Assembly (NCBI GenBank): GCA_025558095.1
Contig: JAIVFI010000026.1
Location: 62,001-126,000 of the forward strand
Origin: Hyaloraphidium curvatum
Taxonomy: Eukaryota; Monoblepharomycota; Hyaloraphidiomycetes; Hyaloraphidiales; Hyaloraphidiaceae
Length of the DNA: 64,000 bases
Reading direction: 5' to 3'
Positions within the stretch are counted from its first letter, which is position 1; each line of letters opens with the position of its first letter. A program made the translations under genes and the position numbers. The notes below the pieces were generated by a model. It ran no database searches. It was given only the letters and a program-made list of their open reading frames with translations, and was not told where the DNA came from. Positions 1-64,000 of the stretch are shown here, one piece after another.

Positions 1-867
1 CGGCGAATGGTGGCAGCCAAGCCCATCCCCGGCGGATCGGCCACCGGCTTGCGCATGGCTTTGCACGGCAGCCGGGCCATCCGCGTTCAACCGGGCTATT
101 CCGGACGCCGCTCTGGTCCCCGTGGCACGTTTTGTCCCACCAACAGCGCGGCTCCCCTCGCCCGCGGCCCGTCCCTAGGAGGTTTTTCCCGCCTTCGGGC
201 AACAACCCCCGGCCCCGCCCATCCCGGCTCGCCAACCCCCAGGGCCCACGCCATCCACGTCTCCGACCCCTCTCCCGCCCAACCGACCCCCCGACCTGCC
301 CCGCAGCCTCCCCTCCCCTCCCCGGCTGCCGCAGCCGCATTTGCCCGCCCTGGCTGCCGCGGCCACGCACTTCGCCACACCCCCCCCCCTTCCCACCCCC
401 CTCCCTCCCCTCCCCGCCCTCGCAATCATCGGCGGCAAGCTACGCACGCGCCCGGGCGGCCCGGCACGGGCCCGGATGCGTCCGCCGTGCGGGGGCGGCG
501 GTGCGCTGCCGCAGCATCCAGGGGGAGGTTGCCGCCGGAACCCGCCCGGCCGCGGTCCGCCTTGCCGCCCGGCTGGCTTGGCCTCCGATTACCCGGACGC
601 TGCCGGCCGTTCGCGAGAACCGCCCCGCGGGCGGCGGTGGGGTCAAGGCACGGTGGACCCTCGGTGTCCCTTGGTCCCCTCAGCTCCCTCCGCCACACGG
701 CACGTGAAATAACCGGGATATATTGCGGCCGCCCCCGCAGCGCCGCGAACGGATGACTAGATGCCCGGATGCCCAGACGACTAGAATGATATAGGACCCA
801 GTTGCTCCCCCATGCAGCCGCGCTGCACGCTCCCCCGGCCCCCACCCTGTCCCCCCCACGGGACCAC
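1..867. other. No supported gene; GC-rich low-complexity spacer
   Basis: Reading frames here on both strands are long only because GC-rich, proline/arginine-coding sequence lacks stops. None has a domain, intron signals or a plausible start. Around 300-420 the DNA is a C-rich run (CCC/CTCC), probably the distal 3' flank of the minus-strand gene at 868-3680. Confidence 0.5.
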
Positions 868-3680
868 TCACGCGACGGTAAAGTACAGCGGGTACGCCCT
901 CCCCGCCTCCGAAAACTCGACGTCTGCGCACCCCGGGCGGCACACCGTTAGCTTCCCCCCTCACTGCGCCGCGCGACGCAAAAGGCACCCACAATCCTGC
1001 CACGCCACGTTCCCCTTGACGTCCCACGCCATGGCCACCAGCTCGTGGGCCCCCGGTGCCAGCTGCGCCGTGTCGAGCGCGAAGGAGCCGCCGTAGGTCA
1101 CGATGTTGCCCGGGAACATCACTTCGTGGACGACGGTGCCGTCCAGCGTCAGCTCGAAGCGGGCGAGGGGGACCGCGGAGCCCAGGGCGGTCACCGCGTT
1201 GCCCGGCCTGAGGCGGTACCGCACCTCCTGCATCCCCCTGGGCACCTGCGGCCCCGGCCGGAGGAGCAATTTGGGGAACAGCGGGTGCGTGGAGTCGACG
1301 GGCACGCACTCGCTCGTGAGATCGAGGGGGTTGGCCCGCTCGCACGGGACCTCGGTCGAGAAGTTGCCGACGGCGGTGATCTTCGCGAGGGGGCCCGCCG
1401 AGGTGGTGGTGGCGCGGGGGTGGAAGCTGGGGGGCAGGGCGGGGAACCACGTCGGTGCTGGATCGGGGGTTCGGTCAGCGGATGCACCGCGGCGGGGGGA
1501 GCGGAGGAGGTACCTCGCAGCTCGGCGTTGTCAGCGGGCGTCCCCGTCCTCGCGAAATCCAGCTCCAGGTGCGCGCCCGTGAGGAACCCGTCGTTGGCGA
1601 AGGAAAACCTGAACGTGTGGTTTCCCGGCGCCGCCAACGAAGCCGCGAGCGCCGCGTCCAGGTACAGCACAAAGTGGTTCGCCGGCGCCGACCTGTTCAT
1701 GGCGTCCGGGTACACGTTGGTGAAGTCCCTCCCAGCCCTCCAGAAGCTCCCGTTGAACACGGGGAGCACCGCCGTGCCGTCGACGAGGATGGTGTCGTTC
1801 TTGCTCCACGCGAGCGTGCCGTTGTCGGGCTGGAACCGGTACATGAACCTGCCCCCCCGCACCTGCCCCGGCGGCAGCGCGCCCGCCACCTGCACCGTGG
1901 CGACGCCGCCAAAGGACGAAAGCTGCTTCCACGAGGCATCGAGCTGCTCCCACGCGCGGAAGTTGCGCGTGACCGAATCCGGCGCGGGCCCGTCGAACCC
2001 GAAGTTGTCCCAGTGCACGGTGGTGAAGGGGGTGTTGTGCCGCGGGTTGCGCGAGCCGTTCTGGCGGAACGCCAGCCTGGCGCGCTCGAAGGGGAGGTCG
2101 AACCCAGAGGCCTCGAGGACGGTGCGCTCGTTGGCGGTGACGGAGATGGCGGTGCGCGAGATGGAGACGACGAAGCGGCGGCGGACGTTGATGGTCCTGC
2201 ACAGGTCCGAGGGGACGGTGCACAGGTTGGCGGTGTAGTTGACGGACGAGTCGCCGTAGGGCTGGAAGATGAGCTGCGCCGGGGAACGGGGGTGTCAGCG
2301 GGTCCGCGGGCGGGACGCGCGCGGGGCGGAGGGCGCACCAGGTTCTGCCGCATGTGGAGGAAGTACCGGGTGACGTTGCCCGAGGGGACGGAGTAGCCCA
2401 TGGTCTGGCGCATCTGGGCCTCGTTGTCGAAATACTCGTCCTTCTGGAAGTCGAGGAACCCTGTTGCGGGAGGCGGCGGTCAGCGGGAAGGCGGTACGGC
2501 GCACCCGGTGAGACGCACAGTAGTTGGACGACACGGGCCCGTCAAAGTCGAAAAACACCTTGCCGGTGCGCCCGGTAAAGTCGAACATGCCCCTCGGCCT
2601 CGCCGCGACGTGGCTGCCCTCGCACCAACCCCTCGCGAACCCGAGGTCCTTGACGAGGTTGTGCGCGTGGAACTGCGCGTTGATGAAGGTGGCCGATGCC
2701 GCGGGGTCGGCGCACCGGGAGTAGCTCGTCTGCCACTTGCCGGCGTCGAGGTCGCCCGGGCCGGTGTTGAAGTCGTCGAAGAAGCCCGTGGCCTGGGCAC
2801 GGATGGCGTCGACGCGGGCCGGGTTGGAGGAGAAGAAGACGGGGCCGGCGGGGAGGGAGAGGTTGCCGAAGAGGGTGCGGGAGGTGCCCACCGACTGCAC
2901 GGTGGCAAAGTACTGAACGCCCGGGGTAAGCGGCTGCACCTGGAAGTTGGAGTGGGGCCAGTAGGCGGTGACGTTTGCCGAGCCGTTTGCGGGGCCCCAG
3001 ACGATGCGGTAGTTGCGCTCGCCGCCGGTGGAGTTGTCGAAGATGAGCACGGCGGCGCGATCGTCGGCGACCACGGATAGGTTGAAGGGGGTGGGCGGGA
3101 GGGGAGTGACGCGGGGGATGGGCGAGACGGTGGTGCGGACGACCACGGGGCGGGTGGTGCGGATGGCGGGCAGCGTCGTCGTGCGGACCGGCGGCCGCGT
3201 GGTGGCGAGCACCTTGGCGGTGACTCGCTTGGACGTGGCCCGCTTCGAGGTCGACCGCCGCTTGCTCGTCGCGCGCCGCTTCTTTGTCGTCGAGCGGCGC
3301 CTCCGCGAGGTCGTCTTCCTGCGGCGCGTCGTCGAGCGGCGGCCGGTCATCTTGACGCCGAGCTGCCGCGGCTCGAGGGCGCCCGCGGCCGCCGCCGGAT
3401 CGCGCACGGCGGGCACGCGATCGGCCGCATCGATCGCATCGTCGATAATTGCCGGCGCGGCATCGCCCAGAACCGCCGGGAACGCCGTGGCCAGCAGCGC
3501 GAGGACGACCGCGGCGGCGAGCGCCGCGCAGACCGCAACCGCGCCGCGTGGCAGCCGCCCCCGCCCGCCCACGGCTGTACGCCGCATTCTGGCGTGCGAT
3601 GCGGCTGGCATTGTCCGGGATCCGCTGTCTGGAATGGGGGTGGGCCGCATTTCTGCGGTCCCCTCGGCGGTCCAGGCCAC
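868..3680 (-). CDS. Membrane-anchored, concanavalin-like lectin/glucanase-fold glycoprotein
   Basis: Function unknown; probably an extracellular or cell-wall protein. The N-terminus has a hydrophobic signal-anchor (AVCAALAAAVVLALLATAFP) followed by a Ser/Thr/Arg/Lys-rich stalk (residues about 110-185) and then a region with many N-x-S/T sites. A motif DDFNTGPGDLDAGKW, followed by a FDFTGRTGKVFFDFDG segment, resembles the beta-sandwich of concanavalin-A-like lectin/glucanase proteins. I read five exons with GT-AG introns: donors GTGCGT, GTGCGC, GTACCT and GTGGGT, with GCTGAC or GCTAAC branch sites, for example acceptors near 2476, 2275 and 1457. The last intron joins WQDY to VEFSEAGRAYPLYFTVA and a stop at 868-870. 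The start is uncertain: Met at 3680, 3650, 3611 or 3587. Without the last intron the protein would stop at 961. Length is about 860 residues. Confidence 0.6.
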
Positions 3681-4555
3681 CGCTAAGCCGAGCGGCGTCA
3701 GCGGAAACCCGCTCCGCCCCGTTCGCCGCAGAAATCCCCGGCGCGTCCCAAATCAGCAAATCCGGTGGCGGAGCTTGGAACGTCCCGGCCTCAGCGTTTC
3801 GCGTGGGGCAGCATAGGGTTTTGGAGATGGAGGCACAACCAGCGCGAGCCTCCCACCGCTGCTCCACTTCCACCTCTGGCGAACCCTGTTCCCTTGCCGT
3901 CGCGTCAGCCCCGCGGCAGCCGTCGGCGTCGCGGACGTGCGGCATCGACAGCGCCCCTGCGGCAGCCGTCGGCTGACCAATTCTCCCGCTCCAGTCAGGC
4001 CCTTGGACGTCACTCCGCCTCCCCAGCGTGAGGGTCCGATCGCACGCCGTCCGGGTGTGGCGCTGGTTTCCGTACCTTAAACGATTAGAAGAACTGTCCC
4101 AAACGCGAGCGTGGCTCGCGTAAAGGCCGGGCACTTCTGCGTCTCTGTTGGGCGAGCGGCGCATCTCGATCCCGCCCACGTCCGCTTCCCGAGTCCGTCG
4201 CCCTTTCACCCTCTACAGAAACAGCTGAAGGTCTGAAAATGCACGCACCCGGACCATGCGCCGGATGCTCTTCCGTCCGCAACGACGGCCGGGCCCCGCC
4301 CGGCCGAGCGAGGGGTGCAAACCGGGCCGGCCCGGCGGTCGAATCGCGGTCCCCATCCTCCGGAGCCGTAACATTGGACATTTCGGAGCCGTTCGCGGAC
4401 CCCTTGCGGGCCGTCGGCGCCGAATCGGTGGGAAAGGCGGGAGAACCGAATTGGGCATCCACGTTGGCTGACCAGGCGCCCACGCCGATTCGCATCATAT
4501 CGCGGATCGCGGAGCCGCAGAGCTCCCGGGTGCCAACAACGGCGCCCAAGATACC
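3681..4555. other. Divergent intergenic region without a supported gene
   Basis: This spacer lies between the divergently transcribed lectin-like gene and the acyltransferase. A 154-codon frame on the minus strand (4085-4549) would start only 7 bp from the acyltransferase start and has no recognisable domain, so it is not called. I see no repeat or RNA gene. Confidence 0.5.
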
Positions 4556-5317
4556 ATGGACGGCGTGCGGGACGAGCCCGGCGCGGGGACGGCCTCCGGC
4601 GCGCCCTGGGGCGCCGCAGCGCCGCCGGAACCGGCGGCGCCGCCCGACCTGTACCTCTTCGGCATCGACTCGCCGTACGCGGTGGATGCGTGGGAGTCGG
4701 CCAACCGCGCCGGGCTGCGCGTGCGGGGCGTGCGCAACATCGCCTCCGGCTCGGCCCCCGACGACGTGTTCCCGGACCCGCTGGACGTGTCGGACCCCGC
4801 CGACCCGGAGGATGGCCCTTCCAACTCGGATTCCCTCAAAGGCGCGCCGTTCGTGGTCCCGCTCGTGTCACCCCACCACCGCTCCCGCGCCGCCTCCCAC
4901 GCCGCCTCCCTCGGCCTGGTCCCGGGGCGCCTCGTCGACCCCACCGCCGCCGTCGCCGCCACCTCGCTCGCCGGCCCCGGGCTGTACGTCAACGCGCTGG
5001 CGGCCATCGGCGCCCGCGCCTCCTTGGGCGCGCACTGCGCCGTGAACCGCTCCGCCAGCGTGGGCCACCACGTCCGGGCGGGGGACTACGTGAGCTTCGG
5101 CCCCGGGTGCGTGGTCTGCGGCAGCGTCACCCTCGGCGACGGCGCGTTCGTGGGCGGGGGCGCGACGGTGCTCCCCCAGGTCCGGATAGGGCGGAACGCG
5201 GTGGTCGGGGCGGGGGCGGTGGTCACGACGGACGTGCCCGACAACGCGTTGGTGGTGGGGAACCCGGCGAGGGTTATGAGGGAGGTGAAAGGGTACGGGG
5301 ACCTGGGCGGCGTGTGA
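4556..5317 (+). CDS. NeuD/PglD-like hexapeptide-repeat acyltransferase
   Basis: Probable acetyl- or acyl-CoA-dependent acyltransferase with a left-handed beta-helix, of the sugar O/N-acyltransferase family (NeuD, PglD). Residues about 30-110 form a small alpha/beta N-terminal domain (starting [12 protein letters not shown]). Residues about 130-245 are hexapeptide repeats. The segment [17 protein letters not shown] carries the His that is catalytic in NeuD/PglD proteins. The C-terminus [12 protein letters not shown] is the usual end of such helices. The 253-residue length is close to the roughly 210-220 of bacterial relatives plus a Pro/Ala-rich leader. It has one exon, unlike most neighbours. 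The family is mainly bacterial, where it modifies surface sugars, so bacterial ancestry by transfer is likely. The acceptor cannot be told from sequence. The next gene downstream, a predicted glycosyltransferase, is convergent, which fits a surface-glycan theme but does not prove it. Confidence 0.8.
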
Positions 5318-5389
5318 CGATGGGCGGGGAGCACGGAGCGAAGGGGTGCCATCTCGAGCCGCCGCGCATCCCGAGCACCATGGCGATGC

Positions 5390-6799
5390 CTACCCTCCCC
5401 CCACCACCGTCCCGTTCCCGCACAACCAACCCAGTGCCCTCCCCGCATCCCTCAGCAGCACCCCCACATCCACCCCCAACGAGCACCCGAGCAGGCTCCT
5501 CCCGTCCCCGTGCGAGCACCACCAGCTCACCTGCGGCCCCGTCCTGCCGCACCTCTCCGCGCGGAACGCCTCGGGGCGGGGATGGCACCGGTAGCTTCTC
5601 GACCTGGAGTGCCCCGGCACGGGAATATGCTCCGTCGACAGCACGTACGGGGCGCCGATCCCTTCCCCGGAGGCGTGGGAGGTGTGTTCGCGCAGGAAGG
5701 AGGAGACTTCCACGATCGCGGCGTCGGCGCGGCCGTTGCGGAGGGGCAGGTAGCCGACGTTGCCGAGCTGCGAGCCGCGGGGGGTGACGAGGAGGCCGAA
5801 CGACGAGAAGGCGAGGGCCTGGTCGGGTACGGGGGTCGCGGGCGTGAAGGAGATGGTGGCGATGGGCCGGCGGGTGAGGTTGCCCAGGGCCGAGAGCACC
5901 TCGGCGAGGTTCACCATCGCGCGGTTGCCGTTGGCCGACGAGCCGGGATCCCGCACGTATACCGCCACCCGCGGATTAATGCAGCGGTCCTCCGGGGGCG
6001 GCGGCGGCTCATCCAGCCCGAGCAGCGCGAGCGCCTCCCTGCGCCATTCCGCCCAGGCCTCCGCCGAGGAAAAGTAGCGCCCGTACGTCGCGTCGAAAAA
6101 CAGCCGCTCGAAGCAGATCCACGGCGCGGAATACGCGCTGGCGTTCTCCGGCTTCTTCCGGTCCTCCATGTGGAACTCGGCCCGCCTCTCCGCCCACCCC
6201 GCCGCGAGCATCCCCTCCCTCTCCCACCCCGCGAACGCCGCATCCCCAGCCACCCTCCCCCACTCCCATCCCGAAGCAAGGGAGGGGCACTGGTGGAACG
6301 CCAGCCTGTCGAAGACGGGCACTGTGACCTTCCCCTCGCGGCGAACCTGCAGGAGCGCGGTTGCCCTCGAAGCCCGCATCAGGACGTGCGCGGGGTTCGT
6401 ATCCCCCCGCCGCTGCTGCCAGCAGTTTGTCAAATGTGTGGTTCCCCGGAGCAGCCTGCGGGCCGTGCCCGGGTCGGAGAACTCGGCGGGGAGCTTCCTG
6501 GTCCCCGCCGGGTAGCCCGTCCGCGCGTCCGGCCACCCCGTGTCGGCGACGTGGATCCCGTCCGCCCCGCCGCGCACGCACGCGTTGGTGAATTCCAAAA
6601 GAGCGTCGCCGGAGGGCATCCCCTGGCGGCGGTGGCGGCGCGAGGAGGCCAGGAACCCCGGGAGCGCGGAATTGGGGAGCAAGACGGCACCCGGTGAGGC
6701 ATCGGGTGGCGTAGACGAGGGTGGGGTGTCCGGGAGGAAAAGGAGGAAGAGAGGGAGGGCGGCCAGGAGGAGCGCATGGCGCGAAGGAGGGCGGAGCAT
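5390..6799 (-). CDS. GT61-like glycosyltransferase, type II membrane protein
   Basis: Predicted Golgi-type glycosyltransferase of the GT61 (DUF563/EOGT-related) group. The chosen Met at 6799 is followed at once by a membrane anchor (HALLLAALPLFLLFLP) and a Pro/Ser stem. The catalytic region contains RVAVYVRDPGSS, the NRAMVNLAEVLSAL helix and the C-terminal block FGLLVTPRGSQLGN followed by AIVEVSSF, which matches the GT61 pattern 'vgpHGAgLtN...vvEi'. Note that the usual HGA is RGS here. A frame continues upstream to 6979, but it lacks sense before the anchor. Length is about 469 residues with no evident intron. The C-terminus is Cys-rich. Acceptor and donor are not deducible; GT61 members transfer xylose, GlcNAc or arabinose. 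It is convergent with the acyltransferase at 4556-5317. Confidence 0.65.
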   Translation of the reverse strand: MLRPPSRHALLLAALPLFLLFLPDTPPSSTPPDASPGAVLLPNSALPGFLASSRRHRRQGMPSGDALLEFTNACVRGGADGIHVADTGWPDARTGYPAGTRKLPAEFSDPGTARRLLRGTTHLTNCWQQRRGDTNPAHVLMRASRATALLQVRREGKVTVPVFDRLAFHQCPSLASGWEWGRVAGDAAFAGWEREGMLAAGWAERRAEFHMEDRKKPENASAYSAPWICFERLFFDATYGRYFSSAEAWAEWRREALALLGLDEPPPPPEDRCINPRVAVYVRDPGSSANGNRAMVNLAEVLSALGNLTRRPIATISFTPATPVPDQALAFSSFGLLVTPRGSQLGNVGYLPLRNGRADAAIVEVSSFLREHTSHASGEGIGAPYVLSTEHIPVPGHSRSRSYRCHPRPEAFRAERCGRTGPQVSWWCSHGDGRSLLGCSLGVDVGVLLRDAGRALGWLCGNGTVVGGG

Positions 6800-7202
6800 G
6801 GCGCGCCCCGGGGTCTCCGAGGACGCGCTCCGAGGTTCCCCAGGCGTCAGAAACGCTCCGCAGCCTCCGGGGCGAGCCGGATCTGGTGCGGCGTTGGCCA
6901 ACAGGCAATCCTTTGAATGCGGGGGGACGGTTTCGGCCAAGCCCTCGTTTGGAAATTGGAGCTGTCCACGTAGTACCATGCGGATGACCTAGCTTAGCTT
7001 CTGAGCGAGATGGCTCCGTCCTGCTTTTGCGGCCGATGCGCATTGCACCGCAGGGCGAATCGAACGACTCGCGCTCGCTCGCTTCTAACACGTTGAGCGC
7101 GGCCTGTTGACCCCAGCCTGCACCAGCCGGAGACGGCATACATGCACGATGGTTGCTTTTGGTATCGCCACAACACGGTTGCATGCCACGCGCTCGAGTG
7201 AC

Positions 7203-7892
7203 TCACGCCCGCACCATAGCCATCTCCCCGGCCGCCCCCTCCCCCTCCGCCTCCTCGATCATCGCCTCCCTCCCCTCCCTGGCCATCCTCTCGCATTCGG
7301 CCTGGGCATAACCCCTCTCGTACTCCTCCGGCCCCCAGGTCTCGAAGACGTGCACGGAGGGGTGGAACCGCACCCGCCTCCGCCGGGCCGCGGGGCGGGC
7401 GTCGGGCCAGAAGCGTCCCAGGGGGAGAGATATCGATGCGTGGTGGGGGAAGGGGAGGGAGAGGGACGGGGAGGGGGAGTTGGGCGGGGCGAGGGGCGGG
7501 GAGGGCGGGGAGAACGGGCGGTTGGAGAAGGGGGTGACGTGCAGGGAGGACCCCGGGAAGCATTCCGGGGAGGCGGAGGAGTCGCACGTCGTGTCCGAGG
7601 GTGCGGGCGAACCCGGAATGTGGGGCGGCTGCTTCCGCGACGAGACGAAGCGCGAGAGCGCCAGCGCCGCACCGTCCTCGTCCCCCCGGAGCGTGGCGTC
7701 CGAGTCGACCGACGTGCGCTGCGCGTCGAACGGGTGCGGCCATTCGCGGGCCGCGGAAACGTCGACGGTGGCGCGGCGCGGGATGAGGGACTGCACGAAG
7801 GCGACGCCGCGGGGGTAGCACCCCGCGCACGGGTCGGAGCGGCGCCGCGGGAGGGGCCAGAGCGCAGGAACGGCGCCGTCCATCGGTTCCAT
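7203..7892 (-). CDS. Small protein with RVxF-type (PP1-docking-like) motif
   Basis: I do not recognise this gene as a named family. The 229-residue product has a Ser/Pro-rich, low-complexity middle. Near the C-terminus is a basic stretch followed by RVRFHPSVHVFETWGPEEY. The RVRF core followed by an acidic/aromatic block is the arrangement of protein phosphatase 1 docking sites in several fungal and animal regulatory subunits. The tail (about residues 195-229) is a Glu/Ala-rich helix. Start at 7892, with an alternative Met three codons later. It is probably one exon. Function as a PP1 regulator is inference from the short motif only. Confidence 0.45.
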   Translation of the reverse strand: MEPMDGAVPALWPLPRRRSDPCAGCYPRGVAFVQSLIPRRATVDVSAAREWPHPFDAQRTSVDSDATLRGDEDGAALALSRFVSSRKQPPHIPGSPAPSDTTCDSSASPECFPGSSLHVTPFSNRPFSPPSPPLAPPNSPSPSLSLPFPHHASISLPLGRFWPDARPAARRRRVRFHPSVHVFETWGPEEYERGYAQAECERMAREGREAMIEEAEGEGAAGEMAMVRA

Positions 7893-8569
7893 TTCGCTAT
7901 ATGCGGTGTTTGCTGGTTGGTGCTGACTTTCGACATCCCGGGCGGGTTCGAGGGCCCGAGGCGAGTCAAAATTGTCCAGATGCGACGGCGGAGCCAGGGC
8001 CCTAGATGTTGCTCATCGGCCCGGGACCCCGCTCCCTGCCTTCCCCTGTGTCTCCAGCGCCATCGGTCGGTATCCAAAGGCTTCGGTAAGTTCGTGAGGT
8101 CCTGGTGGCGCACAGTCTGGGGTCGGCGTGCGAACCTCGGGAAACGGTCGGAGAAGCGGTGTGTCATCGGGTCCGGAGGTGCGGCGGGGGCCCCGAACCG
8201 CACGGCGGAACGGATCTCGCGAATGCCGGGCCCCCGCGCCATCCGGAAGTGTGAGGAGTCGAAGGATGACCACCGAATAGCCGGAACCGCCCGGGCCGGC
8301 AGGCCGCGGATGCAGGACGGCAGGGCACCGGGACTTCGCCGCGCGGATCCCTCGGAATGCGTCATCGCCCGGGACGGGCCAATCTGCACGGCGGCAAGTC
8401 CTCACTCTCCTATATCGGACGGCACCTCGCCGCGGCGGGGTGGCCGCGAGCGCCGCTCGCGTTAGTGGTCAGCTTCACCTTCGCCGGCAAATGTCCGAGG
8501 GGCATCCGACTCGCGTCGGCCACCCGCGACGAGCGCTGCATGACTCATCCCTCGCACACGCGGCCAACA
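7893..8569. other. Intergenic region, nothing recognised
   Basis: This spacer lies between the RVxF-motif gene start and the ferroportin stop. Open frames on both strands cross it, but they are continuations of antisense frames from the flanking genes. No domain, repeat array or tRNA-like fold was seen. Confidence 0.5.
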
Positions 8570-10242
8570 TTACGCATCCGCAGCCCTACTCTCGTCCCCC
8601 GGCAGCTCGCACCACCTCCCCTTCCCCACGCCCTTGCACCCGCACGACGTCGTCCCCGCCGCCGCCGCCCTCCACCACCCCTCCTCCCTCCCCCTCCCCT
8701 TCCACCCCACCCAGACGGCAAACGTCGCCGCCCCCAGCGCCACGCTGGCCGCGCTCGCCGCCGCCAGCCCCCCGAACGCCTCGGGCGAGCTCCACACGGC
8801 CACGGCGACGTACTGCGCCATCTCCGCCGCCGCGCAGACGCTCCCGTGCACGCCGTTGATCCGCCCGCGGACGCCGGGGGCGACCATCTCCTGCATCAGC
8901 TGCGCCTCGATCGAGAGGTCCGCGGTCCAGAGGAAGAAGCGCGAAGCTGCGAGCAGGCCCAGGAAGGGGTACACCAGCGACGCGGGGGCGGCGCCGCCGG
9001 CGGCGTTGATCGGGAAGACCAGCGCGGCGGCGGGGATGAGCAGCGCCACCTCGCCCCACAGTCCGAGCAGCCCGGAATTGGGCAGGCCGATCCCCCGGAT
9101 CATCGGGGGCTCCGCGACGGTCGCCCCGATCCCGGCCACCACCCCCACCCCCCGCGCCGCCGCGACCGCCGCCGTCCCCACGCCCACGGATTCCAGGTAG
9201 GTGATCGTGATCCCTCCGAAGCTGAGCGACGTAAAGTACAGGAACGCCACGCTCAGCGACGGCAGCAGCACCGGATGCCTGGCGTACAGCGACCAGTCGT
9301 GCGCGAAGCGGCCGAACGAGTTGCGCACGTGCCGTGCGTGGTGCGAGGGGTCGAGGTACCAGTATGGCTGCGGCTCGCGCGGGGCCTTGGCGGGCTTGGG
9401 TTCCGCGAGGCCTGGGACGGCACGGTAGACGTTGCCGATGAGGCGGTACTCGAGCGGGTAGGAGAGGAGGTTCCAGACGATCAGCAGGAGGACAGTGAAG
9501 GGGAGGGGGAGCACCGAGACAAAGAGCGAGACGAGCAGGGGCGCCAGCACGTTGGAAAGCAGGTCGATCCGCCTCACCGACGCGTTCAGGCCCGCGAGCC
9601 GGTCCGGGTCCCCGCGGCTGGCCACGACGACCCAGTCCTTCTCGAGGCTGATGGCGTTGGCCATGTTTGACAGCTTGAGGAGGGCCGCGAAGAGGACGAC
9701 GAGGGCAAAGAGGGTGGCGGCGGCGGGGGAGACGGGGGCGCCGGCGTCGGAGGGCTGCACGCGGTACAGCCCATAGAGGAGGAGGTTGATCGCGATGATG
9801 CAGGCCTTTTGGCTGCTGATGGACGAGCGGATAGCTGCGGAAGAGGGGGTCAGCCCGACTCCGGGTTCGGGCGGACGCGCCGGCCGGACCCACCAAAGAG
9901 CCTCCCCGTTCTGTCGATCAGATTCCCCACCGTTTGACCTCCAATGATCGCCGCCCCGGTCGTCGCGAACCCCAGCACGGCGGCAAAGAACAGCGTCCCG
10001 CGGAAGATGCCGAGAAGGAGCACCACGGTGGCAAAGTCCTCCATGCGGGCGGACCACGAGGTGAGGAAGAAGGAGATGTAGAGGGAGAGGCGCCAGCGCT
10101 CGGCGGGGAGGAGGCGGGAGAGGAGGGATTGGGGGCCGGGAGAGGGGGCGGGCGCGTCCGGAGTTGCGTCCGCGGAGCCGACGCCGGCGCCGGGCGGGGC
10201 GGGCAAGGGCTCCAGTTCGACGGCCGTAGACTCTTCTGGCAT
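8570..10242 (-). CDS. Ferroportin-family iron exporter (SLC40)
   Basis: Predicted Fe2+ exporter of the major facilitator superfamily, in the plasma or vacuolar membrane. Two exons: 10242-9894 and 9834-8570. The 59-nt intron (GTGGGT...GCTGAC...CGCAG) joins LF to AIRSSIS in frame, giving 537 residues. Exon 1 has an acidic/Pro-rich cytosolic leader and the first helices (LYISFFLTSWSARMEDFA, then ...GNLIDRTGRLF), matching the ferroportin N-terminal helix pair. Exon 2 contains EKDWVVVASRGDPDRL and NASVRRIDLLSNVLAPLLV, the hallmark block of the family, then about eight more hydrophobic helices and a basic Cys-containing tail. Metal ligands of vertebrate ferroportin cannot be assigned safely by eye. 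Ferroportins are rare in Dikarya and commoner in early-diverging lineages, which bears on the source organism. Confidence 0.85.
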
Positions 10243-10855
10243 AATTGCTCCTTCCGAGGTCACCGACGTCCCCGCTGGGGCGGTTCCGTGGGCATGTCGA
10301 ATCGACTCGGAGTTGCAGCCGGCATCCCGCCGCTCGCCCAAGAACGCGACGCGTACCCGGTTCCCCCAGATTCACTTCAGATTGCAACAGGATCAAGAAT
10401 GTCAGAGTCAGGGGAGTTTCAGATACGGCCATATCTACCAGAAAGCACCAGTTCTCGTCAGACCACTGAAGTTAAGCTGGTATGAGCCACGTCAGTACTG
10501 TGGTGGGAGACCACACGGGAATACGTGGTGCTGTATCTTTTCCTCTTTTGCCGTCCCAACGACCGGGGTCTTTTGCAGAGATCCGAAGCGGTTGCCTTTT
10601 GCTCTGGATGTTCTCCGAGAGTGCTGCAAGGGGCGGAACGCGGTACAATAGAGAGGTTGGAACGGCGACCCTGCCCGAGCAACAGACGCCAACGAAGCAG
10701 CCAAGATTTCGACGAAAAAGATCACCGCGACATCTGCCAGGCAATTTTCATCCTTGATCCAGCGGAAGCCGTTTCGTGCTTCCCATGGTCCAACCGCGGG
10801 ACGTCCGGCCGCGGGACGCCTGCCCCGGACACGTGTCAGCCCATCGCCGGCAAAG
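10243..10855. other. Divergent promoter region
   Basis: This is shared upstream DNA of ferroportin (minus) and the coiled-coil gene (plus). It is less GC-rich than its surroundings, with AT-rich stretches around 10360-10560. Short frames cross it on both strands, but none shows a domain. No defined element was recognised. Confidence 0.45.
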
Positions 10856-11797
10856 ATGGCGGCGAGGGTGCGCCAGCGCCGCGCGCCGCAGACCGATGCA
10901 GCACGTTTGCAGCCGCCGGGTGCCGCGCAGCGCGATGCGGAGGGGCCTGAGGCGGCAGGAGGCGGGAACGGCGCGGCGGGCCTGTTCGCGCTTCCGGGGT
11001 GGCTCTTCGCGCACGTGCTGTCGCTGCTCCCCGCGCGGGCAATGCGGGGAGGCGATGGACGGCAGCCGAATACCGGTCCGGCGGTTCGGCCGGAGCGGGC
11101 ACGGGCGAGGGACGACGCCGACACCTCTTCCGAACCCGGCGACCCCGAACCCCGCGCGGACGACGACGCCTTCTCAACCGCCAGCACCGCCGTCTTCCCC
11201 CGCCTTTCCCACCCCTCCGGTACCACCGACCCCGGCCCCTCGTACTCCCTTCCCCCGGCCCCGGCCTCGCTCGCCGCGGGACTGGAAGACCGCCGCCGCG
11301 CGTTGCGGGAGAGGATGGAGCTCGAGATCGAGGACGTGCGGAGGAAGTTGCTCGAAGGCGCCGAGAAGCTGGTGCTGGGGCTGGAGGGGTGGTTCGCTTC
11401 CGCCGAGGCGGAGGAGGTGGCGGGCCACGTGAGGCGGATGCGGAGCGCGGTGGAGGCGCTCGAGACCGCGCACGGGGAGCTGGACGCGAAAAGGGCGAGG
11501 TTGGAGGGGGAGGTGCTGCCCGCGTTGGAGGGGAGGAAGGGGGAGCTGGAGCGAACCATCGCGGCCGCGGAGCGGAGGGCGGGGAGGAAGGCCAGGGCCG
11601 CGAGGGAACTGGACGCCGCGATCACGAGGATGAAGAGCGAGGCAGAGGTGCTGGTGAAGGAGGTCGGCGGGCTGGCGGGCCGCAAGAGGTTGTGGGACGC
11701 GTGCGTGGCCGCGGTCTGGGTCGTCGCGGTCCTGTGGGGTGTGATCGCGGCCGCGGTGGTGCTGGGCACGCTCTGGAGCAACGGATTTATCGGGTGA
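10856..11797 (+). CDS. Coiled-coil, tail-anchored membrane protein of unknown function
   Basis: The family is not recognised. I chose the Met at 10856 (context AAAGATGGC); the frame is open back to 10754. Residues 1-165 are Pro/Ala/Arg-rich and probably disordered. Residues about 175-285 form long heptad-like helices (EIEDVRRKLLEGAEKLV; HGELDAKRARLEGEVLP). The C-terminus is one hydrophobic segment (VAAVWVVAVLWGVIAAAVVL) followed by nine residues, so the protein should be tail-anchored with its coiled coil in the cytosol. Its end overlaps the end of the convergent minus-strand gene by about 11 bp. Tethering or membrane-contact roles are possible but not shown. Confidence 0.55.
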   Translation: MAARVRQRRAPQTDAARLQPPGAAQRDAEGPEAAGGGNGAAGLFALPGWLFAHVLSLLPARAMRGGDGRQPNTGPAVRPERARARDDADTSSEPGDPEPRADDDAFSTASTAVFPRLSHPSGTTDPGPSYSLPPAPASLAAGLEDRRRALRERMELEIEDVRRKLLEGAEKLVLGLEGWFASAEAEEVAGHVRRMRSAVEALETAHGELDAKRARLEGEVLPALEGRKGELERTIAAAERRAGRKARAARELDAAITRMKSEAEVLVKEVGGLAGRKRLWDACVAAVWVVAVLWGVIAAAVVLGTLWSNGFIG

Positions 11798-12757
11798 TCC
11801 CACGACATCGAGGCTGACGGGCATGGACGCAGAGTTCATCGAATTTGACAAAGAGCGCTACATGCCGAAGGTCGCCAAAGGTCTCCGGGCCGAGCGCCTT
11901 GAAGAGCACGAGCTGGACGATGTGCTGTATGGAGCAGAACCTGGAGCCCGACCGGCCGAAGCCCTGCCCGGGCCTGCGGAGCAGCGGCCGCGCCCGATCG
12001 GGGCAAGTGAACCCACTCGATCGTGCAGAGGCAGAAGTAGCAGAACGAGCATCCCCGCGCGAAAGCCTCCCCGTACTCGGGCTCGCGCGTCCGGAGCATG
12101 TGCGCCATCGGGTCCTCGCCGGGCACGTACGTCGGCACGTCGACGAACCTGGTGGCAAAGTCAAAACGAGGATCAGATCTCTATCACAGACGCTGAGCGC
12201 CCCCCAACCCCGATACATCACGCCACGCCATATACATTGAAAAACGAGGATCCCGCGACCCGCGAAGTAGGCCGCGCACCGTTCTTCGTCCGGGACCCAG
12301 TCCGGCCAGGATTCCGGAGGCCCGGTCCCTGGGCGCGGCAGCGAACGATCCGCACCCTTGGCGTGCCAGCCGCAGTAGCGACGCGAGGGGGTGGAGTACG
12401 GCGGCAAGACGCGAGGGCAGCCGGGCTTTGCGCACTGCGGCAGGCACTCCATCCCGCAAGTCTCGCGCGCAAGGTCCCACAGGCATCGCCACCGGCACGC
12501 CACCGGCACGCCACCGCGTCCTTCTTCTTGGGCTCGAGCCTGGGGCAGCCCGCGTAGGCGCAGTCGGGAGACTCCCGCCAAGCCTGTTCGTTCTCGCGCC
12601 ACTTCATCAGGCCGGCCTGGTCCGGGGTCACAATCTCGTGCACCGGAATCTGGACCGCCACATCACCGCGCGACCGCGAGGGAACCGCCCGCGGCGGCGT
12701 CCCGGCGCTCCCCTGCCGCGGGTGTTCGTGGTGGCACCCTCCCGAACACGCCGACAT
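11787..12757 (-). CDS. Cysteine-rich protein, possible zinc-binding, unknown family
   Basis: The function is unknown. A spliced model explains scattered coding signal. Exon 1 (from Met at 12757) includes SPDCAYAGCPRLEPKKKDA. An intron then leads into CAKPGCPRVLPPYS and RYCGWHAKG. A second intron (donor GTATCG, acceptor CCACCAG) leads into FVDVPTYVPGEDP and ARGCSFCYFCLCTIE. A third (donor GTGGGT, acceptor CTCCAG) joins TIE to FCSIQHIVQLVL and the terminal exon, with stop near 11787. All three joins keep frame. Paired Cys (CxxxxC, CxxxxC, CxxC) plus YCGWH suggest metal binding. Exon 1 is the least certain, because its donor (GTGGCG) lies in a short repeated sequence. Confidence 0.45.
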
Positions 12758-12904
12758 TGCGGCGGAGCGTGCGCACGCCCGTCTTCGGGACGTTCGATTT
12801 CGTTCGACGGCTTCCGGTCGAGTCCACCGGTCACGTGACTCCCCGTCACGCATCACCCCATGATTTTCCCCCCCAACTTTAGGTCTACACGATCCCGGGA
12901 GCGC

Positions 12905-14928
<2,024 letters not shown>

Positions 14929-17900
14929 TCAGAGCTTGGAGCTGCCGACCTTGGCGTGGAACGTCGGCCAGAAGATCTTGGACGCCGTGCAGACCTCGAC
15001 CGTGACCACCTGCCCGCTTTGTCAGATCGGATCGCCGCCCGCACCGCGCCCACCGCACCTTCTGCACCAGCTCCAGCGACACCATCTTGACCCTGAACGA
15101 CCTCGTCTCGAACGCCTTCGCGCTGGGCGAGCTCCTCTCCTCCTCGGCGTCGACCTTGCTCCACCCCTCCTTGCCGATGGGATCCACCACCGGCACCTTG
15201 CCCGCCCCGTCGCCCTCCACCGCCTCCACCAGCGCGCGGAGGTCGTGGATCGGGCGGCCGTCGACCTCGGTGAGGAACCACGCGGCGGAGATGCCGTCCC
15301 GCTGCGCCGGGGAACCCGAGTAGAGCAGGCTGGTGTAGACACCGCGGGGCACGAACTTGGTGTGGAACTGGATGGCGCGGTGCGGCATCTGGAACATGGC
15401 CCCGGCCCACTGGACCTGCGAACCCGGGGGAGCGTCAGCGGCAAGCCCATCCCGCCGCGCTCCGGGACACCCACCACCTCCGGGTTCGTCACCCCCGAGA
15501 GCAGCCTCGTCGGCACCGCCACATCCATCTCCTTCCCGTCCCTCAGCACGTGCAGCACCACGGCCCTGTTGCTCATCCCCGCCCTGTCCGAGACCACCTG
15601 CACCAGGTCGCGCATGTGCGCCACCAGCCGCCCGTTGATGGTCAGTATGAGGTCGCCCTCGCGGAGGGAGGCGTTCTCGGCGGGAAGACCGTCGGCGACG
15701 GGCCACGCGGGCACGCGGCGGATGGTGATGGCGCAGTACTTGGGCGAGAGGATCTCGTGCTGCCCGCCGTCGCCGGCGTTGGGCTCGTCGCCCGAGTCGT
15801 AGGCGTCGGCGCCGCCGCGGAGGTCGTCCACGGCGCGGTCGAGCTCCTCGAGGGTGCCGGCGTCGTCGAGGCTGGCGGTTGTCGGGCGGCGGGTGCGGTT
15901 GGCGATGATCCTCTGGATCCATTCCTGGTCGCCAACCAATCAGCCACCCATCACCACCGTCCGCCACACCGAAACACACATCCGAAAGCCCCAGATCCCT
16001 CGCCTTGTGCAGGTACGTCTCGGTCATCTCCACGTCCACCACCCTCAGGCACGGCAGCGGCACGTCCGCCGGCATCTCCCCCCCGTTGGCCCGGAGCATC
16101 CCCACCAGCCCCTCGAAGCACTCGCGGAGCAGCTCCCCGCTCGCGAGGCCCAGGCCGTTGTACGACGCCGAGCTCTCTGGGTAGAGCACCCACGCGCCGC
16201 GTGCGCGGCCGTGTGCGTCGACGATGAGGCCCTGCTCTTCGGTGGGGCGGTGAAGCGTCGTGGCTTCGTCGAGATCTGGCACCGCAACCCTTCAGCCTCG
16301 ATCCGCACGGAACAGCAGGCAACCCACTGATGGTTCGGTACTTGGGCGGGTTCATGTCGCTGTACAGGAAGAACCCCCTGCTCTTGACCTCGGTCTCGAG
16401 GCAGCGGATCGCGTGCGTGGTCACGTTGAGCGTGGCGAGGATCACCGAGTCGCCCGGGCGCATGGGGCCCATCGGGCTGAGCTCCACAGCCGCGGGCTCG
16501 GGGGAGATGCGGCCGCGGACCTGCGCGGTGTCGTAGCGGATGAAGGCGAAGTTCTGGGTGGGGCAGATCCAGAGGATCTGGTCGGAATGTGTTACGACCC
16601 ATGGCGGCGGGCAGAAGAGAGGGGACTTGCCTTTCCGTCGACGGTGAGGTTGTTGGCAAAGGTGCAGGAAACCCGACCGAGGGCGGTAGGAATCGTCGAG
16701 CGGTCGACTGAAAGCAAAGACATGAGCTCCGCGCCGACAGCCATTTCCGAACCAGAACTTACCCAGCACGATCCCGAGCTCCGCATCCATGACCACCCCG
16801 AACCCCTCGGCCCACTTGGTCGTCAGGCCGTCCATCCCGAACGGGCTCCTCCACTCGACCGTGCACATGCTCCGCTGGAGCTTGCCCGCCACGCGGCCGT
16901 ACGTGGAGCCCCTGACCGACGCCGGGAAGGGCATGTAGCGCGCCGGCCTCGCCGCCGGCAGGGCAGCGGGATCGGGCGAGGGAGGGCCGGAGGCGAGGGA
17001 GGGCACGGTGCGGTAGTCGAACACCCCTGTGGAGTCGTTGCGCTTGGCGATGCGGACCCGGGTCGACTTCTTGTCCAGGGTGATGACGCGCACGTTCTCG
17101 ACGTTCTTCTTGGCGAGCGAGTAGAAGCGCACGGGCACGCGCTTGACGTCGGGGAGCGACTGGATCACGCGGATGAAGCTCGGCATGTCGGGCGTCGGCG
17201 TGTTGTTGAGGGAGGTGATGATGGAGAAGTTGGGGACGCCCGCGAGGCCGAACATGGTTCCGGCGTCGGCGACTGTTGCCGGGAAAAGAACATCAGCTCC
17301 GCGGTGACGGCAAGCCGGCAAAGAACCCACCAAAGACGCTGCCCACGGGGTGCAAGTAGCCGCGAGCAAGCTGGAAACTCAGGCTGTGCACGATGGATCC
17401 CCCGATCTCGAGGTACTCGTCGGGGGTGATCGAGTGCAGGTCCTGGACGTCGACCTCGATGTGCACCAGCTTCTTGTTCCGGAAGACGGTGAAGACCACG
17501 GCCTGGTGGCCCTGGCCGAGCAGTTCCGCCTTGTCGTCCAGGATGGCCTCGAGCGCGACAAAATGGTTGACGAGCTCCCCGTCGATGCTGATGATGAGGT
17601 CGCCGGTCTGCAGCTTGCCGTCCGCAGGCCCGAGGGGGATGACGTGCCGCACGCTGAGGAGGCCGCTGAGCTCGTACGAGGAGCCGAGGCTGCGCATGTC
17701 CTCCTCGATGTCGCGGGGCAGGCCCATGCGGCGGCAATCGTCGTACGAGCGCTGGATGAATTCGACCTGGACGGTGCCGCGGGAAATGGGGAGGCCGCGA
17801 GAGAGGAGGTCGAGGGTGCGCACGGCGCGTTCGAGGGGAAGGAAGAAAGAAGAAGCGGCGTTCGTTGCCCCACCGGCTGAAGAGATGCCGAATGAGAGAC

Positions 17901-18763
17901 CCGCGATTGAAACCGAGCGGAGACACCAACCATTGATGGCGACGGCGTTGCCGGTCAGAGCCATGACGGGGCTGCCGCTGGAGCCACCCGACGTGTTGGA
18001 GCTCGCCTGGATGTAGAAGGTGTTGAAGTCTGGGAAGAGCACATGAGGGCGTTGAAGCACGACGGCTGGCTGGGCGAAACAATACCGTTGTAAGTGCCAG
18101 TGCCGTAGAATGCAGCGGGCCGATCAAGGCGAGCGATCGTTCCGGAAAGAATGGCGAGCTGAACGCACATGAGTTAGCTTGGGCCGCCGAATCCACGGGA
18201 GCAACGCCCTACCTTCTCTCCAGCATCAGCACCGGGCACGCGAATCGACAGGCCAATCTTTGCCTCTTCCGGTGCAAGTGAAATCGGGGAGAGCGCCATG
18301 TAGTGCACGTCCGCGGGGTTGAACGCCAGGAACCCATAGTCGTGGATGGGGTCGCGCCAGATAGGCCAGCAGCGCGCCTCCTCTCCGTTACGGAAGCCAA
18401 GCCGGCCGACCCAGGGGGCGTCGGTGACGACGTGCCGGTTGGTCATGACGATGCCGCGCGATTCGGAAAGGTGCACGATGAAGCCCGTGGCTGTGAATGA
18501 TCCGGGCGACCAAGTGTCCATGCTGCGCGGCGTGAGGAAGGAAATCGACACGATGGACTGGAAAAAGGAAGCAAGACGTCATTCACGGTGCCCAGCCCGG
18601 TACGTGCGTTTGCAATGACCTTGATCGACTTCTCCAGCACCGCCTTCCACCTTTCGTCTTCGACTGTGTCCTGGCTCTTCCGCTGAATCATTTTGGTGGT
18701 GCTCGCCTCGAGTTCTGCAACCCGCGACAGGCGCAGGGGCTGCTCCGAAGGCTGTATGTCCAT
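14929..18763 (-). CDS. NMA111: NMA111-type HtrA-like serine protease with PDZ domains
   Basis: Nuclear HtrA-family serine protease; yeast Nma111p promotes apoptosis by degrading Bir1p. It has two protease-like units and PDZ domains, as in the family (about 1,000 residues). The catalytic triad is visible in the first unit: His in MTNRHVV, Asp in DPIHDYGFLAF and Ser in SGGSSGSPV. The PDZ block includes LQTGDLIISIDGELV, and the second half has VVMDAELGIVL, VDRSTIPTALG and CPTQNFAFIRYD, matching conserved NMA111 segments. I count ten introns. All are GT-AG except one GC-AG (16578-16630). The last exon gives VVTVEVCTASKIFWPTFHAK and a stop at 14929-14931. The Met at 18763 (MDIQPSEQPLRLS) is the likely start. 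The first intron, near 18560-18625, is uncertain (donor GTCATT or GTGAAT). Confidence 0.9.
16578..16630 (-). other. GC-AG intron in NMA111
   Basis: A 53-nt intron with donor AG|GCAAGT and acceptor CCGACCAG. Splicing joins TVDGK to ILWICPTQNF, restoring the block conserved in NMA111 proteins (...GKVVFLHPTHNF... in yeasts). Upstream GT choices would delete the conserved DGK. The donor is otherwise a perfect consensus. Confidence 0.8.
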
Positions 18764-19485
18764 GTTGGCGCCCGTGGAGAAAGGGGGAGGCCGCGGAACG
18801 CGCGCCGCGAGAGGAAGGGGTCGACAGGGTTGGAATGGCCTAGCACGCGGAAGCCAGCGAGCTGAAGCTGAGGAAGCGATGAAGGAGGAGCAGAGTGTCT
18901 TGCGTATGACGCGCTGGTAGGACGGATAGTGCCGGGCCAGAGGGGCAGAGGAATGGGGGGGAGAGAGGGATAAGTGAGCACATCGCCTCGCACGAACTTC
19001 CCCCAGGCAAACGCGGCCGCGAGCCAGAAAATGGTCGGCGTCGCCCCTTAAAACGAAAACTGGGCGGCGGCGGCCTCGCAAGCGCGTTCTAGGGCACATC
19101 GCGCGCCCGAGTCCCGCGTCCCGGAACCGAAAGCTGGAGACCCTCTCCTCCCACCTTGGCACGCCGCGGGCGTCGCCGTTACAGGCGCAACCGCGGATAA
19201 AGTGCGATTGAGTTGAAAGAAGGTGGAAACCGGAACGAACAGCCCGTGGGGAATCGTCGGCGGGAACCGATTCTGGAGGGATCCGACTTCCCATCACCCG
19301 CCTGCCTGTCGACTCGAACGCCGTCCCGCTGGAACGGAGACGACAAGGCGCCGAACAAAACTCGTAGTATTGTACTCTTAGATTGTATTCCATTCAACAG
19401 GTGAGGCCAGGAACACCGAACATCCCATTGTAAAGGAAGAGACGGTCACATAATCTTCAAAAGCCTCCTGCAGCACATCGGGCTA
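18764..19485. other. Intergenic region without a supported gene
   Basis: Contains the NMA111 upstream region and the 3' flank of the basic coiled-coil gene. The minus-strand frame through it (to 19393) is upstream readthrough of NMA111 exon 1 without a domain. The part after about 19330 is AT-richer. No repeat was seen. Confidence 0.45.
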
Positions 19486-20163
19486 CTATTGAATGATCCT
19501 AGCTTTCGAGAAGCTGACGCGCTTCTTCTGCTTAGCCTTGACGGCGGCCTTCTGGTCCCGCGAGCTTTCCTTCCCTTCGGCAACTGGTGCATGTCCTTCC
19601 GATCGGCCGGGTTCAACGTCCTCCTGCCTGGAACTTCCAGCACCCCCTTGTCCGGTACGCCGCCGCTTCTTTCTTTCCTTGTCCCGAGACTTGAGTTTCT
19701 CCACCATCGACTTCACTGCCTGCTCCTTGCCGGCCCTTTTCCTTCGCTCCTTCTCGTCCTGCTCGTCCAGCCACGCTTTCTTCTGCTCGAGCTTCGACAG
19801 TTTCGACGAGAGAACGGTCGTTTGCCGCTCTGCAACAGTCTCGGCGAGGGCCAGGAGGGACTTGGTGTCCGTCACGAAGGTCTTCCCCTTCTTCCGCTTC
19901 GGAGGTTTCGAGGGTGCCATTGGCTTAACGTCCGTGTCCTCAGAGCTGTCCGAAGAGCCGCCATTGTCCTCAATGTCCGGTTGGAGAGCAGGCCGCTGCC
20001 CGGGTTGTCGGGGACCTCCTCCGGCACCGGAGCCGCCGCCGCCCTTTGGCCGACGGCGTCCTCCACTGTCCAGTCCACTGCGAGTGCCCTTCGCAACTCG
20101 CCCGATGCTTCTCTCGGCGAGTACCCTGCCAGGCGGCCCGGCACGGGGGTCCGGCTTGGCCAT
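19486..20163 (-). CDS. Basic, nuclear-type coiled-coil protein ending in a KRVSF motif
   Basis: I do not recognise the family. Of 225 residues, the first 90 are Gly/Pro/Arg-rich with an acidic Ser cluster (NGGSSDSSEDTD). A predicted helix (about 105-175) of alternating Lys/Arg and Glu follows. The last residues are KKRVSFSKARIIQ. Several KKRK/KKRRR clusters look like nuclear or nucleolar localisation signals. RVSF is the core of the PP1-docking RVxF motif, found in chromosomal and nucleolar PP1 partners. The gene is divergent from the long disordered protein, with under 100 bp between the start codons, so the two may share a promoter. Ribosome-biogenesis or chromatin roles are possible; nothing decides. 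Confidence 0.5.
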   Translation of the reverse strand: MAKPDPRAGPPGRVLAERSIGRVAKGTRSGLDSGGRRRPKGGGGSGAGGGPRQPGQRPALQPDIEDNGGSSDSSEDTDVKPMAPSKPPKRKKGKTFVTDTKSLLALAETVAERQTTVLSSKLSKLEQKKAWLDEQDEKERRKRAGKEQAVKSMVEKLKSRDKERKKRRRTGQGGAGSSRQEDVEPGRSEGHAPVAEGKESSRDQKAAVKAKQKKRVSFSKARIIQ

Positions 20164-20260
20164 TGTTTGCTTGTTCGGGAAGCGCGCCAGCTTGCATGCT
20201 TCTTACCGACGACTTTGGAGACCAATTCCGACGAGAGCAGGCTTGAAGACCGGTTGCGCG

Positions 20261-23200
20261 ATGGCGAACTCGTCCGCGAGCTCTGTCCATTCGCGGCCCT
20301 CCTCTCCGGACTCGTCGTTCTTCCGGATCGCGATGGCCGGGATGCTCCCGCTGCCGGCTTCCCGACCGGGCACGGCCCCTGAGGACGGCACGGAACCAGA
20401 TGCGCCCCGGAGGACATCTTCGAGGGGCCTCTACGGGTCGGGAAGTGCCCCGTTGGCCTCAATTGGAAGTCGTAGCGGCGTCTTTGAGGAGACCGCGGCT
20501 GTCCCCGCCGAAGAAGGTCAGGCAAATCGTTCGCGAGCTAGCCGGGGCTCGCTATCTTCAATGGCCCGACGGTCCCAGAGCATTCCTGAAGCTCTTGAAA
20601 AGGATGTATTTGACCCCGAAGACATACCGGGACTGCGTGACGGGCAGAAGCAGGGGTCACTGCGCGAAGAGGTCTCTCGCTCCCACGCTGCGCCCGGCCT
20701 GCCGAAAGAACACACCAGACCCTTGGCATACTCTCAGCCTTCTCTTGCACCTCCTTCTACAGCAAAGGATGTGGAAATGGTCTCGATTCACGGATCTTTG
20801 CCCTCGCTGCGTCGCCCATCTGCCGCGGCACCTGCTGCATCGGAGGTCGCCGGGGACGACTCGGATTCAGGACGGAATCTCAAAATCATCGCGGCCGACC
20901 AGAACGCTGGCACAGATGGCAGAGCTGCAGCGGCTAGCATCTCGACGTTCCCCTTGACTCATCCGCTTTCAACCCTTCTTTCTTCGGCCTACTGCTACGT
21001 TCCGGACGACATCGACGAGCCTGAGCTCTCCCGGGAAGAGTTGGAGAACCTGGTCAGGGACGTCATGGATCGCTACGGAGGGGATGTCAAAGCTGAAGAA
21101 CCAGAGGAAGCCAATCATGAACCTGAAGTTCGGGAAGTCGACCATCAGCAGGCCGCTGCCGAAACTCTGGAAGCAGCCAACAAAAGGGGGGAAGATCGCT
21201 GGACGTTGGAGCAGGTGGCAGGAATTCCACTTCCAGTATCGACGGAGGGTTCGATGGATTTGGGACGAGACTTGGCACGAACGGAAACTCGGAAGGAATC
21301 CAGCGATGCCGTCAGCCCACCCGTTGACCAGCAAGTAGTAGCGGGAGCATTTCCGGCCTCGGATGTGCAGCAGTCACTTGCACTATCGAGTCTGCAGTTA
21401 CCCCTCGAGGAAGCTGAGAAGCTCAGGCTGTCGAAGCTGGCCTTGTCAATGGAGCGAAACGGCGACCCTGATCCCCAGCTGCTTGACGCGACTTATGACG
21501 ATGCTCCCGTTCACTTCGTTGCATTGCCATCGGCTCGTGATTCAGCTCAAGTTGGAAACCGGCCGGTGACGGCGGACGATCCGGCAATCAACGCTTTCGA
21601 TCAGGCAATCAGAGCGGAGATTGAGCTCGGCTCGTCCGATTTCTGGGTCGGGCCTGCTCCGGCCCGTTCGCCATCTGGTGCGGGTAGCACGCCCGACGTG
21701 GCTAGCATGCGGCTTTCGACCGCGGAGCCAGCACTCGGATCCCCACCCCTTGGAGAAGCGAGTGCCAGCATAGGCTCGCTGCACTTCTCAACGGCGGAGC
21801 GGCTTGCCGTTACAAGTCCCTGCGAAAGGGTGCCGGCAGACGAGAGTCCTTCTGTGCACATGTCGGTGTTGGAAGGGATCGCTCTCTCGGATCCTCCGCC
21901 CGTTCCAACTGATGGGTATGTTGCGTCGTTCCGAATCGAGGTCGACGTAGACGGGGCGGAGGAGCTGAGCGTCCGCACCAGCAGACGCTCGCTTGGGATC
22001 GAATCTTCGTCACGAGTTTCCATTGCTCCGGGAGAGCCAGAGCTAGTAGCTTCGCCGCCGACAACATCCGGAACGCTGCAACCTTCCCCGGAAAAAATCA
22101 TTATCGAGGACCTCCCGCCGTTACCGCAGATCCCAGTTATTTCCCCGCTGGAGGCATTCCTTCGATCCGGAGACGAAGCTGCGGCCGAGGCCAGCACGGC
22201 AGCCGTAGCGGATCCACCGCCACAAGTCTCCATTCAGCGGCAATATGCGACCGTTCCCGACGTCGACGACGTGCTGGAAACAGATGACGTCGAGCCTCAA
22301 TGGCGCTTCGGATCGATGGAAGCGGTCTCGGCGCAGGCCCTCAACAACTCGTCAGATGACTATCCGGACGAGGCCCCGCTCGAGGTTCCTGGATCATCGG
22401 AGGTCCTCTTCTCCGTACCGCAGCCTGATGACAACGACGCTGAAGAAATGAGGAGGCGGTTGCTTGTGCGCCGACAGGAGGTGCAGAAGGCAAAGGTCGG
22501 CACTTTTGCGGACGAAGTCGAGAGCTTCGAGGCCGCAAGCAACCCGCACTTGGCGAGATTGACGACAAGCAGGCCCTCATCTGTCGATAGGCTTAATCAC
22601 GGAGCACCCCTGCAGAGCCCCGCCGCAGCCGTCGCAGCGAAGCGGGAAAGCGAACAGGAGAGGAGGCCAAAGTCGGTCGCCTTCTACGTCAGCTTCGACG
22701 ACGATTCCACTCTGGAAGCCAAGGAACCCTCCGAACCGCGGTCGTTGCTCCAATCCCGTGCAGGATTGCGTCCTCGGCCGTCAGCTTCCCGCGGTGGCTC
22801 AGATCGGGAGGCTCCCGAGGAACGCCACGCGATCGACGGCCGGATCGACGGCCGGGTCTCGAGACAGGGCTTCCGAGGAGGAAGGCAGCTCGACCGGCCG
22901 ATCGAGCCAGTCGATGAAGAAGCGCAGCCTATGCGAATCGCAAAGCAAAGCCAGCCCAAACGCCGCACGCCGGCTCCAAAGGCCACGAGCAGGAGTGCAG
23001 CGCCGCCGGCTCTTCCAATGGGTCAAGCCCCGGGATCGGACCTTCCTTCAGTCCTTTCCCTCGTCACGGCACTCACACTCCCGGCCACGTGTCTTCCACC
23101 GCCTCCGCATTTGCACACGTCGGATGCCGCGTCGGGGCCGCCTGGTCTGCGAGCCAAGGAGGAACGGGAACGCATGAGGAGATTGCGAAAGGTGTGCGAG

Positions 23201-24113
23201 GGAAGGAGGAAGGAGATGCAGCGTCTCGGGAGAGAAATCGAAGGGCTGCGGGAACGCAAGGACGAGTGCGAGGTGAGACGCGCTATATGCTCAACAGCGA
23301 TCTACGTTCACCCGTCCGAAACCAGCAATCCTTGGCTCGTACGACCACGACGCTGCTTGCCTTGATTCCACGGATCGTCGTCCTCCACCCGGTCCACTTG
23401 CCGCCAAACATGTCTCCGGCGGAGCTCATCGAACGCTACGAGCCTCCGACTTTGCCGACGACGCCGGCGCTCAAGGCTTTGACGGCCCAGTACCACACCT
23501 CCAAGCACCTGTACGATGAGCTGTTACTCGAGACCCTGCCGGAGCTCGAGAAAGCCATCGAGGAGGCTCGCGAGAAACTGACCGCCATGGAGCTCGAAAG
23601 CGGCGATTGGGAGGCAGCGGAGAGGTGGATCAAAGACAAGGAGGCAGAGATGGAGGAGCATGACCGGGAGAGGAGGGACAAAGAGAGGAAGACGTTGGCA
23701 GCGGCAACCGCCAAGGTCGCAACCCGAACGAAACTGCCAAGCGAGGAGACGGCAAAGAAGGGACGCGCGAGCTGGAGGGCCGAGCTCTTAAGACCATCGG
23801 AAGAAGCGGAGGAGGCGAGAAGGAGGGCGGTGCAGAGGCTGCGAATGCGGGCCAACGAAGACGTAAGGACGCCTTTCCGACGCCTGCGATCAGACGCTGA
23901 TGGAGGGTTCCCCAGGCCTCAACAACGCTGCGTGTTCCTCCGTCGACGCAGCTCAAGATAGCTTCCAATCTGCGAGCAGTGAGGCTGGCTGCGGCCGATG
24001 CCGTCGCAAAAGCACAGCCTCCGATCCAAGACATCTTTGAGCAGGACTACCGGAAGCGGCTCGGGGGCCTGCTCGACGCCGATGAAGGGGTGTATGGATC
24101 GTGGAAAGTTTGA
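20261..24113 (+). CDS. Long disordered protein with C-terminal coiled coil, unknown function
   Basis: The function is unknown. Three exons: 20261-23272, 23326-23862 and 23916-24113. Both introns are 53 nt and in frame: GTGAGA...CCAG, and GTAAGG...GCTGATGG...CCCAG. The product is about 1,248 residues. The first 850 residues are Ser/Pro/Glu-rich and probably disordered and phosphorylated. A conserved-looking island, PKSVAFYVSFDDDSTLEA, sits at about residues 805-822. After it, helices begin at KEERERMRRLRKVCEGRRKE and continue through exon 2 (ALTAQYHTSKHLYDELLLET; EEAREKLTAMELESGD). Exon 3 ends with IQDIFEQDYRKRLGGLL. The start at 20261 gives MANSSASSVHSRPSSP; a Met at 20333 is the alternative. 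The architecture (long disordered arm plus C-terminal coiled coil) is common in cytoskeletal, kinetochore and centrosomal scaffolds, but no specific match is claimed. Confidence 0.65.
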
Positions 24114-24281
24114 ACGAGACTGCGAGCATCCTCTTGTAATGGCCGATATGCCAAGATACTCGTGCTCGTCCGCTCTTGTACCTCCTCGCACTCCGCCCGC
24201 GCGCTCCTCGTTGAAACCAATCACCGGGGCCTGATGCCAACGAATCAGTGCGAAACATGGGCTGCCCTGGTCGCGCCCAGC

Positions 24282-24593
24282 TCACCTGCACATCTGCATC
24301 AGGCAAAGGCAGCACAGCATCTGGGCGCACAGGTTCCCGCCCTGCTGCTGCTGCTGCTGCTGCTGGGGAGGGTAGCTGGTGTTCTGCGGGTAGCCCGGCT
24401 GGTTGGGGTACTGCGGATAACCAGGTTGGTTTGGGTACTGGCCGCCGGGATATTGGCCGGGCGGATACTGCTGCGCGGGCGGAGGCGGGTAGTAGCCCCC
24501 GACTCCCGGCGCCGTCGACATGGGCTGCTGCTGCCCATATCCGGGGGCAGAGTAGGTCTGCTGCATCTGAGGAGTGCTGTACGACGGGGCCAT
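24282..24593 (-). CDS. PGY/Q-rich small protein with CYSTM-like tail
   Basis: A 103-residue product (as called from the Met at 24593). The first 85 residues are Pro/Gly/Tyr/Gln repeats (YPNQPGYPQ twice) and an eight-Gln run. The end, GGNLCAQMLCCLCLMQMCR, is a Cys-rich hydrophobic segment like the CYSTM module of small stress-related membrane-associated proteins. The CAG run at about 24343-24365 is a length-variable trinucleotide. Upstream in-frame sequence (STRAAPAGATATY) could be an earlier exon, so the N-terminus may be incomplete. A role in stress or metal tolerance is known for some CYSTM proteins and is inference here. Confidence 0.55.
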   Translation of the reverse strand: MAPSYSTPQMQQTYSAPGYGQQQPMSTAPGVGGYYPPPPAQQYPPGQYPGGQYPNQPGYPQYPNQPGYPQNTSYPPQQQQQQQQGGNLCAQMLCCLCLMQMCR

Positions 24594-25817
24594 ATATGTT
24601 GCCGTTGCCCCAGCAGGGGCGGCACGCGTCGAAGCTGATCGCGAGGATGAGCGTTGTGCTCGGAGAGACCTGAGCAGACTACACGCACCAGCGGAGACAG
24701 TGCCATCGGCTGCCGGTGCCGCTGCCGGTGCAGACGGGGCGGTGTAGGCATCTACATCGTCAGGAGGATCACCGGAACAGGTTCAAGTAGACGACAACAG
24801 AACCGCGTCAGAATCCCTCTTCGCGCCGGCGGCCACCACTGCCTTCACCTGCGTAGGTCTTCGCAGTGTCGGCATCTGATACAGACAGGGTTCGATGGGC
24901 GGGAAAGGCCGATGTAGCGGGGAGCAGGGAGCGGAGCGACCGTCGCCGGGAATGGCCAGGCAAGTGGTCAGAGCCGGCACCTGCAGCTGAATCGTCGCGG
25001 CAGCTCACAGGCGCTTTGAGCAGCGGCCGCGGGCGTGGGCGCAGGCGTAGCCATCGTGTGACGGCGGGCGGATTCGAGGCGGAAGAAGAGAGGGGTCCTC
25101 AGGGTCGCGGCGAGCGGCCGGGTGCCGATGCGCACCGTTCCTCTTGCTCTCGTGGATAAAGCCAAAGGCAACAAATCATGCGGAATCAGAGCCAACTGAG
25201 CCTGGATCAAGCTAAATCGCTGGACAAATGGCGCTTTCAGTTCAACGCTGGACTTTGTTCGCCTTCACCGCCTCGGCTTTGCGATCGAGCGCCCGGTTTC
25301 ACGGTCGCACTGTCCGAGGATGAGACCTTGATTTTAGGTTCGTCTTTGCTCACTCATGTATCCAAAAGATCGGGATGGGGATTCGATCCGACGATTCGCG
25401 GCCGGTGACGGGCGCTGCCCTCCTCCACGGGATCGACAAGCTTGTTTGGCTGGGCGCCCTTGCTTACGCCGGCAACAAGGATGACATCAACGTCTTCCAC
25501 CGCAACAGGTGATTCTGGAATCTTGCACGAGGGGGGAGATAGGACGCAGGCTTCTTCTTTGCTGGCACGTCTTGGGATACTGTAGAGTTCCTCTGGCTAT
25601 CATTGGAACCAACAGCTCGAAAAGTCCCGAACAAGCATGATTCGGAGAGAGCAGATGTGAGGAGCCGGGCATAGTCGACGCGAGATTCGGGGACAGAGTC
25701 TGCACAGCACGACGCGCCACCACGGTTCGCCGAAGCCACATTCACCTCGCTCGAGGGCAGGACAACTCGTCCGTCAACGACGACCCGCTCTTCCAGCTCG
25801 GGTCCGCGCCGTCTGCC
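24594..25817. other. Intergenic region; possible 5' exon of the CYSTM gene
   Basis: A minus-strand MATPAPTPAAAAQSA frame (about 25055) followed by GTGAGC could be a first exon of the CYSTM-like gene, but I cannot find a convincing acceptor path. The rest, including 25160-25817, shows only short frames. No repeats or RNA genes were seen. Confidence 0.35.
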
Positions 25818-26948
25818 ATGGGCTCCTCCTCTTCGAAGCCCTCCGAGCCCGTCGTCCCGCCGGACGGGTCCCCACTCTTCCCGCTCCCCTTCCCGCCGAC
25901 GCGGAAGAACGACCCGCCGAAGTGGGGCTTCATCGACCGCCAAGGTCGCCTCCGAATCGCCCCGCAGTACGATGGCGACGCCGGCGAGTTCCGCAACGGG
26001 CTTGCCCGCGTCGCATGCCACCTCGCGCCCGTCACTGTGGAGGTCAGCGACGGGGGGCAGGTGGTCACCGAGACTTACGACACGCGACGATACGGTTACA
26101 TCGACAAGATGGGGAACCTCGTGATCCCGATGCAGTTTTCGGACGCGGGAGACTTCTCGGACGAGGAGGGCCTGGCCCGCGTGAAGGATCCGAAGTCCAA
26201 GCTGTGGGGCTTCGTCAACCGCGCGGGCAGGATTGCCATCCCCTGTTCCTTCTACGAGGTCGGCGACTTTTGCCGGGGGAGGGCGATGGTCCGCAAGCAC
26301 GAGCGGGGCAGGATCGGCTTTATCGACGGCTCGGGCGAGCTCGTGATCCCGTTCACCTTCAGCGGCCCTCACATGGCACGTTTCACGAAGGAGGGACTGT
26401 GCTGGGCACGCACCTGGGATCCCGAAACGGGCGAGGAGAAGGATGGTTTCATCGGGCTGGACGGGAGCTGGGCCATCCCACCGGAGTACGCTCTCTGCCA
26501 GAGCTTTGTCGAAGGCCTGGCCTGCGTGCGGCGCGAACTGAACCAGCCGTGGATTTTCATCGATACGACCGGCAAGGAGGTGATTGCCACGGGCGCGGAG
26601 GACTGCCACGCGTTTTCCGAGGGTCTGGCGGCGATCCAGACTGTCCATCCGAGCCAGGGCGAGAGCGAATGGAGGTACGTCGACAAGGCCGGCAATGTAC
26701 CGCACCCCGGGCTTGCGCACCTCAGGTACTTGCGCTGCGGAGTGTTCCGCGACGGCGTCGCTTGGGTCTGCGACAAACGGCGTCGCTGGGGATTGATTGA
26801 CCGGCAAGGGAAGGTCGTGTTGGAGCCGGGCAAGGTCGAAGGCGTGGGCAGATTCGAAGATGGGCTGGCGATGGTCGAGGACTTTGAGGGACGAGCGGGC
26901 TACATTGATACCAGGGGACAGTGGGTCCGAAGGCCCCCGGGGATGTAG
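25818..26948 (+). CDS. WG-repeat protein with N-myristoylation signal
   Basis: A 376-residue, single-exon protein made of WG (KWG) beta-repeats. At least seven copies are visible, such as KWGFIDRQGRLRIAPQYD (from about residue 35), YGYIDKMGNLVIPMQF, LWGFVNRAGRIAIPCSF, IGFIDGSGELVIPFTF and WGLIDRQGKVVLEP. WG repeats are abundant in bacteria and probably form a toroidal beta-structure of unknown ligand. The N-terminus MGSSSSKP fits the eukaryotic N-myristoylation pattern (Gly2, Ser at position 6, Lys7), predicting lipid anchoring to the inner face of a membrane. This looks like a bacterial-type repeat protein fitted with a eukaryotic lipid signal. Its molecular role is unknown. Confidence 0.75.
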   Translation: MGSSSSKPSEPVVPPDGSPLFPLPFPPTRKNDPPKWGFIDRQGRLRIAPQYDGDAGEFRNGLARVACHLAPVTVEVSDGGQVVTETYDTRRYGYIDKMGNLVIPMQFSDAGDFSDEEGLARVKDPKSKLWGFVNRAGRIAIPCSFYEVGDFCRGRAMVRKHERGRIGFIDGSGELVIPFTFSGPHMARFTKEGLCWARTWDPETGEEKDGFIGLDGSWAIPPEYALCQSFVEGLACVRRELNQPWIFIDTTGKEVIATGAEDCHAFSEGLAAIQTVHPSQGESEWRYVDKAGNVPHPGLAHLRYLRCGVFRDGVAWVCDKRRRWGLIDRQGKVVLEPGKVEGVGRFEDGLAMVEDFEGRAGYIDTRGQWVRRPPGM

Positions 26949-26987
26949 ATCGGTATCTTTTGATCAAGAACGAAGATGACAGAGATT

Positions 26988-28170
26988 TCACAGCTTTCCC
27001 TGCACGGGCGAGATCCGGTAGAACTTGAGCGCATTGTCGCGGAACAGCTTCTTCCGATCCTCGTACGACAGCCCCATCCTCCTGAACACGATCATATTGG
27101 CCCGCACGATCTCCCCCACACCCCCATTGGCCTTGTCCACAGGAAAGTTGGACGCCCAGATGCACCGGTCCACGCCGAACGTGCGCACGGTGTGCTCGAT
27201 GAGCTTGCCGAAGGTGCCGTTGGCGATGGTCCATCGGTCTGCGCCACCGGGCAGCTTGTGGTAGCCGAGGCCCAGGTGCGCCATCAAGCCGGAGAGCTTG
27301 GCGAACACGAGCGGACATCTCGCAAGCTCCTCCATGCCCTTGCTCCACGCCGCGAACTTGGCAGGGTCGTCGGCTGCCGGCCAAGCGTAAACCATCAAAC
27401 GTTCCGAAACTCCATACATCAGAACTCACCAATGTCGAGAGGCCCACCGAAGTGGTCAAGCACCATCCTGACTTTGGGAAACTTGCGAGCCAGCGCCGCC
27501 GCGTACGACAGCTGGTGCGAGTATGACCACAGCTCCAGCGAGATATCGTACTTTTCAAACAGGGGCATGCACTTCAGGAACCTCGGATTCTCGAACACGT
27601 TGGCGTCGCGGTGCGAGTTGAAGAACTTTCCACTCGGGTCGTGCGTCGCCGAGTAGCGGAGCCCGCGGAACGCCGGCGAGGCCTTGAAGTGCTCCGCGAT
27701 GCAGGCTTCAAATTCCTTCTCCCCGCGCATGAGATTGATGTGCCCGACGATGGCACGGGCGACGACGCCACCCGACGGGACGGTCGCGTTTTCGTGGACC
27801 CAGAGGGTCTCGTTGGCCTGCTTGACCGGGCCGCCCTCGAGCCACCCGCATTCCAGATAGACTGGAAGAGGATCAGCGTCATGTGAGGATGTTCTTAAGC
27901 GACAGAACTAACCTGTGCACTCCAGCTTGACACCAGCGTCGCTGTAGTCCTTCAGGATGTCCGCGACCAGGTAATCGCGATTGTTGTGCTCCATGGAGCC
28001 GAAGTTCTAATAATCAAGTCATTGGACCGTGGCTTCGGGTTTCTTTCGATCCTCCCCACGTTCAATTGGCCTGTCTGCATTAGCTCCGTAAAGTTCGGTC
28101 TGCGAGGATCTTTCGCGACCCAGAGGTGGTGGTGCGCGTCCACGATCCCGTAGTCGTCCAGCTGGTCCAT
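26988..28170 (-). CDS. Amidohydrolase-2 family metal-dependent hydrolase (TIM barrel)
   Basis: Predicted metal-dependent hydrolase of the amidohydrolase-2 / COG3618 group (relatives include 2-pyrone-4,6-dicarboxylate and sugar-lactone hydrolases). Four exons: 28170-28060, 28006-27913, 27861-27430 and 27373-26988. All introns are GT-AG, and the model gives 340 residues. The strand-1 metal site is VDAHHHLW (Asp11, His13, His15). Later blocks include VRMVLDHFGGP, PLVFAKLSGL and CIWASNFPVDK, the last being typical of this subgroup (SNFPVDK in place of SDWP). The substrate is not deducible. It starts about 130 bp from the stop of the retrotransposon, which lies upstream on the same strand, so its promoter must be very short or lie within the element. 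Confidence 0.85.
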
Positions 28171-28302
28171 TGTCGAACTTTGCCAGCTGCGCTGGCGAGG
28201 AAACAGCGGGGGAATGAAGAGGCTTCGGCCCGAATCGGTTCCCGGAAGCGCGCGAATGTGTAATGAGGAGCTAGCAATCCCACCGTACACTTAGAAATCC
28301 CC

Positions 28303-31300
28303 CTACGCCCCAAGAATCAGCTCCTCATCTACATTCAAACCAAAAGCGACCGGCGCGGGGGCCGGAGCGTTGACAGCGGCGGCTTCGGTGCACAGCTGAA
28401 GCCAGTGTTGGAGTTGGGCCGCGACGCCAAGAGCCCAGGCCACCGCGATCCGTTCGCGGAAGCGCCGCACAAAACGAGAGTAAAGGCCATCGAGGTCCAC
28501 GGGCTGCCCATCGCGGCCGACGATCCCGGGATACTGGATGCGCCCCATCTCCGAGGAGAAGCGCGAGAAAGTGGCAGAGACAGCGCTGTACGAATCAAAA
28601 GCAAGCACGATCAGAGGGTAGAAGTTGGCGTTGAAGACGAAACGGGAGTAGTCCTTCCTGGCGGCCTCGACCCGCCGTTCGACTGCGTGGCCCGGGACCG
28701 AGAAGACCAGGCCCGTGTGCAAATGGGCCATAGAGGTGAGGGTCTTGATCTCGAGCAACCACCGTTTCCGGGTTTCGCGGTGCGTGATGAGAATGTCGCC
28801 AAGGCGGCCAGCATCCGCAGGCGTGGGCGGGGTGACAGTCTCGTAGCCATGCGCAAGGAGGTTTGGCGGCATGGGGTGCACGCGGAGGAGCGGGATGGAG
28901 CGAAGCGCCGCGCGGATGGCCGCGCAAATGTCGTCGTGACCAGGACTGAAGAGATCCCGGCCATAGCAGCCCGAGAACGCGTGCTCCCCCGTCAGCGACA
29001 TGGCCGATCGCTTGCAGCCCCGCCGGCAGGGCAAGGAAAGACCAGGGTAGTCGGCCTCGTGCAGGAGCGGGAGGCAAAGCCGGAAGCGTACAAGTAAGCG
29101 GAAAAAGTTGTTGCGAATGTGGTTGGCAAGCAGCGCGGGAGAGGCAGTCAGGAAAGCCGACAGGCCGTCCTGCGCCTGGACGAGCCGCTTGCGGCGCTCC
29201 AGACCAGCGGAAGTGTCGGGTTGCAAGGCAATCAGAGCCGCGAGGCGGCGCTGGTCCTCGAGACGCGTAAGGTCGCTCTGCAGGCCGTGCCAGACCGGCT
29301 GAGCGAAGAAACTGGCGTCCGCAGGGAGCGTACGGCGGGCGGGCGCGGCGCCCACCGGTTGCCCAGCACGCGCAGCCTCGGCGTACGCTGCGGCCGTGTC
29401 ATCCTCGACACGCTCAAAGGCGGGGCGGAGGGCCTCGATGACGGGAACCAGTTCCCGCACGTGCTCCACGCCCACACCCCGGGCCGAGGTTCGAAGACCA
29501 AGCATGGCGTCCAAGGGGCCCGCCGTGAGGTTGAGTGAAGACAGGTAAGCCGCCGAGGCCACCTTCTCCGATGACAGAAGCCCCATCCCCGAGTAGTGCA
29601 GACCCAAGAATACCTGCTCCCGCACAGTCCGACCCTCCACCGACAGCGGATCCAGATCCTCGGCCCGATCTCCCAGCAAGCGCAAGAAGGTGGTGAAAAG
29701 CGCGTTGTCAAGACGTCGAGCAAAGGGTTGGGTAACCGAGGGGGGGAGAATGCGGAGCCAAAACGAGAAGAGCTGGGTCACACAGAGACGGAGGAGGGAG
29801 TACAGGCCCTGGAGGGAGGGGATGTCGGCCGGCATGGCGTAGCCGAGCGCGGCGCGCTCGATGTCATCGAGAAGAGCGGCAATGGAGTCGATCTTGGCCG
29901 CGAGGAACGACTCCACGTAGGCAGGGGTGCCGACCGGGGCGCCTACCACCTTGAGGCCGCACGAGCGAGCGAAGTCAGGCGAGCCCGGGGCCGACGCCGT
30001 GGCATGCACCTCGGGGTCGGCCTCGTGAGGCGGGAAGCCAGCGACGCGGATGTTGTGGGCCGCACCGGCCGCGCGCACCCGCTCCAGCACGGCCGGGTTC
30101 GTCGAGAGCGAAAACAGGTAGCTCTTGTCCGGGCGGTGGGTCATGCCGAGGGAAGAAAGGCCGTCACGCACCTCTCCCAGGACGGCCATGACCGAGTCCA
30201 GCGGCCCGACCACGGTGAGGTCGTCGAGGTACCCAAGGATGAGGCAGTCGGGGTGCCCAGAGCGGATGGGCCGCAGCATGCGGCTCATGGCGCAGGAGAA
30301 GATGGCAGACGACAGCGGGTCGCCCTGGATGTTGCCCTCGTACATGGTGATCCGGAAAAGGAGCTCCGCCGAGCGCCGGTCGCGGAAGTAGGCGTGGGAA
30401 GGGCGCGAGTAAACGAGGTTGTAGTACGGGATAAGCTGAGGCACCTGGCGGACCACCTCGCGCGCGAAGAGGCGGCGCAGCGTATTGAAGGCGTTCCTAG
30501 AGTCGACCTTCATGACGACGTGGTCGGGGAAGGCCGCCAGCCACGCGTTCACCGCGTGGGCGGTCGCCTCCGCGCCCCCGTCCACCCCGTGACCCAGGTC
30601 CTCCTGCTGTTGGAGCTTCCTCAGAAGAGCCTTGTGCCGCACGGCCAGGTACGAGCCCGCGAGCCGCGTGATGCCCTCCATAATGCCAATCGGCCGGAGC
30701 CCCCCCTCCGGCTTGAGCAGAGGGACGAGGATTTGATCCGTGAGGAGCGGCCGGAGCATGGGGGTGTCGAGTCGGCCAGTGCACACGCCGTGCACCATGG
30801 CCGCCAGCGGGCGGAGCTTCCGCCGCGTCGCGTCGTTCTCGCAGTTGTGCACGATGAAAAGTTTGGCCATGCTGAAACCCGACATGCCGGCCCCCACGCC
30901 GTCCTTCTTCCGGCGCAACCGGGCCCAGATGTCCTCCAGGAAAGCCGCGTCCGTGTAGGCAGGGCAGGGCGCGGGCGCGTTGGGGGGCAGAGACAGCCGA
31001 CACAGCGGCTCTCCCTCCCGCGGCCCCGGGTACAGCTCCTCCAGTTCCGCCTGAAGCGTGGGCGTGAAGCCAGCCGGAACGGCCTCCCCCGAGAGGGCCG
31101 CGGACGCAGCACCAGGAGCGCCCTTCAAGGCGGCAAGCACGATGGACTTGAAGAGCTGGTAGTTGAGCGGCCGCAGCCCGTCCCGCCGCGCGCCCCGGTT
31201 GACCTGACGGGCGGCGAAGTAGTTCTGCTCGTACATGTAGTCCCCCGACATGACGTAGCCGCCAAATGCAAGGTAGGCGGTGAGAGTGCGGTGCAGGTCG

Positions 31301-32214
31301 GTTTCCGGTGCCGCCGGGTCCTCGTAGGCCCGTTGGAAAGACTCGCTGGCCCGGAAGGCGAGCGTGCTCCAGGTGGTGGTCCGGTAGCGGTGCTTCAGCG
31401 GCTCCGGCGGCGGCGCCCCCGCGCCCCCGCCCGGCGGCGGATCAGGCCCGGGACCCCCGGGTGGACCACCGTCGCCCGGGTCGCCCGGATCACCGCCGTT
31501 GCCGTGCCCGCCAGCCGCGGCGTTGCCGCCCGGCGCGCCGTCGCCGCCTGGGGGATCACCGCCGTCCGGGGCGGCACGCGCCGCCGCCGCCGCCGCCGCC
31601 AGCGCCGCCCGTTGCGCCTGGCCGTCCTGCGGGGCGTCGGCCGCAACCCGGGCGGCCGCAAGGGCCGCCATCAGCGCGGGCGCGGGTGGCGAAGCACGGG
31701 GAGATGCCGACGATGCCGCTGGTGACGCCGGTCCCTCCGCGCGTCCCGTGGCAGCCGCCCGCTCGGCACGCACGCGGTCGAGGAACTCGACGAGATCGGG
31801 TGGAAGCGAAGCTAAAGAGACGCCGAGTGGCGGGTTAGCTGCGTCCGGGTTGCACGAGGTGTGCTGTCCAGAAACACCGGCACCAGAGGCGTTTGCGGCG
31901 TAGGGACGCCGGCAACCCCCGCACCGCGCTAGCCCCATGGCGCGCAACGCATCGGCAGACAGGCGCTGCATCGCCAACCAGTGCTCCGGGCTCCGTGTGA
32001 CCCGAAGATGACCGTCCCGTTTGTTTTTGTTTGGAGTTGGCTGGAAGCGGCAACCATCAACCGGGCACGCATGGAGGCCGGGTTCAGCAGGCGCCTCCGC
32101 CATCGGCACATCGCCGTCGATGCAAGATTGGTGATGATGAGATAGAGCTCCGATGTTGGCGAAAGCTGCCGCGCAGCGGTGGCAGCTGTAAGGCAGGAGC
32201 GGCGTGCGGCTCAT
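28303..32214 (-). mobile_element. Non-LTR retrotransposon ORF2: zinc fingers, reverse transcriptase, CCHC, REL endonuclease
   Basis: An intact 1,303-residue ORF. The N-terminus has Cys/His fingers (CHRCAAAFANIGALSHHHQSC at 11-31; a second Cys pair at about 50-55; CGGC at about 98). A Gly/Pro linker covers about 200-270. The RT domain (about 450-720) shows motif A KVDSRNAFN (Asp571), motif B GNIQGDPLSSA and motif C YLDD at 662-665. After the thumb comes C-x3-C-x10-H-x4-C (Cys1063, Cys1067, His1078, Cys1083). A PD-(D/E)XK-type endonuclease follows, with Asp1140 and EIK at 1155-1157. This layout is that of the R2/CRE/NeSL-type (restriction-like endonuclease) groups, many of which insert at specific sites. 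No apurinic endonuclease domain is present. There is no stop or frameshift, so the copy may be recent or active. The 3' UTR is at most about 130 bp, and no poly(A) end was found. Confidence 0.85.
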
Positions 32215-32711
32215 GGCGAATACGGTGGCGGCGGCGATGCCGGTGTCCCGCCGCCAGGATCAGCTACCGCGGACGGTGCCTTGTCCGACGAGATCTCCCA
32301 ATCGTCGAGCGCATGTGTCCGCATCCAAACCTCCTGTGACTCGGTCAGGTCGCCCCCCGCCCTGTGCCAGGCCGCAAGCGCCGACCACGCGTCACCGATA
32401 GCATCACGGCCGCCGTCATCGAGGAGCTCGGAACCTGGCCATTCGAGGTGCGCCGGCGAACCGGGCTCCGTGTGAGCATACCAAGGAGGCAAGGTGCGCG
32501 TCGGAGTGGATACTTCCGAGGAGCTCTGCCCCCCCCCGGCCGTTGGTGCCGGCGGCGTGCCGGGGGTTGTGCGGGGCGGCGCAGGCGGCAGCTGCAAGCT
32601 CGGCACGGCGGTTGCAGCTGGGGTTTCCCACGGAGGATGGCCTGGGTGCGCCGAGAGCATGGAAGCGGCCGAAGCCGGGGCATCAGCCCTATGAGAAAGG
32701 AAATGGGACAT
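32211..32711 (-). CDS. Possible ORF1 of the non-LTR retrotransposon
   Basis: A frame upstream of and overlapping the RT ORF by 4 bp: its stop TGA and the RT ATG share ATGA. Such overlaps serve termination-reinitiation in some LINEs (SART1/R1 types). From the Met at 32711 (MSHFLSHRADAPASAAS) it gives 166 residues; the frame is open to 32978, but that part is the CCCATG array. The sequence is Pro/Ser/Thr-rich with a more protein-like C-terminus (GDAWSALAAWHRAGGDLTES, VWMRTHALDDWEI). No RNA-recognition or CCHC motif was seen. Elements with a restriction-like endonuclease usually have one ORF, so a coupled ORF1 would be unusual. Whether it is translated is inference. Confidence 0.5.
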   Translation of the reverse strand: MSHFLSHRADAPASAASMLSAHPGHPPWETPAATAVPSLQLPPAPPRTTPGTPPAPTAGGGQSSSEVSTPTRTLPPWYAHTEPGSPAHLEWPGSELLDDGGRDAIGDAWSALAAWHRAGGDLTESQEVWMRTHALDDWEISSDKAPSAVADPGGGTPASPPPPYSP

Positions 32712-33045
32712 TCCAGGGGAAATGAATGGGCTGGACATGGGCTGGACATGGGGTGAACATGGGGTCCGACATGGGCCGGACATGGGGCCCGACATGGGAA
32801 TTCCAGTGGTCCGAGGTCGGTCAACATGGGAATCTGAGATAGGGAACATGGGAATTTCCTTGGTGGGGGAAAGGACCAGGGCCCGAGAATGGGGCCCAAA
32901 ATGGGAAAGTCTTTGTGCATCGCATGGGATGCCTGTGTGCAACATGGGATCGTGGCATGGGAAGGCGGTATCCCACATGGGTTAAACATGGGAACCGCGG
33001 TGTGCGACATGGGAAAGCCTTTTCTGACATTGGTCTTGACATGGG
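32687..33045 (-). repeat. CCCATG array, about 11-bp spaced, upstream of the retrotransposon
   Basis: Fifteen CATGGG (CCCATG on the minus strand) words occur in about 310 bp. C positions 32736, 32747, 32758, 32770, 32781 and 32793 are 11-12 bp apart, and many later ones fall at multiples of about 11. It ends at TTTCTCATAGGG (minus strand, to 32687). The same array and boundary recur at 51838-52088. Confidence 0.85.
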
Positions 33046-33138
33046 AACAATGGTCGGCATCGGGCGCCGAAAACGTTTGCCCGGTCCTTTTATTTGGCCC
33101 CATGACTTTTGACACCCCGCCAGCACTCCCAATAGACA

Positions 33139-33282
33139 TCTGCCAGACTACTGATCGTTCTCCGTTTCGCTTCCGTAATTCCTCTGCTAAGTATCCACTT
33201 GATGTCTGCTTCAGATCCGTATGTTGTCTGCTTCAGATCCGCATGTCGTCTGCTTCAGATCCGCATGCGATCCGCTGTCAAT
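33139..33282 (+). repeat. 11-bp phased TCYGCWT array, copy 1
   Basis: Units begin with TC at 33161, 33172, 33183, 33194, 33205, 33216, 33227, 33238, 33249, 33260 and 33271: eleven in a row at exactly 11 bp, with likely decayed units back to 33139. Examples are TCTGCTTCAGA (three times), TCCGTATGTTG and TCCGCATGCGA. It lies upstream of the retrotransposon and 3' of the PIP-box gene. Confidence 0.85.
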
Positions 33283-33354
33283 GCACCTTTGCTCGGGCAG
33301 TACGCGTCCAAGCCTACCTACCCATGCTCCCGCCGCACGTGCCTGTGGTTGTCC

Positions 33355-36300
33355 CTAGAGCCCCGAAAAGGTTCCATTGAACCGGTTCGAACGCTGCGGG
33401 AGACGCTCAGGAGGGTCTGGCTGGGAAAAGTAGTCGGTGATGCTGTTCTGCTGGCCTGTTGGAAGGTGGCAATCAGCGTCCAGTCGCGCGTAGCCAGCGT
33501 ACGCACTGTTTCCGCGTGAATCAGCGTTCTCCTTCCCGCGTCCTCCCTTGTCTGCCATCGACTTGCCTGCCGTCGACTTGACCGCCGGCTTCTTGTTCGC
33601 GGTGGAGCCGGTCTTCTTGGTATTGCGCGGCTTCTTGGTTGTAGCTTGGCCGGAAGGAGAGGGGAGGTTGTCAGCAACTTGACCAGCACCCGAGTTTGCA
33701 ACCTACCAGCGTCAACGGTAGCTCCACGACGGCGTACTCGTGGGCCATGTGACTCGCCCAAGTTTGCGCCGAGCACGGATTCGGAGTCTTCGGCAGAGGA
33801 TTCCTCGCTCTCGTCGGGCGAATCGTTGCTGCTGCTGTCCGAGCGCTCTAGAGAACGGAAGAGGCGCCATCAGTCAAGAACTTGCGATCGGCCGCAGACG
33901 CACGGGTAGCTGGTGATGGACCATCGACCGGGTCATCCGATGCGGCCTGAGATACCAATGCTCGCGGCGAGGAGCTGCGTGGAGGGCTCGGAGAAGGTCC
34001 CCCGCGAATCAGTCGAATGACGTCGTCGGTACTCCGCGGGCTGTTCGCCAGGACCCAAGGAAACAGCTTGATGATGAGCTGCGCGAGGGGTTGGATGGAA
34101 TCAAATGTCGACGACGACGACGCGCCCGATGCCACAGTCCCAGACAGAGAATCCAGCTTGCCGGATTTCGCCAGGTAAACGATTCTGCCGGCCGAAACCC
34201 GGAAATGGTTTACGTCGAGATCGTCTGCTTGCGTGGAACGCGGTGTCATTTATCGGGATTGGTGCGGTGGCGGCACCTACCTCCGTCGATGAAGTTCGAA
34301 ACGAACTCCTCGCGCGAGATGCCAGCGCAAGCCTCCCAGTACAATGGATCCTCCGTTGGCGGATGAGGCTTGGTTTTCGTAGTCTGGTAGACCTTGGCCG
34401 GCGCCACTTCAGCGGCGTCGACTTCGCGGATGTCTGAGTCGGGCTCGCGGGGCAGTGGTGGGGCGCCGGCTGCGGAGATCCCCGAACCAGACGCCACCTT
34501 CACCGGCTTCTGTGAGATCGGCTTCTGCGCGGGCAGCTTCTGCGGGAGGAGCGGGGGCTTGGCGGCTGCTGCGGGTTCCGGCGTGGCTGCTGGCTTTGGT
34601 GCGGCTGCGGTGGCCTTGGGCGCGGTTGCGGGCTTGGACGCGGCTGCTGCGGGCTTGGGCACTGCTGCAGTGGACTTGGGCGCGGCTACTGCGGGCTTGG
34701 GCACGGCTGCGGTGGACTTGGGGGCGCCTGCTGCGGGCTTGGGCACGGCTGCGGTGGACTTGGGGGCGCCTGCTGCGGGCTTGGGCACGGCTGCACTGGC
34801 CTCCCTGGACTTGGGTGCGGCTGCTGCGGGCTTGGGCACGGCTGCTGCTGCGGTGGACTCGGGCGCGGTTGCGTGCTTGCGCACGGGTGCGGGCTTGGCA
34901 ACGGCTGCGGGCTTGGCAACGGCTGCGGGCATGGCGACAGTTGCGGGCTGGGGTGCGGCTTTGGCTAATGACGAGCAATGAGAACGGACGGTGCGTGCCG
35001 ATCGCGTGCTCGCTGCAAGCAAAGACCCACATTTCTTCTTCTCGATCTTCTTGAGGCGCATCTGCTCGTCGCTGTCCAAGCGCGGGGGCGGGAAAGGCGT
35101 ATCCAAAGCCGACGGCTGTGGGTCGCCGTCCACAGCAGGATCCTGCTGCTGGTCCTTCTCCTGGTCCTTGACTGGGAAGCAATTGGTGAGAGGTGCACAC
35201 AGGCTCTGCGGTCACAGCGAAGTCACGCACTTGCCTTCGCCACGCCCCTGCGTTGCGTCGAGTAGATCACTGCCAGGATCCAGGCGTCCTCGTAGAATGC
35301 CAAATACGGGAAGCTCTTGATCATCTGCAGCGAGAACGATCGAATGATCAGTCCGCATCCATATGGCCAAGTCCGCCTGCACTGGGTTCACGTACGTTTC
35401 CGACGTAGGTCTGGAAGCGGTTCTTGTAGAGAACAACCTTCGGCCCCGCGCCGCTGATCTTCATGTGTTTCATTTGTGGAAGATTGCCGTCTTCGTCCCG
35501 CAAGTCATTGAAGAGGTTTCCGATTTCGTCCCGCGAAACCTGCTGCGGTGGCATCAGTCAGAAGACTGCGCAAAGACCGAGCAGCCTCCATCGCATAACG
35601 CACCATCACAGCCTTGATGTTGAAGACGAATGCTGCCTTCTCGTCCTCGTCGAGGCACGCGAAAAACATCCACGCTCCAATTGCAATCCATTGGTCCTTG
35701 CACGGCACATACCCAGTATCAGTGCCGTTCTCTCTGCCGTCTTTGGGCGCAGATCGCGTCTTGTACCGCGGCTTGGCGATGTAGCCCTTCAGCTCGGCCA
35801 AGTCGGGTGTCGGATGGAAAGCTGCAAAGATGTCTTGGATCATGACCAGCGTTTCCCCCTGCTTCTCCGTGTCCTCCTTTGCACTCGCTTTCCGGAGCGT
35901 GAAGAAGTCGGGCCAGATGATTCCCTCGGCGGTGACTGATACGGGGACAGCGACGTCAGCAGTTGTGACAGCGAAAACACGCGGGGTCTCACACTGCGGC
36001 TCCATGCTCGAGGGTGCGTCCTCCACCATTTGGGCGGTGACCACGGCCTGTCTAGCGAACGGATACATGGTTGCGGCGCCGCTGTAGCGCGGTGAGGTGA
36101 AGGGGAGCGGGTCTTGGGAGCCGGCCACGGAATCCGACTCAGAGGAGGGTTTCCCCAGGCTTTCTGAGGACTCGGCGCGATTCCGGTACTCCCAAACGTC
36201 CACAAGCTTGACCATAATATCGAGCGCTTGTTCGGATGCGTGCTGGCCCAGCAGAGCGAATACCTCGTCGAAGGCGGCAAGCGCAGCAGCATGCTGCCCC

Positions 36301-36725
36301 AAAGCGAAGAGCTCTTTGTTTGTGACGAGATCCTCGGTGGCAGAGAAGGCCGCAGGCCAGTCTTCTGAATCAAAAGCTGACTGCAGGAGCTGGATCTTGC
36401 CCACAAGCGGGTCTGCCGGCACCCGTGGGTCCTCCCGGACGAGGGCACCGCAGCACTCCGCGAGATCCGCGAGGACCGTCTGGAGCTCGCTATCAAGAGC
36501 CCGGAAGACCTCGCAAAACGGCAGTGCAAATGCGCTTTGACCACCGAGCGCGAGCTCCGAGCCTCGGGTGAGCTCTGCAAGCTTAGCGGCGTGTGCGGCC
36601 TGTTTGGTGCCCCCGAGACGGATTGCCTTGAGAAGCGCCAAGCAGGGCTGGATCAGCGGCGCATGGGCCGGCGCGCCGCTGACTGCCGACGGCGCGCCGG
36701 AGGACGGTGATCCAGCGGCGGTCAT
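33355..36725 (-). CDS. Multi-exon unknown protein with repeats and a C-terminal PIP box
   Basis: The family is not recognised. Met at 36725 opens a long first exon of helical sequence, including DQWIAIGAWMFFACLDEDEK. Introns (GTGCGT, GTACGT, GTGCGT, GTAGGT and others, with CTGAC branch sites) lead through QVSRDEIGNLFNDLRDEDGN, then MIKSFPYLAFYEDAWILAVI, then a Lys-rich segment, then an exon of Ala/Pro/Lys repeats (34575-34935). Further exons give YWEACAGISREEFVSNFIDG and FDSIQPLAQLIIKLFPWVL. The acidic Ser-rich stretch (SDSSSNDSPDESEESSAEDS) and a Lys-rich stretch precede QQNSITDYFSQ, a canonical PCNA-interacting box (QxxIxxYF), about 27 residues from the stop at 33355. This indicates a nuclear protein acting at replication forks or repair sites. 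Individual intron ends in the 34.9-35.1 kb part are uncertain. Confidence 0.55.
34575..34935 (-). repeat. Coding tandem repeat (Ala/Pro/Lys)
   Basis: Degenerate 36-54 bp units such as GCGGCTGCTGCGGGCTTGGG (plus strand) encode variants of AAAPKSTAAVPKPAAG. The unit is in frame, so copy number can change without breaking the gene at 33355-36725. It resembles histone-H1-like or linker tails. Confidence 0.75.
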
Positions 36726-36892
36726 TCCGGGATATGGATGTGTGGTCGCGCGGACGGTTTGCGCGACTCACGCCAAAGCGCCGCGCGCCAATTCGCCGAA
36801 TTCGGGATCCGTAAGAGGAAGTGCGGGAGGTGAAAGGCGTCCTTTCCGGCCAATCAAGTATGTCTACGTTCATCTCGCTTTGGATAAACGAT

Positions 36893-37000
36893 TCGGGGGC
36901 CAGGTCCGTTTGCTAGCTGCCACTGGTCCACTTTGCATCTGCTTTCAGTCCACATTAGTTCTGTTTCGGTCGGACAAAGGAAAGACCGTCTACTTGCCAT
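36893..37000 (+). repeat. 11-bp phased TCYGCWT array, copy 2
   Basis: Unit starts at 36905, (36916 decayed), 36927, 36938, 36949, 36960 and 36970, that is 11-bp phase, with further likely units at 36893 and 36989. It lies 180-265 bp upstream of the start at 36725 and just 3' of the gene ending at 37021. Confidence 0.8.
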
Positions 37001-37020
37001 TGCACGGTACGAAAAGACAC

Positions 37021-38110
37021 CTAATCATCCTCGTACAAGTTGATCGCACGCGCAAGCGATCGTCCCTCATTCCTCGTTGCTTTCCGTCGCCCGCGAAAGC
37101 TAACAATACTGAGCCCTTTGGCATTTACCACCCGGAACGCCGGCTCCTCGAGGTCGACTTCGAAGCCCGGGAATAGCCAGCTTGTCTCGGCGGTAATTGT
37201 GACCTGGGAAAGGGGTTAGGAAACTTGCCGGGTGAGGCACCAACGCGCTATGACGTACTCGGAAGCAGTGGGTCGCGAATGAATCGTTGAACACGTAGTC
37301 GAGCCCAACCTCTACCTGCACCGGGGTCGCGTCGGGCGGGCGCTCGCGGGTGTCGTACTTGGCGACGAATTCGTTCGCGAGATGTAGAAGTGCGCCAGGG
37401 TATGTGACCATCCCAATCAAAGCGACCTCGGTCTCGTTGATCTCGACGATCTGGAAGTATTCGCGTCAATGCGGAGGTCCGCCGGTGCAAAGCAGGAAAC
37501 CCATAACCTTTTCGATGGTCATATGGTGCGTCAGCACGAGGCGAAAGAAGACTCGCCCGTCCGTCTCCTCGATGTTCGGTAGCCGGACAACGACCTTGGA
37601 TGGCAACGGCGGGTCCACGGGCTTGTCGAACTTGTCGATGGTGTACACGACCTTGCTGCTCGCGTCCAGAGCAACGTGATCGGTGATGTCGAGCGCCGCC
37701 GTCAGGAGCTCCGCCTTCGGGCGCCAAGTTGTCAGTCAAGCGGGCCGGGTCGTGATGCGCGGCCCACGGAGACATGCCTGCGACGGCGTGACAGCCCTTA
37801 TAGCACCACTCAGGGACATCTTCTGTTCCTTGGTCAGTTTCTCAGCGCTCTCCTGATGCGCCACGCGACTGGTCAAGAACGCCAGATCGATAGCAAGTGT
37901 CCCAACCAACCCTTCCGGTGCGCTCGACAACGCCGAAGTTCACCCTCCACGACCGGAGAATGTCCCGTGAGCTGATCCCGTGTGCCGACAGGAGGTGGGC
38001 GTGGAACTGGCTGGTTCCACTGTACCGCGTCTGGCAGCCGACCACGAAGCAAACGTGCTCCTCGACCCCATCTCCATCCCCGACCCCGTCCCCGTTGCCC
38101 CCGTCCCCGT

Positions 38111-38145
<35 letters not shown>

Positions 38146-40118
38146 TCCTTGGCGTCGGGCTTGTCGGGCGTCGCCTTCTTCAAGGCGAAGAACCCGAGCG
38201 GCGATGCATTGATCTGCGGTTTGAGGAGGAGCCGGTACGGGATATCAAGCGACTGCACGTGGGTTTGCAGCTGGTCCGTCTACAACGGAGAACGTCTCCT
38301 GCATGAGCGGTCTTGCCAAAGCGTGCCGGAGGGACGAGGACTTACGGTCGGGTTGAGTTCGAGGAATCTCAAGTTCTTGCCCTTGGCCTTGTGCTTCTTG
38401 GATGCCGGCCCCGGAAAGGGCGCGTACTCGTCGTCTTGGTGTTCATCCTCGGACTGCTCGTGCGTCCGCTTGTCCTTGCCCTTGGCCTTGTCCTTCTTGG
38501 ACGCCGGCTCCGGATCGTGCGCGTGCTCGTCGCCTTGGGGCTTCGGGGCGCTGCCGGCAGACGACACATCTGTCCACCGGACGGTAAATGCTGTTAGATG
38601 CGTCCGTCCTCGGCGCCGTTCGAGGTAAGCCTACCCCGGACACGCGGCTTCTTGGCTTTAGTCTCAAAGGCCCGTCCCCTCCCCCGCCCTCCTTTGCCAC
38701 GGCCCCGCTTCCGCGGCTCTGCCACAGCAGGCCCGCGGAGCTCTTCATCCTCGTCCTCGGAGTCCCCCTCCGGCGGGGGGTCGGGGAGCTGCCCGTCGTC
38801 CTCCGGCGGCGGCTGCGGGGCGACGACCGGGGGCGTCGCGGCGCGCGCCTCGGAGTCCTCCTCCGGCGGGGGGCCGGGGAGCTGCCGGTCGTCATCCAAC
38901 AGCCGCTTCTTGTAGACCTTGATGTGCTGCAAGGAAACGGAGTCAGTGGCCGCCCGTGGCGGTGGACGCTGCCCAGAAAACCACCTCGAAGATGGCCTTC
39001 TGCTGGTCGTCGTCCACCCCCGAAACCACCGTCTCGCCCGACGCCAACTTGCTCACGACGTCTTGCAGCCAAGAGGCCATCTCGGCATCGTCCGTGAGCT
39101 CGAGGAGCTGGCAGCGGAGTCAATCATGGCCCCGCTCCGGTCCAAGGGTCCGTGCGTGGAACACCCACATCCTTGAAAAAGTCCATAACGATGGGGCGCA
39201 CCGGCCCGCCCGCACGGACCACCGGCGCCTTGAAATACCGCTGGCCCCCATACTTTCTGCTGACTATCTCGCGACTATCAGCGGCCTTGTATAGCAGGTC
39301 CAGCTCTTCGATGACTTTGCTGCTGCGCTCCTTCTTGTAGTTGTCGATGTGCTGCAAGGGAAGGTCATTGGCCGCCGCCGGAAGGCACCGCTTACTGAAG
39401 CCCACCTGCGAGATGGCTTTCGCCCTCCGTTCATCCAGACTGCCCAACCGGACTCGCTTGTGCTTGAACTCGGTCTTCATCCATGCCGCGTAAGCCTTGG
39501 TGTCGAAGTCTGTAGTGATTTCGGCGAGCTAGCAGCGAAATCAGTGGTGGCCTAGCTTCGTTGGGGAATCTCGGAGACACCCACGTAGTCGAACAGGCCA
39601 ACGATGTCCGGGTGCGGGCCGCCGCCGGCCGCTTCGGGAACGTCGCAGGGTTCAACTTCTTTGCTAGCGAGCTGCCTCGCCAGCGTCGCTTTTAAGAGGT
39701 CGAGCGCGTTCGCCGGTTCGTCCGCCGGGACGGCCTGATCCTTCGGGTCGTCCTGGCCGCCGGAGGGCTCCTCTGCCGGTCGTGACAAAGGCGTTAGACA
39801 GCGCGCGACGCCGTTGCTGCTGGGCGTGGCTAACCCTCTCTCTGCTTGCCCTTGCCCTTCGTCTTCTTGACCGCGTTGGCCGGCTCCGTCGGCTCGCGCG
39901 GCCCGCCTGACGGGTCCTCTGCCGGTCGTGACAAGGCGTTAGACGGCGCGCAACGCCGTTGTTGGCCGTGGCTTACCCTCCCGAGGATTGGACTTGGCCT
40001 TCTTCTGCTTGGGCGCGTTCGCCTTGACCGCGAGCGACGCGTTCGCATGCGGCTTGGACTTGGCTTTTCGACTGGGCGACGTGGGGGCCGGTTGGTCTGC
40101 GCACCCGTATAGACGCAT
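37021..40118 (-). CDS. Multi-exon unknown nuclear-type protein with duplicated exons and a C2H2-like finger
   Basis: No known family. It starts MRLYGCADQPAPTSP at 40118, then basic stretches (KQKKAKSNPRE). Two exons, each beginning EDPSGG or EEPSGG, come from a tandem exon-plus-intron duplication. Next come two related modules, each split by an intron before HI: LDERRAKAISQ|HIDNYKKE and VDDDQQKAIFE|HIKVYKKR. An acidic Pro-rich segment (PPEEDSEAR..., PPEDDGQLPDPPPEG) and GKGGRGRGR follow. An intron at about 38567-38631 (GTAGGC...TCTAAC...GACAG) joins this to SKKDKAKGK and SKKHKAKGK repeats, a (DG)n tract and a finger-like CFVVGCQTRYSGTSQFHAHLLSAHG. The last exon ends VTITAETSWLFPGFEVDLEE...NLYEDD, stop 37021. 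The path between about 37930 and 37690 is unresolved. Confidence 0.5.
38087..38150 (+). repeat. CCCCGT hexanucleotide microsatellite in coding DNA
   Basis: About six perfect or near-perfect CCCCGT units, followed by CGTCCT variants. On the minus strand they encode an Asp-Gly run within the protein at 37021-40118. The unit is in frame, so slippage changes tract length without a frameshift. Confidence 0.8.
39765..39985 (-). repeat. Tandem duplication of an exon with its intron
   Basis: Two copies, about 39770-39840 and 39917-39982, of a roughly 70-bp block spanning intron plus exon start. On the plus strand both contain CCTCTGCCGGTCGTGACAA and GGCGTTAGAC, then ...CGCGACGCCGTTG... or ...CGCAACGCCGTTG.... 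In minus-strand sense each intron ends CACGACCGGCAG followed by AGGA(C/G)CC. This is a recent partial gene duplication. Confidence 0.8.
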
Positions 40119-40437
40119 GTTCAAAGACTGCAGTGGCAGCCGGAGGCGAGTCTCGCGCGCGTACCCGCTGCAGGAGAAGGCACCCGGGCACCCGGGGTGA
40201 CCACGTCCCGGACCCGCGGCCTCGGGCGCCGCTGCGGCGGCGTCGTTGCTTCCGGCGCGGGCGCGGCACCCTTGGGGGGCATCGCGTCGAGCGCGAGCGG
40301 AGGAAGAAGCCGGTTGCGGGAAAGAAGCCGGTTGCGGGAAAGAAGCAGAATGGAAAGGGAACGAAAAGGGATGAGCAGCGAACGAACGACACATCAAATT
40401 CTTAAGGTCGGGTTCTCGAGACGTACCATCTGGGGCC
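40119..40437. other. Divergent spacer with an 18-bp tandem duplication
   Basis: This lies between the starts of the minus-strand unknown gene and the Ulp1-like gene. CCGGTTGCGGGAAAGAAG occurs twice in tandem (about 40310-40345). Unlike the other island spacers, no 11-bp TCYGC array was seen here. Confidence 0.6.
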
Positions 40438-41340
40438 ATGGCGAACTTCCGGTGGAACGAACCCTGGGATCGGGGACTAGGTGCCGACGAAAGGGGCGCA
40501 GTGACTGGATTCGTTTTCACGAAGGTAACCCGGGAGCCTGGGGTTTCGGAGCTCGTGCGGCCCCTCGAGCCCGAGACCTGGCTAGGCGACGAAGCCTACC
40601 AACGGTGGCTCGAGCGCAGGGCCCAGTACTTTCCCGGAGTGGTGTTTCTCGACGGGCAGTTGACCCGTTTTGCCGTCGACATCTCCGCGGGGAACCCCGG
40701 CAACGCTTACCAAGCGTGGCGGAAGGTGGGCGTCGAGGGATACGTCCGCCAGAACATGCGCGCGAAGGGATACGAGCACGGCGTCGGCCGCGAAGAGAAG
40801 CATGTGCGCAGCGAAACGCGCTTCGCCATTTCACGACGCTGCTGGATGTTCCTCGCGCCGCTCTTTGTCAAGGAAAGGTCCCATTGGATCTTTGTCGCGT
40901 CGATGGCCCACTTCTTCGACCCAACTGCCGGCACGGGACGAGTGGGCACCTTCACGTTCGCTTTGGATCTCCTCTCGCGGTCTGGTTCACGGGCAGGGGT
41001 ACTTCGGGATGCCAGAGGCGTCGAACAGGTGGTGCACTCGATCCTCCGCATCGAGGGCTACGAGGTGGCGAAGGAGGAATCGTACTTGGACATTGATTTG
41101 GACGTCGGCGACGCCAAGCAGCTCGACGGGTCTGCATGCATGGTGTTTGCTATGGCCCACGTCGAGCTGTTCGCATCGCTCACCTTGGAAGGAGGAGGGC
41201 CCCACACTTGGGGTCCGTGGAATGCAGCAATCGTTCAAAAGAGACTGGAGGCATGGTACAAAGGCGCTGGGATCAGGCAGAGCGAAGTTCCCAAGTACAG
41301 GCACCATTTGGTAAAGGACATAGTGTTGGACATCATCTGA
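40438..41340 (+). CDS. Ulp1/C48-like cysteine protease
   Basis: A 300-residue, one-exon protein with the pattern of Ulp1-type (SUMO or adenain-like) cysteine peptidases. ETWLGDEAYQRWL (about 46-58) matches the 'WL.DE' entry helix. His149-Trp150 is in RSHWIFVASM, Asp161 in FFDPTAG, Gln228 in KQLDGSACMVF and Cys234 six residues later. The order H, D, Q, C and the spacing fit clan CE; the usual Q-x-N-x-x-D-C-G is degenerate (QLDGSACM). The substrate could be SUMO, another ubiquitin-like protein or an element-encoded protein. Ulp1-like proteases are recurrent cargo or domains of CACTA, MULE and KDZ-type DNA transposons, and a Tnp2-type transposase lies 1.3 kb downstream. It is divergent from the gene at 37021-40118. 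Confidence 0.65.
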   Translation: MANFRWNEPWDRGLGADERGAVTGFVFTKVTREPGVSELVRPLEPETWLGDEAYQRWLERRAQYFPGVVFLDGQLTRFAVDISAGNPGNAYQAWRKVGVEGYVRQNMRAKGYEHGVGREEKHVRSETRFAISRRCWMFLAPLFVKERSHWIFVASMAHFFDPTAGTGRVGTFTFALDLLSRSGSRAGVLRDARGVEQVVHSILRIEGYEVAKEESYLDIDLDVGDAKQLDGSACMVFAMAHVELFASLTLEGGGPHTWGPWNAAIVQKRLEAWYKGAGIRQSEVPKYRHHLVKDIVLDII

Positions 41341-41687
41341 GGTAGGCTCCCCCTTGGCACCTCTGCAATCGTCTTGCTGATTCGCAGGAGGGTGTGCCCA
41401 ATCCGGGAGATGCTTTCGGTTGGCTACCATGGTCGTCCGGCTTCTGGTGGCAGCGTTTACCGAACCGATGCGGGGCAACGCGACGTGGAATCACAGCAGA
41501 TGGCGCCCAGAACACGTCCGACGAAACTTGTTGGGTAATCCTATTTGTACAGGGAGTATAACCAACAATGTAGCTTAGCTTGCTTTGCCTATGCCGATGG
41601 CCACCGTGCGTGGCTCGCCAACCTGTCCGTCGATGCGGGTGCTGCGCCCCAACGAGGGCTGGCGTGCCCGGCGCAGCGGGTTCCCTT
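41341..41687. other. Spacer without a recognised feature
   Basis: AT-richer DNA after the Ulp1-like gene. A short AT-rich stretch around 41530-41590 lacks any clear repeat. Nothing is called. Confidence 0.45.
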
Positions 41688-42378
41688 TCAATCGAGGCTG
41701 CTTGCCGCAGAAGATGAGATCCGATCGATTCCATCGGAAGAGGGGAGGTACGGCGGGGCGCCGGTGCCAAAGGCTCTCGCGCCTCGTGTGGAGCGGCTTC
41801 CGCGCCCCCAACGCGCCTGCCGTTGATCGTCCCGCGTTCTTTTCGCCTCCTCCTTTGCCCTGCGAGCATCCAGCTCGCGGTGGAACGAGGGCGAGTTCCG
41901 CCACGGGGAGCCCACCTCTCCGGGGGAGGACGTGTCCAGTTCGTGGGTGTCTTCGTAGGCCGAATCACCCGGGGACGCGCCGGGTCCCGCGTCGTCGTCG
42001 ACCGCTGCCAGATCCAGCCATCGGCTCACCGTGGCCACCGCCCGGCCGCGTTGATCAGAGCGCCGCGGCCCGGCCGGTCCTGGAACTGCCGCTTTCGAGC
42101 CGCGGCTGCCGTTGCTTGCCGGTCGGGCGGCCTCCTTGGGGGCGTTGCCACCAAGCGCAGCAGACGTTCGGCGCAAGTCGGGAAAATTACGCCAGCTCAA
42201 GGTCCGTCTGCGTGTCGTCGGGAGCCGTCTCCTTTTTCCTGAGCCGCCGTTTCGACGGCGGTTCCGCGTCCTCTTCGTCGCCGGAACGCGCGCCCGCGGT
42301 CTTGCCAGCGGCTTCGCGGCGGAGCCGGCGACGCTCGGCCGGGCCGACCGCCGCCGGTGACGAGGTTTCGGATGACAT
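41688..42378 (-). CDS. Possible small basic protein gene (uncertain)
   Basis: Two minus-strand frames look protein-like. MSSETSSPAAVGPAERR from 42378 carries a nuclear-signal-like PPSKRRLRKK. A second frame, ending SSAASSLD at 41688, is acidic/Ser-rich with charged helices (RELDARRAKEEAKRTRDDQR). They would need an intron near 42185 (GTAATT donor), but I could not find a phase-consistent acceptor. It may be one spliced gene, a decayed gene, or a 63-residue ORF alone. The 11-bp array lies just upstream of it. Confidence 0.3.
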
Positions 42379-42398
42379 AGTTTTCCAGAGAACCAGAG

Positions 42399-42515
42399 TC
42401 TGTTTGGCGAGCCCCGCGAAGACGCGATCCGCTGCGATACCGTTTTGTGTCCGCATGGAGTCCGCTTTTGATCTGCTCACTATCTACTTGCCATCCGCTT
42501 TGCTTCCCAATCCCA
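42399..42515 (+). repeat. 11-bp phased TCYGCWT array, copy 3
   Basis: Anchor T positions are 42428, 42438, 42450, 42461, 42472, 42483, 42494 and 42505 (spacing 10, 12, 11, 11, 11, 11, 11), plus a unit at 42399. Units include TCCGCATGGAG, TCCGCTTTTGA and TCTGCTCACTA. It is 108-214 bp upstream of the transposase start and also upstream of the possible minus-strand gene. Confidence 0.85.
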
Positions 42516-42612
42516 TAACCTACCAGTTTGAGGCTAGGTTTCACATTCTCGTCGGCCGGCGCTAGTTTTCTCGAGGCACACAATCCGACCCCTTTTCTGT
42601 GCGCTGATACCG

Positions 42613-45600
42613 ATGAGAAGCCGGTGCCCTTGTTCAGGCTGTCGTGGCACGCATGCCCATCTGAATAGAACCATCAAGAAACACGTGAACGAGAGAGGCG
42701 TGTGCCACGAGTGGGGCTCCCTCGCGGACGGGGATCCGGCCCTTGGTGATCTCCTGGCGACGCACTTCTCGGCGAAAGCGTGGTTTTCACGGAAACACTA
42801 TACCAACGATTCCGCCGAGCGAAGAGTCCTCACAGCCTCTACGTGGGGTGCATCTGCTGATGACTTTGCACCGTCGCCCCCCGGCGAGGTCGCCGACCCT
42901 TCTCCCATCCATGATCCGGCGCAAAAGGCTCCGGACGTGACCACGCCTGCGGGCCAGACAAACGAGACGGCTGGTTCCGACTTTGCGGATAGTGGATCCG
43001 AGACGTCTGCTTCGGACTCTGCCTTCGGATCTGCACATGAATCGGAATCCGACTCTGCACTGGAATCAGACTCAGACACGGAACCCGACGCGGAACTGAA
43101 CGATTTCCACGAGTCGGATTTCGCAGAATCGGACTACGGAAGCGATGATGAGGCCTTTCTTCAAGGAATTGAGGAATCCCAGGAGGACTGGAGGAAGGCA
43201 AACGAAGAGGAGCATCGGCGGCGGATGGAACACCGGAAAAGGGAGGAGGAAGCAGCGGCGGACAATGCCAAGGACTTTTTCTTCTCTTTCCAGGGCAGCG
43301 GTTCCATCCAGACGGCTCACCCGAGCTTCAAGTCCGACGAGCACGTAATACGATTTCTCACCGCGGAACGGCTTCACGTGGAATACAAAGGGACAGAAGA
43401 CCATTACACCGACTTCATGACCAACCTTCTCGGTGATGCATCGGTGTCCCGCTACATGGCCGGGGTGCGGCTTGCCGCACTCTCGGGGGGTTATGCTTAC
43501 GAGAGTGAGACCACTCTCTCTACCGTGCGTGATCGGCTCCTTATTGCGCTACCCACAGGACATCATGTTTGCCGCAACGGATGCGTACTTTTCCATGGCA
43601 TTGACAGCAGGAGTGGCATGGACTTGGCCAAGGCCGTTGCCTGCCCCATCTGCCAAGCTGCCCGATACCTCAGGCATCCTTCCGACCGCCGTGGAGACAC
43701 TGGTACAGCACACAAGTACGCTTTCTACTTCCCCATAATCCCCGTCCTGCGAGCCATGTTCGGCCACTTGGGCCGGGCTAAAGAACTCAAATGGTGGTAC
43801 GGCTATTTCACCGAGATGTTGGGGCGGTTGCAGCACGAGATCGAACAGCAGCAGGCTGCTGCCGAGCGAGAGCAGGAACATGCGCGTCAGGGGGGAAAAC
43901 AAGGGAAGGGAAAGCAGAAACTGCAGCCGCAGCCGCAGTCACAGCCGTCACAGCAGCGCCCAGCAGCAGGCCGTGTCGTTGGGGACGTATTTGACGGAAC
44001 GGAGTTCCAGCGACTGATCGACGAAGGATTCGCGAATGACGACTCTGGAAATCTCGATCCCCGCACCGTCTGGCTCGAGATCAGCGGTGATCCCGCCGAA
44101 ATGTTCAAGCAGTGAGTTCATCCTACCATCCAATCCGTGTGGATGGACTGATCCGACCACAATAACAGGGCGAAGAACACGTTCGAACCCGTGCTTGCCA
44201 AGATATCCAACCTCCCGCCCGGCATCCGAACTGTTGATGGTGGTCAGCACCTCTGCATGCTCCTCCCCGGTGGGATGAAGTGGGATCACGAGTCGGTCAT
44301 CCGCCCGCTGCGGGAGGAGCTGCAGCAGCTGGCAGAAGGTGTGCCCGGGGTCAAGGATGCGTCCGACGGGGTCACTTTTACTATGCGCGGCCACGCGTAC
44401 ATGGTGCAAGCAGATGCGCCGCACATCAAGAAGATGGCAGGGTCTCGGGGACACAACGCGACCGTATCTTGTATGTTCTGTGGATTGGTTGGGTACGGGC
44501 GGTGCCCGTGCCTTCACCTGCCGGACGTGGCAAACGTGAAGCTGAGTGAGGCCTACGGGAAGCGTGGAGGCCGGATCGACTACGACCCGGAGAACCTTCC
44601 GATGTACACTGTCGAGACGTATGCTTCGACGTACGCCCGACTTGAGGCTCCCAAAGCGGCAATTGACAAGATCCAGAAGGAAACGGGTGCGTGCACCGGC
44701 GGCGGCGAGATAAGCTCGCGTACCTGACTTGGCGCTCGCCTCCTGCTGCTGCTGGTACCGCAGGTATCATGCGTCGCTCCGTGTTCGACATTTGCTTCTC
44801 GAATCAGGGTCTCCCGGTCACGCGCACTGCGTTCGGCGCGATGCGGCTTCCGCACTGCCTCGCGTACGACCGGATGCACCAGGTTGCTGGCAACGTCCAA
44901 CGCCTTTACCAGAGAACACTGAAGCCGAAGATGGGGAAGAAAGAATGGAAAAAGTTCGCGAAGGAGATGGCCAAGAAGCACAAGATCAACGTCAAACCCA
45001 CCCACATCACGGATTCCTCGCACCACTGCCAAGGGATGACGACGCAGGAGTACAACACGGCCGTCAACTCCAGGGACACTCCATCCGCCAGATGCCGTCT
45101 GACACCTCGTCAGATCGAGGAGATGGACCATGATATCGTGGCTTCGGCGCTTCTCCTCCCAAGCTGTTTCGGGCGCGTTCCCCGCAGCTTGGTCCACGAG
45201 AATGGGTACAAGACGGAGGAGTGGTTCACCCTCTTGAAACTGTACTATGTTCCCCTCCTCCATGATCGCCTGCTCCCCGAGGACTTTGAGGGCATCGCGT
45301 GGCTTGTTCGAATTGGACAGCTCACGGCGAAGCACCGCGTGGATACCGGTCTTTTGCACGAGGCTTGCTTAAGATACGTTCTCTGGCGCGAGGGGTGGGT
45401 GCGTGATTCTCAGCATTTAGTATTACCAGTAACACGCACCCGCCGCCCCCACCTCGCTCTGCTGCTCAGGACGTGCTATGATCGATCCGAGGAGGTCATG
45501 GGTGACGTCTGCACGTACAATCTGCACACGTTCCTGCATTTTGCGGAGCGGGTCGATTGTAACGGGGCTCCGTGGGCAACGTCCCAATTCCAAACAGAGC

Positions 45601-46605
45601 GAAAGATCAACGTTTTGCAACAATTGGTCGACAACCGCCGGGCGCCCATAGCGGACATGGCCGGCAAAGTTCAGGGCCAAACTCGGCTTGAGCTGGTGAA
45701 GATGGACCCTCGAATGGAGACAGCCTTCGTCGACCAGCGAAAGCTCCAGCGGAAACAGTTCGGAAAGATCTACACCGGCACAGGCTTCGAATTGCGATGG
45801 CCGTACCGGGTACACCGGGAAGAAGAGGTTGGTTGGTTGCAATAACCGTTTTCTGGGGCACTAAGCATCCAAACAACGTCCCCGCACACGGCGGTAGGGC
45901 CTCAAAAAGGTTCAGATCAAAGCGCTCCTCCGATACTACCGAAAGGGTGGCACCTGGGGGGGGTATCTTGCCAAAGACGACATCTCCCGCGCCTTTCGCC
46001 AGTTTGCCAGGCTTGAACTACCGGGCAAGGCGACTTTTGGCTCGGTGATGTCTTCGGGGAAGCCCGCGAGACGGCTCCCTTTGGTGTCTCACCGGGTCCA
46101 GGCAATCAACCGGACACGGCGCCTCAACCACATGGCTGCGTTCGACGATCCGGATCATCCTGGAGTCGAACGTTTTGGTTTCGTGCATTACTACATCGTG
46201 CACGAAGTGCAGGGCGAGGAGCATGCCTTTGCGTGGATGTCGGTCATCAAGGCGGCCGGTTTCGACGCGGCGGCGGGGTGGGGAATCAAATACTTCCAGT
46301 TTCAGAGAGACGGCTCTCACATGGAACATATGTTAGTGCCTGTCACCTGCCTGGACCGCCTCGTCGGGCTTTTGAGGCGCTGGGTAGGTGACCCGACCGT
46401 GGCTTCGACCGCGTTGGAGCCCACCGACTGGGGTTCGGACCCGATGGCCAGGGAATGGCATTACATTCTCGACCTCAACTGGATGATTGATCCCCGGGAT
46501 TATGTGAGTCCAGAAGCTCGTGCAAGGGAGAAGGTTCTGGGTGCGGCGAGGAAACAAAAGACTAGGGAACTCAAAAAGCGGATCAAGAAGCCGGATTCGG
46601 TGTGA
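42613..46605 (+). CDS. Tnp2/Transposase_21-like DNA transposase (CACTA-like)
   Basis: Four exons: 42613-44111, 44169-44686, 44764-45827 and 45916-46605. All are GT-AG and in frame, giving about 1,256 residues without internal stops. The N-terminus is a Cys/His module (CPCSGCRGTHAHLNRTIKKH), then an acidic region. The core includes ESVIRPLREELQQLAEGV and, about 40 residues on, KKMAGSRGHNATVSCMFCGL, the arrangement of Transposase_21 ('L.PL..EL..LW.GV ... KG..ACP.C'). Later blocks are LPHCLAYDRMHQVAGNVQ, SALLLPSCFGRVP, and YNLHTFLHFAERVDCNGAPW with TSQFQTERKINVLQQLV. The last exon carries VERFGFVHYYIV, CLDRLVGLL and HYILDLNWMIDPRDY, like the C-terminal part of Tnp2 proteins. I could not locate terminal inverted repeats. 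Intact coding suggests recent activity. Confidence 0.75.
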
Positions 46606-46655
46606 CGATGTGCTGCCGAACGCCTATGGCGGAATCTATATCGCAGCTACGTTGC

Positions 46656-46730
46656 TCCGCTATCCGTCTGACTGTAGTCCGTTTTGTCCTAGTTGTGTCT
46701 GTTTGCGATCTGCATGTAGTCCGCTTTCAC
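46656..46730 (+). repeat. 11-bp phased TCYGCWT array, copy 4
   Basis: Anchor T positions are 46656, 46667, 46678, (46687), 46698, 46709 and 46720, almost all 11 bp apart. Units include TCTGTTTGCGA, TCTGCATGTAG and TCCGCTTTCAC. It lies between the Tnp2 stop and the hAT start, about 100-165 bp upstream of the latter. Confidence 0.8.
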
Positions 46731-46819
46731 TCCTAACCCTGTTTTCACTGATCGCCTCACTCCCTTGGAGCCCATCGACCAGCAGTGTAGGTCTCTTCGC
46801 CACCCAACAAAACGGTTCA

Positions 46820-48791
46820 ATGATTACTTCGGTGGACGGTGCCGGCGAAGAAGGCGGCGCGGCTGCGGCGCCCCCCCTTGGCCCAACGCGACAAACGAGT
46901 CAGGTCGACGAATTCGGCGAGGAAGCACACACAGGCAGCAGCGGCGACACGGCTGTCGCATCCCCGAAACCCTGCGGTATTGCACAGTCCCGCGCCGCCG
47001 GAACCAAGGAGGATCTCGTTAAAGTGCGGCCGATTCTCATCCCGTTCCATTCGAAAGTCTGACAACAATGTGCAACAGGCGCTGCTCTCGCTGGCCGTGT
47101 CGATGGGGCGCCGGCTGTCGGATGTCGCGCCGGACAATGGAGCCGTGCGTGGCCTCATCCGCGCTGTCTGCCAGGACGTTCCTCTGCCGACTGTGGCGGA
47201 TCTGGTCAGCGAGGTTCATCGGCGCGTGGCCAGCCTGCTCAAGACCTGCTCCGGCCATCTCCTGGTCTCGTTCGTCGCCGATGACGGTACGGCAATGGAC
47301 GTCAAAGACCCAACGTCTCTCAAGCTCGTGGTCGAGTTTTTGTCCGAGGATTGGAAGCTTTTTCAGGCTGTCGTTGGCGAGCGAATCGCTCGCAACGGGA
47401 GCGTTTCGTTCGACATGATCAAGAGCATGATTGTGGACGAGCCCCTGGCCAGGCACGTGGCGCTGCTTGAGAACGAAGTAGGACACGCGCCCTGCTGGGG
47501 CAACTCCCGCATTGTGTCACCGACAAACGACCCGCGTGCAGATCGTAACAATTACAATGGCGATCCCCCCTGGCTTCCTCAGTGGTCAGCAGACCCCACG
47601 CCTCGAGCATGACCGCTTCGAGCTTCTCGGCTACGGAATCAAGCCGTGGCTCTTCCGGGTGCGGGAGCTCGTCCGTAAAGCGCAAAAGGCCATGCCCTAC
47701 CCGACCTCCTCCCTACCGCCACCAGCGACTATGTTTCATCTCCGGTGCGTGAGGGCGCGCGGTATGCGTGCATGTCGATGCTTGCTGACTCGATTTTCGT
47801 TTCACCACTTGCTCGCCAAGGCAAGCGCTCGTCAACGCTTGGGAAGCTGTGCAAGATTACGATCTGCGGGACACTCCGAGGGACGACGGTCGACGCCTAC
47901 ATCAACGCGGGCTCATTGCAGCGGCACTGATTGACTTACGAGTCCTATTGCATGATGCCCAAGTGGATCTGATTGACCGGACCAAGAGTCGCGGCCTTGC
48001 AGACCTCCCAAAACTGCAGCTGGAGCAAGCTGCCGAGCTCCTAAGTACGGCAGACAAGGAACTCAAGTCTGCAATTGAATCGAACGAGCGTTATGTCCTC
48101 CTTTGTATGGGTGAGCTTCCAGCAGCGTTGTCGCGACTGGTCCATTCGAGGGCTCCTATTGATCTTGCGGTCCTGGGCAGTGCTTAACCCGAACATGAGG
48201 CTCACGTGGCTGTCCCGAAAGATTGCCGCCGTCCAAGACGCCTTAAAGCATGCCGTCATCCGGTCGCAACTGGAATCGTACAAGAAGACCGCCATGGAAA
48301 TGCTCATTTCAGCAGCAAGCGCGATCACAAACGACGCCGCTCCCGTCGCCACCGCGCGTCCGTACACCAAGCCGCGCGCTTCACTTAGGCATAACCATCT
48401 CCAAGATATCGAGGATTTCGCGGTACAGGCTCGTCGGCAGAACCACGGCAAGAGCGAGGCCGTGGTCTACATCAACGAGTCGGTCAGTGCCAACCGCGAG
48501 GAACTGATCGACATCCCCGGCTATTGGAAGGTAGGACGCGTAGTGTTTCGCCAGAGGGCAGCCTGGGAAGGCCGATTGACGCACCCTTTGTCACAGGAAA
48601 ACCGCGAGCGATTCCCGGAGCTCTACGGCATCGCGAGAGAGGTGTTCTCGTTCCCTTTGGAGGCCGGCCTTGATCATTACATAGCCCTCGACCAGTGGGT
48701 GGCAGGCGGTACATATGACGACGAGCAAGCACGGATGGGGCACCTTAGGTGCTGGCTGGGCATTACGGAGACCGGCGAAATGTTTTCTTAA
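46820..48791 (+). CDS. hAT-family transposase, multi-exon, possibly degenerate
   Basis: From the Met at 46820, exon 1 ends at 47023. A 55-nt intron (GTGCGG...TCTGAC...CAACAG) joins it to ALLSLAVSMGRRLSDVAPDNG, then LPTVADLVSEVHRRVASLL and SFVADDGTAMDVK, matching the hAT N-terminal core. Coding continues in shifted frames, implying two or more introns between 47480 and 47830. Later parts are ERYVLLCMGELPAALSRLV and LNPNMRLTWLSRKI (hAT 'LDPR.K' region). The C-terminal dimerisation block is DIPGYWKVGRVVF, RFPELYGIAREVFSFPLEAG and HLRCWLG. The DDE residues cannot be placed with confidence, and the middle joins are unresolved, so the gene may be intact but intron-rich or partly decayed. Confidence 0.6.
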
Positions 48792-48925
48792 CAATTCGTA
48801 CTTTGCGTCGCCCTCGCCTTCCGAATCGGTTCTTTGGAACCTCCACGGGTCTCTAAGAGACACCTCCAAAGGCACGTGCACAGAGAGGTGGTTAGTTTGG
48901 ACGCCGGCGACCTAACGCCAAGTAG

Positions 48926-48992
48926 ATGTGATGCAGAGTTGATGCGGACAGAAAGCGGACTGCATGCGGAAGGCAAGCAGACTTTAGGAAGA
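48926..48992 (-). repeat. 11-bp phased TCYGCWT array, copy 5 (minus orientation)
   Basis: On the minus strand unit starts are 48992, 48981, 48970, 48959, 48948, 48937 and 48926, exactly 11 bp apart. Units include TCTGCTTGCCT, TCCGCATGCAG, TCCGCTTTCTG and TCCGCATCAAC. It sits between two convergent gene ends (48791 and 48998) and is the only copy not upstream of a start codon. Confidence 0.85.
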
Positions 48993-48997
48993 AGAAC

Positions 48998-50164
48998 CTA
49001 TACATCGATCTTCTTCGCCTTCCCTAACAACCTCGCGGATGTTGCGCGAGTCGGCTGCTTGGGCCGGTGCCCCTTCAGAAAGCCGGAGATCACTCTTCGC
49101 GATTCCGCGTCGGACTCCGGAACCTCGCTCTCGCGGATCCAGATCCGCTTCGGTTTGCGGGTGCGCCGTCCACTGCGTGCCCATCCTTCGTACGCGCTCT
49201 GACGCGTGACGTTGAGCTCCAGGCCGAACCCGTCACCAGGGTCCCGGACTCGGTGTACCTTCACCACCGGTGTCGGCAACCTGCACGGCGTGGGCTTCTC
49301 GTCAAGTTTGTGTTCCAGCCGCGCGACCATGGAGTTCCCAATGAAACCGGGCGACGCATAGTTAAGCAGAACCTCGTCATGGTAGGAAATGTTGCGCGAG
49401 GCGACCACTCGGGCCCCCCAAAGGTTCTCCACCTTGACCGGCTTGCCCAAAAACACCGCATTGCGCTTCTGATGGTCCTGTGCATAATTGGCGAAGCGCA
49501 GGATGGAACCTCGATTGGCCCCGTCAACCGAAAATCCCAAAGCTTGAATGAAAAGAACATAGTCCCCGCATGAGCTCTTCGCACACGTGGTTCCTTTGTA
49601 GGTGCCCAGCACGTCGCCCTTGCGGAACGCGGTGCCTGCGGCAGACCGCCCACAAAGGGACCGCTGCAAGATCAGCTGCGCCTCGGCGGCACTAGTGCGC
49701 CACGTGGCCGTCGGTGAGCTGTCGAAGTGCGCCATTGGGCACAACGGACAGGCGACGTAAAGTCCGAATCCGATGCCTCCGGCTTCGTTGACAGCAGGCA
49801 ACGCAACCAGGCGGGGGTCGTCCGCAGGTCCCTGCAGCACAGCGCGCGGGTCCCGGCCACCAGGAGCGCGGGCGCAACGGGGCAATTGGTGGGCCGGAGA
49901 CGCTCGATGGCCATCCCAGGCCTCCGGCGTCTGCGTGTCCGTCGAAGCCCCATTTTCCGTGTCGCTGGCAGTCCCGTCGGCCGAGACCACGGGCGGCGAG
50001 ATGCCCCGTGCGACCACGCGGCGGGCGCGCTGCTGAAGGCGCTTCTTTTCCAGCACCTGGCGGCGCTCCTCGGCCCGCCGTGCCCGCAGCACTCGTGAGC
50101 GCTCAGTTGAACTGTTCAGCGTCTTTGCCATGGTCGCTGTTTCCCTGGGGCTCTGCATGGGCAT
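48998..50164 (-). CDS. SET-domain protein
   Basis: Predicted lysine methyltransferase fold. From the Met at 50164 (the frame continues to 50251) it has about 388 residues in one exon. A basic N-terminal helix (RRAEERRQVLEKKRLQQRAR) and a disordered stretch come first. The SET region (about 180-310) contains FRKGDVLGTYKG, GDYVLFIQALGFSVDG, ILRFANYAQDHQKRNAVFLG and ISYHDEVLLNYAS. RFANYA replaces the canonical RFxNHS, and LNYA supplies the usual late Tyr. The missing His in the NHS motif leaves activity uncertain. The C-terminus is basic (RSGRRTRKPKR; GKAKKI), as in chromatin proteins. SET genes are carried by some fungal and plant mobile elements, and its position among transposases is notable. 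Confidence 0.65.
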   Translation of the reverse strand: MPMQSPRETATMAKTLNSSTERSRVLRARRAEERRQVLEKKRLQQRARRVVARGISPPVVSADGTASDTENGASTDTQTPEAWDGHRASPAHQLPRCARAPGGRDPRAVLQGPADDPRLVALPAVNEAGGIGFGLYVACPLCPMAHFDSSPTATWRTSAAEAQLILQRSLCGRSAAGTAFRKGDVLGTYKGTTCAKSSCGDYVLFIQALGFSVDGANRGSILRFANYAQDHQKRNAVFLGKPVKVENLWGARVVASRNISYHDEVLLNYASPGFIGNSMVARLEHKLDEKPTPCRLPTPVVKVHRVRDPGDGFGLELNVTRQSAYEGWARSGRRTRKPKRIWIRESEVPESDAESRRVISGFLKGHRPKQPTRATSARLLGKAKKIDV

Positions 50165-50285
50165 GGGAGGTGTTTGTGTTTTTTCCAAAACTGCGCCGAC
50201 CCGTCCCGCACAGTTGTGAGTCCACTGAAGCCCATGATTACACTCTTTCATGTGTCGGCCAGATGTCGGAACGAATGGCGAGCTA

Positions 50286-50410
50286 TCGTTTGTGTCACAC
50301 TATTGATCTGCATGACTTCCTGAGGGTTTCTGTTCGTTGTCGACCTTGTTGTCTGTATGCGATCCGGAAAGATTCTGTTTCGCGATCCGCACATGTTTGC
50401 TTTCTATCAC
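50286..50410 (+). repeat. 11-bp phased TCYGCWT array, copy 6
   Basis: Anchor T positions are 50286, 50307, 50318, 50329, 50340, 50352, 50363, 50374, 50386 and 50407, in steps of 11-12 bp or about two units. Units include TCTGTATGCGA, TCCGGAAAGAT and TCTGTTTCGCGA. It is about 120-245 bp upstream of the SET gene start. Confidence 0.7.
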
Positions 50411-50459
50411 AACTGCGCTTGGAAAACACTACGTTGCACCCAATCACATGCCGACAACT

Positions 50460-51536
50460 TCAAACAGTGCGATTCCGCAAACGCGCCGGAAGAGTCACCT
50501 GCCACCACTGAGTTTCGAGGTCACGCTGCTTCAAAGCTCGGTAGGATAGCGTCTTGACCGCGAACCCTAACACCTCCACGCGCTTGAGCTTCCGCAAAGA
50601 CATAATGCCAGGAAGCACGTGGCTGTCCGGAATCTCGTGCATGGGACTGCGGCATGACACGATTATTGTCTGGATCTCCACGTACTCCACGTTCCTGGGA
50701 AGCGTAAACCTCGCGTAGTTGTCAGACTCCATGGTCGGCAACGCGAGCGACCACACGTGTTTCTGCACCCGTAGTAGCTTCCGGCAGCCCGAGATCCCCG
50801 AAAGTGCGAGCCTCCGAAGCTCCGTCCCCGAATCGCCACAAGCGTTGCAGACCTGCTTGAAAACGCGCGGCCCGGCCTTCAGCGTCGTCAAGCGACGCGC
50901 CACTTCAGTGGGCATTTCACAAGCAAGCTCTCTCTCCGATGTTTGGAGACCCCACGACCCGAGACCGTGGAAGAGCGCCTTCTCAACGCATCCCAGAACC
51001 CCTTTCAGGACTTTAGCGCCCCCGGTTACGCCAATCTCCAGGTACGACAAGCGGGAGACAACCACTTCCAACATCCCGAGGGACGGAAGGAAGGCGAGGT
51101 CGACGTTGGTGAGGGTGAGCTGCCTTTGGTGCTCCGCGGGGTCGTGCCTTGTGAGGAGAAGGCGCAGCTCTCGCGCGCGAAATGAGGGATTAAGGCCGAT
51201 GGCGAGGCTGTGGAGGTGCGGCAGGGCTATCTTGAGGAACTGAAGCTCAGGGTGAAGGGCGGCGGGGTCGTTGCCAAAAGGAACTTGGGGATCCAGTGTC
51301 AAGTGCCTCGTGACCACATGAATAAGTTCCTCCGTGCCTTCGTGCACCACCGAATCGAAGTAGTCGGCAGCTGTGCGCGAGCTTGGGGGTCGGACGCTCC
51401 GCAAGGCCACGTCCAAAACCGCGGCGCGGATCTCCTTGCCCGTGCTCGCGAGCGCGACTCGCGCATTAGGGTCCAGGAAACGCGCGATTTCCTTCAGAAC
51501 CTCCGGTGGGCAGCTCCGAAGAGCGCGTCCCGACAT
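50460..51536 (-). CDS. F-box protein with leucine-rich-like C-terminal half
   Basis: Predicted SCF ubiquitin-ligase adaptor. The Met at 51536 (MSGRALRSCPPEVLKEIARF) begins an F-box-like helix set at once (PPEVLKEIARFLDPNARVAL, ASTGKEIRAAVLD). The rest (about 300 residues) is Leu-rich with irregular repeat-like segments (LRRLALSGISGCRKLLRV; VEYVEIQTIIVSCRS), suggestive of a degenerate LRR array for substrate choice. The frame is open upstream to 51686, but that part overlaps the 11-bp array. It is one exon of about 358 residues. Whether it belongs to a mobile element or a resident expanded F-box family is open. Confidence 0.6.
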   Translation of the reverse strand: MSGRALRSCPPEVLKEIARFLDPNARVALASTGKEIRAAVLDVALRSVRPPSSRTAADYFDSVVHEGTEELIHVVTRHLTLDPQVPFGNDPAALHPELQFLKIALPHLHSLAIGLNPSFRARELRLLLTRHDPAEHQRQLTLTNVDLAFLPSLGMLEVVVSRLSYLEIGVTGGAKVLKGVLGCVEKALFHGLGSWGLQTSERELACEMPTEVARRLTTLKAGPRVFKQVCNACGDSGTELRRLALSGISGCRKLLRVQKHVWSLALPTMESDNYARFTLPRNVEYVEIQTIIVSCRSPMHEIPDSHVLPGIMSLRKLKRVEVLGFAVKTLSYRALKQRDLETQWWQVTLPARLRNRTV

Positions 51537-51602
51537 GGTCACGGTGGGCAAGATCCGGGACCCGAGAAACGGTTCGGACCTCGGCTGATCGCCGCCTTGC
51601 GA

Positions 51603-51735
51603 TCGGACGAGCGGATCCATGCAGACGGGCGAGGATGCCCGAGCGGATAGAAAACGGACTAAAAAGGGATATGAAACAGATTTCAAACGAGTTCAAAACG
51701 GATGTCAATGAGATGGCGAACGGATTGAATGCGCA
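51603..51735 (-). repeat. 11-bp phased TCYGCWT array, copy 7 (minus orientation)
   Basis: On the minus strand unit starts are near 51724, 51713, 51702, 51691, 51680, 51669, 51658 and 51647, each 11 bp apart. Weaker units continue to about 51603 and up to 51735. Examples are TCCGTTTTGAA, TCTGTTTCATA, TCCGTTTTCTA and TCCGCTCGGGC. It is upstream of the F-box gene and about 100 bp before a CCCATG array. Confidence 0.85.
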
Positions 51736-51837
51736 TCCATCTGAAGCCTGCGGCCCCTCTAGGATGGTAATGCCAGTGAGTGAACGTCATGAACAAGGCG
51801 ATACTCTTCGAGTTTGTGCACTGTCGCTCAGGGATCC

Positions 51838-52088
51838 CATGAGGCGTCCCATGTCCAGCCCATGTCCTGTGCTTCCAAGCCCTAACCACCTGGGTCTGGA
51901 CGGCCTGGTACATACTATTCCCATGGCCAATCCCATTCTCCGGACTTAGGGGTTAGGCTCCCCATGGAATATTCCCATGCCAGCCCATGTGATTTCCCAT
52001 GTCCAAGCACTTTTCCCATGCAAGTCCCATGCGGGACGGGTTTTCCCATTTGTTTCCCAGGGCTTTCCCATGGAAATTTCTCATAGGG
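51838..52088 (+). repeat. CCCATG array ending at TCTCATAGGG, second copy
   Basis: More than ten CCCAT(G) words, for example CCCATGTCCAGCCCATGTCC with an 11-bp step at 51848/51859. The last about 45 bp align with the end of the array at 32687-33045: CCCATT, TTTCCC, TCCCAT, then TTTCTCATAGGG. The array abuts the Ty3/gypsy remnant. Confidence 0.8.
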
Positions 52089-52092
52089 GAGG

Positions 52093-52685
52093 ACTTTACC
52101 CGTCATCTTGCCGAGATCTCTGCGGAAGCGCAGATCGAGCTCGAGCACGCCCAAGAACTCCAAGTCAAGTACGCGAACCAGCACTGCCTCCCCGCGCCGG
52201 ACTTCAAGGTCGGCGACAAGGTGTGGCTCCTCCGCCGCAACGTCAAGACGACGCGGCCCTCGGACAAGCTCGACTTCAAGCGCCTCGGCCCGTTCCCGAT
52301 TGAGGCCGCGCTTAGCCCCGTCGTCTTCAAGCTCAACCTGCCGAAGCAGCTCAAGATTCACCCCGTCTTTCACGTCTCGATCCTCGAGCCCTACCACGCG
52401 GATCCGTCGCCCGATCGCAAGCAGCCTCCGCCGCCTCCTGTCGCGGTTGACAACGAACTCGAGTTCGAGGTCAAGGAGATCCTCGATTCCAAGTTGCACT
52501 ACAACAAGCTCTTCTACCTCGTCGACCGGCTCGGCTACGACGTCTCGGAGCGCTCGTGGGAACCTGCTGAGAACGTTTCCAACGCGCCCGACGCCGTGCG
52601 CGACTTCCACGCCAAGTACCCCGACAAGCCCGGACCTCAGACCACGCGGCGCGCTCGCGGACGAGCGCCGCAAAGGGGGAGATAA
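52093..52685 (+). pseudogene. 3' remnant of a Ty3/gypsy chromovirus pol gene
   Basis: This is the end of a pol polyprotein: integrase C-terminus (FKVGDKVWLLRRNVKTTRP), GPY/F module (KRLGPFPIEAALSP, HPVFHVSILEPY) and a chromodomain (ELEFEVKEILDSKL, YLVDRLGYDVSERSWEPAEN). Chromodomains steer such elements to marked chromatin. Everything 5' of the integrase C-terminus (gag, protease, RT, RNase H, integrase core) is missing, and the break is at the CCCATG array boundary. The reading frame of the surviving part is open to its stop, just before the polypurine tract. Confidence 0.85.
52672..52685 (+). other. Polypurine tract before the 3' LTR
   Basis: AAAGGGGGAGATAA directly precedes the LTR start, where plus-strand DNA synthesis is primed in Ty3/gypsy elements. 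Confidence 0.75.
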
Positions 52686-52911
52686 TGTCAGGGACTGCGC
52701 CACCCTGGAAGGTTCTGAGGCTTTCCCAGACTCTTCCTGGCTCCGCCACACGCACCTACGCCTCACGCTTGCGCGAACCGGACTATATAAACCGATAGAT
52801 CTTTGCCTGTACAACCCGAACGTTCAGATAGAGTTACAAGCCCCCGTACTCCGTCTCCCCGTTCTCCCGATCCCGCAGGCCAGGACCGGCCTCCCACGGC
52901 CTCTCCTGACA
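52686..52911 (+). mobile_element. 3' LTR of the truncated chromovirus
   Basis: A 226-bp segment starting TGTCAGG and ending CCTGACA, perfect 7-bp inverted ends with TG...CA. It has a TATA box at 52784-52791. It follows the polypurine tract and is followed by TGCCG, the expected target-duplication side. The matching 5' LTR is absent from the window. Confidence 0.85.
52784..52791 (+). promoter_or_regulatory. TATA box in the LTR
   Basis: TATATAAA about 100 bp into the LTR, in the place of the U3 promoter. Confidence 0.6.
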
Positions 52912-53884
52912 TGCCGGCTCGGGGAAGGAGCGGGGCGTGGTCCGACCTTCAGAGGTTGCACCTCCTTCGCTCGGCTCTTTCCGTGATCAACAGCGGCAGC
53001 TGACTGAACGGAGGTGGTCGGGACCTGCGTCTGTCTCCCTTGGCACCGAGTGTCCGACTCGGGACGCTGACGGTCGTGGGAGGCCACAACACTGGCGAAG
53101 ATGGAACGCCGTCCACCTGTGCGGCCAACGAGCGGGAGCATAATGTCGTCTCTATTGTACCTATTCGTAGCGCATTTACCGCCTGTCGCGACCGCTCAGG
53201 CAGCACGGCCCCTCCCGCGGGTCCTGGTCCGCAGCGAGTCGTGCTTGGCACACCCCAACCGAGCAGCCGGTACTCCGACGCCCTGAGCTCAAAATTCCGT
53301 GTCGCGCGGTGCCTGCGTGGTTGCACCGCTCCGCTGGGTTCAAAGCAGCCGGATCCCCGCCGCGGCGAAGGTGGCGGTCCGCGGAGGAGTCCCGCGCGCA
53401 AAACGGCGTCCCCACCCCGGCAAGCCCCAGGAAACACGCGCCGTAGTCCAGCAAGGCGCTGGGACGCGCCGGGCGACGGATCTCCGGCCGGAGCGGGCAG
53501 CGCGACCGCGGTGCGGTCCAACCTGGTCGCCCCGCCGGCGCCGGGTCCCCAACCGTCTGCGGCCGTCCCGCCGCCACCAGTAGCCAGCAGCACATAGTGC
53601 GGCGAGCTGGTGAGCGGCGCGGAGCCAGGAGAGGGGAATTCGGGGTGCGTGATTTGGCGCTCGGCAGAGGCCTTCGAGTCGCCGGCCGGGTCGCCCGGTT
53701 CTCCCAGCCCCCGGCCCCGCGGGGTTCATCCGGGGGTGGTTGAGATACCACCAGGAGCTGCTGCTCAGAGCTCCATCCGGTGCCGATCCGGGGGTTTCCG
53801 GGGGATTCGCGGGGAATTGCGTGCAGGACGGGGGGGGGGGGCAGGAGGGCAGAGGTCTGCATAGGGATTATGCATAATCCCGGG
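52912..53884. other. Region beyond the LTR without a supported gene
   Basis: Frames on both strands have arbitrary Pro/Arg/Gly composition and no domains. A short G-run (about 53830-53840) precedes the minisatellite. Nothing else was recognised. Confidence 0.45.
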
Positions 53885-54670
53885 CGTACCCACCATAGGG
53901 TGCCCCGCCGACGCTCCGTATCGCGTTGATGCCGGGCAGGACCCTCAGAGAAAGATGTCGGGAAGATCGGCACGGGAAGGGGCCGCTGGCGGGGAGGAGA
54001 TGGAGCGCGGGGCGGTGACCTGATTGAAGCCTCGTCTCGCTCTCTGAGGGTGCCGCGCCGACGCTCCGCATCGCGCTGATGCCGGGAAGGACCCTCAGAG
54101 GGGGTGGTCGGGAAGAGCGGCACAGGAAGGGACGCTGGCGGGGAGGTGATGGAGCGCCGGGCGGTGACCCGATCGAAGCCTCGTCTCGCTCTCTGAGGGT
54201 GCCAGGGCAACGCTTCGAATCGCCCTGATGCCGGGAAGGACTCTCAGAGGGGAAGGCGGCGAGAGGCGGCGGGGCAAGCCTGGAGGCCCCCAAGGCTGGC
54301 TGGAGGGGTTGCGGGGCACCCGCTCGCGAACGGAACGCAGCCTCGCCCGGGGCTCTGAGGGTTCCCCGCCGACTTTCCGTATCGTCCGGATGCCGCAAAG
54401 GACCCCCAGAGAGGGTGGTGGGGAAGAGCGGCACAGGAAGGCGATGCTGGCGGGGAGGAGATGGAGCGCCGGGTGGCGACCGGATCGACGCCTCGCACCG
54501 CGCTCTGAGGGTGCCCCGCCGACGCTCCGTATCGCGTTGATGCCGGGAAGGACCCTCAGAGAGAGAGTGGGGAAGATCGGCACGGGAAGGCGCCGCTGCC
54601 GGGGGAGGAGATGGAGCGTCGGGTGGCGACCGGATCGACGCCTCGCACCGCGCTCTGAGGGTGTCGGCCT
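53885..54670. repeat. About 150-bp minisatellite, five units
   Basis: The phrase GAGGGTGCC (or GAGGGTTCC) followed by ...CGACGCTCCG(T/C)ATCGCG...TGATGCCGGGAAGGACC recurs with starts near 53897, 54046, 54196, 54357, 54506 and 54656. Spacing is 149, 150, 161, 149 and 150. The unit is near a multiple of three, so long frames run through on both strands (for example 53868-54583), but they are by-products. Confidence 0.85.
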
Positions 54671-55193
54671 GAACCCGCGGCTCTATCCCGCCGCCCCCCT
54701 AGTGGGCTCTCTGGCCCGCGTCACTTTGATCAACATATTCCTTTACCACCGACTCGTCGGCGGCTCCTCACCCTCCTCTCCCCTGGACCCCGTCACGTCC
54801 GGCCTCGCCGAGGACGTGCAGACCTCCTTCTCGGTCTTGGGTGCCCTGGCCGGGCGATTCCCACGCACCCCTGTCCCACCGCAGCTCGAGTTCGCCCGCC
54901 GGGTCGCAGCACGGGCTGGGGTCGCGGGCGCGGAGTTGGACGGGGCGCACGGCAGGGACGGGGTAGGCGAGCGGGCGTTCGAGGACGGGGCGGCGGCGCT
55001 GGGGAAGCTGTTGGAGGCGGCGTACGGCGCGCGGGCGGGCGGCGGGGGAGGACGTCGGGCTCCGGTCGCTCGCCGGGCCACGATAGTGCGGGGATAGTGA
55101 GCGGGGCTCAACGGGCGATCATGTGCGAGCGGCGGGGCGGGGGGGCGGGGCGGGGAAGATAGCAGTGTATGAAGAAATGATGCGTGTGAGTGA
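54671..55193. other. Spacer with one weak plus-strand frame
   Basis: A plus-strand frame ending at 55097 gives a helical Ala-rich sequence (GLAEDVQTSFSVLGALAGRF; QLEFARRVAARAG). It could be a terminal exon, but its upstream part is minisatellite and no acceptor is clear. It is not called as a gene. Confidence 0.3.
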
Positions 55194-57398
55194 CTAGGCC
55201 GCCACCCGGCGGGCGAGCTCGACAATGACGTCCGCGGCCAGCCTGGCGTCGTCCAGCGTCGTCTTCCACGACGACACGCTCACGCGCATCGCCGTGGCGC
55301 CCCCCCACTGCGTGGCACCGCACCAGATCCGCCCGTCGGCCTGCACGGCGGCGATCAGCGCCTCGGTCGTCGGCCCGTCGACGTGGCGCACGAGGACCTG
55401 GTTGAGCACGACGTCGTTTAGCACCGTGAGCCCGGCAGCGCGGAGGCCCTGGCCGATCAAGGCGGCGGCATCACACGCGCGGGCCACCAGATCGGCGACG
55501 CCGCGGCGGCCGAGCGTGCGCAGCGCAGCCCACACCTCGACCTGGCGCGCTCGCTGCGACGACTGGGGGGTGTGGTGCATCGCCTCGAACGCGCCGTCGG
55601 CCGGGGGAAGGTAGCCGGCGGCGGCGGTGAATGTGCGGCGGAGGTCCGCGAGGTCGCGCACGAACGCGATGCCGCAGTCGTACGTGACGTTGAGCCACTT
55701 GTGCCCGTCCGTGGCCCACGAGTCGGCGCGGTCGAGGCCCTTCACGAGCGCGGCACGAGAAGGGTCGGCGAGCGCCCACAGGCCGAATGCGCCGTCCACG
55801 TGAAGCCACCCGCCCTTGGGCCGGGCCGCCAGCCAGTCCGCGATGGCGTCGAACGGGTCGAACGCGCCGGTGTTGACCTCGCCCGCCTGGGCGCACACGA
55901 GCACGGGCCCGGGTAGATCCGGCAGCAGCTCGGCGCGAAGGCGCCCCTGGTCGTCGGCGGGCACGACGTGCACCCGCCTCCTGCCGAGGCCGACGAGGCC
56001 GAGCGACTTGGCCAGCGTCGAGTGGGCCTTTTCGCACACCACCACGTCGAGGGGCGGGGCGCCGAACAGACCGTCGGCCTGCACGTCCCAGCCCATGCGG
56101 TAGAGGAGGGCGTCGCGGGCTGCGGCGAGGCAAGATGCATTGGCGACCGTGGCTCCGCTGACAAATGCGACGCCGGTCGAGGCGGGCAGTCGAAGCACGT
56201 CGACCAGCCAGCCGCGCACGACGTCGTGCAGCTCCGACGCCACCGGCGACATGGCCGGCAGCGCGGCGTTCTGGTCCCATGCGGCCGTCAGCCAGGCGGC
56301 GCCCAGTGCCGCGGGCAGCGTGGCGCCGTTGACGAATCCGAAGTAGCGCGCGCCGGTGGAGGCCATCGTTGCTGGGCTTCCGGCGGCGTGAAGCAGACGC
56401 AGCGTCTCCACCGCATCGGATCCGGCGTCGCCCAGCGCCTCCCGAAACAAGGCCAGGCCGGTCAAAGCCTCGGCGTCGGGCGCGGCACGTCGGGCATCGA
56501 TGGTGCCGGCGTATTCGAGGGCCGCCTCGGCAGCGACGCGCAGCAGGGCCTCGGAGTCACGGTCCGGCCGACGACAGGCCACGACGATGCGCGTGATTCC
56601 CCCGAGCCTGATCATCCCGCTCCCGCGATCGCGGTGGCCGGCGGCCTCCGTCACCAGCTCGCGCTCCCACGCGTCCTGCGCGTCCCTTGGCACCTCCGCG
56701 AGCAGCCTCCCCATGCCGAAATCCTTGCACCAGGCCACCAGCTCGGCGTCCGACGTCGCCTCCATAACCGGCACGTGGAGCTCTTCGCTGCGCTCGACGG
56801 CGAACCCGGCCGCCTGCAAGTCGCGGCGCAAACGCGCTTCGTCTGCGTAGAAAAACGTGCCCGGCGCGTTCATGTCTGGCTCCTGTACCGCAACGAACCG
56901 CGAGAGCACTCTCCGGGGCAGGGACCAGTACTCCACGAGCTCAGGCTGGCCCCAGACGGCGAGTACCAGCTTGGCCCCGGGCGCCATCGCCTTTCGTGCG
57001 GCTACAAGGGCGTCGACGGGCAGTTCCATGTACTGTAACCCCCATCGGCAGAGAACGGCTTGAAATGGCGCGCCGGGCGGCACCGCATCGTGATCCGCGA
57101 GACTTGACGCGCCGCCCTCGATCAGACGGAGGTTCCGCACGCCCTCCGCATCGGCCCGCTCGCGGGCCATGCGCAGCATCGCGGCGTCGGGATCGATCCC
57201 CACGACTTCGCCGCCCGGTGCGACGCGCTTGGCGGCGCGCACCGCGGGCTCTCCGCGGCCGGTGGCGAGGTCGAGCACCCGCATCCCGGGGCGCAGCCCG
57301 GCGAGCTCGAGCATGCGCTCGCTCAGGGGGGCGCTGAGGCGCGCTTCCGCGGCGTCGTAGCGGCGCCAGAGGGCCTCGAGGCCGGGCGGCGTGGCCAT
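55194..57398 (-). CDS. Fusion of a SAM methyltransferase and a PLP-dependent group II decarboxylase
   Basis: One 734-residue exon with two enzymes. Residues 1-275 are a class I SAM methyltransferase (UbiE-like): motif I VLDLATGRGE at 41-50, then VVGIDPDAAML with acidic Asp69. Residues about 290-734 are a PLP enzyme of the aromatic-amino-acid/glutamate decarboxylase group: phosphate-binding SGATVANAS at 414-422, stacking His459 in CEKAHS, Asp535 in LHVDGAFGLWA and the Schiff-base Lys567 in TDGHKWLNVTYDCG. All key residues are present. Plausible chemistry is decarboxylation of an amino acid plus methylation of the amine or the substrate, but order and substrate are unknown. There is no signal peptide or membrane segment, so a cytosolic site is expected. 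The intronless form and bacterial-type sequences suggest transfer of two adjacent bacterial genes or of a fused gene. Confidence 0.8.
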   Translation of the reverse strand: MATPPGLEALWRRYDAAEARLSAPLSERMLELAGLRPGMRVLDLATGRGEPAVRAAKRVAPGGEVVGIDPDAAMLRMARERADAEGVRNLRLIEGGASSLADHDAVPPGAPFQAVLCRWGLQYMELPVDALVAARKAMAPGAKLVLAVWGQPELVEYWSLPRRVLSRFVAVQEPDMNAPGTFFYADEARLRRDLQAAGFAVERSEELHVPVMEATSDAELVAWCKDFGMGRLLAEVPRDAQDAWERELVTEAAGHRDRGSGMIRLGGITRIVVACRRPDRDSEALLRVAAEAALEYAGTIDARRAAPDAEALTGLALFREALGDAGSDAVETLRLLHAAGSPATMASTGARYFGFVNGATLPAALGAAWLTAAWDQNAALPAMSPVASELHDVVRGWLVDVLRLPASTGVAFVSGATVANASCLAAARDALLYRMGWDVQADGLFGAPPLDVVVCEKAHSTLAKSLGLVGLGRRRVHVVPADDQGRLRAELLPDLPGPVLVCAQAGEVNTGAFDPFDAIADWLAARPKGGWLHVDGAFGLWALADPSRAALVKGLDRADSWATDGHKWLNVTYDCGIAFVRDLADLRRTFTAAAGYLPPADGAFEAMHHTPQSSQRARQVEVWAALRTLGRRGVADLVARACDAAALIGQGLRAAGLTVLNDVVLNQVLVRHVDGPTTEALIAAVQADGRIWCGATQWGGATAMRVSVSSWKTTLDDARLAADVIVELARRVAA

Positions 57399-57606
57399 GG
57401 GTGACCGCGTCCGGAGGGAGTCTCAAAACGCCGCGGTGGCGCGGTCGTGCTCATGGCTCGGCCGAAGGATGAAATGCGCGGCAGAGACGAGCTCAAATCA
57501 TCGAACAAGAAACCCGACAAAACGTGCGAAAGCTCGACTCTGTCCCATCCGTGCCGTTACGCCCGGTGACATGCCCTCGCTCCATCCCAACCCCGGTCCC
57601 TCTGCC

Positions 57607-58764
57607 TCACTTGCCGACGGTGATTCTGATCAGCCCCATCCTCCCTCCCCCCGGCCCGCCCAGCTCCACGATCTCGTCCCCGCACGCGTCCCACAGCCTC
57701 TCGGGCGGAACGAGGTACGTGCCAAAGTCCTGGTTGACGTCGGCGATCCCCACCAGGTCTTCGCCCTGGAGGTACGAGAGCACGGGCGACCAGTGCACCT
57801 TCATCCTGCCCGCCGCGCGCTCGGCGTCCGTGGCGGAAGGGTCGCCGAAGAAGAGCGGGTACCGGTGGAAGCACACGATGTGCCGGAAGCGCGGCGAAGA
57901 CATGCCGGTCCGGATCTCGGCGAGGAAAGCCTCCTTGTCCAGCTTGGTGAGGTCCTCGACGTTTGCGATGAGGGCCATGGGCACCTCGCGCTGCACGCGG
58001 CGGAGGAGGTCGAGCATGGTGGGCACCGAGACGTACCCCGGCACGGGCGGGTACGCGAGGATGCCGACGTGGAAGGGGTCGCCTGTGTTGACGGTGCCGG
58101 TGGCCATGAAGGAGATGGAGGCGAGGACCGAGTTGATGGTCGCGTAGCCGCAGTAGCCTTGACGGGCGGGAGGCATCAGCGAGGGCTTTGCGCGCGCTGG
58201 CGCGGCAAACCCACCCGAGATGGGCTGGTAGCAGATGTGCTGGAAGTACTTGGCCGGGATCTGCACCATCATCTGCTCGAGCAGCGCGGGCGCCTGGTAG
58301 GGCGGCTCCTCGCGCACGTCGGGGAAAGTCTTGAACTCGTTCGTCGTGCCGTTCCGCGTCCACGAGCGGATCTGCAGCCAGCGGCGGCCGACCAGGACGG
58401 CCGAGACGGCGGCCAGCGTGGTGGGCACCACCGCAAGGGCGCGGGCGGGGGTCAGGCGGTCCCGGAACAAGACGACGAGCGCGGTCTGCGCGCGAGTGGG
58501 GCAGCCCGAACACGAATGTCAGGCCACATCAAGGCTGCCCGGCAGGCGGATCCCCACCGAGATGACAGCCGTCGGCAGCCGCACGCCGCTCTCCTCGACG
58601 AACGTCCCGAGCATCGCCGCAATCAGCCGCAGCGCCTTTGCCGACAGCAGCGACGGCGGCATCGAGGTGACGGCGTCCCGCCGCGCATCGTCCTCGGAGT
58701 GCACGATGCGGATCGGGAAGCCGCGGCCCGACGACGGTATTGCGAGGGAAAACAGTGCCGCCAT
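57607..58764 (-). CDS. Phytochelatin-synthase-like protein with an N-terminal membrane segment
   Basis: Papain-fold transpeptidase family that makes phytochelatins from glutathione or cleaves glutathione conjugates. Three exons: 58764-58528, 58485-58215 and 58157-57607, giving 352 residues. Introns are 42 nt (GTGGCC...GCGCAG) and 57 nt (GTGGGT...GCTGATG...TCAAG). The second is in frame and stop-free, so a retained form is also possible. The triad is visible: Cys in SGYCGYATINSVL, His in KVHWSPVLSY and Asp in LVGIADVNQDFG. A hydrophobic stretch (ALAVVPTTLAAVSAVLVG) precedes the catalytic domain. The C-terminal Cys-rich sensor of plant enzymes is absent, as in the short bacterial and fungal forms. 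Likely role: heavy-metal detoxification or glutathione-conjugate turnover. It starts 103 bp from the divergent F-box gene. Confidence 0.75.
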
Positions 58765-58867
58765 CGCCGTCCCTCTCTCCGGGGCGGGCGGGCGATTGGG
58801 GGACGCAGTGCAAGTCCCTTGCCCCTAGCAATTTCCCTATCCGCTCTGCCAGGGAACCTCGAACACG

Positions 58868-60928
58868 ATGGCGGGCCATACGGCGGAGGACGGCGTGTCG
58901 CGGCCATTTCTGCACCTTCCGGACCTCGTGGTCGAACGCGTCTTGACTTTCCTGGAGGCCGGAGCCCGCCGGAGCGCCGTCCCGGCCCCCGACACGCGGC
59001 TCACCGCCGCCGACGAGCAGCGCGCCGCCAACCGCGCGCTGGCGAACGCCTCGCTCGTCTGCTCGCAGTGGGCGTCGCTGGCCCGCTCGGCGCTGTGGCG
59101 GACCCTCCGCCCCGTCTCCCTCCGTTCCTGGGAGGTCCAGGCGGTCATCCTAGGCGTCGACAGACAGATCCGGCGCACTGACCCGGCGCTGGGCGGCCGC
59201 GGCAAGCCCGGCGTTCTGGACGACGTGTGGAGGGCGGGCTACTCGCCCATCCCGCCGGCTTTCGTGCTCGACTTTTCTGCCGCGGAGAACATCTTCTGTC
59301 CCGAGATGCTCGAGAAGCTCGCCTCCTTCGGCTGGACGGACCACGGCACGCTCCGGGAAATCCACTTCCCGCAGTGGGACAGGCAGATCCGCATGCACGA
59401 CGCGGCGTTCACCGGACCGGGAGTCCTGGTCGACTTTTTCCGCGCCGTCCACCGGAGCGGCAGGGAAGCCGTCGCCGCGGCACCCACCGGGAACGAAGCC
59501 GCGCCGCGGACCCTGCCCTTTTCCAACCTCCGCGTCATCACCTTCCCCGTGGCATGGGAGTGGTCTGCCGACCTGCACGACATCGTATCGGACCGGTTGC
59601 TCGCCGTCGTCGGGGAGTTCTGCCCCCGCCTCGAGGAGGTGCGCGCCATGGGCGGCGACCGGGTGACGCCCGCGGGCGTGGCGGCCCTCGTCGACGGCTG
59701 CGGCCCCTCCCTGCGGATGCTCCGCATCTGGAAGTCCCCCGCGCAGACCGACGGTACCCTCTGCCACGTCGCCGAGCGCTGCCCCGCGCTTCGCGACTTT
59801 TCCGTCTCGTTCGCGCCCGCCGTCACCCCCGACGGCCTCGCCACCATCCTCGCCCTGCCGCACCTCGAGGCCCTCGACATGACCTGCTCCCGCGGAATCC
59901 TGTTCCGCCGCACCCTCGCCGACGCCTTTGCCCGCACCCAGGCCTACACCAAGCTGCGCCGTCTCGACCTGAGCATCGACTTTTGGGAGCTCGACGAGCT
60001 CGAAATGTCGTTCGACGGCCGCCCGGACCCCACCCTCGGCGACCCCTCGGACCTCGAGCGGGAGCTGCGGCCCCTCCTCTCCTCCCTCGGCCTCGACGCT
60101 TCGCAACCAACCCACCTCTCGGCCCCCCTCTCCGCCACTCCCGCATCGCACCAGGCCGCCCTCCTCAAGCTGCACACCTACGCGCACATCGCCCTCTTCT
60201 CCAGCCTCGAGGTGCTCGTCCTCTCGGGCCACTCGGCCCTGACGGACGCCCGGTGCCGCGCCTTGTTCGCCCCCCGCGGCGGGCTCCGCAGCCTCAGGCG
60301 CCTGGGCCTGGGCAGCTGCTCCCGCCTGACGGACGCCGGCATCGCGTGGATCGCCGAGCACGGCCCGCCGGCGCTGGAGCAGCTCGAGATGCTGCGGATG
60401 GGGGACGAGGTGACGGACGCGACGCTGGCCCGGATCGGGGAGCGGTGGGGAGCGACGCTCGAGGTGCTCGAGATCTCCGAGTGCCCCGGGTTCACCGCCG
60501 CCGGGCTGGATTCCCTCGCCAATCTGCTCAAGCCGGACTGCAAGCTCGGCACCGTGGCGCTGCCCTGTTCGCCCGCCTTCAGGGAGCGGTTCCGCAACCC
60601 GCGCGCCGGGCCCGGGGGCACCGTGTTCGGGTGGATCGACTGGGCGCTGGTCGAGTTCCCGGCGCTGGCGGGCTTGCCCGAGGAGGAGGGATGGGAGGAG
60701 GGGGACGCGGTGTGGTTGCAGGAGGAGGGTGTTGAAGACGAGGATGGGGGCGAGGGGGCGGAGGACGATGACGACGTCGTTTGGTTGGGGGCGGACGGCG
60801 CGCAGGACGGCGCGGGAGCGGGCGGGGGGTTGCAGTGGGCGCTGGTGGGCGCGGACTCGGATGCGGACGACGCGGACTGGGCGCCGGGCGTGGAAGAGGT
60901 CGATGGCGAGTGGGACGGGGAGGAGTAG
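58868..60928 (+). CDS. F-box/LRR protein with an acidic tail
   Basis: A 686-residue, single-exon protein. The F-box is at about residues 14-75 (FLHLPDLVVERVLTFLEAG, then NASLVCSQWASLARSALW; the gap between them is longer than usual). From about 230 there are leucine-rich repeats of the cysteine-containing type: LRMLRIWKSPAQTDGTLCHV, LRRLGLGSCSRLTDAGIAWI, LEVLEISECPGFTAAGLDSL. The last about 90 residues are extremely acidic (EDEDGGEGAEDDDD). Expected role: substrate receptor of an SCF ubiquitin ligase, cytosolic or nuclear. The antisense strand is also open over the whole length because of codon composition. Confidence 0.85.
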   Translation: MAGHTAEDGVSRPFLHLPDLVVERVLTFLEAGARRSAVPAPDTRLTAADEQRAANRALANASLVCSQWASLARSALWRTLRPVSLRSWEVQAVILGVDRQIRRTDPALGGRGKPGVLDDVWRAGYSPIPPAFVLDFSAAENIFCPEMLEKLASFGWTDHGTLREIHFPQWDRQIRMHDAAFTGPGVLVDFFRAVHRSGREAVAAAPTGNEAAPRTLPFSNLRVITFPVAWEWSADLHDIVSDRLLAVVGEFCPRLEEVRAMGGDRVTPAGVAALVDGCGPSLRMLRIWKSPAQTDGTLCHVAERCPALRDFSVSFAPAVTPDGLATILALPHLEALDMTCSRGILFRRTLADAFARTQAYTKLRRLDLSIDFWELDELEMSFDGRPDPTLGDPSDLERELRPLLSSLGLDASQPTHLSAPLSATPASHQAALLKLHTYAHIALFSSLEVLVLSGHSALTDARCRALFAPRGGLRSLRRLGLGSCSRLTDAGIAWIAEHGPPALEQLEMLRMGDEVTDATLARIGERWGATLEVLEISECPGFTAAGLDSLANLLKPDCKLGTVALPCSPAFRERFRNPRAGPGGTVFGWIDWALVEFPALAGLPEEEGWEEGDAVWLQEEGVEDEDGGEGAEDDDDVVWLGADGAQDGAGAGGGLQWALVGADSDADDADWAPGVEEVDGEWDGEE

Positions 60929-61010
60929 CAGCACCGTGGCACATGCTGACCAAAAGTACACTGATCGTTTCACAAGCCAAGACCCCGATCACACTCCGCG
61001 CGCGCGATTG

Positions 61011-62015
61011 TCACTTTTCGTCCGAGGCGACGTCGACGACGACCCTGCCCCTCGCGTGCCCCCGGTAGACGGCCTCGTAGGCCTCCACCACGCGGTCGAA
61101 CCCGAAACGCTCCTGGATCACCGGCTTCAGCTTCCCGGCATCCACGATCCCCGCGACCGCCTCGAGGTCGGCGCGCGTGGCCCCAGAGGCCAGCGGGATC
61201 AGCTTCCGCCCCTCGGAATACAACGCCCCGCGGAGCGACATCGACAGCATGCGGGGAATGGGGCCCGTCCAGTCGCCGCCCTCGCCCAACGAGACGCCGA
61301 CGTAGCGGCCCCCCGGGCGGAGAGCGGCCGAGAGCTCCCCCACGGGCTTGTCCGCGGCGTTGTCCACGACCACGTCCCAGGTCGCCTTGCCGTCCGCCCA
61401 CGTCCCCGGCTCCACGATCTCGCCGGCCCCAAGCTTCCTCGCCATCTCCTTGGCATCCTCGCCCCTGCACGCGGCGCCGACGACGCATCCCCTGGCGACG
61501 GCCATCTGCACCGCGAGCCCGCCCACGGCCCCGGCGGCGCCGACGACCAGCACCCTCTCACCCTCTTTGGCGCCCGCGGCATCCAGAGCCTGCAGCGCGG
61601 TGCATCCGGCCACGGGCAGCGCCGCGGCATCGGCCAGGGGCAAGGACCGGGGCGCCCTGGCGAGCCTCTTTGACGGCACCAGCGCGTGCGTCGACGTGCC
61701 GCCGCCCTCGGCCTCGCCGAACACCGCGTCGCCGACCGCGAAGCCCTCGACGCCCGGGCCGACGGCCAGCACGGTGCCCGCTACGTCCCTTCCGACGAGC
61801 GGGTTCCACGGCCCCGTGATACCGAAGAACAGCCGGATCGCTTTCGGCGTGCCCTCCAGCAGGTGTTTGTCCCCGGAGGTCACGGTCGACGCCGCCACGC
61901 GCACCAGCACCTCGCCCTTGCCCGGCCCAGGCACGGGGAGCTTCCGCACGGTGAGCACCGATGGCGGGCCGTAGACGTCGCGGCCCCACGCCATGCGGGC
62001 GGCTTCGGCGGGCAT
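61011..62015 (-). CDS. MDR-family NAD(P)-dependent oxidoreductase (quinone-oxidoreductase-like)
   Basis: Medium-chain dehydrogenase/reductase without zinc, 334 residues, one exon. The N-terminal GroES-like domain includes VLVRVAASTVTSGDKHLLEG and PLVGRDVAGTVLAVGPGVEG. The Rossmann domain carries VLVVGAAGAVGGLAVQMAVA, the AxxGxxG nucleotide-binding motif. The end GRVVVDV is typical. There is no Cys-rich structural zinc loop or catalytic zinc set, which points to quinone reductase or enoyl-reductase-like activity with NADPH. The substrate is unknown. It is convergent with the F-box/LRR gene, with 80 bp between. Confidence 0.85.
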   Translation of the reverse strand: MPAEAARMAWGRDVYGPPSVLTVRKLPVPGPGKGEVLVRVAASTVTSGDKHLLEGTPKAIRLFFGITGPWNPLVGRDVAGTVLAVGPGVEGFAVGDAVFGEAEGGGTSTHALVPSKRLARAPRSLPLADAAALPVAGCTALQALDAAGAKEGERVLVVGAAGAVGGLAVQMAVARGCVVGAACRGEDAKEMARKLGAGEIVEPGTWADGKATWDVVVDNAADKPVGELSAALRPGGRYVGVSLGEGGDWTGPIPRMLSMSLRGALYSEGRKLIPLASGATRADLEAVAGIVDAGKLKPVIQERFGFDRVVEAYEAVYRGHARGRVVVDVASDEK

Positions 62016-63323
62016 CGGGTCGGTACGTGAGGGGCGGGCCGGTGTTGCGGAAGGGGAGCGGCGTGCGGGACGAGTTGCCGGAGCGCTAGGGCCGCGCGTC
62101 GGTCCGCCTTGTGTGACTGGTCGGAGCAGCGCTGCCGGCCGGTCCCGCTTTTGTCCGCGGGATTTGCTGGGCCGCTACGTGTCAGGGGAAACGCGCAAGT
62201 GGCACAGCATCGGCCACCATCCCCAGGCCGCACAGCCCGCAACCATCGCGCCCAATCGCGCCCGAGACTGGGGCTCCGATCGTCTGCAGCGTGCTCCTCG
62301 TATGATTGCGTGGATGAGGCGATCACACCGGGCAGTCGCTGCATGTGTCCTCAACTCCCTGTCCTCGGTCCAACTCCTCGACCTGCGCCCCGGCCTCCAT
62401 CCCCACCATCCCCATCCTGGCCATCGTAATTCCTCGGCATGGATGCTTCTCCGAGCTCCCTGCGCCGGACCAGGGCGCTTCCAGTTTCCGTCCACATTCA
62501 ACCCGATGCCTGGCACGCGCCGTCGATCTGGAAGGACTTGACAATGCCCGAGCTGATAAAGCGGCTGCCAGAGGTGGTGATGGCCCTTTTCCTGGCCAAG
62601 GTGCAGGCTCCGGCGGGGGTTACTTGGGGTGAGGCCGGGCTGCTGCTTGCGATGAAGCAAGTCGAATCCCTCGGTGTCGTCCCGGACACATAGAGCCAGA
62701 AGCTCGTGCCCTCGGCGTACTCCCTGCTGGCGTTCCCCGCAGTGTAGGTGTAATCGGTGCTCCCTGCGACGCGGAGGTCGGTGACCCGAGAGTGTCGAGC
62801 GCCGTGGTCCCGTCGCCGTCCCCGATCTGCACCGCCGCCATCGGGCTGTAAGCCCCGCCGAGCCTCATGACGATCGTCGAGATCGTGCATTTGGCGAATT
62901 CGGATTGTGTCCCGCCCGTTGGATTCGGTCGCGGTTGGGGAGGTGCAAGGCAGGCGGTCGATTGACGCTGGTGGCGGCGGGGGTGAGAAGCCGATGACAG
63001 GTCGGTCGGTTAGAGGCACAGTCCAACCTGGAATGACGGGATCGTCCGTCGCGAGCAAGACGGGAAGAAGGGAAAGGGGCAAGGGGATGGGCGGCGTCCG
63101 AGAAGCCCGGCCGTCCTCGGTCGGATGCTCCGGCAGGCCAGAGCCGCTCCCCAACGTCGCCTAAACGATGGTACGATTTGACGATGCATACCTGCCGAGC
63201 CCGGGTCGAGGGCGTAGTGTGTGTTGCGCGGCCCAACGAACGAAGGGGCAGGGACGCGGCGACGCGGACCGATTTGTTCCTGCCGCAGCCGCAGCCAGCC
63301 CGCCGCCCCGACGACCCTGCGCG
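62016..63323. other. Intergenic; weak coding signal on both strands near 62.5-62.9 kb
   Basis: A plus-strand frame ending at 62693 (MPELIKRLPEVVMALFLAKV...) and an overlapping minus-strand frame (GSTDYTYTAGNASREYAEG...SFWLYVSG) both look partly protein-like, so neither can be preferred. The minus one could be an exon following MRLGGAYSPMAAVQIGDGD at 62868. No domain is recognised. The rest is empty. Confidence 0.3.
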
Positions 63324-64000
63324 ATGGCATCCCCCGCGGGCGAGGCGGACGACCCGCAGCTGTCGGCGGCGGGCGTGTCGGCGCTGCTGGCGGCGACCGA
63401 GGCGGCGGTGCCAGCGGGCTCGACGGCGCTCTCCGTGCCCGCGATGAAGGACGTCCTGAGCGTCCTCGGGCGGCTGCCGGGGGCCGCCCCGCCGCGGCCG
63501 GCCATCGACGCCCGCTTAGCCGCGCTCTACTCGGCCGACGTGCTCGTGGCCGGGCTGCTGTGGTTCGGCGCGCTCGGGCTGCTCGGCTCCGGCGCGTCGC
63601 CCCCGCCGCTGGGCGCGCTCCCCCTGGGCGAAGTCGCGGAGAAACTCGAGCGCAGGGTGGAGCGGCTGGTCGCAGGCGGCCTCGAGGCGTTCTGGGCACA
63701 GCACGGCGTCCCGCAACCCGGCGGGGACGGCGGGTCGCGCGGCGGCACCACCGCGGCCCCCGCAACACTCGCCCTGCTGTGGGCGCTGCTCGGCGTCTCG
63801 GCATTCGCCGACCTCGAGCTCTCGCGGCTGGCCGCCGCCCGCGCCGCGCTGGGCTCCATCATCGCCGTGCTCGCCGCCACCGGCGTGCCGCGGCACCGCA
63901 CGCCCGGCCCGGGCTACTCACTCGACGACCTGCTGCTGGCCGCCGTGCACATCGACGTGCTGTGGTCGGCCGCCGTGGCCGAGGCTTGGATGGCCATCGG
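63324..64000 (+). CDS. Unknown alanine/leucine-rich protein, cut by the window edge
   Basis: An open frame of 225 codons from the Met at 63324 (context GCGATGG) runs off the right edge. It is helical and Ala/Leu-rich, with two moderately hydrophobic stretches (ADVLVAGLLWFGALGLLG; ATLALLWALLGVSAF) that could be membrane segments or buried helices, and a basic/acidic helix between them (EVAEKLERRVERLV). No family is recognised. The opposite strand is also open, so support is modest. Confidence 0.45.
   Translation, partial: MASPAGEADDPQLSAAGVSALLAATEAAVPAGSTALSVPAMKDVLSVLGRLPGAAPPRPAIDARLAALYSADVLVAGLLWFGALGLLGSGASPPPLGALPLGEVAEKLERRVERLVAGGLEAFWAQHGVPQPGGDGGSRGGTTAAPATLALLWALLGVSAFADLELSRLAAARAALGSIIAVLAATGVPRHRTPGPGYSLDDLLLAAVHIDVLWSAAVAEAWMAI

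Follow-up and report, generated by a model that had tools for sequence, protein, structure and literature searches.

Phased 11-bp arrays of a TCYGCWT motif recur across the spacers of a 19-kb transposon in Hyaloraphidium curvatum

Introduction

Some DNA transposons encode proteins that bind motif repeats in the noncoding DNA of their own element. According to the excerpts of the cited papers used here, VANC21 and VANC6 are such proteins, with the VANDAL motif serving as the target of an anti-silencing protein that the element encodes (PMC5735166, PMC10398659), and TNPA of Spm/En is another (PMC2613891). Fungal elements of the CMCT clade can carry extra TET/JBP genes that are thought to counter silencing (excerpt of PMC12730594).

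Here we describe arrays of a short motif in a 64-kb stretch of Hyaloraphidium curvatum DNA (the window). A sequence-only reading of the window had reported seven arrays of an 11-bp phased motif in the spacers of a mobile-element island, and had offered as explanations a promoter or activator platform, subterminal transposase-binding repeats or a chromatin signal. Searches of an open-access library, covering 12 of the 41 papers there that name the species, showed no account of arrays of this kind or of transposons in the Hyaloraphidium nucleus.

Results

A 19-kb transposon present in three copies

All of the arrays lie within a single transposon (Table 1). The exact 12-mer of its terminal inverted repeats (TIRs) occurs four times in the genome, each time at an end of the 19,402-bp transposon. 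Three copies with >99% identity were found in the H. curvatum genome, namely the one in the window and those designated C22 and C24; this count comes from pattern, TIR and protein searches, which deleted copies without such parts could escape. A DNA similarity search with positions 34000-53500 omitted C22 and C24 despite their >99% identity, and its list is incomplete. The right flank of the transposon and a matching empty site were located (L024). On the left, the transposon is bordered by a retrotransposon in the window, by the telomere on C22 and by the contig end on C24. The sequence of C24 starts at the equivalent of position 35265, and array A1 can thus be compared in two copies only. 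C24 differs from the window at 27 positions, 17 of which are one-base insertions or deletions at 37.3-40.2 kb, 2-5 kb from the contig end, that are not seen in C22; because they are probably assembly errors, these 17 were left out of the copy comparison.

Table 1. The transposon, its genes and its arrays in window coordinates. Array scores are leave-one-out scores of a 7-position weight matrix summed at stride 11.
Feature	Position	Strand	Description
Whole transposon	32687..52088	.	19,402 bp; 12-bp terminal inverted repeats CCCTATGAGAAA...TTTCTCATAGGG; copies C22 and C24 >99% identical
Left subterminal region	32687..33045	+	19 ATGGG units, most of them ACATGGG, roughly in register with the helix
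Array A1	33139..33292	+	14 phased positions; score 95.4; upstream of no predicted gene
Gene X	33400..35211	-	Weakly predicted; low-complexity PKPAA repeats
Gene A	35505..36725	-	406 aa; no recognised domain
Array A2	36905..36970	+	6 phased positions; score 42.9; 180 bp upstream of gene A (minus strand)
Gene B	37200..40118	-	Several exons, limits approximate; C2H2-like segment by eye
Array A8	40328..40404	-	5 phased positions (matrix scan); score 27.2; flanked by the starts of divergent genes B (about 40118) and C (40438)
Gene C	40438..41340	+	300 aa; Ulp1/C48 cysteine protease-like by eye only, no profile match
Array A3	42428..42515	+	8 phased positions; score 60.1; 98 bp upstream of transposase gene E
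Gene E, transposase	42613..46605	+	1250 aa from four predicted exons; tnp2 (Transposase_21) core, with an N-terminus that is Transpos_assoc-like
Array A4	46656..46730	+	Strict run of 4 (46687-46730) and an earlier run by eye, out of phase (20-bp step); score 29.3; 373 bp upstream of first in-frame ATG of gene F
Gene F	47103..48791	+	C-terminal hAT dimerisation domain (PF05699, E 3.6e-5); 47103 is the first in-frame ATG; start and introns uncertain
Array A5	48916..48992	-	7 phased positions; score 57.2; in the 3'-3' spacer of convergent genes F and G
Gene G	48998..50251	-	417 aa; weak SET-like match (E 0.19)
Array A6	50352..50410	+	Three strict positions, more slipped ones by eye; score 19.5; 101 bp upstream of gene G
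Gene H	50460..51620	-	Weak F-box-like match (E 0.17)
Array A7	51615..51735	-	11 phased positions; score 57.5; overlaps possible gene H start ATG 51620; 79 bp upstream of other (51536)
Right subterminal region	51836..52088	-	13 ATGGG units, inverted relative to left end

The transposon encodes a CACTA/EnSpm-like transposase and about seven further predicted genes. The match of the transposase, gene E, to PF02992 (E 1.4e-6, 28.1 bits) lies below the curated cut-off of 28.6, and that of its N-terminus to Transpos_assoc (16.8 bits) below the cut-off of 27.7; the order of the two domains is the one expected of a tnp2-type transposase. The sequences CMFC and LHTFLH are present in the spliced protein, as judged by eye against the C(2)C and H(3-4)H motifs described in the excerpt of PMC12730594. 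In Pfam scans of the main open reading frames of the element, the matches were tnp2-type, hAT-like and, weakly, SET and F-box, and none was to a Mutator transposase; among the element proteins scanned there was neither a confident DNA-binding domain nor a match to TET/JBP. Word-based protein searches with the transposase, gene C and gene G (best 8000 candidates scored for the last) returned one protein each, from H. curvatum or its own contigs, and no relatives outside the species. No relative was found in viral_contigs using a model of the transposase. A PDB sequence search with genes G and C and an NCBIfam search gave nothing useful, and single-sequence structure models of C and G were unusable (mean pLDDT 32.7 and 37.5, respectively).

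Motif units keep an 11-bp phase

TCYGYWT units at 11-bp steps were found in all seven of the reported arrays and in one that had been overlooked (A8). The phase is as strict as had been claimed: 33161-33271 contains eleven positions at 11-bp steps, and re-reading the anchors of the 48.9 and 51.7 kb arrays bore out their regularity. Within arrays, 20 of the 21 gaps between successive exact units are multiples of 11, the sole off-phase gap being one of 20 bp at 46678-46698. The top score in 60 shuffles of the transposon was 19.6. Six of the reported arrays, at 29.3-95.4, and A8 exceed this value; the weakest, at 50.35 kb, does no better than the best shuffle under strict spacing because of slips in its spacing. 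In 94 kb of other H. curvatum DNA (44 kb of window flanks and 50 kb from five places) the top score was 14.5, and further stretches outside the element reached at most 15.1, except for three loci at 19.5-21.0 that had been picked for holding a chance pair.

Autocorrelation of the eight arrays, pooled, gave z = 9.2 at lag 11, 10.9 at lag 22 and 7.2 at lag 33, with lags 10 and 12 flat; at lag 11, 18 kb of flank gave z = 1.8. A motif-free scan for period 11 at a loose threshold lacked selectivity, with 11 clusters falling in the 19-kb element and 40 in 94 kb of control, and therefore only the motif-based tests carry weight. The period of the arrays is 11.0 bp, which is not exactly equal to the helical period of B-DNA, 10.5.

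Conserved cores are separated by random spacers

Information content is 0.61-1.31 bits per position in the core and 0.01-0.21 bits in the spacer. Spacer agreement between adjacent units, 0.21-0.27, is at the level of chance. As the spacers are random even in neighbouring units, the arrays are not the result of recent slippage, and slippage or minisatellite formation is excluded as a sufficient account of their origin. The earlier suggestion that spacing is under selection is supported by these values, and a conserved core with random spacers and a kept phase is the pattern expected where protein sites are repeated, not where DNA has been duplicated. Some duplication may nevertheless have contributed to their history: A1 includes three near-identical 22-bp dimers, and A4 and A5 have in common a 37-nt stretch that is 81% complementary.

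The C22 copy differs from the window at 59 positions, seven of which fall within the 717 bp of arrays (about 3.7% of the element); the arrays vary slightly more between copies than the rest. By inspection, two of the seven are in spacers, one is at a degenerate position, one in an off-consensus unit and one in the core of an outer unit, and two are one-base insertions. Seven differences are too few to show purifying selection. No array unit was gained or lost between the copies compared (two only for A1).

An Rfam search of 32-53 kb gave no match, and the folding of four of the eight arrays was close to that of shuffled sequence (z between -1.15 and 0.13). A signal at the RNA level is disfavoured on these grounds, and the signal is probably at the level of DNA.

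Arrays lie mostly upstream of genes and are confined to the transposon

Arrays occupy eight of the nine spacers of the transposon, as defined by the predicted gene models. Six of the eight lie 0-373 bp upstream of a predicted start. The sequence-only reading had placed six of seven upstream of a start codon. The ATG at 33139, beside the first array, belongs to an open reading frame (32345-33139, minus strand) that crosses the transposon end into the retrotransposon; the part of this frame that was scored has no coding signal. Neither A1 nor A5 is upstream of a predicted gene, and gene X has no upstream array. The outermost arrays, A1 and A7, are 452 and 353 bp from the transposon ends, in inverted orientation; the remaining six are internal and of mixed orientation.

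The ends themselves are marked by a second motif, ATGGG. Its plus-strand occurrences in the element number 30, 19 of them at the left end, and 13 of its 29 minus-strand occurrences are at the right end. From its placement, ATGGG appears to be a better candidate for a role in transposition than the TCYGCWT arrays.

Genome-wide, all 39 matches to three phased units with no more than one mismatch are inside the three transposon copies. When two mismatches were allowed, 69 of 74 matches were inside the copies, and the other five equal the count obtained with a reversed-pattern control (5). The proposed restriction of the arrays to mobile DNA is thus supported, but to one transposon family rather than an assorted island. 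Because no three-unit match with up to one mismatch occurs outside the copies, host promoters in the H. curvatum genome are not built from such phased clusters, and a platform shared by mobile genes across the island or the genome is ruled out.

Discussion

We give about an even chance to the reading that the arrays serve as docking platforms: a sequence-specific regulator, itself probably a product of the element, would bind them and activate or un-silence the genes of the element together, in the way of VANC in the VANDALs of Arabidopsis. The putative protein would contact TCYGCWT about once per helical turn, which would line up several copies along roughly one face of the double helix, and the bound protein would act on nearly all transposon genes at once, either turning transcription on or undoing host silencing. 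Its most likely source would be the transposon. What the sequence shows is the arrays themselves, with their phase, the contrast of core and spacer, the restriction to this element and, on predicted gene models, the placement in eight of nine spacers; protein binding, cooperativity, the element origin of the protein and the direction of the effect are what we infer. The location of six of the eight arrays fits the promoter or activator platform suggested earlier; A1 and A5, upstream of no predicted gene, do not.

The reader of the arrays might instead be a host transcription factor or chromatin protein, the element having built homotypic clusters of a host site and so borrowed host activation. 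A short, degenerate 7-mer is typical of host factors, and of the 83 exact single units in the 64-kb window 34 lie outside the element, but the lack of three phased units (up to one mismatch) anywhere beyond the three copies makes us consider this unlikely, if worth keeping in mind. We find it improbable that the arrays are internal and subterminal sites acting in synapsis or end recognition during transposition, the role of TNPA sites in Spm/En: subterminal repeats are known in CACTA elements (PMC2613891, in excerpt) and A1 and A7 are suitably placed and inverted, but the other six arrays are internal with mixed orientation, and the ends are occupied by inverted sets of ATGGG. The earlier proposal of subterminal transposase-binding repeats therefore fits poorly, and such sites are disfavoured as the main role of the arrays.

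Insulators or nucleosome-positioning DNA, isolating or opening the genes of the element without gene-specific activation, would explain why even the 3'-3' spacer with A5 is among the eight of nine that hold arrays, and repeated-site insulators exist, as in gypsy Su(Hw). A period of 11.0 bp with a specific 7-bp core is not a 10-bp A/T periodicity, and we judge this reading to be about as improbable as the transposition one. Old minisatellites, spread through the spacers by duplication and now decaying without function, would account for the A1 dimers, the stretch common to A4 and A5 and the slightly above-average variation between copies; with the core kept, the spacers of neighbouring units at chance identity and the number of units constant in the copies compared, they are very improbable.

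A bolder form of the regulator model is speculative, and on balance we doubt it. An element protein would form a rigid multimer with an 11-bp pitch, and its lattice over eight of nine spacers would make the 19-kb element one regulatory unit, for activation or anti-silencing, while the roughly phased end motif would serve transposition; the element would then have two private DNA codes built on the helical turn. If the regulator model is true, one could test whether a private trans-factor is a general requirement for large multigene transposons to evade silencing, and the array and its protein would be a compact pair for synthetic use.

Among known systems, the partition centromeres of ParR type (parC iterons) in bacterial plasmids are direct repeats of ~11 bp that are bound side by side in helical register. 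They are prokaryotic and clustered at one site per plasmid, and the likeness to the H. curvatum arrays is an analogy only. Plavaka and fungal EnSpm elements (CMCT clade) are fungal, and their tnp2-related transposase bears the motifs C(2)C and H(3-4)H; the excerpted description does not mention phased arrays, and gives termini of TGT..ACA or CATCA..TGATG for Plavaka and CAC..GTG for fungal EnSpm, from which the H. curvatum element differs (PMC12730594). Most lineages of the clade have 5'-CA..TG-3' termini, whereas those of the H. curvatum element are 5'-CCC..GGG-3'. Target site duplications in the clade measure 2-5 bp. Spm/En and other CACTA elements, such as the 20.5-kb Tgmt*, are of similar size, have a tnp2-type transposase and carry many short motif copies near their ends, which resemble the ATGGG repeats (PMC2613891, in excerpt). 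The Spm/En motifs are subterminal, whereas the TCYGCWT arrays are mostly internal and gene-proximal, and the termini of our element are CCCTATG, not CACTA.

VANDALs, like the H. curvatum element, are DNA transposons with a short motif that is repeated in their own noncoding regions and not generally in the genome. They differ in being plant elements with a Mutator-type (MULE) transposase, the H. curvatum element being fungal and tnp2-type. VANDAL motifs accumulate by tandem-repeat formation, and the excerpts mention no exact 11-bp phasing across random spacers; as they do not report motif spacing, this contrast is tentative (PMC5735166, PMC10398659). If the regulator model is true, a fungal transposon has independently reached a VANDAL-like motif code across its noncoding DNA, but with strict helical phasing.

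Phased arrays of the TCYGYWT unit

The sequence-only reading had reported seven arrays of degenerate TCYGYWT units at 11-bp steps in this mobile DNA; all seven are present, and one more (A8) brings the total to eight. Their leave-one-out matrix scores (see table) compare with a peak of 14.5 in 94 kb of other genomic DNA. Further stretches outside the element scored at most 15.1, except for three loci at 19.5–21.0 that had been picked for holding a chance pair. A6 does not rise above the best of 60 shuffles (19.6), and an additional run within the transposase gene (15.6) is inside the shuffle range. In 20 of 21 cases, successive exact units are separated by a multiple of 11 bp. The autocorrelation z values are 9.2, 10.9 and 7.2 at lags of 11, 22 and 33 bp, and 7.1, 7.8 and 5.7 when A1 is omitted.

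Across 60 in-phase units (A6 contributing a single unit, shifted one base from register), positions 1–7 carry 0.61–1.31 bits, and positions 8–11 carry 0.21, 0.03, 0.01 and 0.14 bits. Agreement between neighbouring units is 0.38–0.81 in the core and 0.21–0.27 in the spacer; the core score was used to delimit the units, which inflates the core values somewhat and leaves the spacer values unaffected.

Arrays, transposon and neighbouring features (window positions)
Feature	Position	Matrix score	Description
Non-LTR retrotransposon	28257-32687		4.4 kb, RVT_1; left neighbour of the transposon
Transposon	32687-52088		left end opens with CCCTATGAGAAA; right boundary CTCATAGGG
A1		95.4	between left end of element and 3' side of weakly predicted gene X
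A2		42.9	180 bp upstream of gene A
A8	40328-40404	27.2	between genes B (about 210 bp) and C (34 bp)
A3		60.1	98 bp upstream of gene E
A4		29.3	373 bp upstream of first in-frame ATG of gene F
Gene F	47103-48791		hAT-type dimerisation domain
A5		57.2	between 3' ends of genes F and G
A6		19.5	101 bp upstream of gene G
A7		57.5	overlaps one possible start of gene H; 79 bp upstream of the other possible start
Tandem repeat	53897-54663		150-bp unit, five copies, just right of the transposon
Single ORF	55194-57398		methyltransferase domain and pyridoxal-dependent decarboxylase domain

The arrays belong to one transposon

The genome of Hyaloraphidium curvatum, a fungus of the Monoblepharomycota, comprises 31.9 Mb in 55 contigs. 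Sequence comparison showed the array-bearing unit to be >99% identical between the window and loci on two other contigs, C22 and C24; the C22 copy comes as close as 135 bases to the end of its contig, and the C24 copy reaches the contig end itself. The right boundary is common to all three copies, and the exact 12-mer of the ends occurs four times in the genome, once at each end of the window copy and once at the right end of each other copy. The element is therefore 19,402 bp long, with 12-bp inverted ends. The copy number of three rests on pattern, TIR and protein searches of the genome.

A three-unit pattern with up to one mismatch was found at 39 places in the genome, all of them inside the three copies. 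This supports the proposed restriction of the arrays to mobile DNA: they are not as frequent elsewhere. With up to two mismatches there are 74 places, 69 in the copies and 5 elsewhere (reversed control, 5); the exact two-unit pattern gives 27, with 24 in the copies and 3 elsewhere (control, 2).

The retrotransposon on the left, whose 5' end adjoins the first base of the transposon, has at least 17 near-complete copies at 99–100% identity among the 30 matches listed, and so has probably been active recently. By eye, the DNA to the right looks like pol of an LTR retrotransposon, and it recurs elsewhere in the genome; an uninterrupted counterpart of this right flank was found at another locus (L024). 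None of the three copies offers an original left flank from which a target duplication could be read. The C22 copy lacks 66 bases at the left end of the element, and at that point, at the contig end (C22:706340-706474), CCTAA (TTAGG) telomere repeats are joined directly within the left subterminal repeats, as if this copy had been broken and then healed through telomere addition.

C22 differs from the window copy at 59 positions, seven of them in arrays, which is above the arrays' share of the length (717 of 19,402 bp). By inspection, two of the seven are in spacers, two are 1-base insertions (A1 and A4), and three are in units of A6 and A7: the A6 change affects a unit's degenerate third position, and of the two A7 changes one is in an off-consensus unit and the other hits a core position of an outer unit. 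In C24 two differences fall within arrays, at the same A6 position as in C22 and at a core position of an already off-consensus A7 unit. No array unit has been gained or lost between the compared copies (A1 is missing from the C24 sequence, which starts at 35265). These differences are neutral to slightly unfavourable for constraint and too few to show it. C24 also has many 1-base indels relative to the window at the equivalent of 37.3–40.2 kb; as C22 has none and the region is close to a contig end, they are probably an assembly error.

Predicted genes

Genes were called by frame scoring and domain scans, the scoring being mildly circular because it was trained on the element's own longest ORFs. 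Gene E encodes a putative transposase of 1250 residues in four predicted exons, with a Transpos_assoc-like N-terminus and a Transposase_21 match (E = 1.4e-6; 28.1 bits, just under the cut-off of 28.6). The public model agrees on the first two introns, but almost the whole of exon 1 is missing from it, and E and F are joined into one gene. Gene F matches the hAT dimerisation domain (E = 3.6e-5; 23.9 bits, above the cut-off of 21.4), so that this tnp2-type element holds two different transposase-like genes. Matches of G to SET (E = 0.19) and of H to F-box (E = 0.17) are weak. Gene C resembles Ulp1 protease by eye only, with no match in profile scans or a PDB search, and the scanned pieces of A, B and X contain no confident domain.

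The sole protein match of E is H. curvatum DFJ74DRAFT_771040 (E up to 0.001, 6527 candidates). No relatives of E, G or C beyond H. curvatum were found in the protein collection (for G, among the best 8000 candidates) or, for E, in viral contigs. Within this genome E and G are confined to the three copies, and H has four further weak matches (best E = 0.011).

Possible function of the arrays

The eight predicted genes and two ends define nine intergenic spacers, eight of which contain an array; the exception lies between A and X. Gene direction does not govern array orientation. With a conserved core, a random spacer and a fixed phase, in one element and in nearly all of its intergenic spacers, the arrays look like repeated sites for one protein.

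The ends carry a different motif, ATGGG: the first 360 bp contain 19 copies, and the last 253 bp contain 13 in inverted orientation. Distances between copies tend towards multiples of roughly 10.5 bp (P = 0.0038 in a joint test of phase for periods 9–13; P = 0.00025 for gaps >13 bp). The best period among those printed is 10.8 at the left end and 10.5 at the right, and neither end peaks sharply at the period that is best for the other, so that the case for a single common register is weaker. Given this code at the ends, putative end-binding and the internal arrays look like separate functions within the transposon.

We would give even odds that the arrays are a private regulatory platform of the transposon, leaving the binder and the sign of its effect unspecified; the main alternative is that a host factor recognises them. 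As to a private platform, VANC proteins recognise short noncoding motifs of the VANDAL elements to which they belong, and they lift silencing (PMC5735166, PMC10398659). TET/JBP genes, thought to be anti-silencing, can occur in fungal transposons with related transposases (PMC12730594).
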